Below are positions 1-64,000 of a stretch of 64,000 bases of DNA, piece by piece (position 1 is the first letter of the stretch; every line of letters starts with the position of its first letter). The notes below the pieces were generated by a model. The model did not search any database. It was not told the origin of the DNA and was given only the letters and a program-made list of their open reading frames with translations. This DNA comes from Dioszegia crocea (taxonomy: Eukaryota; Basidiomycota; Tremellomycetes; Tremellales; Bulleribasidiaceae). The stretch spans positions 992,001-1,056,000 of the forward strand of contig BCKK01000006.1 in NCBI GenBank assembly GCA_001600615.1, written 5' to 3'. Position numbers and translations under genes: made by a program.

Positions 1-244
1 GGTAGTTGCGCTCGACCGAGAAGTAGAAGGCTACACCGAGGCGGTCGCTGAAGCACATCAAGCCATCAAACATCTCCCAGGCGGTCACGAGGATGATGAG
101 GGAGGTGATGATGAAGAGTTTGATGGATGGGAGGAGGTAGTATAAGGCAACGGCGATAGGTTGGATGGCGACCAGAGTGGTGATCATGACGATATCGCCG
201 AAACCGTAGTCGGCCGTAGTGGGGCCGATTGGGGGGAATATCAT
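1..244 (-). CDS. Membrane protein, 5' part only (cut by window edge)
   Basis: The first 81 codons of a gene read on the minus strand, starting at the ATG at 242-244 and leaving the window at base 1. The sequence shows two strongly hydrophobic stretches, about residues 18-40 and 45-62, the second followed by acidic and aromatic residues (WEMFDG). No signal peptide with a clear cleavage site is visible; the first helix may serve as a signal anchor. No intron is seen in this piece. I do not recognise the family. The start is chosen because it is the first ATG of the open frame. The function cannot be told from this fragment. Confidence 0.6.
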   Translation of the reverse strand, partial: MIFPPIGPTTADYGFGDIVMITTLVAIQPIAVALYYLLPSIKLFIITSLIILVTAWEMFDGLMCFSDRLGVAFYFSVERNY

Positions 245-1064
245 ACTGATTGGTGTAATGGGGGAGTGTTGTATTGTAGGTAGGGGCTGTTGGGCGGTGT
301 AGGGATAAGAATATGCTGTGGGTGGCAAGTTCAGTATGTTTGAGTGATATGTAAGACGACTCGAAATGGGCATCAGGTGCGGCCTTATATATGCGAGTGG
401 CGGGGCGAAGTGGGGTCAGCGGTTAACTGACAGTGGGGCCGTCATGTGCCGCATAATACCGTGGGAACGTGGCGGTGCATGACCGAGATGGCGGGCCTCG
501 GTCGCTCCACAATGTCTCACATTCCTTCGCCACGACTCTGAGACATCAAGGCACGCAACGCGTAGCGCGTACGGCCGCAGAGTTTCCTGGGTAGAAAGCA
601 CCAGCCGGGCGATCCAGTCACAACTGTATCTATGGCGCGTCGTCCGGGATAATGAACATATGCGCTGCCTATCTCAGGCTGTAGGACTAGGGTATTTGGG
701 GCACGATCTGTTACATTGTAAGACGAAGTATAGTGCTCGTTGATCTGAGCGCGATCTCGCAGATCGACGCGAAATTCGCGGACGCGTCAGCTATGTCCGT
801 GCGCTACTTCTCGCTCTTTTGCCCTTTTGCTGTTGCCTGGAGCGTCGAAAGAGCGACGGAGTGTTGCAGGCAGAAGAGCTGTCCTTGGAGGCGGCCAAGT
901 ATGCATCGCTCAATTGGGCTACGATTCGCAATAAACCCCATCGACAAGGCGCCGCTTGATCCAGCTGACCATTTCTAATTTGGCTCGGCTTGCCCTGCAC
1001 GGGTGGCACAGAAACAACTGCACCTCACATGATAGACGACAGGTTAGGTTCCTCAGATACCCCC
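245..1064. other. Intergenic region, no gene seen
   Basis: 820 bases between the start of the cut-off membrane protein and the stop of SRPRB. It should hold the promoter of the former and the terminator of the latter. Short open frames on both strands lack splice partners, family motifs and believable starts. I see no repeat or RNA gene. Confidence 0.6.
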
Positions 1065-2268
1065 TCACACATCCCTTAACCAGTCCCTGACCTCTCCCAA
1101 TCCCTCCCCTTCTTCGCCTACAGCCTTCACCCCGCCCAACGCACTAACCCCCCACTCAATCTCCACCCCTACCACGTCTTCCCACTTGAATGGACCCTTC
1201 CCACCCCATACTAGCCCCTCATCCTCCTCCGCCTCGCCATCATCGCCCAGCACCGCCGCTCCGCCCCCAAAGAGCCGTTTCCACAACCCCGCCAACCCTG
1301 TACCTGACGCACTTTGCACTCGGCCTATACCCTCTATCCGACCGCCTGTAGACGCGCGAGACTGCTTCAATCGATCCATCTCGCGAGTGAGCACAGAAGA
1401 TAGGCGATCTATGGCGGTTTGACGCGTTTGAGGGGAGATGGTAGGTGTGGGCGTCGTCGGGGTTGGGCGGGAAAGGAGGTCTGTCTTGCTTCCTAGGATG
1501 AGGAGTTTGGTAGGTGTGTTGGAAGCTAGGGAGGCCGAACATAGGGTCGTGAGAATTGGAGGCAGTTCCCTAGCTTTGTCAGCTATATGTACATGTATGA
1601 AGCAGCAAAGTCAGGTGAGTGTATATGGACTTACTCGGCGATAGCTCCGGCATTCCGCAACAACGATTGAACATCCACAACGAAGATTACAGCACTGGCA
1701 GTCTTCAAGTTCTGCTTGACCTCGTCACGCAATCTCGGATGACCAGGTAGGTCTACCAATCGGATAGCCGCACGGCCATATTCAGGATCAAGCGAGAAAG
1801 TGGTCGAGCTTGGTGTTATGGAGGTATGGGTTTCGGTTCGTGTTCCATGTGCGAGCTACAAGTGTGAGCTACTGTGGATGATTGGTGGATGATTGGGTCG
1901 AGATCCAGTCGAGGCAGCTCAGGCTATATTGTAACCCAAACACTGACCTTGGCGAAGAGGGCCGTCTTTCCACTGTCCGCAGGCCCAATCAGCAGGACCG
2001 TCGGTGTACCACTCCGTCCACCGGCTCGTTTCTTCGCGGAAGGCCGTAAAGCTGTTACTTAGCTCCAATACTGAATGGAAAAGCGGGAAGGAGCATAGTC
2101 CTGGTGAGGAGAACACTCACCAAGGTACAACCCCAGCGAGAGGAAGACAGCTAGAACAGCAGCGAGGAACTTTGGGTCCTGGAGAAGCGGGAAGAAGAGC
2201 AACGACGTGATTGGCTCTACCTCAGGAGCAATCTTGGGTATCGAGGCTCTGGCTCTGGAGTCTGCCAT
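1065..2268 (-). CDS. SRPRB: Signal recognition particle receptor beta subunit
   Basis: Small GTPase that anchors the SRP receptor alpha subunit in the ER membrane for cotranslational targeting. Exons 2121-2268, 1948-2051, 1635-1855 and 1065-1569 join in frame to 325 residues. Residues about 30-50 form the single N-terminal membrane helix. The GTPase motifs are visible: G1 LLIGPADSGKT (about residues 63-73), switch II DLPGH, and a G4-like GSKTDL. The C-terminal half has a Gly/Glu-rich insertion before the closing WEDVVGVEIEWGVSALGG segment and a final tryptophan helix, as in SRP102/SRPRB. Introns carry CTGAC branch points. The start at 2268 is the first ATG and sits just before the membrane helix. 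It is divergent from the coactosin gene, with 267 bases between them. The identification is secure from the motifs. Confidence 0.92.
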
Positions 2269-2535
2269 CTCGAATGCGGATCAAGAAGAGTATATAGGCA
2301 AGACACGAGAGGCAACATACCTTGGCGGGTGATGTTGAGTGGGAGGGATGTCTTTACGTAAATCCACTTTGGCTTGAACGGTGGACCTGCCGGAAGTGGA
2401 TAGGTGTGACAACCTCCTCTCATTATCCATCCATCTTTCACAGACTCATTCTAGGCTCAAGGCGATAGCCGACATCGTGGATCTTCGCGAGATAGTCAGG
2501 GAAAACAACCAATCAAAAACAGCGGAAACTGCACC

Positions 2536-3355
2536 ATGGCGGACGTGAAAGACCCTAAGATTGTCGAAGGTGAGCTATGCCGACGGAATTCGGGTAGCGA
2601 CCGCCTGCGAAGAGCCGTCCGACTGCCTGTCAGGGCAGGAACAAGTGCTGCACAGGGCTCGAGCTGACTTCCGTAGCGTATGAGAAAGTAAGAGATCACA
2701 AGGACGATACGACCTGGTTGCTGCTGGATTATGAAGTGAGTTATTGACAGCTGCCGCTGCACGGGTAGAGCCCACACAGATGTCAATGGGCCCACTACAC
2801 CTAGCACCTGCTGGCCCACACCATCCACCGAGCTACCAACCATCAGATCTATTTGAAACTATACTGACCTATACAGTCCGACAAATCCAACGTCCTTACC
2901 CTGACATCAACGGGCACAGGCGATCTTTCCGACCTAGCTTCCAACCTCCAGCCTTCCCGAGCTTCATTCGCCTACGCCAAAGTCAAATACAACAATGACG
3001 AGCACTCTTTCCGTGAGAAGTTCATCTTGGTCATTTGGATAGGGGACGAAGTGAAGGTTATGCGTCGAGCAAAGGTATGTTGCTGTCGATGATTGCGGTG
3101 GGGTATCTCAGGCTGATTCGCTAGGTATCGGTCCACCTTGGAGATGTCAAGAATGTGCTACGGGCATACTCTATTGATGTCCAGGCGTCATCAGCCAATG
3201 ATCTCAAGCAGGTATGTATTGCGCTATCCCATGACAAGCCCTTCCGTGTCCGAGCTTGCCCGTCTGGTGGCCTTTGGCTGACAGACTAGGACGACATCGT
3301 GCAGCGACTCCGGAGAGCGGGAGGGGCCAACTACGACCGATCCAAATTTGACTAG
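2536..3355 (+). CDS. Coactosin-like actin-binding protein (ADF-H domain)
   Basis: A single ADF-homology domain of the coactosin type, expected to bind F-actin in the cytoplasm. Exons 2536-2569, 2677-2735, 2877-3074, 3125-3211 and 3290-3355 give 147 residues. Family landmarks are AYEKVRDHKDDTTWLLLDYE near the N-terminus, FILVIWIGDEV followed by MRRAK in the middle, and the closing RRAGGANYD, which matches the KKAGGANYD end of animal coactosin. The length equals the usual family size (about 140-150). The intron between exons 2 and 3 is longer than the others (141 bases). No signal peptide or membrane segment is present. Another actin gene, the coronin fusion, lies 35 kb away. Confidence 0.9.
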
Positions 3356-3743
3356 GGCTTGATACGGGAGGGCTTAGGATCTGGAGGGGAGTGGGTGGAT
3401 TGGTGTCCCCTCAGTAGTCAGTTGTAGAAATCTTGCATCCATTATATGTGGCCTCTTTCTGCTGGCTTGGATCTACATGGACAAGCATGACAATGGTAGC
3501 CCTCTGGGTATAGCGTGCTACATCTAAGCCTGGCGTGCCATCAAGGCATATCACACAGCTGTAATGATCACCTCCACATTTACAAGACCTCCACCCAGAA
3601 GTTCAGAATTCGACCTCCTTCCATCCACCTTTCATCTTCCCAAGTTTCCTTCACGATCTTGACCGCTACGGCTCTGAGTTATCAACGCCATACAGCAGTG
3701 GCCTCGCTATCATTGCAATGAAATAAGCCAAGAGGCATACACG
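3356..3743. other. Intergenic region between coactosin and TTI1
   Basis: 388 bases holding the coactosin terminator and the TTI1 promoter and leader. The stretch 3580-3720 is rich in CT and CA, which is common in fungal promoters and leaders. Nothing else is seen. Confidence 0.6.
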
Positions 3744-6700
3744 ATGTCGCCAGTCCGGACTGATCCCCCAAACCAAACCTCGCCCTCCTTTCATCCCTCT
3801 ACATCCTTCACTTCTGGGTCTACGCCTGGCATGCGGACCCCCGTACCTGTCAAAATGCAGGATGAGACTACCAGAATCAAGATGGAGGCGTTCAGACAGG
3901 TGGGTTATCTGTTCAACATCAATACATCTCGCCCGACTTCAGCTGACCGAATATCAGGTCAAACCAACATGCGTTGCCCTCCTCGCCCTTACTTCCACCC
4001 CACCCACTGCTACTTCCCCCCATGCACGCCTTCTATCCACCCTTTCAACCCTGGCCGCATCCCTCCCCCCCGCAGCTTTCACCCAAAGCATGATCAACTA
4101 CATCCTCTTCCCCCTGACCCAGACACTCCGGTCCGCACCCTCACCCCTCCCCGAGAACTTCCTCGAGGCAGCCTTCAGACTTCTCGCTTTCCTCATCCCA
4201 TGCTGGAAAGTAGCCGATGGAGGCCTAGATGCCGGCGCATGGGAACAATTATGGCGCTTCACTATCGCTTCTGTAGGCAGGATGACGCCGCAAGGCAACG
4301 GAAAGGGCAAAGGAAAGGAGAAGGAAATGGGACAAGAAGTACATCTTGAGGCTATCTCATTGCTGTCCGCTCTCCTTTTGCCGGACGAGGATTACGACGA
4401 TTGCGTCTTTCCAACAAGTGCTATGAGGGCCGGATGGGCGTCACCTAAATCCCCACTCCTCTCGCCACTCTTCCAAACCATCTCATACCTCCTCTCGCAA
4501 ATATCACCCTCACCACCACATCGTCAACTCCAGCTCTCCTCTCTGCGCCTTTTGCGCCCACTGGTCGGGTACCTCCGTGGTCAATATCCCGTCCTCGCCG
4601 CTCTGCTGCCAGGGACGATCAGTGGGGTAGCCAAACTCATTTCGGCCGAAGGGAGGGGTATGAAGGGTGATGTAGCCGCAGCAGCGGCGGGTCTGGTGCA
4701 AGACATCATCAGGTTCACATTGGATGATAAGGGATTGATGGTATTGGGTGTCCTGAGAGGAAAAGTGGATGACTTGTCGCAATTGGCGGAAGAATGGGAG
4801 AAGAGCCCAGATCCGGACCCGCTGGAAGAGAAACATCCCCCTCCGCCCTCACCTGCCCCTTCCACCGCTGGATCCAGGCCAGATCCCTTCCCTCCCCTTT
4901 CTGCATCATATCTTGCATTCACCTCTACTCAACTCTCAAACGCCCTTCCCCCGGTATTATCAATATTGGCTGTTCACCCCTCCGATACCGCCAGAGAAGC
5001 AGCTATCTCTCTCGCTTCGAGCATTCTCGAATACTCGCACGACTCCCTCTCTGCCCTAATACCCTCATGCGCCCGCACCCTCCTCATATTGTCGCAAGAC
5101 ACATTCGACCCCGTCAGCCAGTCTGCGAAGCGGAAATTGGGGATCCTACTCTCCACTCCCAACTTGGACGTGGGTTTGATCGACGTTCTCAGCTCGGCAA
5201 TGAGCGCGCTACCCCGCCTGATTACATCAAGCCAGGACGACAAAGTCGTGCAGGAAGCAACTATCGTCACCGCTATATCGGAGATCATCCAAAATACCGC
5301 CATGGGGGAGAACCCAATCGCGACGCTGTTGGGTCCCGGAGGCAAAGTTGAGAGATGGGGTTGGGCATTGCTGGATTGCCTAGAGTTTGGCAGGCCGGGC
5401 GGATGGAGTAAAGGGGATCCAGCTGCTCGAGCTGCCTTACTGGGCTGGGCTCAAGTTGGCGCTTCACCCATTGGTCTACTTGAAGGAGCTTCCACTTCTC
5501 CTGATCCACATTCGCTCGCAGACTTTCCCCATATGCCCTTCCGGCACCTCGAATCCCCCACTACGACCAAAACGATTTCTCGGATGCTGGAGCAGGTGGG
5601 GAGAGCTGGAGGAGAAGGTGCTCTGCATACAGTCGAGCATTTCCTACTATTTGCGCGGAATCATCAGAAGAATGGTGTGGCAAGGGCTGTAGCTGCGTTA
5701 TGGTGTGCGGCGAGGCTGCTTGATGGGATATCAGCCGGGGAAATGGAGGGCGCCGAGGGCCGGGTGGGGAAGCGGACGAGAAAGATGGCGAAGGAGGTAG
5801 TCAGAGTCGTCACTGCTCTCGATGAGGAAGAGGACGACGATGACGGTGCCGACAAAGATGAAGCGGGAGGTGATGTAGGGACGAGTGACGCGTTACTACC
5901 AATCGAAAGAGGCAAGGGCTTCAACGCCTTGGCAACACTTATCGACCGCCCGGCACCCACAAATACCTACGCCACCGCCGAAACCCGTCGATTACACTCA
6001 GCCGCTCAGCGCACTTTGCTCACTTGTCAATCCCTCTCTCTACTCTCCCTTTCCTCTCGGATCCTCTCATCATCCTTCCGACCCCTCCTCCAAAACTCCC
6101 TCTATACCGTCCTGTCCCACCTCGCCTCCCCTCATCCTATCATCCGAGACTACGCCGATATTGCTCTCACTCACATCGCATACCACACAGGCTACGCCAC
6201 TGCCCGCAACCTCATCCTAGACAATGTCGATTATGTCATCAATGTTGTTTCACGCCGATTATCACCCGCCCGATTATCCATCCACGCCCCTTTAGTCCTC
6301 ATTGCCATGATAAGGCTTGTGGGTTCGGAAATCGTGCCGCTAGTCCACGATGTCGTCGATGAGATATTCGACGCGTTGGATGATTATCACGGGTACGAGA
6401 CACTCGCGAGTAGCTTGCTTGCTGTTCTCGTTTGCCTAATACAGGTGATGAGTCAAGATATCCGGTCCGAAGGATTGAGCGAGGAGAGGCGGAAGAAGAT
6501 GGAGGAGGCGCGACGGGTGGATAAAGCTCCAGATCCAGCTCAAGACTTTGAGCTGTTTGGGAAGTGGTACGCTGAGCGAAAAAAAATGAGGGAGACGGAA
6601 CTTGAGGAAATTCTCGAGAGGGCGCCAACGCAAAATTGGGGCACCCTACCGAAAGATGACAATATGGAGGTTGACGAAGCCCCCGCATCGGATCCCCATG

Positions 6701-7425
6701 ACGACGCCGAACCCCCGCTCACCCGCTCGCAAGAGGTCTGCAAACTCATTCTCGCCAAAAGCATATATTTCCTCACTCATCAAAATCCTTTTCTCCGCTC
6801 TCGCGTCCTTGCCCTAGTGGCTGCTGCCGTTCCTGTCTTGGCCTCCGGCAATCGAGAAGGAGACCTCTTACCTCTCATCGACGGTGCATGGGGAATCATC
6901 ATCACTCGTTTGGCGGATAATGAGGGGTATGTCGTCAGTGCGGCCGCTGAGGTCATTGCGAGCCTCGCTGAGCATACTGGGGATTTCATGGGTCGTCGGA
7001 TATTAGATCACGCTTGGCCGAAGTTCAAGGGATTACTCCAGAGTCAGCAGGAGAAAGATCAGCATTCTGCTCTGATACGAAGCGGAGTCAAGGGGTCTGG
7101 GACTTCTTCAAGCTTTACGAATAGTCACAGATTACACATGGCGATTCTGGGGACTATGAAATGGGTCGCGGCGGAAGTTCCGGTGGATGATTCGGTGGTT
7201 TGGGAAATGATGGTCCTGTTCCGGCCGTTCTTGGATCGGAGGGCGAATGAGGAGGTGCAGATTGCGGCGAGGGAGATGTATGGGATGTTGAATAGGAGGG
7301 ATGGCGATGCGTTGTGGGTTGTTTTAAGGCATACCGTGGGAGAAGAGGAGGAGGAGGTGTGGAAATATCTTAGGGAGCCGGGTTTAGATATTCGGGAGAA
7401 TGTGCGTTTGATATTGGCAGATTAA
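3744..7425 (+). CDS. TTI1: TELO2-interacting protein 1 (TTI1), HEAT-repeat protein
   Basis: Subunit of the TTT complex (Tel2-Tti1-Tti2), which with Hsp90 and R2TP matures PI3K-like kinases such as TOR, ATM and ATR. A 156-base first exon (3744-3899) and one long exon (3958-7425) give 1207 residues. The protein is almost entirely alpha-helical with HEAT-like Leu/Ala/Ile periodicity. Two acidic loops are visible: EEEDDDDGADKDE near residue 670 and a second around residue 975. The C-terminal segment around AAREMYGMLNRRDGDALW fits the conserved end of TTI1. The short Ser/Thr/Pro-rich N-terminal exon is unconserved-looking. A downstream ATG at 3862 lies in the intron frame and is not used. I call TTI1 from length, HEAT architecture and C-terminal motif; another HEAT scaffold is less likely. 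Confidence 0.8.
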
Positions 7426-7537
7426 ATCTAGGAAGAATTTACGAATAGCATGTAGCTTAGACCGTAGACGATGAGAGGCCCCACCGGGTAGACAGTCAAC
7501 TGCACAGATATAGCTATTGCCTGCACAACAGCTGCAT

Positions 7538-8637
7538 CTATACAAGCTTGCCAAAGACGTGCTCTATCCGACTGAGTGACAGCACTACTTCGTCCTCGCT
7601 GGCTTTTACCACGGGTGTGTCTCTGAAATCGAGACGATACGAGACCGAGTCGAATGACATCTTCTTTGTCGGTTTGATATTCAGGGACAAATACGGCGAT
7701 CGTACTGATGGTCAGATGGATGGTTCCGGATGGTCGAAGATACCGTTGAGGGGCTCACCTTGACTTCCTATCAGATTCACTCTTACATCCTCCATTGCCA
7801 CCTCCCTACCCCTCTCCAGTTCGCCCCAGCACATCAAGTGCCCACCATGCTGCATCCTAATGAAATCTCCCTCCTTGATGATCGGCTCAGCCACAGGTGT
7901 TGCTTTAGTCACTCCTGAAAGCGCCACATCGCCTACAGGTCTAGCCCCGACCAGAGGCGTCGAGGTGGAGGATATTGCTTGGCGACGGATTTGGGTGAGA
8001 CGAGTGACAAAGCGCGAAGGGGATGCGAGCCATGCGAAGCAAATGAGGGAAGTGGCAAACATTCCAGCTGGAGCGGCGTAGAACCACAGCGTAGACCCCA
8101 CTGTCTCTTTCGCAACGCTGCTATCATCAGCTCGGTTTGGTAGTTCTGGTCAAAATCAATGTACCCAGCAGGCTCTTCCCCTTCGACGGGTTTAAGAGGT
8201 GGTAATTCCGGCGTGGTAAGATAGAACCCCACCACCATCCCCCAAAATGGGACAAGAAACCAGAGCATCCGGACCCGATTGCCTAGTGGCCCCTCGAATG
8301 GCCGCGCGTAGATTGTCCGTTCAAGATCGGTGTATCCCGGAGGGGAGTGGGCGGATGGACGCCATGGCCAAGCGGCCTGACGGGCTGGAGCTGCTGTAGG
8401 AGGTGCACCAGATCGAACTTGAGAACGAGGAGCGAAGGGTGTGGCTTGTCCAGGTGATGAAGCTGGCCGTGGCTTGGGAGGTGTTCGAGGTGGAGGACGA
8501 GGTATGGAGGTGGAGGTGGTGGAGGTGGAAGCGAAGCGGGTGATTGGGGTGTAGCACTTTGACTGGCGCGATGGGCCAGCTATGGAAGCCTTGAATCCTG
8601 AGGCGGCTGCCAGGTATACGCTTGGACGAGCTAGCAT
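7538..8637 (-). CDS. Predicted mitochondrial membrane protein
   Basis: Exons 8165-8637, 7759-8120 and 7538-7704 give 333 residues. The N-terminus (from MLARPSVYLAAASGFKAS) is rich in Arg, Ser and Ala with no acidic residues, as in a mitochondrial presequence. It is followed by a Pro/Thr/Ser/Arg-rich linker to about residue 100. Two membrane helices follow, MLWFLVPFWGMVVGFYL at about 127-143 and a second after GSTLWFYAAPAG at about 168-188. The C-terminal soluble part looks like a small beta-rich domain. This presequence, two helices, soluble tail order resembles TMEM223/TMEM186-like proteins, but I cannot confirm it. The start at 8637 is preferred over the upstream one at 8733 because it begins the presequence. 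It is divergent from KGD2, another mitochondrial gene. Confidence 0.72.
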
Positions 8638-9127
8638 GTTGTAATTGGCGATCGTGTTGCAGGGTCTTTGACGATGTTGATGAGATGAATCACATCGCTG
8701 GCCGAAATTTCGACGCCCAATCGTCATGCGCACGGATTGGGTTTGATGTCATCCAGAGAGAGCGGGAGGGGTCCTTTCAAGCCCATTTTTTATGCTGCAT
8801 AGATGTCAGGACTGTCCAGACCTCGCCTATAGGCTATGCAAGGGGATCCAGGAGTACAATGACCCGCGTACATGCATTGTAAACAGCAGAAAGCGTCCAA
8901 AATGCAGCGTTATGGAGTTCCGGTTTCCGTCGGGTTTGACGGCGGCAGCGCCGAAAAACGGAACCTTCCAATTGCCGCATTCTGCAACATCCAACAAAGA
9001 GACTGCACAAAGCAACAGCTCTGTTAATAGCATCAATTCATACCGTACATACTCTTGTTTTCAGTCCTTGCTCGCCCTCGTCTCCCTTCTCAAGAACTCT
9101 ACAGGCCCCCCCCCCGATTCTGTGAAA
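8638..9127. promoter_or_regulatory. Divergent promoter region (mitochondrial protein / KGD2)
   Basis: 490 bases between two start codons facing away from each other. Both neighbours are mitochondrial by prediction, so a shared promoter is possible. A C-rich tract directly precedes the KGD2 start. No specific factor site can be named with confidence. Confidence 0.5.
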
Positions 9128-10934
9128 ATGATTCGTCCCGCTTCCCGCGCATTCACCCAGGCCGCCAGGCTCTCGGTCAGGTCCGCTCGCGGATTGGTCG
9201 TTCCCGCCAGGTCATGGACCGCGACAGAACGGTGAGCTGGTAGAGAACTTTTGGTAGCAGCGGCTCATGCGCCACGAAGTAGAAGCTGACGGACCAGATC
9301 GCTCGCCCTGCTTCCCACCACTCAACATGTCCTCCGCTCAAACTTTCACTCCTCGGCTTTATGGATGGGTGAGTAGCCGACTTGGTGTGTGCGTTGCTCT
9401 TGCTGACTTGCTTAGCTGAGACCGTCAAGGTCCCTTCAATGGTGTGTACAGAATGCAGAGATAGGAGTTTATACATAGCTGATGTATTAGGCCGAATCTA
9501 TCACTGAGGGTACTCTAAAACAATGGAGCAAACAGGTCGGAGACCACGTCGAGCAGGATGAGGAGATTGCCACTATCGAGACTGACAAGGTGTGTCTAAG
9601 ATACCGAATCTGGGATTAAGCTGATTGTCAGATCGACGTATCGGTCAATGCACCCATGTCCGGGACGATTACCGAATTGCTAGTGGAGGAGGACTCGACC
9701 GTGACTGTCGGACAGGATCTTTTGCGCATGGAACCCGGAGAGGGAAAGTCGACATCAGGGGACGAGGCGCCAAAGGCCAAGCCAGAGGGCGCGGCTAGGT
9801 CAGAGCCAAAGAACCCCGAGGAGGGTAACAAGGAGGAGGCTGCGCCAGCGGGCGAAAAGATGAAGGGAGCGGATGATAAGACGAAGAAGGAGATGGATGA
9901 GAAGGCGCCCGGAGCACCTGCGTCGCCAAAGCAGGAGCCTGCGCCCAGGAAGGATACCCCTGCGCCCAAGAAACAGGAGAAGAAGCCTGCGAAGGAGGAG
10001 TCTGCACCCGCTGCGCCTAAAACATCGGGAAGCAGGAATGAGACTAGGGTAAGCTAAGGACTAACCACCGTCTCCAGGGGAATTTCAGCTAATTGTATAG
10101 GTAAAAATGTCGCGAATGCGTCAGACCATTGCCCAGCGACTCAAGGCCTCGCAAAATGCCGCTGCATTCTTGACTACATTCCAGGAAATCGACATGTCGT
10201 CCATAATGGAATTCCGAAAACTGTACAAGGACGGTGTCCTTAAAGCCGACGGTGTGAAGCTGGGCTTTATGTCTGTCTTTGCCCGAGCTGCTTGTTTGGC
10301 ACTGAAGGAGATCCCTGCTGGAAACGCCAGCATCGACGGTGACCAGATTGTCTACAGAGATTACGTCGATTTGAGCGTGGCGGTCAGTACCCCGAAGGGT
10401 CTCGTCGTGCCTGTTGTGCGCAATGCGGAGAGCATGGGTTTGGTTGATATTGAGAGGGCGATTGCGGAGCTTGCTGTTAAGGTGAGTTGTAGAGGCTATA
10501 ATGGGGTATACAAAAACTGATCACCTCAGGCGAGGGATAACAAGCTTGGTCTGGAAGATATGTCCGGCGGAACATTCACCATCTCCAACGGTGGTGTCTT
10601 TGGCTCTCTCTTCGGTACACCCATGTGAGCTTGCCATTTGAAACCTTGCTCCAGCCAGCAGCTGACTCTGCAGCATCAACCTTCCCCAGACCGCTGTGCT
10701 CGGTATCCACTCCATCAAAGACCGCGCTGTCGTGGTCGACGGCCAGATCGTCATCCGCCCTATTATGATTGTTGCCTTGACATATGACCACCGACTGCTT
10801 GACGGACGTGAATCTGTCACCATGCTGGGTGAGTTGGCAGCTTGTCGTTCATTATGTCCAAAGCTGACATATCAGTCCGCATCAAGGAGTACATTGAGGA
10901 CCCCAGGAGGATGTTGTTGCCTTCGCCCATCTAA
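9128..10934 (+). CDS. KGD2: Dihydrolipoamide succinyltransferase, E2 of 2-oxoglutarate dehydrogenase
   Basis: Transfers the succinyl group from lipoamide to CoA in the TCA cycle, in the mitochondrial matrix. Nine exons (9128-9231, 9298-9368, 9416-9441, 9491-9589, 9632-10048, 10101-10481, 10530-10624, 10674-10828, 10876-10934) give 468 residues. An Arg/Ala/Ser presequence is followed by one lipoyl domain at about 60-135 with the lipoylated Lys in IETDKIDV (about residue 100). Next comes a long Ala/Pro/Lys/Glu linker (about 140-235) and the catalytic domain, with the active-site [11 protein letters not shown] near residue 437. No peripheral-subunit-binding domain is seen between linker and catalytic core. 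Its absence is normal for fungal KGD2 and separates it from pyruvate dehydrogenase E2. The protein ends in RRMLLPSPI, typical for the family. Confidence 0.95.
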
Positions 10935-11218
10935 GCGCGAAGTGTTTGAGGGATAACGAGGGAAGGGACGTGAAGAAGGCAGAGTGGATAGATTCTGGAG
11001 AGTGGAGATTGTGAGATTTCGGCCGCAGCTGTTCAGATCGGCGGAGAGCCAGAGCATTGGCTGTCTTCATTGGTAATTTCAAAATGTTACAATACTTGGA
11101 TATACTGTCCCAGTTCATCTAATCTCTGCGGCCCTGTCTCCCGGCAACAGCAGGGGGGCTCGGTAAATTGCACATCTCTCTGAGTGTGGTCTCAGGCGTC
11201 GAATACGGCAGCCATTCA

Positions 11219-12679
11219 TCACGATGGCATATGTAATTGACGCAAGATTACCCCTCCTTCCTTCAGGACCATCGCCGAAGCGGCGTCCATCGAGTACGAC
11301 TGATTGTACACCACTTCCCTCACACCCGTCTGGACAATCTTGACGGAACAGCGGAGGCAAGGACAGCTGTTGGGTCAGCTGAACTCTCTCATATCCTTCA
11401 TGATGGATACAGCTTTCAGCAAACATGAGAATGCCCATACGCACGTATTGCAGTAGATGACAGAATCATCCCCTATTCTTTCTCTGCCAGCTTCGAGTAG
11501 GGCGTTCTCTTCGGCATGGAGACAGAGACATTCGTCGACTTAAACAGTCAGCTTCTGGTGTACTATGGTAGCCAATTTGCGAGCTGAACTTACGGGCCTC
11601 TCCGCCTCTTGCTGAGCCATTACACCGCCTACATCCGCCCTGATTGCAATTGCGTATTCCTCTCGGCGTACCATTATACCCCGTTGACAGGATTCTCTTG
11701 GAGCGGACAAGGAGAGCACCAACGCGGCGCTTCATGCAGTTCGACCGATGAGATGCGAGAGATGCCAAAGTCTGCCGAATTAGCATTTTATGACAGTCGG
11801 CATACTAATCCACCGCCGCGAAACAGGATACGCCCGAACTCACCATAAAGTACGTATCCCACCCTGGCCGCAATCTCTCCTCATCCAACAAATTCAGCTG
11901 ATCCAAGTAGGCATGCAGCGCCGGTATTGACGGTAGATTATTGCACACTGACACATTGGCCAGCTTCATCACTCTGCTGAAGTCCGTCTGGGGGTGATGA
12001 GAGAATGTAGAGGCGGGAAGGTTGGTAGGGAGTGGTGGGCCATTGAGAAGGATATCGTGTGTTTCGACAAATTCGTCGATTGTCAGGAACTTCCCAGAGG
12101 CTTTGCTTCTGGCAAAGTCAGCATACAGCTTGCCAGCGAGATATATGGGTGAGGCCAGCACAGCTACTCACCTCTCTCGCTCCCGCTCGAACCTATTCCG
12201 CAAAGGTCCATCTATCGCCACAAGCAAAAAGAATGGGCGTTTCAAGAATGGCTCTACTTCCTCGAACGTCCGTAAATCTGTCGTGACAGTATGCGTCAAC
12301 CAATTATGCGTGACGTAGTCGAGCATCACAGCAGGGGAGGCGAAAGAATTGCCAGATGTTGAAGGAGATATAGACATGGGGGTCTGCCGGGAGTCAGCTC
12401 CTCGGTCGACAGGGCTGGAAATTATGGGACGTACGGGTGGCCGAGACGGATCTGATAGGCTGAGACTGTTGATACTAGGTACATCTAGCTGCTCTGATGA
12501 CTGCATATGATTAGCGTCGCAACAGCTAGCACAGGTAAGCACGGACATACCAGTCGCGCCGCGTCCATAGGGTCCGAAGGTGCGTCGAGACCAATCTCCG
12601 TGAAGTCATGCTTCTTCACTAGGTACTCCAGTAGAGTACGTTTTCCAGCTGATGGCGTTCCGATGATAGCTATGAACAT
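11219..12679 (-). CDS. DCD1: Deoxycytidylate (dCMP) deaminase with P-loop-like N-terminal domain
   Basis: Converts dCMP to dUMP for thymidylate synthesis. Exons 12551-12679, 12172-12500, 11844-12108, 11594-11771, 11445-11538 and 11219-11366 give 380 residues. The C-terminal half is the zinc deaminase: KRRVGALLVR, STGYNGTPRG, the catalytic HAEENALLEAG and the zinc-binding CPCLRC, with IYCNT just before it. The N-terminal half starts with a near-complete Walker A (GTPSAGKRT) and contains RPFFLLVAIDGP and FERERER, like a nucleoside-monophosphate-kinase fold. A similar but more eroded N-terminal region exists in yeast Dcd1. The start at 12679 is chosen because it places the P-loop at the very N-terminus. 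Convergent with KGD2, 284 bases apart. Confidence 0.93.
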
Positions 12680-13064
12680 GGTGAGTGTAAGGGGCGAACA
12701 GAGCACAAAATTGCTTTGAAAGTCCTTGGGAAAAATCTCTTGGACGGCCGACGCGTCTGACGATCTGAGACGCGCACGGGCGTGGAATTTTGGTGTGTGT
12801 TCCATGTGAGCCACGTGACTGCCTCATGTTTCGTCCTTTGTGTGCTTGAGGGTGTCAAGCTGAAAGGTAGGCGCCGAGCAGTGGTCCTAGACATGATGCT
12901 GGGGTGATGTTGAATCTCCAGTGCCCAGCCCTCTTTGTCTCTCAAATTTCCCACGCCATAGGCCGACCCCGAAATTACCCCCTCCCATCACAAATCGCCA
13001 CACTCAGCCCGGCCTAACTCCCCTACCGATCAATCTTTCCCCCATTTGGGCGTGTTACCTCAGC
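12680..13064. promoter_or_regulatory. Divergent promoter region (DCD1 / unknown gene)
   Basis: 385 bases between two opposed starts. The half next to the plus-strand gene is CT-rich (12940-13040), as is common in leaders here. No specific site is recognised. Confidence 0.45.
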
Positions 13065-14300
13065 ATGATAGAGGCTTGGCTTGAGGACACGGTCCAGTAC
13101 TCGGACGCCCACGACCACGGGTCGATGTCATCCCTCGAATCAGATCTCGACGCAGCCACACCTCTCTCAGCCGATCGACCTCGCTGCGATTTTGATGAAG
13201 ATTCCGCCTCGGCGACGTGCACAAGACTATATGAGGAGTGAAAACAAAGAGCTAGGGATGGTCTCCTTCATGAAGATCCTGCCCAGTATGAGGATCAGTA
13301 CGTCTACCTCCCAGAAACCGAAGAATTCCTCAGCAGTCCCGCTCATATCGACGCACGTTCCCTGCGGAACGAATGCCGTGCGCTGCGATCCATCATCTAC
13401 GATCTTCACTTTCAGCGACAGAAGATGGGAATCACCGTTCTCGATCGACAAGATGATCAGGCCCTTGAACAAGATCGACTTGAATCGCTGGCGGATTCAG
13501 CCCCTGAACCCAGCGACATGTCTGATGCGGAGCAAGTCTCATACATTGCCAACAAACTCACTGTCATGGTCATGGAGACAATGCGGCGCTTGAAAGACAC
13601 ATTGAGGCAATCTGAATCCTCTGCGAATGCTAGGATCGGGTCAGCAGCGCAGTCTGCGGCTGTCGTCGATGGACCTAACGCAACATCTCGATCCACGCCT
13701 GAAGCTGCTGCTGTGGCCGAAACCTCAGAGTCTGACTTTGTCAATCCCTTCAAAAATCACTGGGGATCTACAGGCTCAGTGATAGCCACCAATAGCTATC
13801 TATATTCTCGCGCCCTTCAGCTGACAGCTCCAGCCTTTCAGGCCACATTGGTGGAGGCGCACACGACATTACAAAATTTGGGGCGACCATCCGACGAGCG
13901 GGTGGGCGCTGCTGATTGGCTGGACGACCAAGTCTCAAGGAGTAGCCGGAATATGAGAGGGATCAGGGATTCGATGATAGTGTTAGAAGAGCAGCGCAGA
14001 CAAGAACGATGGGAGGACGATCTATTTGAGGTCGGAAAGGAGTCGGAACTTGCAGGGGGCAAGCAAGAGCAAAGTGTTGCTAGCAGGGAGACCTTACATC
14101 AGGACGCCAACACGGGCGCAAGGGCGAAAGAGGCGAGTATGTGTCGGGATCGCCGGGATCAAGAGGAAGAAAGGCTTGGGGAGTGGTGGCGTCTTGCCTC
14201 TGCGTCGTATGATGCGGCAACGGATGCCTCAAGGAGATTGTCACGACAGAGCTGTTTGAGCGGGGGGCGAGCGTTGTGGTTGGATCAGGTCGATCAATGA
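13065..14300 (+). CDS. Unknown protein; frame interrupted by TGA or a 39-base intron
   Basis: One reading frame runs from the ATG at 13065 to the stop at 14300 but contains a TGA at 13239-13241. Removing 13217-13255 (starts GTGCAC, ends GCTAG) as a 39-base intron keeps the frame and removes the stop, giving 398 residues; this is my preferred model. The donor is weak and no CTGAC branch point is visible, so a nonsense mutation is also possible. The protein is hydrophilic, Glu/Asp/Ser-rich at the N-terminus, with helical, probably coiled-coil stretches around RSLRNECRALRSIIYDLHFQ, NKLTVMVMETMRRLKDTLR and the EEQRRQERWEDDL region. It has no membrane segment or signal peptide. I do not recognise it. 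It lies just upstream of the first F-box-like tandem array but shares no motif with that family. Confidence 0.55.
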
Positions 14301-14581
14301 GGACTCGAGGAGGTGCGAGGATGGGGAAAGCCCGTGTGCGCACGATGAGGCAGAGAATATGAAGTTCAGGCTGTTCAGCTGCGGCAGGTGGACCGGACGG
14401 TCTTCGGGGGAGATCGCAAGGCATCGGCAACTAGAATAGACATACGCTTGCTGTAGGTCACGACCACAAACAGGCGTCACGCAGGCGAAGACCGCGCTTG
14501 CCTCAGGTTCATTGCACCGCCACTAACGGGATCAAAATACAGCCGTGCCTGAAAACACATTCCTTACTATCTTCCAATTCG

Positions 14582-16004
14582 ATGAGAGACCCTTTCGAAG
14601 CCCCTTCACAGCACCTCTGTCCTGATTTTGACGACTCAATACATACCCTTCGAGCCGACTGCGACTATTGTTACCCTCAGTATAAGATCACGCTCTCACC
14701 GCATCCCGAAATGCCTAAAATGGCGGTCCCGAAAACATTTGCCCCTTTCACCTCCACTTTGAACCCCCTGGCGCCCGACAAGGTCAAGCAACAAATCCCG
14801 AGTGATATTTGGCATTTGGTCTTGCCCTACATTCGCAATCCCCGTCCGGCACCCCTATCCCGACCACCTCGTTCGGCGTTCCGTCAGCCCCATCTTTGCG
14901 CAGCGGCTCGAACATGCCGGGTAAGTTGTTTTTCTGCACTCATCCGGCCCAAATTCTAGCTGACATTTGGAGCTGTTCCACGAGATCTGTGAGAGACTGC
15001 TCTCCACTGAACTCTTCCTCGACGGTCTATACCACATCGGGCAGACTATCGATCAATTACCCCCATCCTCCAATCGTCGTTTCCGCCACACTCGTCAACT
15101 ATACATCGAGTATTGGGGGACTGCGGACGACCCTCCATATGTCGCGCTCCTTCAGGATGATGGCGGGCAGTTCTGGGGAATGTACGGGAGATCCCGAGAC
15201 AAGATCGATATGTCTGTCTTATGGGACTGTAGTGCGGAGTTGGGGACTTTGCTGTGGGCACTGGAGCTGTTCAATAAATACGGAATGGCGGAATTGTTCC
15301 CGAAGCTTGAGACAGTGTCTATCGCGAGCATCTACGGCAAGGAGAATGACCGCTGGGTCGATTTTGTCAACCTTCGCCACAAGAAGGACCAGGAGCTCGA
15401 GAGGTTCGGCGCGTGCGGTACCGCCTTCATTACCTTCCTCATGTCCGGCAACCTCCAGCACGTTTGCTCGCGCAATTCGAGCGGGCCCCTCAGTATCGAG
15501 CCCCACTACTACTTGCCCGCTATACCTACCTACACCTTATCTCTTCACCAATCTCTCATCATAGATCTCCTCCCTTGCCCTTTAGGCTCACCAGTACGCT
15601 GGGTGAGCGACAACCCAATGACCAGGGATCTGGCCACGGTCTTCACGGAAGTCGGGAAAAGCACATCAGAGCTGATCGGTGATCGAGGCCAGTCTAGCAG
15701 CTCGGATCTCGGTCGACCGGTTGATCTCAGCATATACTGCTCGACTGCGGCCCTCATCGTGCCACCCAGTGAGCTCAAAGGCGGAGTGTCCCATCATGCA
15801 ACGGCGGAAGAGCAGGGACGTATGGCGCGTGAAATGTGGGTGAAGACTCAGCATGCGTTGCGTCAGGCTGGTGGGAAACGGGATGTGGTGAAATGGTTGC
15901 CATCAGGGATGACGCCAATCTGTGAGGCCTGTGGCTCGGGTGCTCCGGGCGACACAGAGGGAGCTTGGGTTTCGGGGCCATATGCCCTTCAGCCGACGAG
16001 TTGA
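14582..16004 (+). CDS. F-box-like CGSG-family protein, copy A
   Basis: First of ten related genes in the window. Exons 14582-14920 and 14973-16004 give 456 residues; an alternative ATG at 14711 gives 413. Exon 1 ends in an F-box-like block: IPSDIWHLVLPYI, then RPAPLSRPPRSAFRQPHL, then ARTCR at the splice site. Exon 2 starts LFHEICERLLS and carries the shared blocks LYIEYW, LFPKLETVSIASIYGK, SGNLQHVCSRNSSGPL, PLGSPVRWVSD, DLSIYCST and the C-terminal ICEACGSGAPG. A tail of about 20 residues (AWVSGPYAL) follows, like the tails of copies D and H. F-box proteins recruit targets to SCF ubiquitin ligases. That role is only an inference here because the motif is divergent and split by a Pro-rich insert. 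Confidence 0.72.
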
Positions 16005-16303
16005 GAGTAGGAGCAGATCTAGAGGAACCGAGATGGCGCTGTGTGTTATCTGCAGGGATAGCTCTCGCCTGTCTGCTCATATAACTCGTCAGTATACTTC
16101 ACCGCAACCAATATCGATTTCGGACGAGACCCATGTCGACGACGGAACCAACATGAAACAAGCTCGATGGTCAATACCTTCAAATTCTCTTCCCCTTCAC
16201 CATCTCTTCGCTCTTTCACTTCAGTGAGTACTCTTGTCATTGTATCCTACTCTTCATAGCACGTCAGCTGATTCCCAGGCGACCTTGTTCTCTACCCCTC
16301 GCA

Positions 16304-17752
16304 ATGGGTATTTTTTCCATGTTCGACTACTCCTTCACACCTCCCTCAAACCTTGATTCGATGGCTACCCTCCCCGTACCAAGCGAGGACTCGCAGCCAC
16401 GTTCCGAATTCACGGACTTCAATCACCAGCATGAATCGCCCTCTATCCATCCCAAATCTCCACCAGCTCTGCCTCAGGACCGAGTGCCGACAGAACTACT
16501 GGTTATGATCTTCAACCACCTCCTACGACCTATCCCTCTTCCGCTCAGCAAACCCCCCCGCTCTTCCTTGAGGCAGCCGGACCTCATTTCCGTTATGCGT
16601 ACTTGCAAGGTAGGTCATCTTCTTTAAATATAATGTTTCTGATAGCTCACTCAACAGCTATGGGAATCAGTCGCGGAGCCGTTGACTTACCGTCATATCG
16701 CGACAGACCGTTTCGCTGGCCTCCTACTCAACATACACCTACCCTCCATGCGCCGTCGCCTCGCTTATACCAAATCTCTCCACCTCGAGTACCTACCATC
16801 TGGGCTTGAGCCTTCATACGCTTGCATCCTACGTTCTGGTGGAGACGGCTGGTCCATCTGCGGAAGAATGGAGAAGGATGACAGATACAATGATTCCAGG
16901 GTCTTTGCGGAGTGTCGCCTCGAAGCGGATGACATGGAGTTATCTCTGCGCCAGGCAGTGTCATTAGGGATGAAGGAGGTGTTTCCGCGGCTTGAGAGGA
17001 TAGGGGTGGGATCACTCTACGGGCAATCTGAGACCTGGGACCGGTTCGACGGTGGGAGAAACGGACCCGAACCCGAAGACGCTATCCCCCTCCCCTCCGT
17101 GTGCTGTATGCGGGTCTTCAATTCCTTCCTCGCAACCGGCAGTCTTAAGCATCTCTGCATCCGAAGCAGCTCCGGACCCCTCACCCTCCCTCTCGTATCT
17201 TACGAGTCCCAACAACCGACGACCTTCACAAAAACGATCCACTTTGGATACAATCTCACGGACAACCTACATCTCCCCCTCGGAACGCCCGTTCGCTGGG
17301 TCAGCGATATACGGCCAGGCGGTGATTGGGGACAGACTCTGTACGAGTTTTCAGGCTGCGTCCAGCGTCTGATACAGCAACGGTCCGCAGATGTCCGATC
17401 AAAAGGACGTCTGGCGGACGCTGCCGATGTTGAGATATACTGCTCCACCAATCATCTCGAGCCTGGCGCGTTCTACTACAAGATGGACGCGTTCGGGATC
17501 GGACCTGCCTCGGGCGTGACGAGACATCAATGGAAATACTCTACCGTCTTTGACTATGACGATGACGAAGCGGTCGGCTATACCCTCTCGAACATGCAAC
17601 AGAAGCGGATTGCATCGCACCTCGATTCGGCGGTCCAGCAGCGCTTCCGCCGTTCGGGCAACAAGCTTGATTCCGTCAGGTGGCGTCTATCCAGCCTTAC
17701 TCCTATCTGTGAGGCGTGTGGGTCTGGCACCGTAGACGGCGGCAAGGTGTAA
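16304..17752 (+). CDS. F-box-like CGSG-family protein, copy B
   Basis: Exons 16304-16609 and 16658-17752 give 466 residues. A Ser/Pro-rich N-terminus of about 60 residues precedes the F-box-like block VPTELLVMIFNHLLRPIPLP, then PPRSSLRQPDL and MRTCK at the intron. Exon 2 begins LWESVAEPLTYRHIATD and contains LPSMRRRLAYTKSL, LRSGGDGWSICGR, GMKEVFPRLERIGVGSLYG, LKHLCIRSSSGPL, LPLGTPVRWVSD, DVEIYCST and SLTPICEACGSG near the end. Copy C is its closest relative in the window: long blocks such as FYYKMD-x-F-x-IGP and HLDSAVQ are shared only by these two, which points to a recent duplication. There is no signal peptide or membrane helix. Molecular role unknown. Confidence 0.75.
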
Positions 17753-18215
17753 GGAGATGAGGAGGTGTCGTGGCCAAGGGAGGGGACCGGGATGTTGTCG
17801 TTGTGTATCACGGAGAGAAGAGGCGTCGTGCCGGTCTCCGGCGATGCGTTGTCCGCCGAGAGACGGGGGAGAAGACGTGGCAGGGTGAAAGGACAGGTCA
17901 TCGTTGGGAGTATGGAAGGGGGTTGTCAAATGCGGATTAGATAATGCCAGGATTCTGAAAGTGGCAACATGCTTCCCACCCCATGGCCCTAAAGTAGACA
18001 GCGAGGAGGTCAAGACTCTATCATCCTACACAGTATCCGCCTTGATCCGAGTGGGAGGATGAGAACCTTGAGCCCGGCATCCAATTTCGCCGTCATTTCA
18101 TTTTCCCCAAATTAATACTGGTGTCCTTCTATTTTGCGTGACGTTCAGGCTAAGAAAACGGCCATTGTCCTATTCTCTACTATCTGCTCTCCTTCCGCGA
18201 ACACTGTAACACTTC
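17753..18215. other. Intergenic region between copies B and C
   Basis: 463 bases holding the terminator of B and the promoter of C. Short antisense frames have no support. No leftover piece of another family member is visible. Confidence 0.5.
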
Positions 18216-19650
18216 ATGCTCGCCGACACAGTCACACAGCCGCTGGATAAATCCCACTCCTCTCTCGCGCCAAATGAGACAGCCGGCTACAGCGCCAAGC
18301 CTGATGGCGGGGCTACATCTTAGGCTCCTGCTCAGCACACCAACACCCTTCCTCGGGACAGAGTCCCATCTGAGATTCTGATAATGATCTTCAATCACCT
18401 CAGAAACCCTATCCCTCTTCCCCTTTCTCAGCCAAAGCGATCTGCTCTGAAGCAGCCTCACTTAGCGATGATCATGCGCACCTGTAAGGTGGGTCAAATT
18501 CCTACCTGTTCGTCTAGCCTTTAGAAGCTCTTAATGTGGAAGCTATATCTGACGCGTACAGCTATGGGAGTCAGTTGCTCAGCCGATGCTGTATGACCGG
18601 ATTCTCACAGACGACCTCGCCAGCCTCTTATCCCAAATCCATCTGCCCTCCATGAGACGTCGCCTCGCCTATACCAAGTCCCTGAGCCTCGAATATCTCC
18701 CGGCTGGACTTGAAGTTTCACATGCATCCCTCCTTCGATCGGGCGGGGATGCCTGGTCTTTGTGCGGGCGGAAGGGGAGAGACTTTTCGGATGAGCTACT
18801 TTACGCGGAGTGCAAGGCGGAGGCGGATGGTCTGAAATCAGCCCTGAGCGAGGCCGTCAAGCTTGGGATGAAGGCGGTGTTTTCACGGCTGGAAACTCTG
18901 GCCGTGGGGTCATTCTACGGCCGGTCGGACACCTGGGACCAATTCGACGGTGGGCGATGGGGTCCGAACGCTCGGAACGCTACTTCTCTCCCCTCGGGTC
19001 CCGCTCTTGCCCTCTTCAACACCTTCATCTCATCCGGTAATCTAAAACACCTCTGCGTTCGCACCAATCGCGGACCCCTCAATCTCCCTCTGGTCTCATA
19101 CGAATCTGAGCGCAAGACCAGCTTCTCCAAGACGGTCCACTTCGGTTGGAACGTCACCGACACCCTTCCCCTCCCTCTCGGTTCGCCTGTCCGATGGATC
19201 TGCGAATTCACCCCTTCTTCAGACTGGGCGCAGGAAGTCTATGATCTGTCGCAGTGCTTCGACCAGATGATGGATCAGCGGGCGGAAGACGCGAGGACGA
19301 AGGGATATCGGACGGACGTTGCAGACGTCGAGATCTTTTGCTCCAGCAAAACTCTGGAGGCCGGCGCATTCTACTATAAGATGGACACATTCGAGATCGG
19401 ACCCAACTCGGGTATCACCACGCGAGACTGGAAGTACGGGACCACCTTCAGTTATGACGATCCCAAAGCCACCCCCTACAAACTCTCCAGTCAGCAAGAA
19501 AAGCGGATCGCCGCTCATCTCGACTCTGCAGTCCAGGAACGATTTCGCGTGAGTAGTCGGAGAAAGGACTCTATCCGCTGGCGCCTTGCAAGCGCAACTC
19601 CCATATGCGAGGCTTGCGGGTCACGCGGTCGGGGCAATGCGCCGTCTTGA
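18216..19650 (+). CDS. F-box-like CGSG-family protein, copy C, with 5' in-frame stop
   Basis: Exon 1 runs to 18488 and exon 2 is 18562-19650. The ATG at 18216 is in frame with the F-box-like block, but a TAG at 18321-18323 interrupts them. The block itself is intact (RVPSEILIMIFNHLRNPIPL, then LKQPHL, MRTCK). Exon 2 has every family landmark: LWESVAQPMLYDRILTDDL, LPSMRRRLAYTKSLSLEYL, LRSGGDAWSLCGR, SGNLKHLCVR, LPLPLGSPVRW, DVEIFCSS and ATPICEACGS. Use of the next ATG (18384) would give 397 residues but lose the first F-box helix. A 93-base intron (18231-18323, weak GTCACA donor) would also remove the stop. So it is either a slightly damaged gene or one with an unusual 5' intron. Exon 2 shows no decay. 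Confidence 0.65.
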
Positions 19651-20121
19651 TCGATATCACGAGTCGAAACGCGGAGGCTCCCGTCGGGGCATTGAGGTGT
19701 GTACGTGGCTCCATCCGTCAATATTGCTATATCTTCGGCTATAAGCTGACACGAATAGTATAGGAAGTCTTCACAGCTACTGGGGGATCGGTTGGCGATA
19801 GTAGCGGGGCATTTAGCCATTGGAGTTGAACGTGCGAAAGAACATTGCCAATGGTTCACTCTGCAGAATCATTTCACAATCATGCACCTTTGGATCTTTG
19901 ATACTATGCCTCATCCGCGATATCTTGTTGAGCGCATTGACTATCGATGAGTTCACACTGACATCGCCCGGCTAAAAACTTAGGTGAATCAGAGATACCA
20001 CGTGTTTGCAACTCATTCCTCATTTTCGGAATTGACCCCGCGCCCAATCCGCGCCTCTGAAAAGTCCCCGAAGCTGTCAATAACAGCTTCATTTTGGCTT
20101 TCTTATCACGTCCCGATTTCC
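19651..20121. other. Intergenic region between copies C and D
   Basis: 471 bases with a terminator and a promoter. The open frame reaching upstream of copy D starts at a GTG and is not taken as coding. Nothing else is seen. Confidence 0.5.
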
Positions 20122-21528
20122 ATGTCGGTGCCATCCTTTGGCCCGGTAGACTTCGGTCATGGAGATCCATCACCAGGCTCTCGAATTCCAGACGTCGCGT
20201 GGACTCTGATTCTGCCGTATCTTTGCCTGCCGATTCCAGCACCTTTGAGCATTCCTCCTCGATCCACATTCCGTCCGCCACTCGCTACGGCCATGCGGGT
20301 ATCAAAGGTGAGAGTAGAGAAAATGACCAGGTGGATCAACATTTAGAAGCTGTACTGATGACTGTAGCTCTTCCAGAGTATTTGCGAACCCCTTCTTTTC
20401 ACCCACCTAATCACTGATCGATTCTCCCGAGTCATCTCTAATCTCCACCTTCCCTCCGTCCGACGCCGTCTAGGTATGATCCGAAGCCTTCATATCGAGT
20501 ACGAAGAAAAGGGTCGCGAACCTAGCTATAGTGATATTTGCGGGAATGGTGCGGTGGCTTGGGGGATGATTGGAGCCGCGAAAAGCAAGGCGGAAAAGGG
20601 AATCATGGCGGAATGCGAGAGGGAGCTCGTCGAGCTGGAAGCTATCTTGTCGGCAGTCAACAAGCTAGGATCGAAAGCTGTTTTCCCCAAACTCGAATCC
20701 ATCGCTATTTCTTCACTATACGGTCGAGACTCGGACGACATGAATGAGCTCGTTTGGAAACGTCACGAGCAAACCTTTCGGGATTCATTCACCCTTTCAT
20801 CCGTCACGATGAGCTGCTATATCGAATGGGAGATCTTTATCGAATCTCTCCCACTCAAACATTTCTGCATGCGGGACGATAATGGTCCCTTACGCCTTAA
20901 ACGGATATCCCACGCTTCCAAAAATGAAGGTCCCATCCCTCCCTGTTCTACAATCTACCACTTCGGCTACGAGTTTGACCACCTTCCCCTCCCCCTCGGC
21001 CGGCAAATCAACTGGGTTTCCGATGTCCCCATGATGGAAGACTGGTCTATCCCTCTCGAGTACTTCGGATACTTCATGCTCGACAACTTCCAGTTGCGGG
21101 AGAGTCTCGCTGAGGACCGGAACAGGCCAGATGTAGCCGACGTGGACATCTACCTATCCACGAGCTACGCGTCTCCCCCACTCGACCCGGCTACCGCGAT
21201 GGAGTTTCGGCTCTTTGAGCCAGCTACAGGCCGGAGATTGTCGTTCAAGCATCAGGAGATGCTGATGCCGATGCTGGAGGAGACGATTAGGGATCTTATG
21301 AAGGAGCATAGATGGGAAGATGGACATAAGATACGCTGGCACGCGTCGACTCAGACGCCGACTTGTGGTGCGTGTGGGTCCGGAGTACCGGGGTCGAGGG
21401 CGGGAATGTGGGCTACGGGGAAGTATGTCAACAATGTTGTCGAGGTAGATCTGACCAAGGCGGGCACCATGCCGGCGGATGATCCCGGTGCGAAGGGTGG
21501 CATAGAGGAGGATACGATGATGCTATAG
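20122..21528 (+). CDS. F-box-like CGSG-family protein, copy D
   Basis: Exons 20122-20307 and 20368-21528 give 448 residues. The F-box-like block is eroded at its start (VAWTLILPYLCLPIPAPLS) but keeps PPRSTFRPPLATAMRVSK at the intron. Exon 2 begins LFQSICEPLLFTHLITDRF and carries LPSVRRRLGMIRSLHIEY, KAVFPKLESIAISSLYGR, LPLKHFCMRDDNGPL, LPLPLGRQINWVSD, DVADVDIYLST and TPTCGACGSGVPG. In the DIYLST block the usual Cys is Leu. A C-terminal tail of about 45 residues (GMWATGKYV then an acidic end) extends beyond the CGSG motif, as in copies A and H. It closes the first tandem array; the PMP3 gene follows 249 bases later. Confidence 0.73.
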
Positions 21529-21777
21529 CCGTCTGTGCGCCAGACCACTCCTTGGTATCTCATAACGAGTGTCACACAGCAGCGAATATGGTCACCCACT
21601 CAATTTGTCTGAGCCTGTAGTCTCGCTCTCAGTTGCTTACGAGATGATGATGACGTCAAATTCCTTCGCTACCCAAGCGCTGCAAACCTCCCTTTGTTGT
21701 TATTGCCACCACTCTTCACCTTCGCTACAGCTTAACGCTCTTTCTCTGACACACACCTACCTGTTACTCTAGCCAAC

Positions 21778-22529
21778 ATGCCCACCAAAGGTTCCGATGT
21801 CCTGCTCATTTTGCTCGCTATCCTCTTCCCACCTGCGTCAGCAGCGATCATTACCGGATGCTCTTCTGACCTGTTCATCAATGTAAGTCATATCAACCCC
21901 TAGCCAGCGAGTGCGCGCGCAGCTGCTGTTCTGACTGTCAACTCTTCTAAATCAATGCTGATATCTATAGATCTGTTTGACAGCTCTGGTACGTACGCAG
22001 CATGAAGAAATCTGGGTGGCAAAAAGCTGACGACTCAGGGTTATCTACCGTTCGTCCACCCTTTGACCCGCCTTGACCCCGAGTGTTGATGCGAACGGAT
22101 TGAAGTACTGATAGCTGATTATCTCAGTGGCCACATCCATGCTTTCTGGTTGATCTGTGGGTTCTTCTTCTCATGCCTTTTCATCACACTTTCGGACTTA
22201 CTGGACGCCGCCTTTGCCCTGAGAGTACCCATTGCTGACGAAGATCAGACAAGAAGATCAAGGCTGAAGAGTACTTCGGACCTGGAGGGTACGAGTATCT
22301 CGGCAACGGAGAGTTCCAAGGTATTCAGGGTGCGCCAGGACCGCAGGGTGAGTGATCTTGCTGGCTAGAAATTTCCATGGGGGATGTGGGAGGAAGTGAT
22401 CAGTCGAGGCTTTCAACCAGCCCAGCATTGTGCTGATCTTTTTTGGATCCCACCATCGACGAGAATATTCCAGCTGACGTGTCAGGAGGTGTGATACCTC
22501 AACAAGCGCACTACGGAGCCACCCGATAG
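21778..22529 (+). CDS. PMP3/UPF0057-type membrane proteolipid with micro-exons
   Basis: Small two-helix membrane protein of the PMP3/SNA family (ion homeostasis and membrane potential in yeast). Six coding exons (21778-21882, 21971-21988, 22039-22049, 22128-22156, 22249-22347, 22486-22529) give 101 residues. Exons 2 and 3 are only 18 and 11 bases long. The joined sequence shows LLAILFPPASAAI, then FINICLTALGYLPGHIHAFWLIYKK, the signature of the family, followed by a charged, Gly-rich tail (EEYFGPGGYEYLGNG, PQQAHYGATR), as in the longer fungal SNA-type members. The hydrophobic segments are about residues 7-24 and 33-53. Every splice keeps frame and each intron before exons 2-6 has a branch point. 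I leave the symbol empty because fungi have several paralogs. Confidence 0.88.
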
Positions 22530-22857
22530 GACCATGTCCGCCAGTCTGCATATGTGCGGCAGGGACAATACTAGGAGTAAGAGAGAAGAGGAGGGGTTCG
22601 ATACGCCACGGAGGATGCTGGGAATAGATCGAGAAGAGGGGAGCATGATCATGGATTGAATGAATTCTCGATTGCGGATTCTTGGGTTCACGGCGGTTCG
22701 TCTGGCGCTGTGAATCCCCAGCTGTGCAAACCTTCGAAGGAACATGCGAACTCATCAATATATGTACTCTACATCTACATAAGGTGGACCCGAAGTGGCT
22801 GCCCTAAACATAGCCCCAGACCCTGTCGCTGACCCATCAAACACCTCGATCCAAGGC
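22530..22857. other. Convergent intergenic region
   Basis: 328 bases between two converging stops (PMP3-type gene and ceramide synthase). It holds both terminators. An overlapping minus-strand open frame has no features of a protein. Confidence 0.5.
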
Positions 22858-24414
22858 TCATTTTCGTCTTCTAGCCCCAACCTCCTCGCGCGTAAAATCC
22901 CGCTTACACTGCAAGCCCTTCAACACCTCTGGCACATGTACACTGCCGCTACCCACACCCAGACTCTCAACGCCTGACGGCGTTCCAGGTACACTCCCTC
23001 CTTTACTAATAGATGACGGAGTGCTCTCTCCGCTCACTGACCGCCCTACATCAACGTGTGATCCTGCCTTCCCATCGCACTCAACTTCCGTCTCATCTTC
23101 GTCTTCTCCATCCGACCGGACATCCTCCGCACCCTGTCCTTGCACTACCCGAACTGCCACCCGGCATGCGAGGTAGAACCAGGCGCTAGCCAGGCCCAAC
23201 AGGACGATTTCCATACCGATGAAGACATTCAGGGAGCCGGCGGTCATGTAGTACTCCGAGGCCGGATCCCAGAGATAGGTGTTCAGTCGAGGGGCATCGA
23301 CCCAGGCTGTGTAGATCATATAGGCGAGACCTATTTGGCGGGTGAGGAGCCATGAGATGAGGAAGAGGACAAAAGTGGCGTCGCAGATGGTTACGAAGGA
23401 GAGATATCGCGCCATTTTGGCAAGCTGAGAAGTGAGCTTAGGTCCTATAGCAATACCGATCCGCTCCGTTCTGTGCCTGATCTTCAGACTCGCATCACCT
23501 TCCTGCGCTCTTTGAAGTTGCTCCGCTGATCCCATAGATCCAGAATCAACATTTTCCGTCTGAACGCCTGGACTTATGTTATGACCGGTCTCTGCCTACA
23601 CCGTCGCATAGATCGCAAAAACTCCAACGTCGGTCCGAACGCAAACTCACTGGTAGTAGGATATCACAAAAGTCCATCAAGACATGCAGTACCGTCCCCA
23701 CTCTCGTAAAGTTCGCCACGTAGCTGCCCACCACCAGCGCAATCGTCAAGACGTGATGCGAAAACATCTGCCAGTGATCATGTCGCCTTTTTTCCGTGTT
23801 GAGTACGTAGATTTGGTGAAACCACCATCCGAGCTGAGCGAGATAGTAGAATTTGGTGAGTTGAGGTATGGGGGTATTGGGATATGTGCCCCATAACGAG
23901 GTTGGAGAGAGTGGGGATGGGAGTAGGGAGAGAATGTACTACGTAGATGAGCTTAAAACTTATTTCAACCCTATTCGGAATCCAAACTTACAGTGCCCAG
24001 ACTCCACGAACAGGTACAATACAGAAAGCTCCATCCCTGCTCTGCAAATCTCTGCACGACATGTTCACGCCTTTTCCGCTCTTTCTTCCCTTTTACGCCC
24101 GGCGGCGGTGTAGATTGCCTTGACAGATACCATCGTACGGAAGTGGCTAGCACATACCGCATAATGACCTCTCTGGCGATAGTGAATGCCAGGGCGCAGA
24201 AGAGGACGAATAAGGCGTCCGCCGGCCCTTTTCCGTACAGCGTCGGTGATGCCGACGCTGAGGATGAGGGTATTGGTTGGCGTATTGGTCGAACAGGGTA
24301 AGAGAGGAGCATGATGGATTCAAGAGCTGGCGGGAGAAGATGCCGTATGGACGACGAGGGGGATGAGGAGTTTAGAGAGGGGAAAGATGGGAAGACGGCG
24401 TAGAGCTTGCTCAT
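22858..24414 (-). CDS. Ceramide synthase (LAG1/LAC1 type, TLC domain)
   Basis: Joins a sphingoid base to fatty acyl-CoA in the ER membrane. Exons 23992-24414, 23651-23938 and 22858-23424 give 425 residues. The Lag1 motif is complete: RRHDHWQMFSHHVLTIALV with the two catalytic histidines, followed by NFTRVGTVLHVLMDFCDILLP. Several membrane helices are visible, including a pair in exon 1 after the presumed cytosolic start and others around WWFHQIYVLN and FVLFLISWLL. The C-terminus is acidic and serine-rich (SDGEDEDETEVE), as in fungal ceramide synthases regulated by casein kinase 2. Intron 2 is long for this genome (226 bases). The start at 24414 (MSKLYAVF) is preferred over an upstream in-frame ATG that would add a charged stretch unlike the family. 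Confidence 0.9.
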
Positions 24415-24952
24415 AGCGAATGGCGTGATGTGGGGAGTTAGGAATTGTACGAAGGTGTGCAGAGCTCGTGTAGCTGATGTAGAGGGCCTCCAGCTATGCT
24501 TTCGTCCGGGATTACCTAGATTGTCCAGTCGTAGTCGTGATTCGTGATCAAGGTCGGAGGTACAGCCGTACGCCGTCGCCTGAAAGATGCGGTTCTCGCA
24601 AAGGCTGGGCGACTTCTCAGCTTCGTTCCGCACGTCGTATCGAACGTTCGCGCTCGTTTTTTCGAGGAAAATCTAGGTCTGATCTATATCTAGACGTCTA
24701 GGGCGTGAGGTATGGCACAGAGTACCTCGTTATAGTCGCGGGAAGATGTGAGATGTAAGAGGTGGGTGATGAAAAGCAGCCTAAGCTAAAACGCGTCCCA
24801 TTCCCCCAGATATTTTAGCTTCCGGCGGAACGTTCCCCTCTGCCGGCAGCGTTCTTATTTGGTCCCCAAATATCTCCGTGGATGGCCAGATTTCGCCCAT
24901 AAGAGCGTATCATCACTTCCACACCTATAACACACCCATAGATACCTTCGTG
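24415..24952. promoter_or_regulatory. Divergent promoter region (ceramide synthase / U2B'')
   Basis: 538 bases between opposed starts. The half near the U2B'' gene has TTCCGGCGGAACGTT-like and GCCGGCAG-like GC-rich palindromic pieces at about 24830-24855. These are possible factor sites, not assigned. Confidence 0.45.
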
Positions 24953-26094
24953 ATGTCTGTCCCTACTCCATCTATGACGCTATACGTCACGGGTCTGGAA
25001 TCCAAGACGAAAAAACCAGGTCAGTTGTGGTTGTTTTGACGCCATTGAAGCCCTAAGCTGACGTCTGGCTAGAATTACATTCTCAGCTGTATTCGCTGTT
25101 TACACCTTATGGACGAGTGTGAGTCGCTCATCACCGGTTGCGGGGGACTCTTATACCTCGTCTATTATACTCGTGGCATGGAGTTGGGCTGAAGGGGCAG
25201 AATCGACATTATAGCGAAGAAACATCAAGGCGGTCGAGGACAGGCATTCGTTACGTTCGATGAACAAGCATCGGCAACATCAGCTATGCGAGCGCTGCAT
25301 GGCGAGCTATTCTACACGAAGGAACTAGTAAGCTATCCTTCAACTGAATGGGTCTAATACACCGAACAGGTGCAAAGCTTACCATGTAGAAAATAACATA
25401 CTCCCGCAACCCCTCAAATTCCACACTAGCACGAACAAATCCCGAAGCATCGCGCGAGGCAGCCGCAGTACGCGCTGCAAAATTGACAGTGTCAAATGCG
25501 CAGGGAGAGTATGAGCAGATGGAGAAGGATCGAGAAGCTGAGGAGGCGAAAGCGGGCAAGAGGGAATTGGACGGAGAAGATGCGGAGGATGGGCCAGCGA
25601 CCAAGAAGGCTAGAGGTGGGGATGGGGATGATGAGGAGATGGAGATTGAGATGGATATGGATGATGATGATGCGGAGGGTGAGTCTGATCTTTGGTTACC
25701 CTGGGCCGAAAGTGCGAATGTGATGCTGATGGCTTAAAAGGAGGCGACGGTAAATCTGTCATTTGCACAAATCTGCCACCAGAATGTAATGAGCAGATTC
25801 TCTCAGCGCTATATTCTGCGTAAGTCTCTCTTCCTTGAAGACCGTGGAGGAGTTCAGCCTTTGGTGTCGCGTGGCGACAGCATATATTGACAAAGTAGAT
25901 TCCCCGGTTTCTCGAAAGTTTCACTCCTCCCCTCGACCCGCTCCGTCCCCTCATCCCATCCCAAGCCTAACAAGGGCGCAAAATCTTTTGTCATCAGTTT
26001 CGAGTCGGCCGAACAGGCCAAGGCAGCGGCGACGGAGACGAAGGAGTACCTCATGCAGGATGGGTGGTTGATGACTGCCAGTGTGGATTCATAG
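24953..26094 (+). CDS. U1A/U2B''-type snRNP protein (two RRM domains)
   Basis: RNA-binding protein of the U1 or U2 snRNP. Exons 24953-25019, 25073-25118, 25201-25327, 25390-25678, 25741-25819 and 25899-26094 give 267 residues. The first RRM is at about 8-88, with RNP2 LYVTGL and RNP1 RGQAFVTF, and KKHQGGRGQ before it as in U1A/U2B''. The middle holds an acidic and basic linker (KKARGG, then a run of Asp and Glu-Met). The second RRM, about 185-267, starts VICTNLPPECNEQIL and contains KSFVISFES and a YLMQDGWLM end. Two RRMs with a linker fit both U1A and U2B''; fungi such as this may have only one protein for both roles, so I give no symbol. Confidence 0.88.
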
Positions 26095-26695
26095 TAGAGT
26101 CATGTAAATGGTGTATGGGATACTGGATGTAAAAATGGTCAATCGACGCAGAAGCTTTGCTCATCCAGTGTGAAAGACTGTTCCTGGGGTACGGATCATC
26201 AATCGATTTACGGGGGCATGGGCAATTCTCTCGGATCAGGTGTCCCTAAACGCGGGGCCACTCAGTCCAGCCTCCACTTCCTTGGCAAGCGCAGGCATAC
26301 AATGTACAGTGATGGCATAGGTGTATTCTATCTACAACGAGTCGAGACTTGTATAATATATGGGCATGAGAGTGATTTTGTTGCTCGATAGCTTGAAGCG
26401 GCATGATGAGGAGTGAATGATGAATGACCGCCCGCGCGATTTGTCGATATGTCGAATTGCAGTCTTGGTGTATATGGACAGTAGTGATTCTTGCTGGGTA
26501 TGATGATGATCGCGGGAAATTGACATAGTGTTCTTGAAGCGTACATTGAGAGCGAGAGACAGACCGAGTGAAGAGTCGAGGAGGAAATGCTTGAGGGGGC
26601 TTGTGGCGTAACGATGTGGGTCTACGTTCGATCAGCTATCGGACATCTGGGAGTCGTAGTCGCGCACTTTTTAGCTGACTCACTGAAGCTCACAT
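26095..26695. other. Convergent intergenic region
   Basis: 601 bases between two converging stops. No gene, RNA or repeat is recognised; small antisense frames around 26330-26546 look non-coding (low-complexity, no splice partner). Confidence 0.5.
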
Positions 26696-28383
26696 CTAGA
26701 AACTTGCCATACCTCCGCCTTGACTCGCCTGTCCCGGCATCTGGATATGAGGTGCTCCGCCGCCGAATTGGCTTAGCGCAGCTGCAACAGTCTGCATCTG
26801 CGCCGAGAAGTCGACAATGACCTTCCGACACGCCTCTGTACGGGTCAGCTACTGCATGCCGAAACACTGGCGAAAATTGCAGCTGGATGAAGGGGACATG
26901 CCAAACTCAAGGCGCGACTTCCGAGCGGGTAACCAGAAAGTAGCTGGTAACTCTTAGACGCACCTTGTTTCTTCTCCTCGTCTCCAATCCGCTTTGCGCC
27001 CTCCTCCAGGTCGATCCTAGCATCTTCATTCAGTTGATGAAAGAGATTGTTGACGTGCATGATTTCGTTGTATCTGTATTCAAGTCAGTTTCTGCTTCCT
27101 GCTCAGTAGGTTTTCAGACAACTCACGTAGCTTCCATCTTTGCCTCAATGAAACCTGCAAGAGTGTCAGCTTTGTGATTCCCGCCACAACACGCGTCTTC
27201 ACATCTCAACTTACCTTTCAAAAAGGGCACAATCTCCCCTTGAATCTTATCCCACTCATCCACCAGCATCTTCTTAGCATCAAACTTGACAATCTAGCGT
27301 ATCAGCTAATGATCCCAAATCGATTACGGGACAGAAAACTCACCTCGGCAGTCGGATCAAAATTCTCCGCCTTAGGCTCAACACCCATACGCCTGCCTTC
27401 CTCTCCCCCTAGATCCCAGTCCTCACGCTGTCTTTTCATCCCCGCTTGCTTGGTAAGCACCCGCCGACCCCCAATGTCTTCAATGGCGACATGCTCCTGA
27501 GCCGCCGAGTCCAATTTTGCCCGCTGAGGAGGAACAAACTGGCCCTTGGCGCGCGCGGAGGCGATGGGGTGAGGCTTACTGGGCGGAGGAGAGGAGGGAG
27601 GCTCGTAGCGAGACTGCTCTTCGGTAGGGGGAAGCGCCTGAAGACGTCAGCTGATTTCCTTCTCCCCTCCTTCCCCTTCTCAAGCGTGATTTGGCCCAGG
27701 ACCCGCAAACTCACTTGAGTAGCAGTCATAGGTGTATTTGGCTCCTCCACCTCATCCGCCATCCTCACTGATAACTGAGTCCTCAGATCCCTCCGGCGCT
27801 CAGGCTCCGCTTGCGTTGCGTGAACGTCCTCGCCGTACGCCTCCCTCTCCTCATACTCCGCCCGATAACCCCCGCCGGTATATAGCTGTAGCGCTCCTTC
27901 GTCTCCCTGCTCCCCCGAGCCGATTGGCACACCATCACCAAATAACTCTCCGCCATTCCTTCCTTCCTGCACCTCCTCGCCTTCGTACCCTTGATAAATC
28001 GCCTCATCCCGCTGATTATACTCATAATACCGTTGATCCTCCTGCGCTCCTTCCTCGCCTTGGGGCTGGAGCCTTTCAAGATCCTGCATGAACTCCTCCT
28101 CCTCACCAGCTTGCATCTCCTGCTCCTCTTGAGAGTCCGGGACGAGCGCAACATTCCCGTTTCCATCCTCGCGTTCGTCGTCAGGGTGTCTGCCGTACCG
28201 GTGCTGCTCGTCTTGGTCGTATTGTGTACTGTCGTACTGAGTGGAAAGATGATCGGGAGCTGGATGGTAGTGTGACATGTAGTTGTGGCTGTACTGATCG
28301 ACGTTGGGGTATGGGCCGTGCGCGGAAGCGTTGTGGGAGGAAGGGGGGTGGGAGAAGGAGGAAGAGCCCGAAATGTTCTGCAT
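26696..28383 (-). CDS. Unknown low-complexity and coiled-coil protein, paralog 1
   Basis: Exons 27715-28383, 27344-27637, 27215-27293, 27127-27154, 26964-27073 and 26696-26835 give 439 residues. The first half is disordered, rich in Gln, Glu, Gly, Tyr and His, with no membrane segment. The second half has a conserved part: GQFVPPQRAKL, IGGRRVL, IVKFDAKKMLVDEWDKIQGE, NLFHQLNEDARIDLEEG and CRKVIVDFSAQMQTVA, mostly helical and probably coiled coil. It is a head-to-tail duplicate of the gene at 29857-31564; exons 3, 4 and 5 have the same sizes in both (79, 28 and 110 bases). I do not recognise the family. The first half looks like a disordered region of a nuclear or RNP-related protein, but this is only a guess from composition. 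Confidence 0.8.
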
Positions 28384-28572
28384 CGTGCGTGAAGGGTTGA
28401 GCTTTGGTGATCGTAATGAGAAGTTGATAGACGAGCCTTGAGCTTGAGTACTGCGGGATGCTTATGGGAAGGGATAAGGGAAAGAAGAAGGATGAAGTAT
28501 GGAAGAGGAAGGCAAGGTTGGTTGAGGCAGGGGTGGACGGTCCGAGTGGAGGTCGGTCGTTTGATTCCGAAG

Positions 28573-28626
28573 TACTCCTTATTCAACTTTGCTATAACGC
28601 CGTAAATTGCCGTCTTTGATCTCCGG
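28573..28626 (+). repeat. Diverged direct repeat, copy 1
   Basis: Begins TACTCCTTAT, has ACGCCG in the middle and ends TCTCCGG. A similar segment with the same three anchors in the same order lies at 29318-29371. By eye about two thirds of positions match, with a one-base gap. It lies about 190 bases upstream of the paralog 1 start. Confidence 0.4.
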
Positions 28627-29150
28627 CATAGTTGCTCGGTGATCTTTTCGCGCTCGGCATACTTTCTCGGTGATGTTCTCGGTGCTCTTTCGTCAAGGAT
28701 ATTGCGTCGGGGTAGGACTTCTCCCTACACCATCCCCCGCCGCAAAGCTCGTTCTATATCCTTTGTCTCAGTTGATCGGACGACCAGCTGATCAGAACTA
28801 ATCAACAAGCGCGATCGCTTTGAGGTTTGAGGCAGCCAGGAGCCGACAGCTGATGAGCTTGGGTCTGTTTGGGTACCGTACGACTTTCTGAACTTCAATC
28901 TACTCATGCACGTCTCTGCTGGGCATTGCTGCCGTTGTGCATTTGCAGATCGATACTGACACTATTGCGTGTACCCCAGGGAGGCTGCCTCTCGAGTCAA
29001 ATCCACGTCGAACTCAAATCTGATGGTTTAGGAATCTCAGAATCTCTGACCTCTGACTCAATAGCCTGCTGAAAGTACAATTATAGCTTCGGGGTCTTGT
29101 ATGGAGACACTTCGAGTTAGCTGACATTATATTCTGCAGGTCGCGCGATC

Positions 29151-29174
29151 GACACGCCGACACGCCGACACGCC
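29151..29174 (+). repeat. Three perfect tandem copies of GACACGCC
   Basis: Unit of 8 bases repeated three times without change, inside the large gap between the two paralogs. Too short to type; it could be a factor-binding cluster or replication slippage. Confidence 0.7.
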
Positions 29175-29317
29175 TCGTTGTTGTGGTTGTCGATGAGTAG
29201 GCACATTTATGACACTCGCTGCTAGGAGGACTAGGGGCCGGGCCACGCCATCCCTCTGAAGTCGCGGTTAGAGTCTTGGTCAAGCCTAGTCCATCAAAGC
29301 TCGGGAGATTTCTGAAC

Positions 29318-29371
29318 TACTCCTTATGCCTTTTTCCATGACGCCGCAAATATCCGTGTAGTGGTCTCCGG
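29318..29371 (+). repeat. Diverged direct repeat, copy 2
   Basis: Partner of 28573-28626, with the same TACTCCTTAT, ACGCCG and TCTCCGG anchors. It is followed by a GC-rich palindromic stretch (CTCCGGCCGGAGG at about 29381-29393) absent from copy 1. Confidence 0.4.
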
Positions 29372-29856
29372 AAGAGTTCCCTCCGGCCGGAGGCCTTTTG
29401 AACCGGAAGCAGCTTTCGCGCAATGTCCCGGGATTTTACGGGGTTAAAGACACGGCGGTCCTTCACAGAACGCCCTCACACGCTGATGAGACATAAGGCT
29501 AGCTCTAGCTGCTTCAGCTTCATCCTGCTCGCAGATATCTATAGACCGCGATCTCGGACTGGCAGTACGATGCATGATTGTAGCTTATCACAGTATATAT
29601 ACAGTAAGAGCATGTTTGAATTGACTTGGCGTGATTGCGATTGTTGAGACTTGAGTTTGTGGCTTGATGATTCGTTTACACATTCGATATCTTGCAGTGG
29701 AGAGTGATGATGATGGTATCGTACAGAGAGTCGGACCGGTCGTAGTTCGATCTTGAAGAGGTGGTAGCGGAGTCATTTTCGAAGCTGTTGTGATCAGCTC
29801 TATCGCTCCGCTTGATGAAGAAGGACGAGACATAGCTTACTCTTTAGGCACTGCTA

Positions 29857-31564
29857 TCACTTGGCAGTGACGTCTCCCCCTTCCTTGACAGGAACCTCCA
29901 CAGCAGGACCACCGCCCCCAAACTGGCTGAGCACCGTCGCCACCGCCTGCATCTGCTTGGAGAAATCGACAATGACCTTTCGGCATTCCTCTAATGAGTC
30001 AGCTGATATGCTTACCCAAGCGCAATGCCCCAGCTAGCTAGCGAGACAAATTCTCGGATATGAAAGAGGGAAGCCGAAGATAGAAAAAGTTGACGAACCT
30101 TGTTTCTTCTCCTCAGCCTCAATCTTGACCACACCCTCCTCCAGGTCTTTCCTTGCATCCTCATTCAACTGGTGGAACAGGTTGCAGACATAGAAGATCT
30201 CAGTGAACCTAACATGAATTAGCTCTGAGCACCTCGCTAATGAGAATCGAGCTTTGCTTACATAGCCTGGACCTTGGTCTCGGAGTAAGCTAGGGAAGAT
30301 CAGTTATGCCCCTGTCTCTTTCGGATGACCCGACTCACTTCGCAAGAAGGGACCTATCTCTCCCTGGATCTTGTCCCACTCAGCCACCAGAACCTTCTTG
30401 GTATCAAACTTGACAATCTACAGAGTCAGCTTCTGGAGCGAATTGCGACCGGGTTAGCTTACCGGCGCAGTCGGGTCAAACTCCTCAGCTGCCGTCCTCT
30501 CATTCTCCCGCGCCGTTTTCTCCTCCTCTTCATCCTCGCTCCGAGCCCTCTTCTTGCTCTCAGTCTTCTTCATCAGGATTCGCCTTCCTCCAATCTGCTC
30601 CACCTCGACGTGCTGATGGTTGAGAGTAGCAGCAGGCTGGTTCCCAGCGAGGTCGGACAGTGGTGCCTGCTGAGGGGGACGGAACTGGCCTTGGACTTGC
30701 GCAGTGGCTATACCGGAGGGGACGTTGGGGTTACCGTTTTGGGCTTGGTGAGTGGCTTGGTAGGGTTTCGGAAATCCCTGCGGTATGATCAGCTTGAAGT
30801 CTGAGTACGACAGTATGGCAGAGCGATTGGCTCCTTCCTTCTCCCATGCCTGAAACCAAGCGGTAAGACGCTTGATCAGTTAACTCCCGGCCTCCTTCCT
30901 CCGTGCTTCCTTCCTCCCGCCTAGGTGCGCTGGCCGGCAAAAGAGAAAGGAATTTCAAACTCACTCGGATCTCTCGATTGGGATGAACGGGCTCTTCCAC
31001 CTGGTCCAGGACGTTCGCAACAGGATAAACCTCCAAGCCCCTCCTCAGCTCCTCTCCATCCTGAACAGCGTACTGGTTGACCTGAAAGGCCTCCTGCCTT
31101 TCACTCGCGGCTCCTCCATCCCAGCCATTCCTCTGCGGACCTTTGTACATGATCAATGCGCCCGCGCCGTGCTCACTCTCAGGAGTCGGGCCTCGATACC
31201 CCTCCCCTCCCTCTCGGACCCAATCCTGAGGGTAGTCATCGTAGCCTTGCTGCGTCTGTTCCCATCCCTGATCCTCGTCGTGGTGTGCCATACCATCCTG
31301 ATGCTCCCCAGCTGGCTCTCCAGGACCCGTCATGTCGCCAAAGTCCGCTTGGAAGTCGTCACCGCCTTGAGAGTTGGGTAGATAGTCCTGGTCGTCATCA
31401 CCAATGTCGATCTGATCGGGATTATGGTATGAGGGGTAGTATCCTTGATCGGCTTGAGTGGATGGAGGGTATGCCTGATAGTGGGATTGAGAGGAGTACT
31501 GAGTCTGTTGAGCCGTATCATGGGTGTGAGGGAAGGAGGAAGGAGAGGGTTGAAGGTTCGCCAT
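29857..31564 (-). CDS. Unknown low-complexity and coiled-coil protein, paralog 2
   Basis: Exons 30965-31564, 30463-30849, 30339-30417, 30262-30289, 30099-30208 and 29857-29990 give 445 residues. Exon 2 may instead begin about 70 bases further along, after an AGCTGATC branch point and CAG, without change of frame. The first 200 residues are Gln/Gly/Asp/Tyr/Pro-rich and disordered. The conserved second half matches paralog 1: GQFRPPQQAPL, IGGRRILMKK, IVKFDTKKVLVAEWDKIQGE, NLFHQLNEDARKDLEEG and CRKVIVDFSKQMQAVA. A basic patch (KKRARSEDEEE) may be a nuclear localisation signal, which paralog 1 keeps only weakly (KRQRED). Function unknown. Confidence 0.8.
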
Positions 31565-32100
31565 TCTGGGTTACCGATATGATTGTGTCGGAAGAGTGAT
31601 GGACGAAGCTGGAGGGACTGTCCTGATTTTGGCTGAGTACGGACTGATTCGACGATGAGAGTGTAGGTGTGGCGAGAGTGATGGGTGACACAAGAGAAGG
31701 AAGAAGGGAGGTTGACGAAGCTAAAGCTCAGTAGTGGAAGGTGGTGGAGGACGCGGATAATCGATAAGGCCTGACAGGTATATCCGAAATTCTCGAATTA
31801 TATTCCCGCAGATTCCCGCCTCGGCCAACCACCAACCACCAACCACCAACCACCAGCCACCAGCCACCAGCCACCAACCTCCAGCCCGCAACCACCAGCC
31901 ACCGACCACCGACCACCAACTCCCAATGTTCCGGAGAATTGCGGCTTTATGCACGATACGACAGGCATTTCAAAAGAGCCAAATGGCGAGAACTCCTCCA
32001 TTCGCCAAACGTATACTACCGAAACGCTCATGACGCACAATGCACTGCTTCTCCATACCGATTAATCACGCAGTCCCACCTGCATATCACTAGATCGCCT
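31565..32100. other. Intergenic region with minisatellite
   Basis: 536 bases between the start of paralog 2 and the stop of cysteinyl-tRNA synthetase. It holds the promoter of paralog 2, the synthetase terminator and the 7-base tandem repeat listed separately. Confidence 0.55.
31825..31922. repeat. 7-base tandem repeat (about 14 units of CCAACCA)
   Basis: Fourteen units of 7 bases: four perfect CCAACCA, then three CCAGCCA, then mixed variants with CCGACCA near the end. The graded order suggests slippage followed by mutation. It lies about 260 bases upstream of the paralog 2 start. It does not resemble fungal telomere repeats such as TTAGGG types. Confidence 0.9.
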
Positions 32101-35032
32101 CTATACACTCTTGACCTCCTTCTGCGAGGCCAACCACGCCTCATGTGCCTTCTCCTGCACTTTCTGTTCCTTCACCAATCTCTTCAGTGCACTCTTGGCC
32201 ACCTCCTTCCCTTCCCCATCCTTCTTTGGCAGACCCGCCTCGTCCCACTCCGTATACGTTCTCTCGGGCACATTGGGTGGTCTGAACATGTCCGAAGGGG
32301 CCACTTTGCCCTTCTCCAGCAGAGCCAGCCGTTTGGTCTCGGCTTCCTGCGCTTGTGCAGCCTTCTTTGCTTGTTTCTCGGCTTGGATGGCTGCTTTCTC
32401 TTCGCGTTGACGAATGAGGATAGCGGGGTCGGTCAATTTGTACAGAGCTCCTCCGTCTGCAGGGTCAGCTTTAAGTATCTCGCACGCAGGGATCTAGCAA
32501 ACTCACCCGCTCCTTGTCCATCATCCAGCTGCACGCCTAGCTCCACCAGATCTCTATCTCTGAACTTATCGCACAACGCCAGTATATCCTTGCCTTCTCC
32601 CCCATCTCTCGCAATTTTCCTAATCTCATCTCGGAACCCCACCAGCGCTTTGAGGTATTTATCCACCTTCTTCTCAAACTCTTCACCACCTTCCTCTCCC
32701 TCTCCCATTTGCTTGCCCCACCCAATCTGACCCTCGGTGTATGACCCCTCACCCAGCCCGAACATCCTCAGCATCCGCGTGACCCAGTCAGCAACGACCT
32801 GGACCGGCTCCAGATTGGCTGACGAAGCGCGAGTAGCAATGTAGACGTTCACCTTCGAGACGATGTCAAGAAGGACGTTGAGAGCGGAGGGGGTGTTGAA
32901 GGAGTCACAGAGCGCGACGCGGAAGTCATGCTGGGCGGTGTGGAAATCGGACATGAGAGTGAATTCGGGCCCGTCAAAGTGGTGCTTCCCATCTGAGTTT
33001 CGGGAGGATTGCCGTATACGAGCATTGACGTTGGAGAAGAAGTTCTACTCCGTCAGCTATTTCCGAGCGTACGTTATCCAACTGACCTCAAATGTCTCTT
33101 CTTTCGTTCGAACGTCCGATATCAGATCCTTCTTGAAATCCATCTTGGCATTCCACGATTGGAGCATGAAGGCCATTCGCAATTGACGTGCGGAGTAATC
33201 GCGCAGCGCTTCCTACAGGAGTCAGCCAGTTCCAGCGCTAAGCAATAATAACTCACCTCTATCGTTATGAAGTTCTTGAGAGACTTGCTCATCTTCAAGC
33301 CCTCAATGTGGAGATGGCCAGTATGTAAGAAGTAGTTGACCCATTGTTGGCAACCATGATATGCCTGCAACATTAGCTCGTCCCAGCAATACTGCAGAAA
33401 AGACTCGCCTCGCTCTGCGCAAGCTCGTTGTCATGATGCGGGAACATCAAATCCACACCTCCAGAATGTATATCCATGCCCTGACCGAGAATCGCACTTG
33501 CCATCACACTGCACTCGATATGCCATCCAGGCCGACCTTCTCCCCATGGACTTGGCCAAGCAGGCTCGCCTGCTCGTTTGGACTTCCACAAAGCGAAATC
33601 GGCAGGTTGTCGCTTGCCTTGAGATAATGTCAATGCGCCTGATGTATAAGCTTGAGCACGAGCAGTATTGACATCATAAGACTCACCTTCTCCCTCATCT
33701 ATCAATTTCCGGTTCCCCTTGCTCCCTGGTTGTAACTTAGCATACTCATGCTGCCATTCTCCGCCTTGTTCTCCCTTGGCTCCCTCGAATTTGGCCACAT
33801 CGAACCAAACGCTGCCTCCACCCTCGTACGCATACCCATTCTTGATGATCTTCTCCACGAACGCCACGATCTCTGGGACATACTCCGACACCCTTGTGAT
33901 TGTATCCGGCGGTAATATCCGGAGGCGAGCCATATCGTCAAAGAATTGCGCCTCCCAATGAGCGGCAAGATCACGAGAGACTTTAATGGGATCTTCAACA
34001 GTTTCTCCTTGCTTGATATCAGCACTACTCCGGTTTCAAACTTACGGTCTCCCCCAGATATGGTCCAAGGACGTCCGCTGAGCCTTTCACTAACTCCTGC
34101 ACGCCATCTCCTCCGACCGTCTGCGCAGCCAGCACCCTTTCCGCCCCCTGTATGGCCCCCTCAGCACGAGTCAAGCTAGTCATGTACAATGACCACTTCT
34201 CATCCTTCTCCCTAGCTGCCTTTGCCCACTCAGCGTCCTTGCTATCTCTTTCACGGACCAGAGCCAAGTGTTCGCTTGTCGATCCAGACCAGTCGGCGGG
34301 AGATACGGCTGACGGGAGATTCTTGACGATTCTCCGGGCGAAGTAAGCATCGAAGGCTGTTTGAACGGTAGATAGGAGTTCGACAGTGACAGAGGGAGTG
34401 GATGAGACGGTGCGTTCCAGAAGATGCTGTTCTCGGGCCCGAAGGATAATCTGACAAATTAGAAGGGTCAAAGCTCATATTGATACGACATACCTTGTCG
34501 TCAATATCTGTGACGTTCATGACAAAGTTGACGTCGTATCCAAAGTAGTCGCGCAGTATTCGGCGGACAATGTCCTGAGTAAGGTAGTTACTGAGGTCTC
34601 AGCTGGAAGTCTCTCAAACTCTTGAAATGCGAGCGCCAGCTCACCGTGCATGGCCCATATGTGACGCATCGTATACTGTCGGTCCACAGTTATACCAATC
34701 CACTTGTTTTCCTTTTGTAGGCACAAATGCGTCCTGCCCTCGGTCAGACAGCCCCTCTACAGCCTGCAGCCGCCACCTACCTTACTCCGGGTCAACGAGT
34801 TGTACACCTTGAGCACAGGCTCCGGGATGACCGGTTCTGGGCAGACCCAAGGCGGCTGAGCTGAAGACGAAGCTTTCGGCGCCTCGGTAATGATAGACAT
34901 GCTGAGAAATCGCTTGGGTGGGCAGATAGATGCGGTGAGCGGGCGATATTGAATTCGACTCAGGGGAAGAGACGACAGATGTGACCGGACAGCGGAGAAT
35001 TTGAGAAGCCTCGTTGAAATTCTCGAGGGCAT
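32101..35032 (-). CDS. Cysteinyl-tRNA synthetase, probably cytosolic and mitochondrial forms
   Basis: Charges tRNA-Cys. Exons 34781-34900 (or 35032), 34645-34733, 34494-34590, 34046-34450, 33409-34011, 33257-33364, 33087-33212, 32507-33044 and 32101-32456 give 813 residues from the ATG at 34900 or 857 from 35032. Class I motifs are clear: [17 protein letters not shown] (HIGH-like), HIECSVM and [10 protein letters not shown] around the zinc site, and KMSKSLKN. The region of exon 4 is the insert seen in eukaryotic CysRS. The C-terminus is Lys/Glu/Ala-rich. The extra 44 N-terminal residues ([20 protein letters not shown]...) look like a mitochondrial presequence. The upstream ATG has a poor context (T at -3) and the second a good one (A at -3), fitting leaky scanning. 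Intron 5 has a GC donor and intron 4 is only 34 bases. Confidence 0.93.
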
Positions 35033-35393
35033 ACAGCCTGCCTTGCACGTTTGTCTCGGCTGTTTTGTACGGTATCGAGCAGTCAGACAGCACTGTCAAG
35101 ATCAATACTGTATAGATCAACTGTCCAGAAACAAATCCGAAGTTTGAGTGAGGAATGGGGAGCAAGCCGGGCCTATTCTTTCAAATCCGAGTTACGGCAC
35201 CCTCCCCCAGCGCGCCTATCTTACACGTCCCGACGTGTCCGCCCTTTGTTCACATTCCTTATAAAAATACCCATCTATACAGCACTCACGACCTCTAACG
35301 AATCACACGACAGCTGCTTCTCAGTCTCGGACTGATTCTTCCTTTAGAATCGAGCCAAAATCAAAAAAAGAAACAGAGCTGGAGACGAGCCCG
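35033..35393. promoter_or_regulatory. Divergent promoter region (CysRS / ERV25)
   Basis: 361 bases between opposed starts. An A-rich leader (35356-35377) precedes the ERV25 ATG and a TATAAAAAT-like stretch lies at about 35260-35268. Nothing else is assigned. Confidence 0.5.
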
Positions 35394-36369
35394 ATGCTGT
35401 CCGGTGTGAGAAGGCTTCCCTGGCTTGTCCTGCTGCTCCAGGCATGTCTGGTTTCAGCTGTTAAGTTCGAGCTGGAAGCTTCGTATAACCCAAAACCAAG
35501 TGAGTTGCGACATTGTCGGCTATTCACTTGAGCTATCACTGACGCGTTCAGAATGGTGATTGCCCCAGATCTAGCAACCGCCTGAGTGACCAGCTAACGT
35601 TTTATACAGCGTGTGGAACTTTGCAGGAGCCAAGTCTCTCGTGATCGTTACTGCCAATGCGCCAATAACGCCAGGACAACGGCTGGATATAGAAATACTA
35701 GATGGCTCAGAGAAGAACAATGTGTATTTGTCAAAGAGGGTGAGTCTAATACGACGCTACAGACGTGAGAGTCAAGCTGATCTGATGCCAGGACATCAAA
35801 GGCGAGACGAGATTAGCGGTGACGACTCATGAATCTGCGGATGTCGGTGTGTGTTTACGGAACTTCTTGGATGGCGCTTCGGGCGGGAAGGCGGCTCGGA
35901 CGGTGGAGCTGGATATTGATATTGGCGCCGAGGCTGTGGATTACAAGTGAGTCTGCGCCCTAGGTGCTACATGCGATATTGCTTCTGCTAGGCCATGACG
36001 CTGACACTGCAGTGCCATTGCAAATCAGGAATCTTTGTCAATCCTAGAAGTGGAGATGCGCAAGCTTGAGGCGGTGGTGAAAGAGGTCGTGGATGAGCTG
36101 GGATATTTGCAGAGAAGAGAAATGAAAATGAGGGATACGAACGGTCAGTCTCCGTCGCTCAGCATTGATGTCTACCAATAAGTGAGAGCTGACATTTGCA
36201 GAGAGCACGAATACAAGAGTGAAGAACTTTTCAATTTTGATCATGTTTGGTATCGTCGGGCTGGGGATATGGCAGGTATGTTTGGCCTCTAGCCTCTCGG
36301 GCGCTGGACTGACAACCACAGCTTGTCCATCTAAGATCGTTCTTCAAGCGGAAGTATCTCATCGACTAG
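35394..36369 (+). CDS. ERV25: p24 family cargo receptor of COPII/COPI vesicles (p24 delta)
   Basis: Type I membrane protein cycling between ER and Golgi. Exons 35394-35499, 35552-35555, 35610-35739, 35792-35946, 36013-36143, 36202-36275 and 36322-36369 give 215 residues. A signal peptide ends near residue 20 (LVSA). The GOLD domain follows, from VKFELEASYNPKPKC to about residue 125, with its Cys pair in PKPKC and VGVCLRN. Next is a coiled coil, the RRVKNF-like RDTNESTNTRVKNFSIL block and one membrane helix (about 181-200). The cytosolic tail LVHLRSFFKRKYLID has the FF and dibasic signals for coat binding. Block order and spacing match yeast Erv25. Exon 2 is a 4-base micro-exon (AATG) that supplies the K-C residues; without it the frame breaks. 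Confidence 0.92.
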
Positions 36370-36606
36370 GTCTGAGTCAGAGCATGCAGACCGGTCATGC
36401 GGGACCTGAAGGATACCAAAGGCGACCGCTCCACAAGTTTCGCGACTGGTCTCATATAGTTACAAGCTCACACGACTGTCTCATCTCGAGCGTTTGGTCA
36501 TCCAAATCAAGACGGCTGAGCGTGGGTGGCATATGCGGCGGATGTGGCCTATCGAACGGGGCACATTGGGTCTTTAGCACTTTTTGCTAATATGATACCT
36601 GATAGA

Positions 36607-37013
36607 CTAGGACTTACTGCTCGAAGCGCCTGCTTTGTTCGCTGCGAATCGCACTGCTTCTCCGACCAGCTTCTTATTTGCGACCCCCATGTGCGTGCGA
36701 GGTGTAATGATAAGGTACTTGTCATTGACGTCACCGGTAACGTACCCACTTCGGACATCCTGGGGGGGACGAGAAAAGGAGAGCGACACTTGAGGTGACC
36801 CTAAGAGGTAAGCTTCCACCTTCATGGATTGAACGCAGATGCTAAGTATGATGAGAGGGGGAAATCCGCAAAGCACTCACTGAATTGGCGATCAAAAGCC
36901 TCTCGGAATATCGCCTGCTTGTTGTCTTCCAAGCCATACACAACGAATTACAAAGGCACAGATCCTGCGCTGGCTGCCTTCTCCTTCTTGTCTTTGTGGC
37001 TGAATAGACCCAT
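36607..37013 (-). CDS. Small unknown protein
   Basis: Exons 36960-37013, 36881-36914 and 36607-36800 join to 93 residues. The N-terminus is MGLFSHKDKKEKAASAGS and the main part reads GYVTGDVNDKYLIITPRTH and NKKLVGEAVRFAANKAGA, an alternation that looks like a folded or amphipathic domain. The ATG has a good context (A at -3). A GTAAGT near the end (36615-36620) could be a donor for a further exon, so the C-terminus is uncertain. The N-terminal Gly after Met could be myristoylated, but the motif is not complete enough to claim it. I do not recognise the family. A competing open frame at 36842-37339 on the same strand is less convincing because it lacks a splice context. Confidence 0.45.
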
Positions 37014-37597
37014 TGTATGACTGTAGGGTGTACAAGTGTACTGATGAAGTGAGGTAAATCTGGTATATTTGCTCCAAGTTGATGGAGGAAAGACGGATAG
37101 TTGACCCAATGAGCAAGCTTTATACCTCGCAGATGCTGTGGCAAGGTATCACCGGCGGCATATTCGCGGAGGTCCTGGATGATGGAGGGACCTTCGAGTA
37201 TGCCCCATCTCTCCAGGGGGTATGACGTCGTGGGACTTGTAAAGGAGTTGATATGTATCTGGGGTGTTCGAGGGGATGTGAGTGTTTTCAGGGGGTGGGC
37301 GTTGCTACCAGGCACACGTACGTCCGTATGCACTAGCATCGAGATGCGATGTCATACAATGCCCCTATACGAGACGCTGATACAAGTGCCGAAACATCAT
37401 GACTGTCTGCTGTCCGGCGAAATCCGGGTCCGAACGTAACACTCAAGACGCTGCAAAGGGCTCTCAGTTTCGTCGAGCTATGTACTGTCTATACCCAGAT
37501 TTCCTCTCAGATACAACTATCTCCCGGTCCAACACCCTGCAGCAGCCCGCACAATTCCCCTGAGCCCTCCTCGTGTCGCTAGCTCATGGCGCCCACC
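37014..37597. other. Intergenic region
   Basis: 584 bases between the small unknown gene and the stop of the coronin fusion, both on the minus strand. Open frames here on both strands (37179-37439 plus, 36842-37339 minus) overlap each other and carry no motif. I see no RNA gene. Confidence 0.45.
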
Positions 37598-40500
37598 CTA
37601 CCAATCGTCATCCGGGGGTGCAAGGCCCTTCATCTCCACCTCCTCATCCGAGCTTTCATCCGCTTTGGCTTTATTGAACAGCGCATTCATCTCTTGTCGT
37701 TTCTTCTGCTCCTCAGACAAGACATCTGCACCGGGGACGAATTTGGCTTTGGCTGCAGTGGTAGTTTTAGGTGCTTGAGACACTGCGATCGTCAGCACAG
37801 GCCTTGGGTATCGATGTCGAAGGCAGACTTACAAGACGTCATTCCTTCCGGTTTGAGACTCTTGTACCCTGGAGCGGTATCTTTTCCGGCCAGCCATTCT
37901 GAGGCTGTACCGACCGCAGTCTCCACATCCATCGCATCGACATAGATGTCATCTTGGAAGAATTCGGGCTGCAGAGTCAGTGAACCCCCAGACGAAGCTG
38001 ACATTCCACTCACCTTATTTCTCGGGATCGAAAAGGTGACTTCTTCAATGATCTTTCCAGTCATCCTCAGCGCCTTTATGATCTCCACCTTCTTGACATC
38101 CACCTCCGACTTAGTCTTGAAAGCCACGCCCATCTGTGCGTCTCCAGCAGTATACGTTGGCAACTTCGAGATGGGCTCTGACGCGTGGTCGACGTTTACC
38201 TCATAGGCTGAAATGGCTCGTTCACCTTTACCCCAGATGTAGAGGATTCTCGTGTCGGGATCGTAAGAGGGGAAGAGGACCGACGGGGAGATGTCTATCA
38301 TCATGGAGTGGATCGTCTCGACTGAAGTGGGCGATATGGAATAGAGGTTGATCCGGCGTTGAGACCCGCGGTTGAAGCCGACTGATACTAAATGGGTCGA
38401 GGAGATCCAGGCTAGCTGGAATGAACGAGGACTGTCGTGCGCTTTGCCCGATCGCACTGTATCGGGTTTGCGGGGATCGAGGACTATGACTTTACCGTCT
38501 TTTGAGGCGATAGCGAAAAGGGCACCGTCCGGGCTGATGGTGAGATTGAAGATGCCCTTAGTATCGACAGGGACGGCCACTTCTTCCTTGCCAGTAGAGA
38601 TGTCAAAGAACCTCAATGATGACGAGGTGTGATCGTTCGTTGCCGCCACCAACAGATCTTTGGCAGTAGGATGAAACGCGATCTGGACAATCTTGTCGAT
38701 CCCTTGACCTGAATGATCAGCCACAAACTCGGATTGGGAACACACCCTTTAAGGTCAATTCAGGGCTCGGTCCAGGGCCCTCCACACCGTCCTTCCCGAC
38801 TGTCCACACCCTGATCGCCCCATCATCACCCGCAATCGCGACTCTCGCTCCTTTCACGTTGACAAAAGGCTCAACAGCAAAGTCGGCAATTTCGACACCG
38901 CCGCTCAGATATCCTTGACCCCCATTTGGCATTCTCCCCTTCTTGGAGAGGGGGTGTACGCCAAGTCTTCCGCCTGGGCCTTGAATGGGGAAGAATGCGA
39001 GATCACGGGTGCATTTCAGAACGATCGAGTCGGGATGTAGTGAGGCGAGGGGAGGGAGCTGATCGTAGGTGGGAATAAGGGGTGCTTTGGCTGACATGAA
39101 TTTGCGCGAGTACGTTGGGTTGAAGGGTGCATTAGGAGCAGTGAGGGGAGTCGAGGTAGGGACCGGTTTACTAGGAGCGGCGGCACGAGCAGGTGGGCTG
39201 ACCGCCTCTGTAACCTTGGTCGAGGGTTGAGGTGCTGGTGCTTCCGACACCTTGGGTGTCGCTGATTTTGGAGTCACCTCCCTTTCTGCCGGCTTTTCCT
39301 CAGCCTTAACCTTAGCCACGCCACCATCAGGCTGTACACTGCCCTTCTTCGTCTCCACGTGTAGCACCTCTCTGCCCCGTCCGTACTTTAATTCCAGGCC
39401 GCTCCATCCCCTATCCCAAATACTTTCCCGCCACAATTCATATCCCGGCATATACCGCTCAACAAACTGCCGGACCTGCTCATCCGTCATCCCCTTCCCA
39501 CCATTTGCAGCCTTCATTGCGCGTTCTTGCTCTAGCCGCCATGCAAAGACGTGATCATATGACGTGGGCACCACAGTGATGAGGGAGCTGAAGAAGGGGT
39601 ACACCTCTGCCGAGAATCCCGAAAGGTATTCGTTCAGCTCGGTGAGCGCCTCTAAAGAATGCGCGGCGAAATATTCCGAACCTCGGGCGGAGTAGCGCTC
39701 CGCCAGACGCCTTGAAGAGAGAGGAGCAAAACCCATTGACCAGCCTTCGAGGATGAAGACGTCGATCGGGCCGGTGACTGTGATGACTTTTTCGCTTCTG
39801 TCGCCTTCGCCGTTGACGAGAGACTTGTCAAAGATGGGTAGATCGACCGGTGTGGATGAGTCATTCACCCCTCGGATAGAAGTGAGCACCGACTTGGCGA
39901 GCTCTGGGTCATGTGTCCCGGGCGGACCGCGACCGGAGAGAAGGTGGTTATTTGGGTGTTTTTGCGCCACAGCTTTGAGATTCGCGTTGGTGTGGTACAA
40001 GTCTAAGGTCAGCATCTTGCGAGAAGCTTAACTCACCGTCAAGAGACAGGACAGCTGCTTTGATGCCCATCTTTTGGCCGAGGTACGCCACGAAACCGTC
40101 ACACAACGTAGTTTTGCCTGAATGTTCAGTATTTGCTCGTCTTTAGTAGAGATAAGACTCACCACAACCCTGAGGACCTTGCAGACCAACGAACATTGGC
40201 TCTTGAATTCCCGCTTCGCGATGTTTATCTAGCTCTGCCTTTATATGCTGCGCAATGATTCGTGCTTTGAATGTGGTTGACGAGTACGTCTCATCCCCTT
40301 GCAGATCGGGGACATTTGCTGATCGCTCTTCAGCAGCCGGCCTGGGAGGCGAGGCAGAGAGGGAAGCAATAGCAGGCGCCGGCAATGGTGAGGCTGCGGC
40401 CTCCGCCGGTTCAGGTACCGATTTGGCTGTCTCGACAGGAGGGGATGTCTCTTTCGATTGCCCGTCCTCTGCTTTAGTCTCTGCTGACAGCGGTGCAGAT

Positions 40501-41867
40501 GCCGATGTAGGTCCCGCCTTTGGCGCATACTTCTCGAGCTCCGCTTCCCAGGTCCGCCTACGGGCCGGATTTAGCGATATTGGCAGCGGAGACTTATTGG
40601 TCCCGCTAAACCACTCTGAAGCGCTACTCTCAGGTACTGATTATCAGCTCGTCCACCCGAGCGGTAGTGATCTCTTAACTCACCATAGCCGCTGATCTCG
40701 GGGTATAAATCCTCGTGAAAGTCAATCAGCTGCCGCCTCGGTACCCTGATACCAAATGGCACAATTGCCTCGCCATCCTTATCCACCACCGGCACTAGCA
40801 CTGTAGCGATTTGAGCCTGCATCACTGGTAGAGTAGTAGGACTCGCAAGTGCCATGCCCGCGGAAAAGATGGCGTGCGGTAGCGAGTGCAGCGTTTCCTG
40901 ATACCCATTCGGCCCGGACAGCTCAATCTGACGCAAGGTCATATCCCCTCGACCGGTCAGATAGATTATTCGCCTCTCGTGATCAAAGGTAGGGATAAGA
41001 GGAGCAGTGTTGGTATCGATGTTTTGCGTGAAGACCGTAGCGAGGGACTTCGACGTGGAGAAGAGGTGATATTCTCGGCTCCGACTTCGGGAGGTCGACG
41101 TGACGAAGATGTCATCTCCTACCCAGACTACGCGAGCGGGCTTTATGGGTTGGAGAGGAAGAGCTCGGCTCATGGTGGGCTGTGTAGATGATCGAGGATC
41201 CCAGATGTAGGCTGTACCGCTCTTGCCGACTCCGGCTACTAGGCGGCCATCTGCAGACCAGGCAAGGCTCCACAAGCCTTTCGGCTCTTTCGCTTCGAGC
41301 TGGAATACGGGAGATGTGGGAAATGCAGTGAAGTCCCATATGGCGGCGGGTTGTGATAGACTCGAGGACAGCACGATGGATGGCACGGTAGGATGAAGGG
41401 TGATCGACGTTATGCCAGAGCCTGTTGCAGGTGTGGTATGCTCTGGACCGGGTAATGTCGTGCTATCAGCTTTCAGGCGATATAGTGACACCTGGTGGTT
41501 AGGATCCTTCTCACCCTCGGGATATTCAGTCACTCACAGATCCATCCAGACTCCCAACAGCCAGCTCCCCACCCTCCACGCGACCCAAATCCCAATCCCC
41601 CACTCCACCGCCGCTCCCGACCTTCCCGGACCCTACAGCCGCTTGTACCCCAGTAGCATCATATTTCCTCCATGATACGTCTCCGCTCGAAGTGACGGTA
41701 ACGATCAGCTGCCGGTTCGCCTTGATCTCGGAGCTGAAAGAGGATGTCGCCGAGATGGTTGAGTTGCCCGACCCCGACGGGAGCCCTGAGCGGTACCATT
41801 CTTCCCTAGGCGGAAGATAAGGGACAGAGTTTCGGAATTTGGATGCGCCGAAGCGGTTCTGAGCCAT
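37598..41867 (-). CDS. Coronin - P-loop kinase - coronin fusion protein
   Basis: Eight exons (41538-41867, 40684-41491, 40163-40636, 40037-40117, 38746-40002, 38014-38708, 37833-37968, 37598-37782) join in one frame to 1321 residues. Residues 1 to about 385 form a first coronin-type WD40 propeller (SKFRNSVPYLPP start, WSLAWSADGRL, AYIWDPR, DLYPEISGYG end). Residues about 500-780 are a kinase of the D-glycerate 3-kinase/TDA10 family, with Walker A GLQGPQGCGKTTL (about 530), GRGPPGTHD (588-596), FDKSLVNGEGDR (622-633) and LEGW (649-652). After a Pro/Ala/Lys linker, residues about 860-1255 form a second coronin propeller (HPLSKKGRMP, ISPDGALFAIASKDGKV, RILYIWGKGE). The acidic end MKGLAPPDDDW recalls coronin-7. 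Coronins bind actin or Arp2/3; the kinase substrate is unknown. The fusion is the unusual part. Confidence 0.88.
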
Positions 41868-42012
41868 TTTGAGGGTGCTATGTAAGGACACGGTTGAGGT
41901 GAATCAGAGAGGCTTGCTGGGTGGACGAGATGAAGTTCCGTCGGAAAGGACTCGGATTTTGGGTGGCTCATTTGCCTCTCATCGTCCCTGTCATCACAAT
42001 ATCTCGCCCACC

Positions 42013-43228
42013 ATGTCATCTTCTCGCGGTACAGGCTTGAACATATTCCCTCCTGAGATATGGATCAGTATATTGATCCATCTGAGGAATCCCATACCCC
42101 CCGCACTCTCCGCTCCACCTCGCTGGGAATTGCGCCAGCCCCATTTACCAAAAGCCATCTTGGTCTGCAAAGTGAGTTCCAGGATTGGCATGTACTAATC
42201 TCCAGACCTTTCGACGCATCTGCACTCCCCTCCTCTATCGATCAGTCGTCACAGATGATTTCTGTGGCTTCGTCTTCCGATTCAGCCGCCTGCCCTCGCG
42301 GAGACTCCTCAAACTCGTCGAAAATCTTTACATCGAGTATCAAGAGGAGCGCGCCGTACCCAATTATTACTCTCTTTTCAAGCACCCTTCACCTCGATCA
42401 TGGGAGTTGCTGGAACTTCCACTCTCGGGCGTGAAGGAGCAGATCCTCTGCAATTGCGAAGTGGAGGCGGATTCGTTCCAGGAGGTCTTGGAACAGGTGA
42501 CGGAGATTGAGACGAGGAAGTTCATGCCTAAACTGCGGACAGTAGCTGTCAGCTCCATCTATGGGCATTCCAATGTCTGGGCAGAGTACGACCGGTGGCA
42601 GAACCACCCAACTTCAGGGTCGGTGGTGGGCGAGTGTGTCGAACTCTGGGACACATTCCTGGCGTACAGCAATGTCGAATCCCTCTGCATCCGCCGAACC
42701 AGTGGACCCCTCGGCGTCAACCCCATTGACCGTCGAATGCGCCCCGAGTTCAACATCCCAAAAGTCACACTACACTTCTCCCATCCTCCCGATATCCTCG
42801 GTCTCCGCCCAGGCGTCCCCATTCGTTGGGTCCTAGACTCACCTATCCCGCAGAAATGGCAGTCAATCTACAGCCACGTAATGACATCCTTAGCTACTAC
42901 CGCTGAGCGCCGGAATCGTCGTTTCCTCAAAACGAAAGCCGATACATTGCTGCTGGATATCTATTGTTCAGCAGAGATCCTCGGTTCACGCCCACCCCAA
43001 TTTGCGATCCCCTCCGAGGTGCCCTATCTAGATCGGCTCGCGGCTTCCACACCGGGCGGCACATCCCCCAAACTCTCTCTCGACGTGCAGCGCGCAATCT
43101 CCGAGCGGATAGGGCCACTTCTCTCATCCACCTTCCGAAAATCGAGCAAAGTCAAAGATTCGGTACAATGGCATGCGAGCGCAGATGCTCCGATTTGCCA
43201 ATGCTGCGGGAGTGGGCCTCCACTCTGA
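42013..43228 (+). CDS. F-box-like CGSG-family protein, copy E
   Basis: Exons 42013-42171 and 42206-43228 give 393 residues. Exon 1 is almost only the F-box-like block: FPPEIWISILIHLRNPIPPA, then PPRWELRQPHL and LVCK at the intron. The intron is only 34 bases, with a TACTAAT branch point. Exon 2 starts TFRRICTPLLYRSVVTDDF and has LYIEYQEE, KFMPKLRTVAVSSIYG, SNVESLCIRRTSGPL, RPGVPIRWVLD, LLLDIYCSAE and the end PICQCCGSGPPL. The C-terminal motif is the very end of the protein. It is divergent from the coronin fusion, with 145 bases between starts. Its stop codon is followed in the same frame by the first exon of copy F. Copies E and F are closest to each other. Confidence 0.75.
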
Positions 43229-44512
43229 GTTGGGACGGTGGGAAGGCAAGACAGCGGGCGGTCGAGGATCAGGCGGAGGTTTCCTCAAGCGCTGTCAAGT
43301 AAATTATGGCTAGAGGTATTCCGCTATCTTGTCCAACCGGTCCCCCTTCCTCTTTCCCGCCCCGAACGCTCTCAGCTTGGCCAGTCGCCGGAACTTCTGG
43401 CTGTCGCCAGAACATGCAAAGTAGGTCTTTCATGTCTAGTCATCGAGACGTGCTGGCTGACTTGCTAGCTCTTCAACGAGCTTGCCAATCCCCTCATCTA
43501 CAGAGTCGTCGTCACGGACAAACTTCACCTACTTCTCCGCGGTCACAAAACCGGACGTCGCCGGAGACTCCTCGCGTATACAGAGCGCCTCCTCGTCGAA
43601 TACAGACATAAGGGAGAGAGTATCACGTATCACAACATCATGTCGGACAAGGAACGTAGCGAGTTCTACTGGAGAGGCATAGGGGAATCTTACGTGGAGG
43701 AAGAGAAGGGAAGGGAAGCGATGACATTCATGGGATGTCGGCTTGAGGTCGAGGACCTTTCCGATATCCTAGCCGGGGTCTCATTGTCGGGCCCAACTCG
43801 GGTGATCCTTCCAAACCTGACGAGAGTTGCCGTCGCCTCGATCTACGGCATGGACGAAACACACCTCTGGGCGCGGTATAACAAATTTCAGGAAACGGTA
43901 CGCTGGGATCTGGAATCAACCCAATCGATCGCAGTTTGGGAAGACGTCCTGCGCACCAGCAATGTTCGATATTGCTGCTTGAGAGAATCCGGAGGGCCAC
44001 TCGGCCTATTCCAGCTCGCCCCACCTACCCTCCCTGACCACCAAAATACCAATTTCACCTTCCATTTTATTCGGGACGACATCCCTTTCCCAATGCGGCT
44101 GGGCGCAGTCGTCCGGTGGGTGTGCGATGCCACATCAGGCGTTCCCTGGCAAGGAATCGTCCAGAGATTCATGCAAACACTGCTGAGCCTAGCTCCGGGC
44201 ACGCTAGGAACCGCCCCTGATACCCCCGAGACGGACGCCTTCCACATCGATGTATACTGCTCAACAGCAGTGCTCGGCAAGCGCAATACGAGACTCCCTC
44301 ACACACTCCCCTTCGAAAGTCTCGCTGCCGATATCCCGGGCGCGAGATCCAAGTCACTCACTGTCTCCACGCAGCGTGCGATATCGAGGCGCCTCGCCAC
44401 TCAATATCAGTCTGCGTTGCGGAAAGCGACCGGTCTCCACAACGTCCTCAATTGGTACGCCTCGGCAGACTCGCCAGTATGCGAGTGCTGCGGCTCAGGA
44501 CCGCCCGAGTAG
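43229..44512 (+). CDS. F-box-like CGSG-family protein, copy F, no own start codon seen
   Basis: Exon 1 is open from directly after the stop of copy E to 43420, and exon 2 is 43469-44512, about 411 residues if read from the open start. The F-box-like block (LSSKLWLEVFRYLVQPVPLP, then RSQLGQSPEL, VARTCK) is present, but no ATG lies in frame between the copy E stop (43226-43228) and the splice site. Exon 2 begins LFNELANPLIYRVVVTDKL and has RLLVEYRHKG, VILPNLTRVAVASIYG, SNVRYCCLRESGGPL, RLGAVVRWVCD, FHIDVYCST and the end PVCECCGSGPPE. It could be made by readthrough of copy E, by splicing out the E stop, from an upstream exon, or it may be dead. Exon 2 shows no damage. Confidence 0.6.
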
Positions 44513-45127
44513 GCCACTCCAGTGGCTGTCATTTGCGGAAAGAGTAAATGATACTCTGGCGGAGTGGCGGAATGAGGTTAGGGCGTTGAGGAAGGCAGAT
44601 CTGGGTCTCGACAAGATGGCGAGACGGGGCGGAAAGCAGCTCGTGCTTTGTAGAAGGGGCCCTTTATCGACCTTACTGCTTGTAGTCTGGTCATGTTGCG
44701 GAAGACCGAGACCAGTGCATCTCAAGAGGCTGCGGTGGTAGAATCAGCAGGGAGAACCTTCTTAGCCTTCATGGTCGCCAGTAGAACCGGGCCGGGCGCA
44801 AATCCTGTAATTATAAGGCTCTTTCTGGAGGCGCATACAATTTTGCCACCTCAAGTGCTACCTGCATCTATGTACTGTCCATCTCACTCAACTATACAAT
44901 CTTCACATACAACCTTTGGAATAGGGATCGCACATCAGCATCGCTCTCACTTGTAACTGACTAGGCCTGCTCATACAAATCTATACCGAGAAGGCGAACG
45001 AATCCGTCCACTGTCATCAGCATCGAGCCGATCTCACCTCCACTGTTGATTTTCACCGCACCGTCCACATACACCTGCCGCGCCTACCCTCAACCATCTG
45101 CATTGTCACTACAACTCTCCATCCCTC
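44513..45127. other. Intergenic region between copies F and G
   Basis: 615 bases with a terminator and a promoter. The part 45030-45120 before copy G is C-rich and T-poor. No further family fragment is recognised. Confidence 0.5.
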
Positions 45128-46317
45128 ATGCTCGACGCCCCTTCGCACATATGGGCAGTGATTCTTCCCTACTGTCGCAATCCTCGTCCCCAACCCCTTT
45201 CGCGCCCGCTCAGATGCGATCTGAAGCAACCACATCTAGCTGTACTCATGCGTGTGAGCAAAGTGAGTCATGGCGGACGGTAGAGACAGCTTGAATTGAT
45301 CCGGAAGGTCGCTGACCTTGACAGCTCTTCAATGCCATATCTGAACCCCTCCTCGACAAGGAAATCGTTATCGACGAGCTATCCCTCCTCCTCTTGGACG
45401 CCAAATCACGTACCAAGCGCCGACAATATGCCCTCACTACCAGCTTGTACATCGAGTACCGCGAAAGGCAGTATGATCACACTCACAAAGATATTCTGGG
45501 CGATTCGAGGACATGGCCATTGGTGGGAGACCAGGCGAAAACAAAGAAGAAGTCGTACATGTTGGATTGTACGGACGATGTCGATCATTTGATCAAAGGT
45601 CTCGAGGCGGTGGAGAAGCAGGGCATGCGGGGAGTCTTCCCTAATCTCTCCACAATTGCTGTCGCCAGCATTTATGGTAGAGAGAACGACCACTGGAAGC
45701 GATACGAAGACCTTCACGCTCGAACATATTCAATCCCCAATACCATCCGGTGCAGTCAGCTATGGGACTCCTTCCTATCCTCTGGCTCCCTGCGACATCT
45801 CTGTGTCAGAGATCCTTCCGGTCCCCTCAACATCTCAAAACTGTCCCACGTAACCGATCCCGCCGTCCCGAAATTTAATCACACTCTATGCCTTCACTTC
45901 TCCGCCGACTGCGATCGACTCCCTCTTCCGCTCGGTCGTAAAATACGATACGTCTGTGACGCTGCATCGTCCGACAACTGGTCAGACATCCTTCGCGAGA
46001 TGGGTGAAAAACTCCATCAAAGCGCGAGGGTGAGAGCACGCGAATTGCAGTGGCCGGACTTGGCAGACGTCCAGATCTACTGTTCCACTACGTACGCTTC
46101 GCCAGCCAGCAACCCTCCCGATAGCTGCTTCATGCTCCAACCTCAATACTGCGGTAGGCGCCTGGCGGTGGCGGAGCAGCAGTTCGTGGCAAGCGAACTC
46201 GGCGCCATCATCCAGGACCTCTACAGGCAGCAGAGTGGCAAGAAGGATGAGATCCGCTGGTATGCCTCAGCTGAAACACCAAGATGTGAGGCGTGCGGAT
46301 CGGCTGCGCCTGCTTGA
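45128..46317 (+). CDS. F-box-like CGSG-family protein, copy G
   Basis: Exons 45128-45262 and 45325-46317 give 375 residues. Exon 1 is the F-box-like block alone: APSHIWAVILPYCRNPRPQP, then LSRPLRCDLKQPHL and MRVSK at the intron. Exon 2 starts LFNAISEPLLDKEIVIDEL and contains TTSLYIEYRER, GVFPNLSTIAVASIYGREN, SGSLRHLCVRDPSGPL, LPLPLGRKIRYVCD, DLADVQIYCSTTY and TPRCEACGSAAPA at the end. The central part is shorter than in copies B and C. No tail follows the CGSA motif. No stop or frameshift is seen. Confidence 0.74.
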
Positions 46318-46839
46318 TGAGGGGCGGGACCAGGTCGGATGGATGAATGCGGGCGTAGGTCGGCGGATGAGTCGGAGGCGATTCCTGGAAGAATCTATCC
46401 CTACGCGATGTATGGCTAGAAGAGGTTGGGCACCAAGGTCTCCTTGGCATGTAAATCACGCTCTGTTTCTCCGCCTCAGCCTACTTCGCCTCATCATTCG
46501 CGTCATAGGCAAGGTTGGCACAGGCCCCAGATACTCCCCAGATATCACGCATTTCTCAAAACAGATCAAGAACATAGAGGTCGAAAACGCGTGATTACAC
46601 AATAGCAGCCTTTCATATTCTGTCTATCTTGCCCATCCTGTGTATAGCCCTGTAGAGCTCTCAGCGGTCCCCAGTCACCCGCCTCGGTACCGTATCAGTA
46701 GTGAGTGCTCTACTGCACTCGCAAAAGTACGATCCGCCTTGTATACACAGCGGGAAATCGCCTGATTCCGCCCCCTCCCCCAGCTCTCTAGTCACACTTA
46801 TCTATCGCTTCCAGATCTTCACCTTCTTGTTTCATCACT
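46318..46839. other. Intergenic region between copies G and H
   Basis: 522 bases with a terminator and a promoter, and a C-rich stretch before the start of copy H. Nothing else is recognised. Confidence 0.5.
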
Positions 46840-48179
46840 ATGCCCCGTCGGGAGCTACCCACCGAGATCTGGGCGGAGAGAATCATTCCTCTCCTGAGAT
46901 GTGAGCCACCGAAGCCCCTGTCGATGCCTGCAAGGTCAGCTTTGCGTCAGCCTCACTTGGCTACTGCTATGCGCGTTTGTCGCGTAAGTTCTTCCTCATA
47001 TCTTCAAGGAGGGATTCCAAACTGATGGTCTAGCTGTTCCACGAGCTCGCTGCTCCTCTGCTGTACGAAAATGTCATCACCGATGACCTACGAAGCTTCA
47101 CCTGGCTAGGCGGAACAGCTGCGAAAAGCCGACAACTCTCCCTCGTCAAATCCCTAAAGATCGAATACCGGTCCAAGGGCAATCTCCCCACTCCCACTTA
47201 CTTCGATCTCTGCCGCGTAGGTCGTCAACAGACATGGCAAAACGTCGGGCGCTCCGCCAACGAGGCCAAGAACCTGGTCATGAAGGATTGCGAGGCGGAA
47301 TCGGAGGACATCTTGAAGTGGCTCTCTCTGATCCAATCCGAGGGGTTGGGCAAGGTGTTCCCCAAGCTAGAAAAGCTCTCCGTGGGGAGTATCTACGGGA
47401 GGGACGAGGCGGAGGCGTGGTATCTGTACGAAGATTGGCATGTCGCTCGGGGTACCGAGTCTGTCAATGGAGACTGCGGACGACTATTCTACGACCTCCT
47501 CTTATCCTCCGGCAACCTCAAACATCTCTGTCTTCGAGATCTTGGTGGACCCTTAAATACCCCTCCTATCACCTACGCGTCCAAACCGAAATCTCGCGTT
47601 CCACCCAACTATCCTAAACATCCCAACCCTAAGTTCACCCAGTGTATGCACTTTGACGTCTCTGGCCGGGTCGATCAGATCTCCTCTCCCCTCGGCTCAC
47701 CCGTCTCGTGGGTCAGTGACTGTCCTTCAGGGACCGATCTTGGCTGGATCTACACTCGCCTCCATCAGGGCGTACAAGAGCTTTGCCAGGTACGGGAGAC
47801 ATTCAGGCCATACGGTCCTTGGCTCGATACGGCGAATATCACCATTTACGGCTCTACGGATCAGATCACTCCTCGAATCCCCTACCAGCACATTGGTGCC
47901 GACGTTGATATGGGCCCGTGTGTCGCAGAGTACGGGCCAGAGGCGCTCAATAGACAAGTCTTGACGGATTATGAAAAGCGAGTGACGTTGAGATCGATGG
48001 GGGAGGCGTTGCAGGCGGAATACAGAGGGCAGAGCAGGGTGAAGGATATCATCCGGTGGCTTCCTTCGGAAGATACGAAGCCGTGTAGCGCGTGTGGGTC
48101 TTTGCCTCCTGTTGCACGGGAGGGGGAATATGTTGCAGGTGCGGGACCGAGGATTGTGGCCCGATCAGTTGAGACTTGA
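46840..48179 (+). CDS. F-box-like CGSG-family protein, copy H
   Basis: Exons 46840-46983 and 47034-48179 give 429 residues. The F-box-like block is one of the best preserved: ELPTEIWAERIIPLLRCEPP, then PARSALRQPHL and MRVCR at the intron. Exon 2 begins LFHELAAPLLYENVITDDL and has LVKSLKIEYRSKG, GKVFPKLEKLSVGSIYGRD, SGNLKHLCLRDLGGPL, PLGSPVSWVSD, DTANITIYGST and KPCSACGSLPPV. In the IYGST block Gly replaces the usual Cys. A tail of about 25 residues (GEYVAGAGPRIVA) follows, as in copies A and D. No lesion is seen. Confidence 0.75.
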
Positions 48180-48449
48180 TGGAGATGTTGGTAGGGCCTG
48201 TGTTGGATGTTGAGCAAAGCGATGAGGAAGAAAAGAACCTGGTGTAATCTTCGCGAAGTAGCATCTTGGATCCGGAAAGATCTCTGTAGGCAGGCGGATA
48301 AGTGTCATAGGAATAGTTGGATGGCATACGTATAAGATTACTGAGGTACATGGTGATTATAAGTTCTACTTCTTCTATTTGTTCTACGCTGCTTCTACCA
48401 TCGAATTATGTCAAACATAACTCACTCCCCAGGGGCTATTGTTTCTTGT

Positions 48450-50825
48450 CTAGTACGCGGTACGTCCTGTCTTGACGGCAGAGATCGCGCCCGAAGTCTA
48501 TCTTGTCAGCCGTGCACAATCCCGAGTCCACCGAAACTCACCTCTAGCGCAGCAGCGATATCCCAGAGAAGATAATCACACCCCGCCGCGGCGAACATGG
48601 AGACTGTCACGGGCAGGTATTCCGTCTTGTTGGTGATGGTGGAGGTGTAAGGAACTTGACCGAGAGGAATGATGAATTGGGGGATACCGGCGAATTGAGC
48701 AGTGTAGACGCCAGAAAGGGGGACAGTAGTAGCTGTGCGGTAGGCATTCTGCGATGTCAGCTTAAATTGGTCGATCGATTGTGGGATCAATTTACTCTGT
48801 AAGAAGGGGTGCCAAGCGAATTGGGCGAGAGGTAGATGGCTCTTGAACACCTCTCCGCATCCGACTGCAGAACAGCAGACTTGATGAAATCCTCATATAC
48901 CTGCTTCTTGCCAAGTGCGGCATCAAAGCTGGCCTGAGTAACGTTGTCGCGTCCAAAGTTCCACCTGACGAGCGGGCTCGGCGAAATGAATGGGACCCTA
49001 CCCTCGTTCTGCGCCGAGTAGTCTGCGATCCAGGGAACGCCGAAGTTGTTGTATTGGTAGTATGAGATGAGGGTACCGTAGACTGCAGTGAGGTATGTGG
49101 ATGAATTCCCGGAGTAGGTTTGGAATCGGCCCGAGGTGTTCCAGTAACCCTCAAAGTCTTGAGTTTCGATAGATGTGGGTCTGAGATATGATGTGAGGGC
49201 TGTGCGGAAGGCGGCAAAGATGGGTCCGGTGGTGGAGTTGGCCGCGAATGTCCAGGAAGAGTTGGGGAAGATTAGGGTCTAAAGTCAGTCTGAGTCATGC
49301 GGCTGACTTACAGATGGCATGGAAGTGTAGTTCTGGAATTTGCTGCCGTACCAGCCCTTGACGAAGGACGCTCCCTTCACTGCGCTCCTGTCGAAGACAC
49401 CGGCGGTATCTTGGGATGCCTGAAGTGGGATGGCACCCTCCAGCGAGATTGCGCCCCAGGTAGGTCGCATACCGTATACACCCTGAACACCGGCAGGGCC
49501 TATAGAGTCAGCTCTGACAGCCACATCGTTACTGATCGAATCCTAAACCTACCTGTGATAGATCCGCCAGTGTCTGATCCGATGGTGTTGTCAAGCCAAT
49601 CGTATGCGGCGATAGAAGCACCGGATCCGCTGGATGATGAAGATGGCTGCTGCATTTGGTCACCGCGAGGGTTGAATGGGCACATCTGAAGCAGTCAGCA
49701 AGATTGTAGGACAAGTTAGCACTTCACTCACTTGGTCAACCCAATCAGCGGTGGCACTTTCTCCGTTGGCGAATTGCGACGACTTCGTCCGACCAACGAT
49801 AACCGCACCCTGCGATATCAGTTCTAAATCCTTGACGCATGGATCTTATGCTCACCTGATCTATCAATCGCTGAATGGCTACAGCTGTGACTTGTCTCTC
49901 GGGATAGGTGTTCCAGTACGCCCTCGATCCTCCACCGGTCCGCATCCCAGCCATGTCGAACAGATCCTTCACACCGACTCGGCGACCTTCAAGAGGTCGA
50001 GGGTTGGTCATGTAGGCAGTGTAGAGTCGAGAAGGTACTGGAATAGAGATGGTGTTGAGTCCAGCAACGGGAGTCGAGAGATCGACAAAGGTACCATTGG
50101 TAGTGGGGATGGTGGCCGCAGTAAAGGCTTGTTGCTCATCCTTGAAGGAGCGGTAGACGGGAGTGAGGCGAAGCGAGGATGATACTCTGGCAAAGTATGG
50201 ACCGGGAGGAATCTGACTATCAGCACGTTACAGAACGTTAAGAGTCAACTCACTATATCACCGGTAACATGGGCTAATCCTATGTCCGATACCGAGGAGG
50301 TGGCCGAGCCTGCCTTGACGATCAAGGAACCTCCCCAGCCTTTGACACAGCCTGCGACTTCCGAATTGACGTGGTAGGCACTGCCAGATGTGAAGACAAG
50401 TGCTTGCATAAATCCCTGTCGGTCAGCGTCTGCCTGAAGCCACATATGAGGATATGACTGACCTTATCCCAGACATCATCCTTCTGCGTATACTCATTCA
50501 CCTTCTTGCCCAACGCATCGCAAGTGACGTTCCCCTCCACCGGAATGACAGTCACGAGCATGCTCTTGCCCATATACTCCTCGAGGCCGAAGGTGGGGTC
50601 GAGGGTGTACGACTTGAACTCATGGCCGGTGGGGGAGAGATACTCTTTCGAGCCGATAGTGAAGGATACCGATTCGGGTAGGAAAGATGGGATGTAGCTC
50701 GATCTGCGCTGAACGGACTTGCGGAGGAGTCGGCGGGAGTCGCGAGCGTAATTTTCATTTCCTGCGAGCTGGAGTGAAGATATCAGTGGGAGGAGAGGGA
50801 GAAGAGCAAGGAGGGCAGACACCAT
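48450..50825 (-). CDS. Secreted amidase-signature family protein
   Basis: Nine exons (50463-50825, 50254-50415, 49856-50212, 49732-49809, 49553-49685, 49312-49499, 48796-49278, 48542-48748, 48450-48497) give 672 residues. A signal peptide is clear ([19 protein letters not shown]). The amidase signature lies in the middle: [13 protein letters not shown] carries the catalytic Lys, [17 protein letters not shown] follows, and [13 protein letters not shown] with [12 protein letters not shown] supplies the Ser-cisSer-Lys triad region. The N-terminal 200 residues are a separate domain of unknown type. The C-terminal third has several N-glycosylation sequons. Amidases hydrolyse C-N bonds of amides; the substrate cannot be told. 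Intron 6 (49279-49311) is only 33 bases. The gene interrupts the second F-box-like array and lies head to head with copy I. Confidence 0.88.
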
Positions 50826-51485
50826 GATGAGTGATTTAAAGTGAGATGCGGAGGGGAAAGAGGTCAGTCGTAGCTGAATATATAGGTCGCTCCAGATGAT
50901 ACGGTAACGCTAAGCTTGGCGGAGAAGGGATCCCTGTCCCTCCCTAGATCTTGACACCCGCCACCATTTTCACGGCTCAGGAACCCGATAGATAACGATG
51001 ACCACATGGATCCGATAAGATACTGCAACTTACACACGGCGGCTTTCCGGTCGGCCGAATCTCGAGTCTAGATTGTCTAAACCTCCCGATGGGTACGGTA
51101 TCTTACGTTGATGATCACAAGGAACCATTGCTTAGCTGCGTGGGATTACCAGATCATTGGCCAAAGATGGCAAGGCGGGCAAGATAAGAGATAAGGCATG
51201 TCTCTAGCGCAGAAAGGCCGCCGCGGCAAAGAGGAAGCCGTAGGAAGATGACGTAAAGACGCACGGACCAGCCGTGTATATTACCTAAGCTTCGATTCCC
51301 ATCTCACCCCTATGCGAGCTACGAGTACCAAGTAGACGATTGATGATTTGCTGTACATATATCGCACCTTACGCACAGCCTTGAGATCTATATTTGAATC
51401 GCTACAACGAATTCTGCTCAGGTAAGTTTCTTTTCCGCGCCCAGAGAGACTAAAAACTCACCCCTGAAGTGAAAGCCGTATAGCC
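50826..51485. promoter_or_regulatory. Divergent promoter region (amidase / copy I)
   Basis: 660 bases between opposed starts. A TATATAGG stretch at about 50879-50886 could be the amidase TATA element on the minus strand. GATAA/TTATC-type sites recur (about 50992, 51017, 51186), which in fungi are bound by nitrogen-regulatory GATA factors. This would fit an amidase but is only suggestive. Confidence 0.45.
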
Positions 51486-52730
51486 ATGCCCGTCCCACCA
51501 CTCCCATACGAGCTCTGGTCTCGAATCGCTGGCCTGGTACAGAATCCCAAACCTGCGCCACTATCATGTCCTCCTCGGTCGCAACTACGCCAGCCCCATC
51601 TAGCGGTCTTGAGTCGAGTCTCAAAGGTCAGTTCACAGCGCCAAAGCTGCCGGAAGAACAGAAACTGATAAGGTCAGATGCTCCAGTCCATCTGTGAACC
51701 CCTACTTTACACACACATCATCCATGACGAGCTCGCACACCTGCTCAACAATGTCGACTTCCCCTCCATGCGACGAAAATTCGCCATGACCAAATCTCTC
51801 TCTATCGAATATATGGCGCGGGGCCAAGATCCCTCTTACTCCATCCTGTGCAACGTCGGCGGCCCAGTTTGGGGATTATACGGCCGAACACATCGCGATG
51901 TCCAGGCTGGGATTATAGCGGAGTGTGAGCAGGAGGCGGATAACACACACTCCAGTCTAAAGATGGCAAATGATTACGGCGGCGCCAAGGTTCTATTCCC
52001 TAATCTAAAGACGGTGGCCGTCTCTTCGGTCTATGGTAGAGAGACCGACGCTTGGAAACGTCATGCCGGGGCGCGAGAGACTGGTCAGGGCGTAGGGGAC
52101 TCATATCAACATTGCTCATTAATGTTTGAGCGTTTCCTCGCCAAGAGTTCCGTTCGACATCTTTGCGTACGCGATCCAGCCGGACCTCTCACGATCCTCA
52201 CTATCTCCCCTTCCTTCCATCCCCACTTCGTCCCTGTCAAATACACGCAGACCATCCACCTCCCCGCCGAAATCGACAGCTTTGGAATCACATTTGGTGC
52301 TCCACTCCGAATCACTTGCGACGCCCCTTCCTCCGCAGACTTCGCCGTCCTCCTCTCGAAAATCCTATACGAGATCTGTCGGATCATGAAACAGCGCACT
52401 TTTATCGTCCGCGGCAGGCCATTCCGTGACCCACTAGATATCGAAGTCTTCTGATCAGCGGCAAACCTTACCCCTTACACTCTCACCCAAGCTCTAGGCT
52501 ACGTCCGACTAGACGGCTTGGGTTTTGAAAACGTCCTCTCCGACTGGGATATGTTCGATAAGTCGTATCACAAGATCACTCAGAAGGAGGCGAAAGGTCT
52601 GGCGGAGCGCATGAGACAATCACTTGTCGCCATGTTCCGCTTGTATAGCAAGGTGGATGACAACATCAGGTGGTCCACATCGGATCTGACTCCGATATGC
52701 GCAGCATGTGGGTCCGGACCTCCTCCGTGA
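51486..52730 (+). pseudogene. F-box-like CGSG-family copy I, with in-frame TGA at a conserved Cys codon
   Basis: Exons 51486-51626 and 51678-52730 keep one frame of 398 codons, broken only by TGA at 52452-52454. The F-box-like block is textbook for the family (LPYELWSRIAGLVQNPKPAP, PPRSQLRQPHL, LSRVSK). Exon 2 has LQSICEPLLYTHIIHDELAHLL, FPSMRRKFAMTKSLSIEYM, FPNLKTVAVSSVYGRE, SSVRHLCVRDPAGPL and the block DPLDIEVF just before the TGA. In sister copies the same place reads IYCS or IFCS, so TGA replaces the Cys codon (TGC or TGT to TGA is one change). Downstream the frame continues intact through NIRWSTSDLTPICAACGSGPP to a normal stop. It is a very young pseudogene, a truncated protein of about 305 residues, or a readthrough case. 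Confidence 0.75.
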
Positions 52731-52927
52731 CCGGGCGACATAGTGGAGGTCCGAATCGCTCCGGCGGAGAATATACAAGTAATGTAGAGAGGCTTCACGA
52801 AGTTTTATCAAATGTGCCACGATGCATGCTGGTGAAGTCGTCTCACCCAATGTGTACCAAACTCGACCGGTCACCACTTTGATCTCGATGCATCGCTTCC
52901 TGGGTTACCAATGTCTATACCCTAGCC

Positions 52928-54207
52928 TTACTGTTGAGGCTTCTTGTAGTTGATACCAGCGGATGCCTGCGCAGAGGGGAAAACGAGCATCTCGGCGATT
53001 TGGACATGCTCCGGCCTGCTAGCTGCCCATACGATCTGCTCGGCAATATCGTGGCCGGACACTGAAACGTCAGCTGTGTTTCCAGGTTAAGTCTCCGGGT
53101 ACAAGGGGTGAGGGACATCAGCTTACAGGGTGTCAGACCGGTGTATACGCTGTCTGCCGCGGCTTTGTCTCCCCTAAATCGGACGAGAGAAAACTCAGTC
53201 TCGACCATACCTGGTTGTCAGCCGTCTGATACACATGCCCGTAGGCTATTGAGCCAAGCTGAAACCTAAGTCAACTCACCTGGCTGGATCTCGCACACTC
53301 TGATGTTTGTGTTGACGAGCTCGCGTAGCAAACTGCCGTTGAAAGATCGGACAGCAGCTTTGGTGGCGCAGTATATTCCTCCACCAGCGTAGGGCTCACG
53401 TCCGGCAATGGAGCCGAGGTTGATGACCATCTATCATCATCAGCTTTACGCCCGAAAACAGTATGAGAGGGTGTTTGAACTGACGCCAGAGTTCTGCTTC
53501 TTCATCTCGCGCACGAAGATTTGGGTGAGGCGGATCAGACCGACGACGTTGGTGTTGATCATAATCTCGATATCATCGTCTGCGATATCTGGAAGGTGTT
53601 AGCCAGAGATACAGTAGTAACCCGGTCATCATCGTGGGCGCAATTTTGATTTGAAGGCTAAAACATACCTCCGATATGTTCACGACCTCGGACCATCCCA
53701 GCGTTATTTACCAGACTACAAAATGAGCGTGATCCATGCTAGCGGCGTTTCTGACGAGGCAGTTAGGCAAAGACTCACATGTCGACCTTCAACCCGTTCA
53801 ATTTACCCAGCACACCTTCCAGACTCTCCTTATTCGAGACATCCGCCTCAATAACCACCACTTTCCCATCGGTCACTTTGGCCTCCTTTTGACCATCCTC
53901 ACACGCCTTCTTCACTTCCTCCAGCTTATCCGCTCGACGAGCAAGAAGGACAACATTCGACCCCGCCCGGGCAAAGAGGTGGGCGGTCGCTGCGCCGATA
54001 CCGGCCGAAGCTCCAGTGATGAGGGCTGGTCAGTCAGTATTGTGATAATCTTTACGACGAGGATTTTGATAGGTCTTCGTGTGAGTAGTTGTGATACTGA
54101 TGACAAGCTTACCAGTCTTGCCGACAAGACTACAACATCAGCCTGGTCCATCCGAATAATTGCGGGGACGAAGTTGCTTACCGAGATGTATCAAAGATGC
54201 TGGACAT
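52928..54207 (-). CDS. Short-chain dehydrogenase/reductase (NADP-dependent, YMR226C-like)
   Basis: Eight exons (54182-54207, 54113-54129, 53779-54025, 53669-53715, 53485-53588, 53280-53430, 53127-53210, 52928-53061) give 269 residues. Rossmann motifs are complete: TGASAGIG (about 18-25) for cofactor, ARRADK after the second strand suiting NADP, NNAG (about 96), the catalytic Ser in INLGSIAG and YCATK for the Tyr/Lys pair. The size and the segments [22 protein letters not shown] and [20 protein letters not shown] fit the YdfG/YMR226C group, which oxidises serine, 3-hydroxy acids and related alcohols. There is no membrane segment or targeting signal. Exon 2 is only 17 bases. The exact substrate is not fixed by sequence. 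Confidence 0.92.
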
Positions 54208-54597
54208 TTTGCGCTGAGAGTATACAGAAGATCGGACTAGTGATTGAGCAGTGTTTGATGTCCGTGTTGTGAGCTTAGTTATAGCTAGGAGCATGTATAG
54301 ATTTGACAAGGTAGCTATAGAGATTGTGGTTGGTCCTCCCAGCCCCCCCCCTGACTCGGCCCGGAGTATCGGCTCAACTAATCGGAGATAGCCGACATAC
54401 CCGACGGTTGCCGAGTTGGTGGAGGAAGCTGAGGGATAGCTGATGGGTACACGAGTGCAGATACAGAGACGGGACCTACATTATTACCTACACTATGCTA
54501 TCCTATAAGATACGTCGTATCGCAGATCTACAACCTATAAAGCAAGATTCCATTGATTCAAGAAGATAGCCCTCCAGCCTCCCACGCCCTCGTCTGC
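54208..54597. other. Intergenic region between SDR and copy J
   Basis: 390 bases with the promoter of the dehydrogenase and the terminator of copy J (both minus strand). A run of C and a short inverted pair (GCCGA/TCGGC types at about 54356-54412) are visible. Nothing else. Confidence 0.45.
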
Positions 54598-55765
54598 TCA
54601 CCGCTCACAACCGCCACACTTCGCCGCCTTACGCCTAGGGAGCCATCTGACCTCATCATTCCCTACTCCAACCCCACACATATCATCCAAGATATCTTTA
54701 ATCACCTCGCCCGCATCTTTCGCCTCGAGACAATCCCAATAAACAGCATTCGACCCTTCCCATCTCCATCCAGGCGGCAGGTTCTCCTCCAACCGCCTAT
54801 TGAATCCGTCCGCCGCATCCGTCCCCGTCGCGTAGATATCTAGCATGATGCGCTGATCCACCGGAGTAGGAGACCAGGGCCGCATGGAACTCGTGAGGTT
54901 GAGGACGGATTTGACATTCTCGCGGATTGACGAGAATGTATGGGAGGTGTCGAGGACCCATCGACAGGGTCGACCGAGAGGTAGAGTCCAATATTCTTCG
55001 CCTGGTTGGATGTGCGTCGTGAGCGGGGTAGATGATAGGGTGGAAGGCGAATCTTCCATCAATGCTGGGAAATTCAACAGGCCTCCGCCTCCGCGCTGAC
55101 ATACGCCCTGGAGACGGGGAGCGAGGAGGAGACGGGGCATGGCATCTGATAGCTCACGCATCATTCGGCCTCGAGAGGCATTGACGCCTGTCCGACAGAA
55201 TGTATCCCATGAGGTAGGGTCGGGCGGACCGTAGATTGAGCCCAGAGCGAGAGTCTCAAGATTTGGGAAGGGGCCATGGGGGATTGCGAAAGCCGTGCTG
55301 GTCAGAGCGCCATGTAAATTGGCTAGCTCGTTGTAGTAGGCATCGTTCGAGGCTTGATCGTCGCCTATTGGGATATGGGATTTATCGGTATTTTCAAGAT
55401 AGAGGTGTTTGACACGATGGAGGAGGAGGGATTTGCCAGCTAGGCGAGGGGAACAGCTACGATGGGGATGTACGTAGAGTAAAGCGGCGAGGTCGTCACT
55501 TATGACTGAAGAGTAGAGTAGGGGAGCGGCGAGATCGTATAATGTCTGCCTTGTCAGCTCCTGTATATCAAACGGAAGAAGACAGACTCACAGAGCACGT
55601 CTTCATAGCAGCCACAAGATCCCCCTGCCTGATGTCCCGCCTATCCGGTCGAGTCAAAGGTCCTGGCACTTCCCGCTGGAGAAACCAGACGACCCGTTCC
55701 CAAATCTCCAGCCTCATCTCTCTCCCCGTCGACCCAAAATGAGCAGACAACAGGACCGCTGTCAT
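54598..55765 (-). CDS. F-box-like CGSG-family protein, copy J (divergent, opposite strand)
   Basis: The only member on the minus strand. Exons 55592-55765 and 54598-55545 give 373 residues. The exon structure is the same as in the others: an F-box-like first exon (REMRLEIWERVVWFLQREVP, then LTRPDRRDIRQGDLVAAMK) ending TCS at the intron, and exon 2 starting TLYDLAAPLLYSSVISDDLAALL. Family blocks are recognisable but worn: VKHLYLEN, FPNLETLALGSIYG, LPLGRPCRWVLD, MLDIYATG (Ala for Cys) and the end NDEVRWLPRRKAAKCGGCER, where CGSG is reduced to C-x-x-C. The frame is open throughout. It is either an old, diverged member or one under a different constraint. Confidence 0.68.
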
Positions 55766-56682
55766 TCCGCCTTGCTAGATCGGTAGATGGTGAAGATGTA
55801 GGAGAGTGGTGAAAGGCTGCTCATATTAGACTGATGAGCGGAGCGGCGGTGAATGTTCTTCAGTGACGAGGTCGGGGCACCCAGTCGGTGATGGCAATTT
55901 GTAGTCCAGGTGATAGCCGAGATGGGCATAATTTGTAGACGGGTGATGATGTTTGTAGACGCGGAGGTCAATGATTTGTAGAAGTTGATCTTGGATCTAA
56001 GGGACCGACCGCCGACGGCATTCGAAAGTTGTTTCGGATGGGTCCGCTATGATCATACGTACTTGGCCTGACCCTCCTATGGACTACGGTGTGTGCAGTT
56101 TAAGAGGTATGATCGTCAGGCACAGGGGGTGTCGCACATCGGGTGCCTGAATGCGTACTGACCGTTGACGCGGACGTGTCTTGACCTCGGCAGGTCTGAG
56201 CCAAGCGGGCTCGCGACGCGGAGGTGATGAAATGTGACACCAGCTGCCGAGCGGCAGGGCTAACTCGAGGGGAAGTGTGGGCGATCTCGGGCCAAGGTGC
56301 AGAGGCACCGGTGTGTGAAGCACGAGTGGGCGATCATGTTGATTGAAGAGGCAGGCCAAGCTGCGATGATCCGGGAACGACAGGGCGGAGGCGGCCCGGC
56401 AGGGGGAATGGAAAGGGAAGCAAGGAGCAAGGTTGCAGGGTAGTCACCCAAAAATGTCCAAATGGCCGTACCCGGGCGCCGGATAACGGGGTATGCACAA
56501 AGCCGAGGCATTTACGCCGAGTGCCGATTGTCAAGCCCGACTGTGCCTTGGGCCTGCCCATCAGGCCCAGGCACTGTACGTACGAGTACGTAGCACCGGG
56601 CCCTACCCAAAGAAGGTGTTGGAACGCATCATCGACCTACATACATCACCCGCCCAGTGGCCGGCCCGCAATCCGAAGTCTG
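55766..56682. other. Intergenic GC-rich region
   Basis: 917 bases between the copy J start and the VPS45 stop. The part 56090-56700 looks clearly GC-richer than other gaps. Open frames on both strands there have no splice sites, motifs or believable starts. Short complementary pieces occur (GGGCCTGCCC next to GGCCCAGG at about 56548-56572), but no tRNA or other known RNA fold was recognised. Confidence 0.5.
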
Positions 56683-59581
56683 TCACCCGAGCGGTGTCCC
56701 AGATCTACTAACTCTCTCCTCAACCCTAGCTCTCACACTCCCCCATAACCTCCCAGCCCCATCTCGCAGACCCTCCGCAACCGTACTAGCCCCCGCGCCC
56801 AAATTCACACTCGCCCCTGCATCCTCTTGCGTCCGATATAGCCCACTACCTGCTGTCCCACCGACTGACAACTCGTATCCCCCCGCTCGAAGATTGAGAC
56901 CTGGAGCACCTCCTGTCGCTGCTGATGTACCCGCCGTCGCCGTAGAACCAGGATTTATGGCATTGTTGAATGAAGTCGATGTGCCGCCTACTGATGAAGG
57001 AGCGGTATAGATGTCAGGAGGGAAGTGCTCGGCTGCTGATTCGACCATATCGAGGAAACTAGAAGTGTCAGCTGACGCCGGAAGATCTTCCCGCAAGGGA
57101 GTAGTGAAATACGCACCTAGCTGAATTATGAACCGTACTGCCTCCCAGCAATATTCTCGTTCCTCCAGGTCCTCCTTCTCTATCACTGGCCAATCTTTGG
57201 TTTAACAACGCGATGGCTCGACCTTCCTCATACGTCGTTCCGCCCAACATGAACACAATAATGTCTTGCGGTCTACAGATATGAGCTGTACTCCCGCGGA
57301 CTCCAGGTCTCTGACAACTCACCGTTGCGATCTGGCAGCTTCATCACCTTCCAAGAATGGGTAACTGGTTTCTTTCAATCTACCCTTAATGAGCAGATCT
57401 AGAGTCTGGATCAAATGCGGCGTATGTTGAGTATACACATTCTCCACGCCCTATACCATCAGCTATATCCTTCGTGGCAAGATGCACAATGACGTTGACT
57501 CACCTTCAACCCCTTCAATGCTGACTTGCCCCTTGAGAACAGATTATCATTCATGAACAGATCATCCTGCCTGACATCCGCCCCCGCAAAGTTCAACATG
57601 ACATACACCAATCTTGCCTTATCTGCCGATATCCCATTTTTGATGAGCGCATCGACAACCGTGGCAATTTGGTTTCCTTGCGCTTTTTGATATCGGAGTG
57701 CGTAAAGGATAGCCAGGCGGAGTTTGTTGGAATTTGGTACGCGGGGATTGGTAAGTAGGGTCATGACGCTCTGGCGTCTGTCAGACATCTATAACCACAT
57801 CATGTCTGAACAGCAAAGATGTACTTACTCTCAAATCCGCCTGATGACTCTCCTGACTCGCCAAACTCTGCTCAACCTCACTCACACCCAACAACTCATC
57901 CCTCTCCACAATCCTCGATAACTCCCCCACCAGCGTCACATGTTTCGTGACATTCCCACCTAGACGCCTAAATTCCGGATACTCCTCTACGAAACGTTTC
58001 ATATCCGCCACTGTCTCTATCCGATTCTTGCCCGCGAGTGTTGAATTCTTCGATTGATAGTCTGAAACATAGGCTGCAATGGCCGCGCCTAAATCACCAA
58101 AGTTTGAGAACAAATTTTGGGCAAAGAAGGGGTCGGAAGAGGGAGAAAGGACGATATCCTGCCTTGTCAGCTTAAGCCAAGGGGGTTTTACATACCCTCA
58201 GTTCTAATTTCTCTTCTTGTTCTATTCGGACTCGCCCGTTCGTTATTCCAATAAGCTCATGGACCATAGCTTGATATGTCCACTGTGAGAGGAGTGGGGT
58301 GAGGGGGTCATTTCGACGGTCTTGAGATTAGCTCCGACCATACTTTGTAGACGCAATCCAGCTCACCTAGGACCAGAAGGAGTGGAGATGGCCCGACACT
58401 AGGTCTAAAGTCGAATAGCTCTCTATATGGTGGGTTCTGCATTGCAGTCTGGGAGGGTCAGCTTCATCTCGCGGTGCCGTGCGCGATATACCCCTAACTC
58501 ACCTGCACTTCCATAGCCAACTTCCGTCCCGCCTGACTCATTCTTTCCCACCTTATCACTGGACGCTTCTTCAAACTGAGAAGAACAGCCAGTATAGCGT
58601 GAAGGTGATGTGAGACTGTGGGCGGGGTAAGTAACATCGGAGGAGGTAGATAGAGGGGTGGCTGGTGATATCAGCTACAAATGTCCGATAGACAGGTATG
58701 TCAATGCTTACATTTGGCGGTCCTTCTCCTCCGTCTGCTAAAGCAGCTGAAGTAAGGCTGAAATGACTTGAATATTGCGCTAGGTAGTCTGCGAAGTATT
58801 CCTACGAGTATCAGCTGGAGATATGGACCTAATTGCACAGCACTATAGCTCACCTGGACCTCGCGTACCACCTCCATCTCATCCGCCTCTGCCATACCTT
58901 CTATTTCGGCTTTGGTGAGGGTGTTTGAGAAGTCTAGGTGTTGCATCAGCATGAGGCAAACCACGCATAGACTCCGCTCTGGAGAGAAGAGGTCTCCCAA
59001 ATGGCCTCAAAGCTTCGTTCTCTCGCTTGGCCACAACTTCCAGCTGACTCCATGACCCATATCGAGAATCCTTGAATCGATTAAGTCATCCAAATCCCCA
59101 GGGAGGCGTCTACTTACATAGCCAATATCCGCCATACTTGGGCTTCGCCAATTCCGCTTTGACGCCTTCGACCGAGCTTGGCGATAGGAAGGCGATACAT
59201 GATAGATGAGAGAGGGATTCGCGAGATATGCTACAATTCATCAGTACGGCGTTCCTTCAATTCAAGACTGTATAGGACATTGGCCCAGTATTACAGAGCT
59301 GGATCATATAGATGCCAATGTCAAATTAGGTCAAACTCACTTATCAATCCGGTCGGTGAGATACACTTCATGCGCCAATAGCTCCGATTGTGTAGCCACA
59401 AGAGATACTATAGGTGTCTGATAGATCAGCCCAGCTGGCAAATGACACTGAGACGGATATGTGTGAGTCTAAGGCGGAAGGCGAAACGTACAGTATGAGC
59501 GTCGAGAAGAAGCACCTTCATCCCCGGTACCTCCGTGATCATCTTCATCACGTATGTCTGTACCGCTTTCAGGACGTCCAT
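56683..59581 (-). CDS. VPS45: Sec1/Munc18-type protein VPS45
   Basis: Binds the syntaxin Tlg2 and controls SNARE assembly in endosome and trans-Golgi traffic. Thirteen exons (59492-59581, 59341-59417, 59118-59230, 58854-58933, 58712-58801, 58503-58661, 58367-58448, 58196-58320, 57829-58158, 57504-57770, 57323-57450, 57117-57272, 56683-57058) give 690 residues. Landmarks are [15 protein letters not shown] at the start, [29 protein letters not shown]-like [70 protein letters not shown] and [20 protein letters not shown]. The order and spacing match Vps45 and not Sly1, Sec1 or Vps33. A Gly/Ser/Ala-rich tail of about 100 residues after HFPPDIY is extra compared with yeast (577). The acceptor of exon 10 could lie 18 bases earlier. 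Confidence 0.92.
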
Positions 59582-60261
59582 CTTAGCAAATGCGCGTGGT
59601 CAGAAACCAGGAGGTGGTTGAACTTAGAGGAATGAGATGTGGTGGATGGTGTGAGGTAGTGGGTCTTTGTTGTTGGCTGGGCATGGACAGGTGGAGGCAC
59701 GCGGAGAACTCCGCCACATCTTCGTCTCTACAATGACAGCGAAGTGACCACTCTATATATGGGTGTCTGGGAAGCTCGCACGCCTAGTGATCTATGCTTA
59801 GACAGCAGTCATGGCCCTCTTCGCAAGCTCGTGCACTACTGGGACGTCGACCGAAACTGGTCTATCTTGATCGCGTCACGACTGATACCAAGACGCACTT
59901 CCACTTGATCCTCACATCGTCGCCCACAAACGTCAAACGGCCGGCGAGGATGTGCTGTCTTGGGCTTCGAGTGGGGACCACCTTGTATGGGACGCGCATG
60001 GTGTTGCAGAAAGGAGGGTTCAAGAGAAGGAAGCTGTCCCTGAACCAAAGGAGGCCCCGTTTCAGATTTCAGGGTCACCATCTCGCTCACTGTTCGGGCT
60101 TCGACAACCTTTGAGATGCCTCTGGTGGTCAATTGTCAGTCGGATTGCGGCAGCAGACGCTCGCCATGATTGGGATATGTCGACATGCAGTACATCGCTA
60201 TCTTTTTACTTCATCCTCTTTCGCCTCTCTTCTCGAATGCATCTAGGTAAGATAGAGCAAT
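59582..60261. other. Intergenic region between VPS45 and cyclophilin
   Basis: 680 bases with the VPS45 promoter and the cyclophilin terminator. Overlapping plus-strand open frames (59794-60114 and 59952-60761) lack introns, motifs and neighbours in frame, and the second runs antisense through the cyclophilin gene. I leave it as non-coding, with some doubt. Confidence 0.45.
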
Positions 60262-60530
60262 TTAGACGGTGCCGGCGGCAGAGATCTGGACCTGGGCAGA
60301 GGGCTCTGAAAAGATCGTCAGCTTCTGTCCAACTGTTCTCCCGACGATCAAAACTCACTGCCGGATCCGGAGCCCAAACCTTCAATCTTCTTGACGAGCT
60401 CCTGGCCCTGGGTGACTTCACCAAACACAACGTGCTTGCCGTCGAGCCAGTTGGTGACGACGGTGGTGATGAAGAACTGGGAGCCGTTGGTGTTGGGGCC
60501 GGCGTTGGCCATGGAGAGGAGGTAGGGCTT

Positions 60531-60575
<45 letters not shown>

Positions 60576-61006
60576 AATGGACTGGTAGGGTTAGTGGGAT
60601 TTGGAAACATTTGGGCTATAGGCATACCTTGCCACCGGTACCGTTGTGGTCTGGCAGTCAGCTACAGCCTGGTCGTACGTAGGGAGGGCAGCTCACTGGT
60701 GAAGTCACCGCCCTGGAGCATGAATTGGGGGATCACACGGTGGAATCCCGATCCGGCGTAGCCGAAGCCCTTCTCGCCAGTGCAGAGTGCGCGGAAATTG
60801 GCAGCAGTCTTGGGAACGACGTCGTCGTATAGCTTAAATGAGATACGGCCAGCGGGGGCACCTTCAAGAGTAAGCAGGGGACAGAAAAAATGAAGTTTTG
60901 GGACATACCGTTAATGGTGACGTCGAAGTAAACGTTACTGCGGGATTAGCCGCCTAATTCTTTCTCCCGCGAACGCAGAGGATCCCCAGAGAGTGACTTA
61001 CGACAT
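60262..61006 (-). CDS. Cyclophilin A (peptidyl-prolyl cis-trans isomerase)
   Basis: Cytosolic proline isomerase and cyclosporin A target. Six exons (61002-61006, 60909-60937, 60697-60861, 60628-60650, 60359-60581, 60262-60305) give 162 residues, the usual size. The first coding exon is only 5 bases (ATGTC) and exon 4 only 23. Catalytic and drug-binding residues are visible: [16 protein letters not shown] with the catalytic Arg, [17 protein letters not shown] and the conserved Trp in [13 protein letters not shown]. The end is VQISAAGTV, without an ER signal, so it is a cytosolic or nuclear form. It matches CPR1/CPA1-type proteins; I leave the symbol empty because species names differ. Strongly pyrimidine-rich leader upstream suggests high expression. 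Confidence 0.95.
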
Positions 61007-61482
61007 GGTAGTGCTGGCAGAGTGAACGAATCGGCGAGCGAAGGACATTAGATGAATGGGTAAGAGGGGGAGGGCAGGTGCACGTTCCAAATGGAAATTG
61101 ACAGGGGAAACGGGGGAAGGGAGGGGGGAAAGCTGGTAAGGTGAGCTGCACTAGACTGGGGGTTGACCTGAGCTGTACTCACTGTGTTGTGGGGTGTGGT
61201 AGTGTAGGGTGAGAAATGGATGTATGGAAGGTTGTAGAAGGAATGGGGGTTGTCAGCCTGCCAGCCCAGCCCCACACTGCGTCACTGCCTCTCCCCCTCG
61301 GCGATTTGGCCAGTGTGGCAGTGGAGGCAGGGGCTTTGCTTCCGCCGGAAGGGCTAGGGCGGCACTTGCCGGTCAGCACGTGGCTTCCACGAACAAGGTC
61401 CCGGGGGAGATTGAGAATTCTTCTTTGGTGGAGGCGAAGTGAAGCTTTGAGTTCACAATAGCACCTGTAACGACCAGACACA
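61007..61482. promoter_or_regulatory. Divergent promoter region (cyclophilin / RPC19)
   Basis: 476 bases between opposed starts. On the minus strand (the cyclophilin sense) 61049-61134 is a long pyrimidine-rich tract (G/A-rich on plus), typical of promoters of strongly expressed fungal genes. The rest is GC-rich without a clear site. Confidence 0.6.
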
Positions 61483-62296
61483 ATGGCAGACTCATCATCA
61501 CAGACAGCAAAGCTAGATAACGCAGGAACGCTCCAGGCGTCCGTTTTGGCAGGTATTGTTCCTGATAAAATCACCATTGTACGTTCAGGTTCGGCTGAAC
61601 GAGCTGTGAGGAAGTCCCAAGCTGATGTGGCCAGCTACCTGGCCATGAACCTGATTACTCCGCCTGCACATTTTGTCTTTCACATGAGGATCACACGCTA
61701 GGAAACGCATTACGATGGATCATCATGAAAGAGTGAGTAATTTCAGCTGATCTGCCTAAGCCTGCGTTCTCTTCAGCCTATGGTGATAATCATCTGACCC
61801 ACCAGTCCTGATGTCGAGTTCTGTGGATATTCTGCACCTCACCCTTCAGAGCCTAAGATACATATCAGAATACAGATGTATGGTGAGTACAGCTGACCTC
61901 TCGTCTTTACTTGGAGTATAGAACAGGGAGCACAGCTGACCCTCTAGAAAACCTTTCAGCCGTTGATTGTTTACGGAAAGCATTAGCAAATCTGCGTGAT
62001 CTGTTGACTACTGTCAAAGATAAGTACGAGATGTCTCTTGCGTAAGTTCTGCTCCTTCCTTAGATAAGTTCTGCTCCTTCCTTAGATCTGTCAATATCAC
62101 ATGGCTTCGCTGTCTTTCAATCCTGCTTTGACTAGCCTGTGCCTCCTTGTCTTACAAGAGTCAATGCTGACTTTGCAGAACCGATGACTATAAGCGAGAA
62201 GAAGATGTGGACGTCGGAGAACTCGTCAAGAAGACACTAGCATCGAGAGGGTTTAACGATGGAGTGGAGGTCGACGAGGATGAGACTATGGCATGA
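61483..62296 (+). CDS. RPC19: RNA polymerases I and III subunit AC19
   Basis: Small alpha-like subunit that pairs with AC40 to start assembly of RNA polymerases I and III. Exons 61483-61578, 61635-61732, 61806-61882, 61948-62041 and 62179-62296 give 160 residues. The RPB11/AC19 core is unmistakable: [56 protein letters not shown], then the long C-terminal helix [20 protein letters not shown]. The N-terminus of about 27 residues and the acidic C-terminus are unconserved. A tempting longer first exon that reads on past 61578 gives no homology; splicing at GTACGT (61579) restores the K-x-x-I-L-P-G-H motif, which fixes the model. Confidence 0.95.
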
Positions 62297-62530
62297 GGGC
62301 GTACTGGCCAGCATGGCTGAGATGGGACGGGCCGTCAGGAGTAATGAGGGGCAATCTTGGTTACGGCCACAGATAGGCCTGCCGCTCGAGGATGCTGGAG
62401 GACCTGGTTGGAGGATCCATTGTAGAACTATAGTAGACTTCAGAGTCGGGCTTGCACGCCTTGTATATTCTCCACTGAGGGTTACGCTTCTGCACAACGT
62501 CGTCCGGTTTTGATTCATCTACACCCATCC

Positions 62531-63350
62531 TCAGACCCCCTTGGCTAGTAGCGCATTACCAGCTTTCCAGAAGATGGTCAAATATGTCCCTAAAGAATTA
62601 ACTCTCGCCAGACCGGCCAAACGTAGGACCTGGGTGAAGTTGAATCGCTTTACGCACCTGTTAGAGCATACCAGACCAAAGTCCGGCTCAAGGATAGGTT
62701 GTTGTTGGTGACGTTGAGATACAAGTAGACTGTAGTATGAGCATACAACCTTCGGTAGGGTGCGCAAGAAGAGCACCAGGAGCAAGCGGATATCTGTAGA
62801 CTTACTGAATACACATCGGAGCAAGAAGTAGAGGCCCGTAGCGTAGGTCATGAAGCTGCCAGATAGTCCAGCTGTATTACCTGCTACCTACGAGTATCAG
62901 CAGATGTACATTACCCAATATCGAAGGGGATCTGCAGCTCCCATGCCTCCATCAGCAAGGGTTGCGAGGGATAATAAGGTGAGAACCAAGATCTGACAGA
63001 CGACTCACAACAGCAGCACAAACCACTCCCAGACTCTCGAGACAATTCTCATGTGCAGCCTGCCGTCTTCTCAATCTCCTAATGACGGCCTTATCCCACT
63101 TCTCCAATTTCTCCATCTTGTCTAATGCCTGACGAGGGTGTACATTATCCACAAACCCAAGTCGCGCGATGGAGATGCGAGGGGTTATGGCGAAGGCCTG
63201 GAGGATTGTGAGGACTAGGAGGTGGTATGAGTAGTTCTGCATCTTGGCTTTTGGCCCGGATTTACGGATGAGTGCCGGTGGACGGATGGTGTAGCTGAGC
63301 GCTGAAGTGACGGTTAGGGCGGTATGGTAAGGTTGTAGAGCGCTGGGCAT
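62531..63350 (-). CDS. MAPEG-family membrane protein, copy 1
   Basis: Membrane protein of the family that includes microsomal glutathione transferases. Exons 63009-63350, 62806-62887, 62658-62729 and 62531-62589 give 184 residues. The MAPEG core is seen as RRRQAAHENCLESLGVVCAAV followed by VAGNTAGLSGSF, the usual A-x-x-N-x-x-E helix and its partner. Further helices are at about 44-60 (YSYHLLVLTILQAFA), 125-140 and 165-175. In many members the residue after AH-x-N is Gly; here it is Cys. Members in fungi are poorly characterised, so enzyme activity should not be assumed. Its neighbour at 63575 is a tandem paralog with matching exon sizes. Confidence 0.82.
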
Positions 63351-63574
63351 CCATTGGGCATCTCAAAAGACAGGCTCGCTTTTTGGCATTGGGACTACTC
63401 GAGTAGTCATGACGTATGTCACGTAATGTGGCATGGGCGGGGCAGCAGCAGCACTGCAGCAGCTGTGTGTGCAAGCAAGACCCAGGCCGGCGTCAGTATA
63501 CGAGGGGCAGTACTCAGGACTACTCCCTCGAACAGCAATGCCTTGACAGATGTTTACATCTAGATTCCTATAGA

Positions 63575-64000
63575 TCATCCCAATAGACCCCGGCCCCCAT
63601 TGATAGCCGTCCCCACTTTCCAAAGAGTAGTCAAGAAGCAGACTGAGGTATCAGCTTATGAAACATACAGCCTTTTTCCAGCCCGATATATGCCATTAAC
63701 TCACAGTTGGATCCCCACCAACACGCGCTGCGGACATAAGAGCCCTGCTTGGTCGTAGCGTTGATATAGTTCCAAACTGCCGGGTCAGCATATGTATCCC
63801 ACCCTCGAGCTCGAAGCAACTCACTGTATACACATCGGAACGCAAAGTAAGCCCCAGCCATAGTGTTCATGAATTTCCCACCAAGACCAGCTTGGTTCCC
63901 AGCAACCTTACAACATCAGCTACTGACTCCCTTAACATTTGCCCCCGACTTACAACGGCAGCAGCAAAGATACCCAAATTATCATAACAATTCTCATGGG
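63575..64000 (-). CDS. MAPEG-family membrane protein, copy 2 (cut by window edge)
   Basis: Only the last four exons are in the window: beyond 64000 to 63954, then 63825-63906, 63705-63776 and 63575-63642, about 89 residues. The visible part begins inside the core motif (HENCYDNLGIFAAAV) and continues VAGNQAGLGGKFMNTMAGAYFAFRCVY. The two internal exons are 82 and 72 bases, exactly as in copy 1, and the sequences align residue by residue, so the two genes arose by tandem duplication. The C-terminus differs (FLTTLWKVGTAINGG versus LTIFWKAGNALLAKG). Start, N-terminal helix and length are outside the window. Confidence 0.82.

Follow-up and report, generated by a model that had tools for sequence, protein, structure and literature searches.

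An expanded family of looped F-box genes in Dioszegia crocea with a probable zinc-pinned, LRR-like second domain

Ten genes of one family, copies A to J, lie in the window (the whole stretch of 64,000 nucleotides that was analysed), and the family occupies about 70 places in the same genome. Our reading of the whole, which we hold to be probable, is that these genes form one expanded F-box family whose members join a looped F-box to an LRR-like solenoid pinned by zinc and serve as SCF adaptors.

Gene models confirmed all ten copies where the preliminary description had placed them. Each copy has two exons, the first F-box-like and ending in a motif like M-R-V-C-K, the second long (315-386 codons), and one phase-0 intron of 34-73 nt that always sits at the same point. 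The copies, with their strands and C-terminal ends, are:

Copy A, 14582-16004, + strand: exon 1 14582-14920, exon 2 14973-16004; gene model and exon HMM matches; ends CEACGSG.
Copy B, 16304-17752, + strand: exon 1 16304-16609, exon 2 16658-17752; F-box-like match above the Pfam cut-off; ends CEACGSG.
Copy C, about 18325-19650, + strand: F-box exon ending at 18488, exon 2 18562-19650; start codon unclear; ends CEACGSR.
Copy D, 20122-21528, + strand: exon 1 20122-20307, exon 2 20368-21528; gene model; ends CGACGSG.
Copy E, 42013-43228, + strand: exon 1 42013-42171, exon 2 42206-43228; gene model; ends CQCCGSG.
Copy F, about 43270-44512, + strand: F-box exon ending at 43420, exon 2 43469-44512; start codon unclear; ends CECCGSG.
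Copy G, 45128-46317, + strand: exon 1 45128-45262, exon 2 45325-46317; gene model; ends CEACGSA.
Copy H, 46840-48179, + strand: exon 1 46840-46983, exon 2 47034-48179; gene model; ends CSACGSL.
Copy I, 51486-52730, + strand: exon 1 51486-51626, exon 2 51678-52730; broken copy, exon HMM matches; ends CAACGSG.
Copy J, 54598-55765, - strand: exon 1 55765-55592, exon 2 55545-54598; gene model; ends CGGCER.

An alignment of the ten second exons contained 15 invariant columns, and the ordered blocks listed previously (PLLY-x-x-x-x-TDDL, VFPKLE-x-x-x-x-SIYGR, SGNLKHLCxR-x-x-x-GPL, LPLG-x-P-x-RWVSD and DIYCST) were correct. The C-terminal signature had been given as C-x-x-C-G-S-G or CEACGSG; its C-x-x-C part is constant in the ten copies, but the rest varies, and only A and B have CEACGSG itself. 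Copy J keeps C-x-x-C without G-S-G. It was not classed as a decayed copy, since its end (CGGCE) resembles the end (CGACE) of P0001, a metagenome protein to which J is 54% identical. Copy I is broken by a single TGA (52452-52454) inside exon 2. The leader of copy C contains a TAG with no ATG between it and the F-box, and in copy F, which is in the same frame as E, the stretch from the stop of E to the F-box lacks an ATG. An Rfam scan of the 64,000 nucleotides gave nothing at the gathering threshold.

The window's own assembly (20.57 Mb, 17 contigs) was searched for paralogues. At E<=0.01, exon 2 of B gave 75 matches and exon 2 of H gave 72, and merging both sets by position yielded 70 places, 10 of them in the window; this number is only an estimate because fragments and split genes are among the matches. 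The family had been described as ten-membered, which is wrong for this genome. Chance is not an issue, since the best match of B to another copy had an E of 5e-150 and a DNA pattern for C-E-A-C-G occurred 41 times in the genome versus 4 times for a backward control. Copy J as query gave 29 matches only, most of them weak. The C-terminal DNA pattern also marked 23 places outside the 70. Distant members account for six of these (five at C3 273-291 kb, one at C2 2.557 Mb); each has an F-box exon upstream, and four have an intron call. Some of the other 17 may be chance matches, given the 4 versus 41 of the control.

Most of the places (57 of 70) have another family place within 12 kb; they form 14 clusters, 12 of them wholly on one strand. 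A GT...AG intron was called in 41 of the 43 exon pairs of the examined DNA, and 39 of these 41 calls were in phase 0; the call at C4 402926 is probably a wrong splice, as the result contains a stop. Of the 48 exon-2 places in the same DNA, 37 are complete and 5 broken, and a further 6 are cut off where a stretch ends; these counts hold after one gene, split by the automatic tally (49 places: 36, 7 and 6, respectively), was re-joined by hand. One of the six cut places also has a frame break. A tree of 40 proteins, with 18 of its 37 inner branches well supported and 16 open, grouped array mates in several cases (B with C, four C7 copies, six C4 copies and two C12 pairs). The distant subfamily was set apart with full support and J grouped with P0001. 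The local expansion proposed before is supported by the spacing and shared strand of the clusters, but the window copies are not one clade, with E and F grouping with copies on C1 and C2.

Five whole copies (B, E, G, H and J) were scanned against Pfam. Only B passed the cut-off, matching PF12937 (F-box-like) at 27.6 bits against a cut-off of 24.3, while PF12937 was weak for E and H and absent for G and J. Of the 41 spliced F-box regions 39 were scanned, and at E<=0.1 PF12937 was matched by 35 and PF00646 by 18. A profile built from the spliced regions gave six matches among PDB sequences; four were to KDM2A or KDM2B F-boxes, the best being to KDM2B (E 6e-5), and the other two (E 1.6 and 5) were taken as chance. 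The KDM2B match came in two pieces, helix 1, which alone was not significant, and helices 2-3, with profile positions 21-32 unmatched. The score of B, the 35 spliced regions and the KDM2B/KDM2A match all support the F-box-like start that had been noticed earlier, and exon 1 with the first residues of exon 2 reads as an F-box, inside which the family intron falls. Since copy B spreads 57 residues over 42 PF12937 profile positions, the family's own insert between F-box helices 1 and 2 is about 15 residues long and has the form P-I-P-x-P-L-S-x-P-P-R-S. A six-frame PF12937 search of the same genome returned 105 matches, 104 above the cut-off, and none was within 700 bases of the family's places; the insert and the intron inside the F-box are probably why this search misses the family.

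Beyond the F-box, the five whole copies had no accepted Pfam match and no LRR family was found in them. The one match below the cut-off, of copy E to orbivirus NS1 (10.4 bits, cut-off 27), was rejected as chance. As far as this Pfam search of five copies reaches, it agrees with the earlier view that the rest of the protein belongs to no named family. Copy B had no match at E<=0.01 among 6206 candidates from a protein database, and a 29-member exon-2 profile had one, the J relative P0001, among 7996 scored candidates; because the search needs shared 5-residue words and scores a limited list of candidates, this does not prove the family absent from other Tremellales. The TTI1 part of the same window, used as a control, matched 116 proteins in that database, the best from Dioszegia hungarica (71% identical over TTI1 residues 780-1200, versus 62% for the best named Kwoniella), which indicates that Tremellomycetes are represented there; these identities make a host among the Tremellales close to Dioszegia probable. 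The exon-2 profile had one match among PDB sequences, a transposase (E 0.39), taken as chance. A literature search found nothing on this family, on F-box expansion in Tremellomycetes or on F-box genes of a Dioszegia genome.

Structure prediction, which had been proposed as a check of the middle domain, was run with AlphaFold2 on exon 2 of copies B and G. In both models (pLDDT 72.7 and 76.8, pTM 0.76 and 0.77) helix and strand alternate, giving an alpha/beta array that is weakly LRR-like. Structural neighbours were weak; the best VIA rows for both models were mostly chains of LRR proteins, including F-box/LRR proteins. MAX2 was among the best rows of both models, and D3, TIR1 and COI1 among those of B only. 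Foldseek lists mixed glycosidases and other enzymes with NLR proteins; their best E values were 0.023 and 0.0032, with nothing at or below 0.001, and the lists were not used as evidence. The models suggest that exon 2 may be a degenerate LRR-like alpha/beta solenoid.

We built an alignment of 40 proteins with 270 residues or more (39 from this genome, without copy I, plus P0001) and dropped two that stop short of the C-terminus. Only five residues were invariant in all 38 complete proteins, whose mean pairwise identity is 25%: E44, C167, H195, C351 and C354 (numbering of copy B exon 2). The four Cys and His residues also persist in J, P0001 and the distant subfamily. With Cys and His accounting for 5.7% of residues, the probability that four of five invariant positions fall on them by background frequency is near 5e-5; this value is a guide only, since other reasons for the conservation of Cys are common. 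In shape, C-x-x-C-G corresponds to a zinc knuckle. We propose that C167, H195, C351 and C354 form one putative zinc site with C-H-C-C ligands, and these four residues make a sharp and cheap structural prediction. The family is a new, expanded F-box variant that joins a looped F-box to a probably zinc-pinned LRR-like domain.

Skp1 is encoded at a single locus of this genome, where the match falls into two neighbouring pieces, and cullins at three loci or more, so that the expansion seems confined to the adaptors. The family members are likely SCF substrate adaptors. The looped F-box would dock on the cell's single Skp1 and thereby on the cullin-RING (SCF) ubiquitin ligase, while the exon-2 solenoid would be the surface that binds the target. 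Zinc held by C167, H195 and C351-x-x-C354 would pin the C-terminal segment to the solenoid, and different copies may mark different targets for breakdown by ubiquitination. In a published table (PMC7991009), the fungi taken for comparison have 11 to 95 F-box proteins each, with 19 in Cryptococcus neoformans, 16 in Ustilago maydis, 60 in Phanerochaete chrysosporium and 95 in Laccaria bicolor, which has over 23,000 genes. The 105 PF12937 matches and about 70 family places of this 20.6 Mb genome leave a large gap to its relative C. neoformans, in a comparison where counting methods differ and some family places are broken. Should the family work through SCF, a tractable yeast would provide a simple setting in which to study why F-box arsenals grow.

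Such numbers raise the possibility, in our view unlikely, that the family is an intracellular recognition arsenal like the nematode KSL/KSS proteins, which would destroy foreign or selfish proteins (products of viruses, transposons or toxins) and whose numbers and surfaces would diversify between lineages. The same-strand tandem arrays would fit this, as would the presence of about 70 family places and another 105 F-box-like matches in a small genome that has a single Skp1 locus. Selection was tighter on the F-box than on the protein middle in four pairs: residues 1-80, which span the F-box and the start of exon 2, had a pN/pS of 0.22-0.37, and residues 121-200 one of 0.25-0.87, so that the middle evolves faster, again as an arsenal might. 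However, no 40-codon window had a pN/pS above 1 in these four pairs, and the duplicates are old, not recent. Identity reaches 59% and 56% in the closest paralogue pairs. For the 16 closest of the 630 pairs, dS lay at 1.1-2.5 except in one saturated pair, and the other 15 had a dN/dS of 0.20-0.46 by a simple counting method that is unreliable at such dS. With dS above 1, low dN/dS and 37 of 48 exon-2 places complete, the family is old, mostly intact and constrained, with no visible rapid turnover. These values leave the fast turnover suggested in the preliminary description unsupported. Its stages of decay fare little better, as only 5 of the 48 places are broken, but copies I, C and F do have a defect or a doubtful start.

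Those defects, and the 5 broken places, could also reflect ordinary drift of dispensable adaptors, in which tandem copies are gained and lost at random and are mostly redundant housekeeping genes or functionless. As described in PMC8665587, large nematode F-box families vary in copy number by tandem duplication, with some loss. Drift is nonetheless rather unlikely here, because nearly saturated duplicates under purifying selection, and five residues that all 38 of the 38 complete proteins retain, point to a long-kept function. It is very unlikely that these are F-box-like proteins working outside SCF, for example in a structural or nuclear role in which the helical motif and the solenoid serve another complex, given that the helix 2-3 residues match KDM2A/B F-boxes and that the lowest pN/pS in the four pairs falls on the F-box (residues 1-80).

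Comparison with known systems places the family as follows. PMC8665587 describes nematode F-box families that grew by tandem duplication, under overall purifying selection with peaks in the C-terminal part, and PMC12680543 describes some nematode solenoid F-box proteins as antidotes that destroy toxins through SCF. The family shares with KSL/KSS (PMC12680543), for which SCF action has been shown, the pattern of large, clustered F-box families with a solenoid that is putative here; the likeness is one of pattern, and pairwise dN/dS in this family is well below 1. A single-celled fungus might thus keep a standing protein-recognition arsenal, like those proposed in nematodes and plants, around a single Skp1 with F-box genes numbering well over a hundred; its largest unnamed branch would use a new adaptor architecture, a looped F-box joined to a zinc-pinned solenoid, against foreign or selfish proteins, a picture that we consider quite unlikely. 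As in proteins with the F-box domain (PF12937, PF00646), the helix 2-3 motif of the F-box region lies close to the N-terminus and a longer domain comes after it; the family differs in the intron inside the F-box and in having about 15 extra residues between helices 1 and 2. KDM2A and KDM2B provide its nearest F-box sequence match; they carry JmjC, CXXC and PHD domains besides the F-box, and neither these nor any other KDM2 domain was found by Pfam in the five whole copies. The C-x-x-C-G at the C-terminus of most members resembles the zinc knuckle C-P-x-C-G. In contrast to a knuckle, the second pair here would lie about 160-190 residues upstream and consist of a Cys and a His instead of a second knuckle nearby, and J and P0001 are without the G. 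Finally, the exon-2 models are weakly like the LRR solenoids of F-box/LRR proteins (TIR1, COI1, D3/MAX2), from which the family differs by having no Pfam-recognised LRR and by its C-terminal C-x-x-C with a partner Cys and His.

Copy J (54598-55545, minus strand) was the sole family member with a relative outside its own genome in the two family database searches, which used copy B as the query and a profile of 29 second exons. The outside relative is the metagenome protein P0001 (54%), and in the tree copy J and P0001 form a long, well-supported branch. Copy J may be a conserved, older family member. At 43226-43420, the stop of copy E is followed, in a shared frame and with no intervening ATG, by the F-box exon of copy F. 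Candidate readings of this junction are fusion, read-through and a hidden 5' exon.

The window's own genome also carries dense clusters of matches to the Pfam F-box-like domain PF12937 that do not overlap the copy A-J family. The region C6:1505307-1560065 holds 19 such matches in 55 kb, and three clusters are smaller:

C10:369825-380895, smaller PF12937 F-box cluster
C3:132580-153784, smaller PF12937 F-box cluster
C9:124585-134351, smaller PF12937 F-box cluster

Between the two family arrays lies a pair of adjacent WD40-repeat reading frames (37795-41533, minus strand); the 436-codon frame between them had no Pfam match. The marker for host taxonomy was TTI1 (TELO2-interacting protein 1), whose 1232-codon frame at 3727-7425 runs without interruption.
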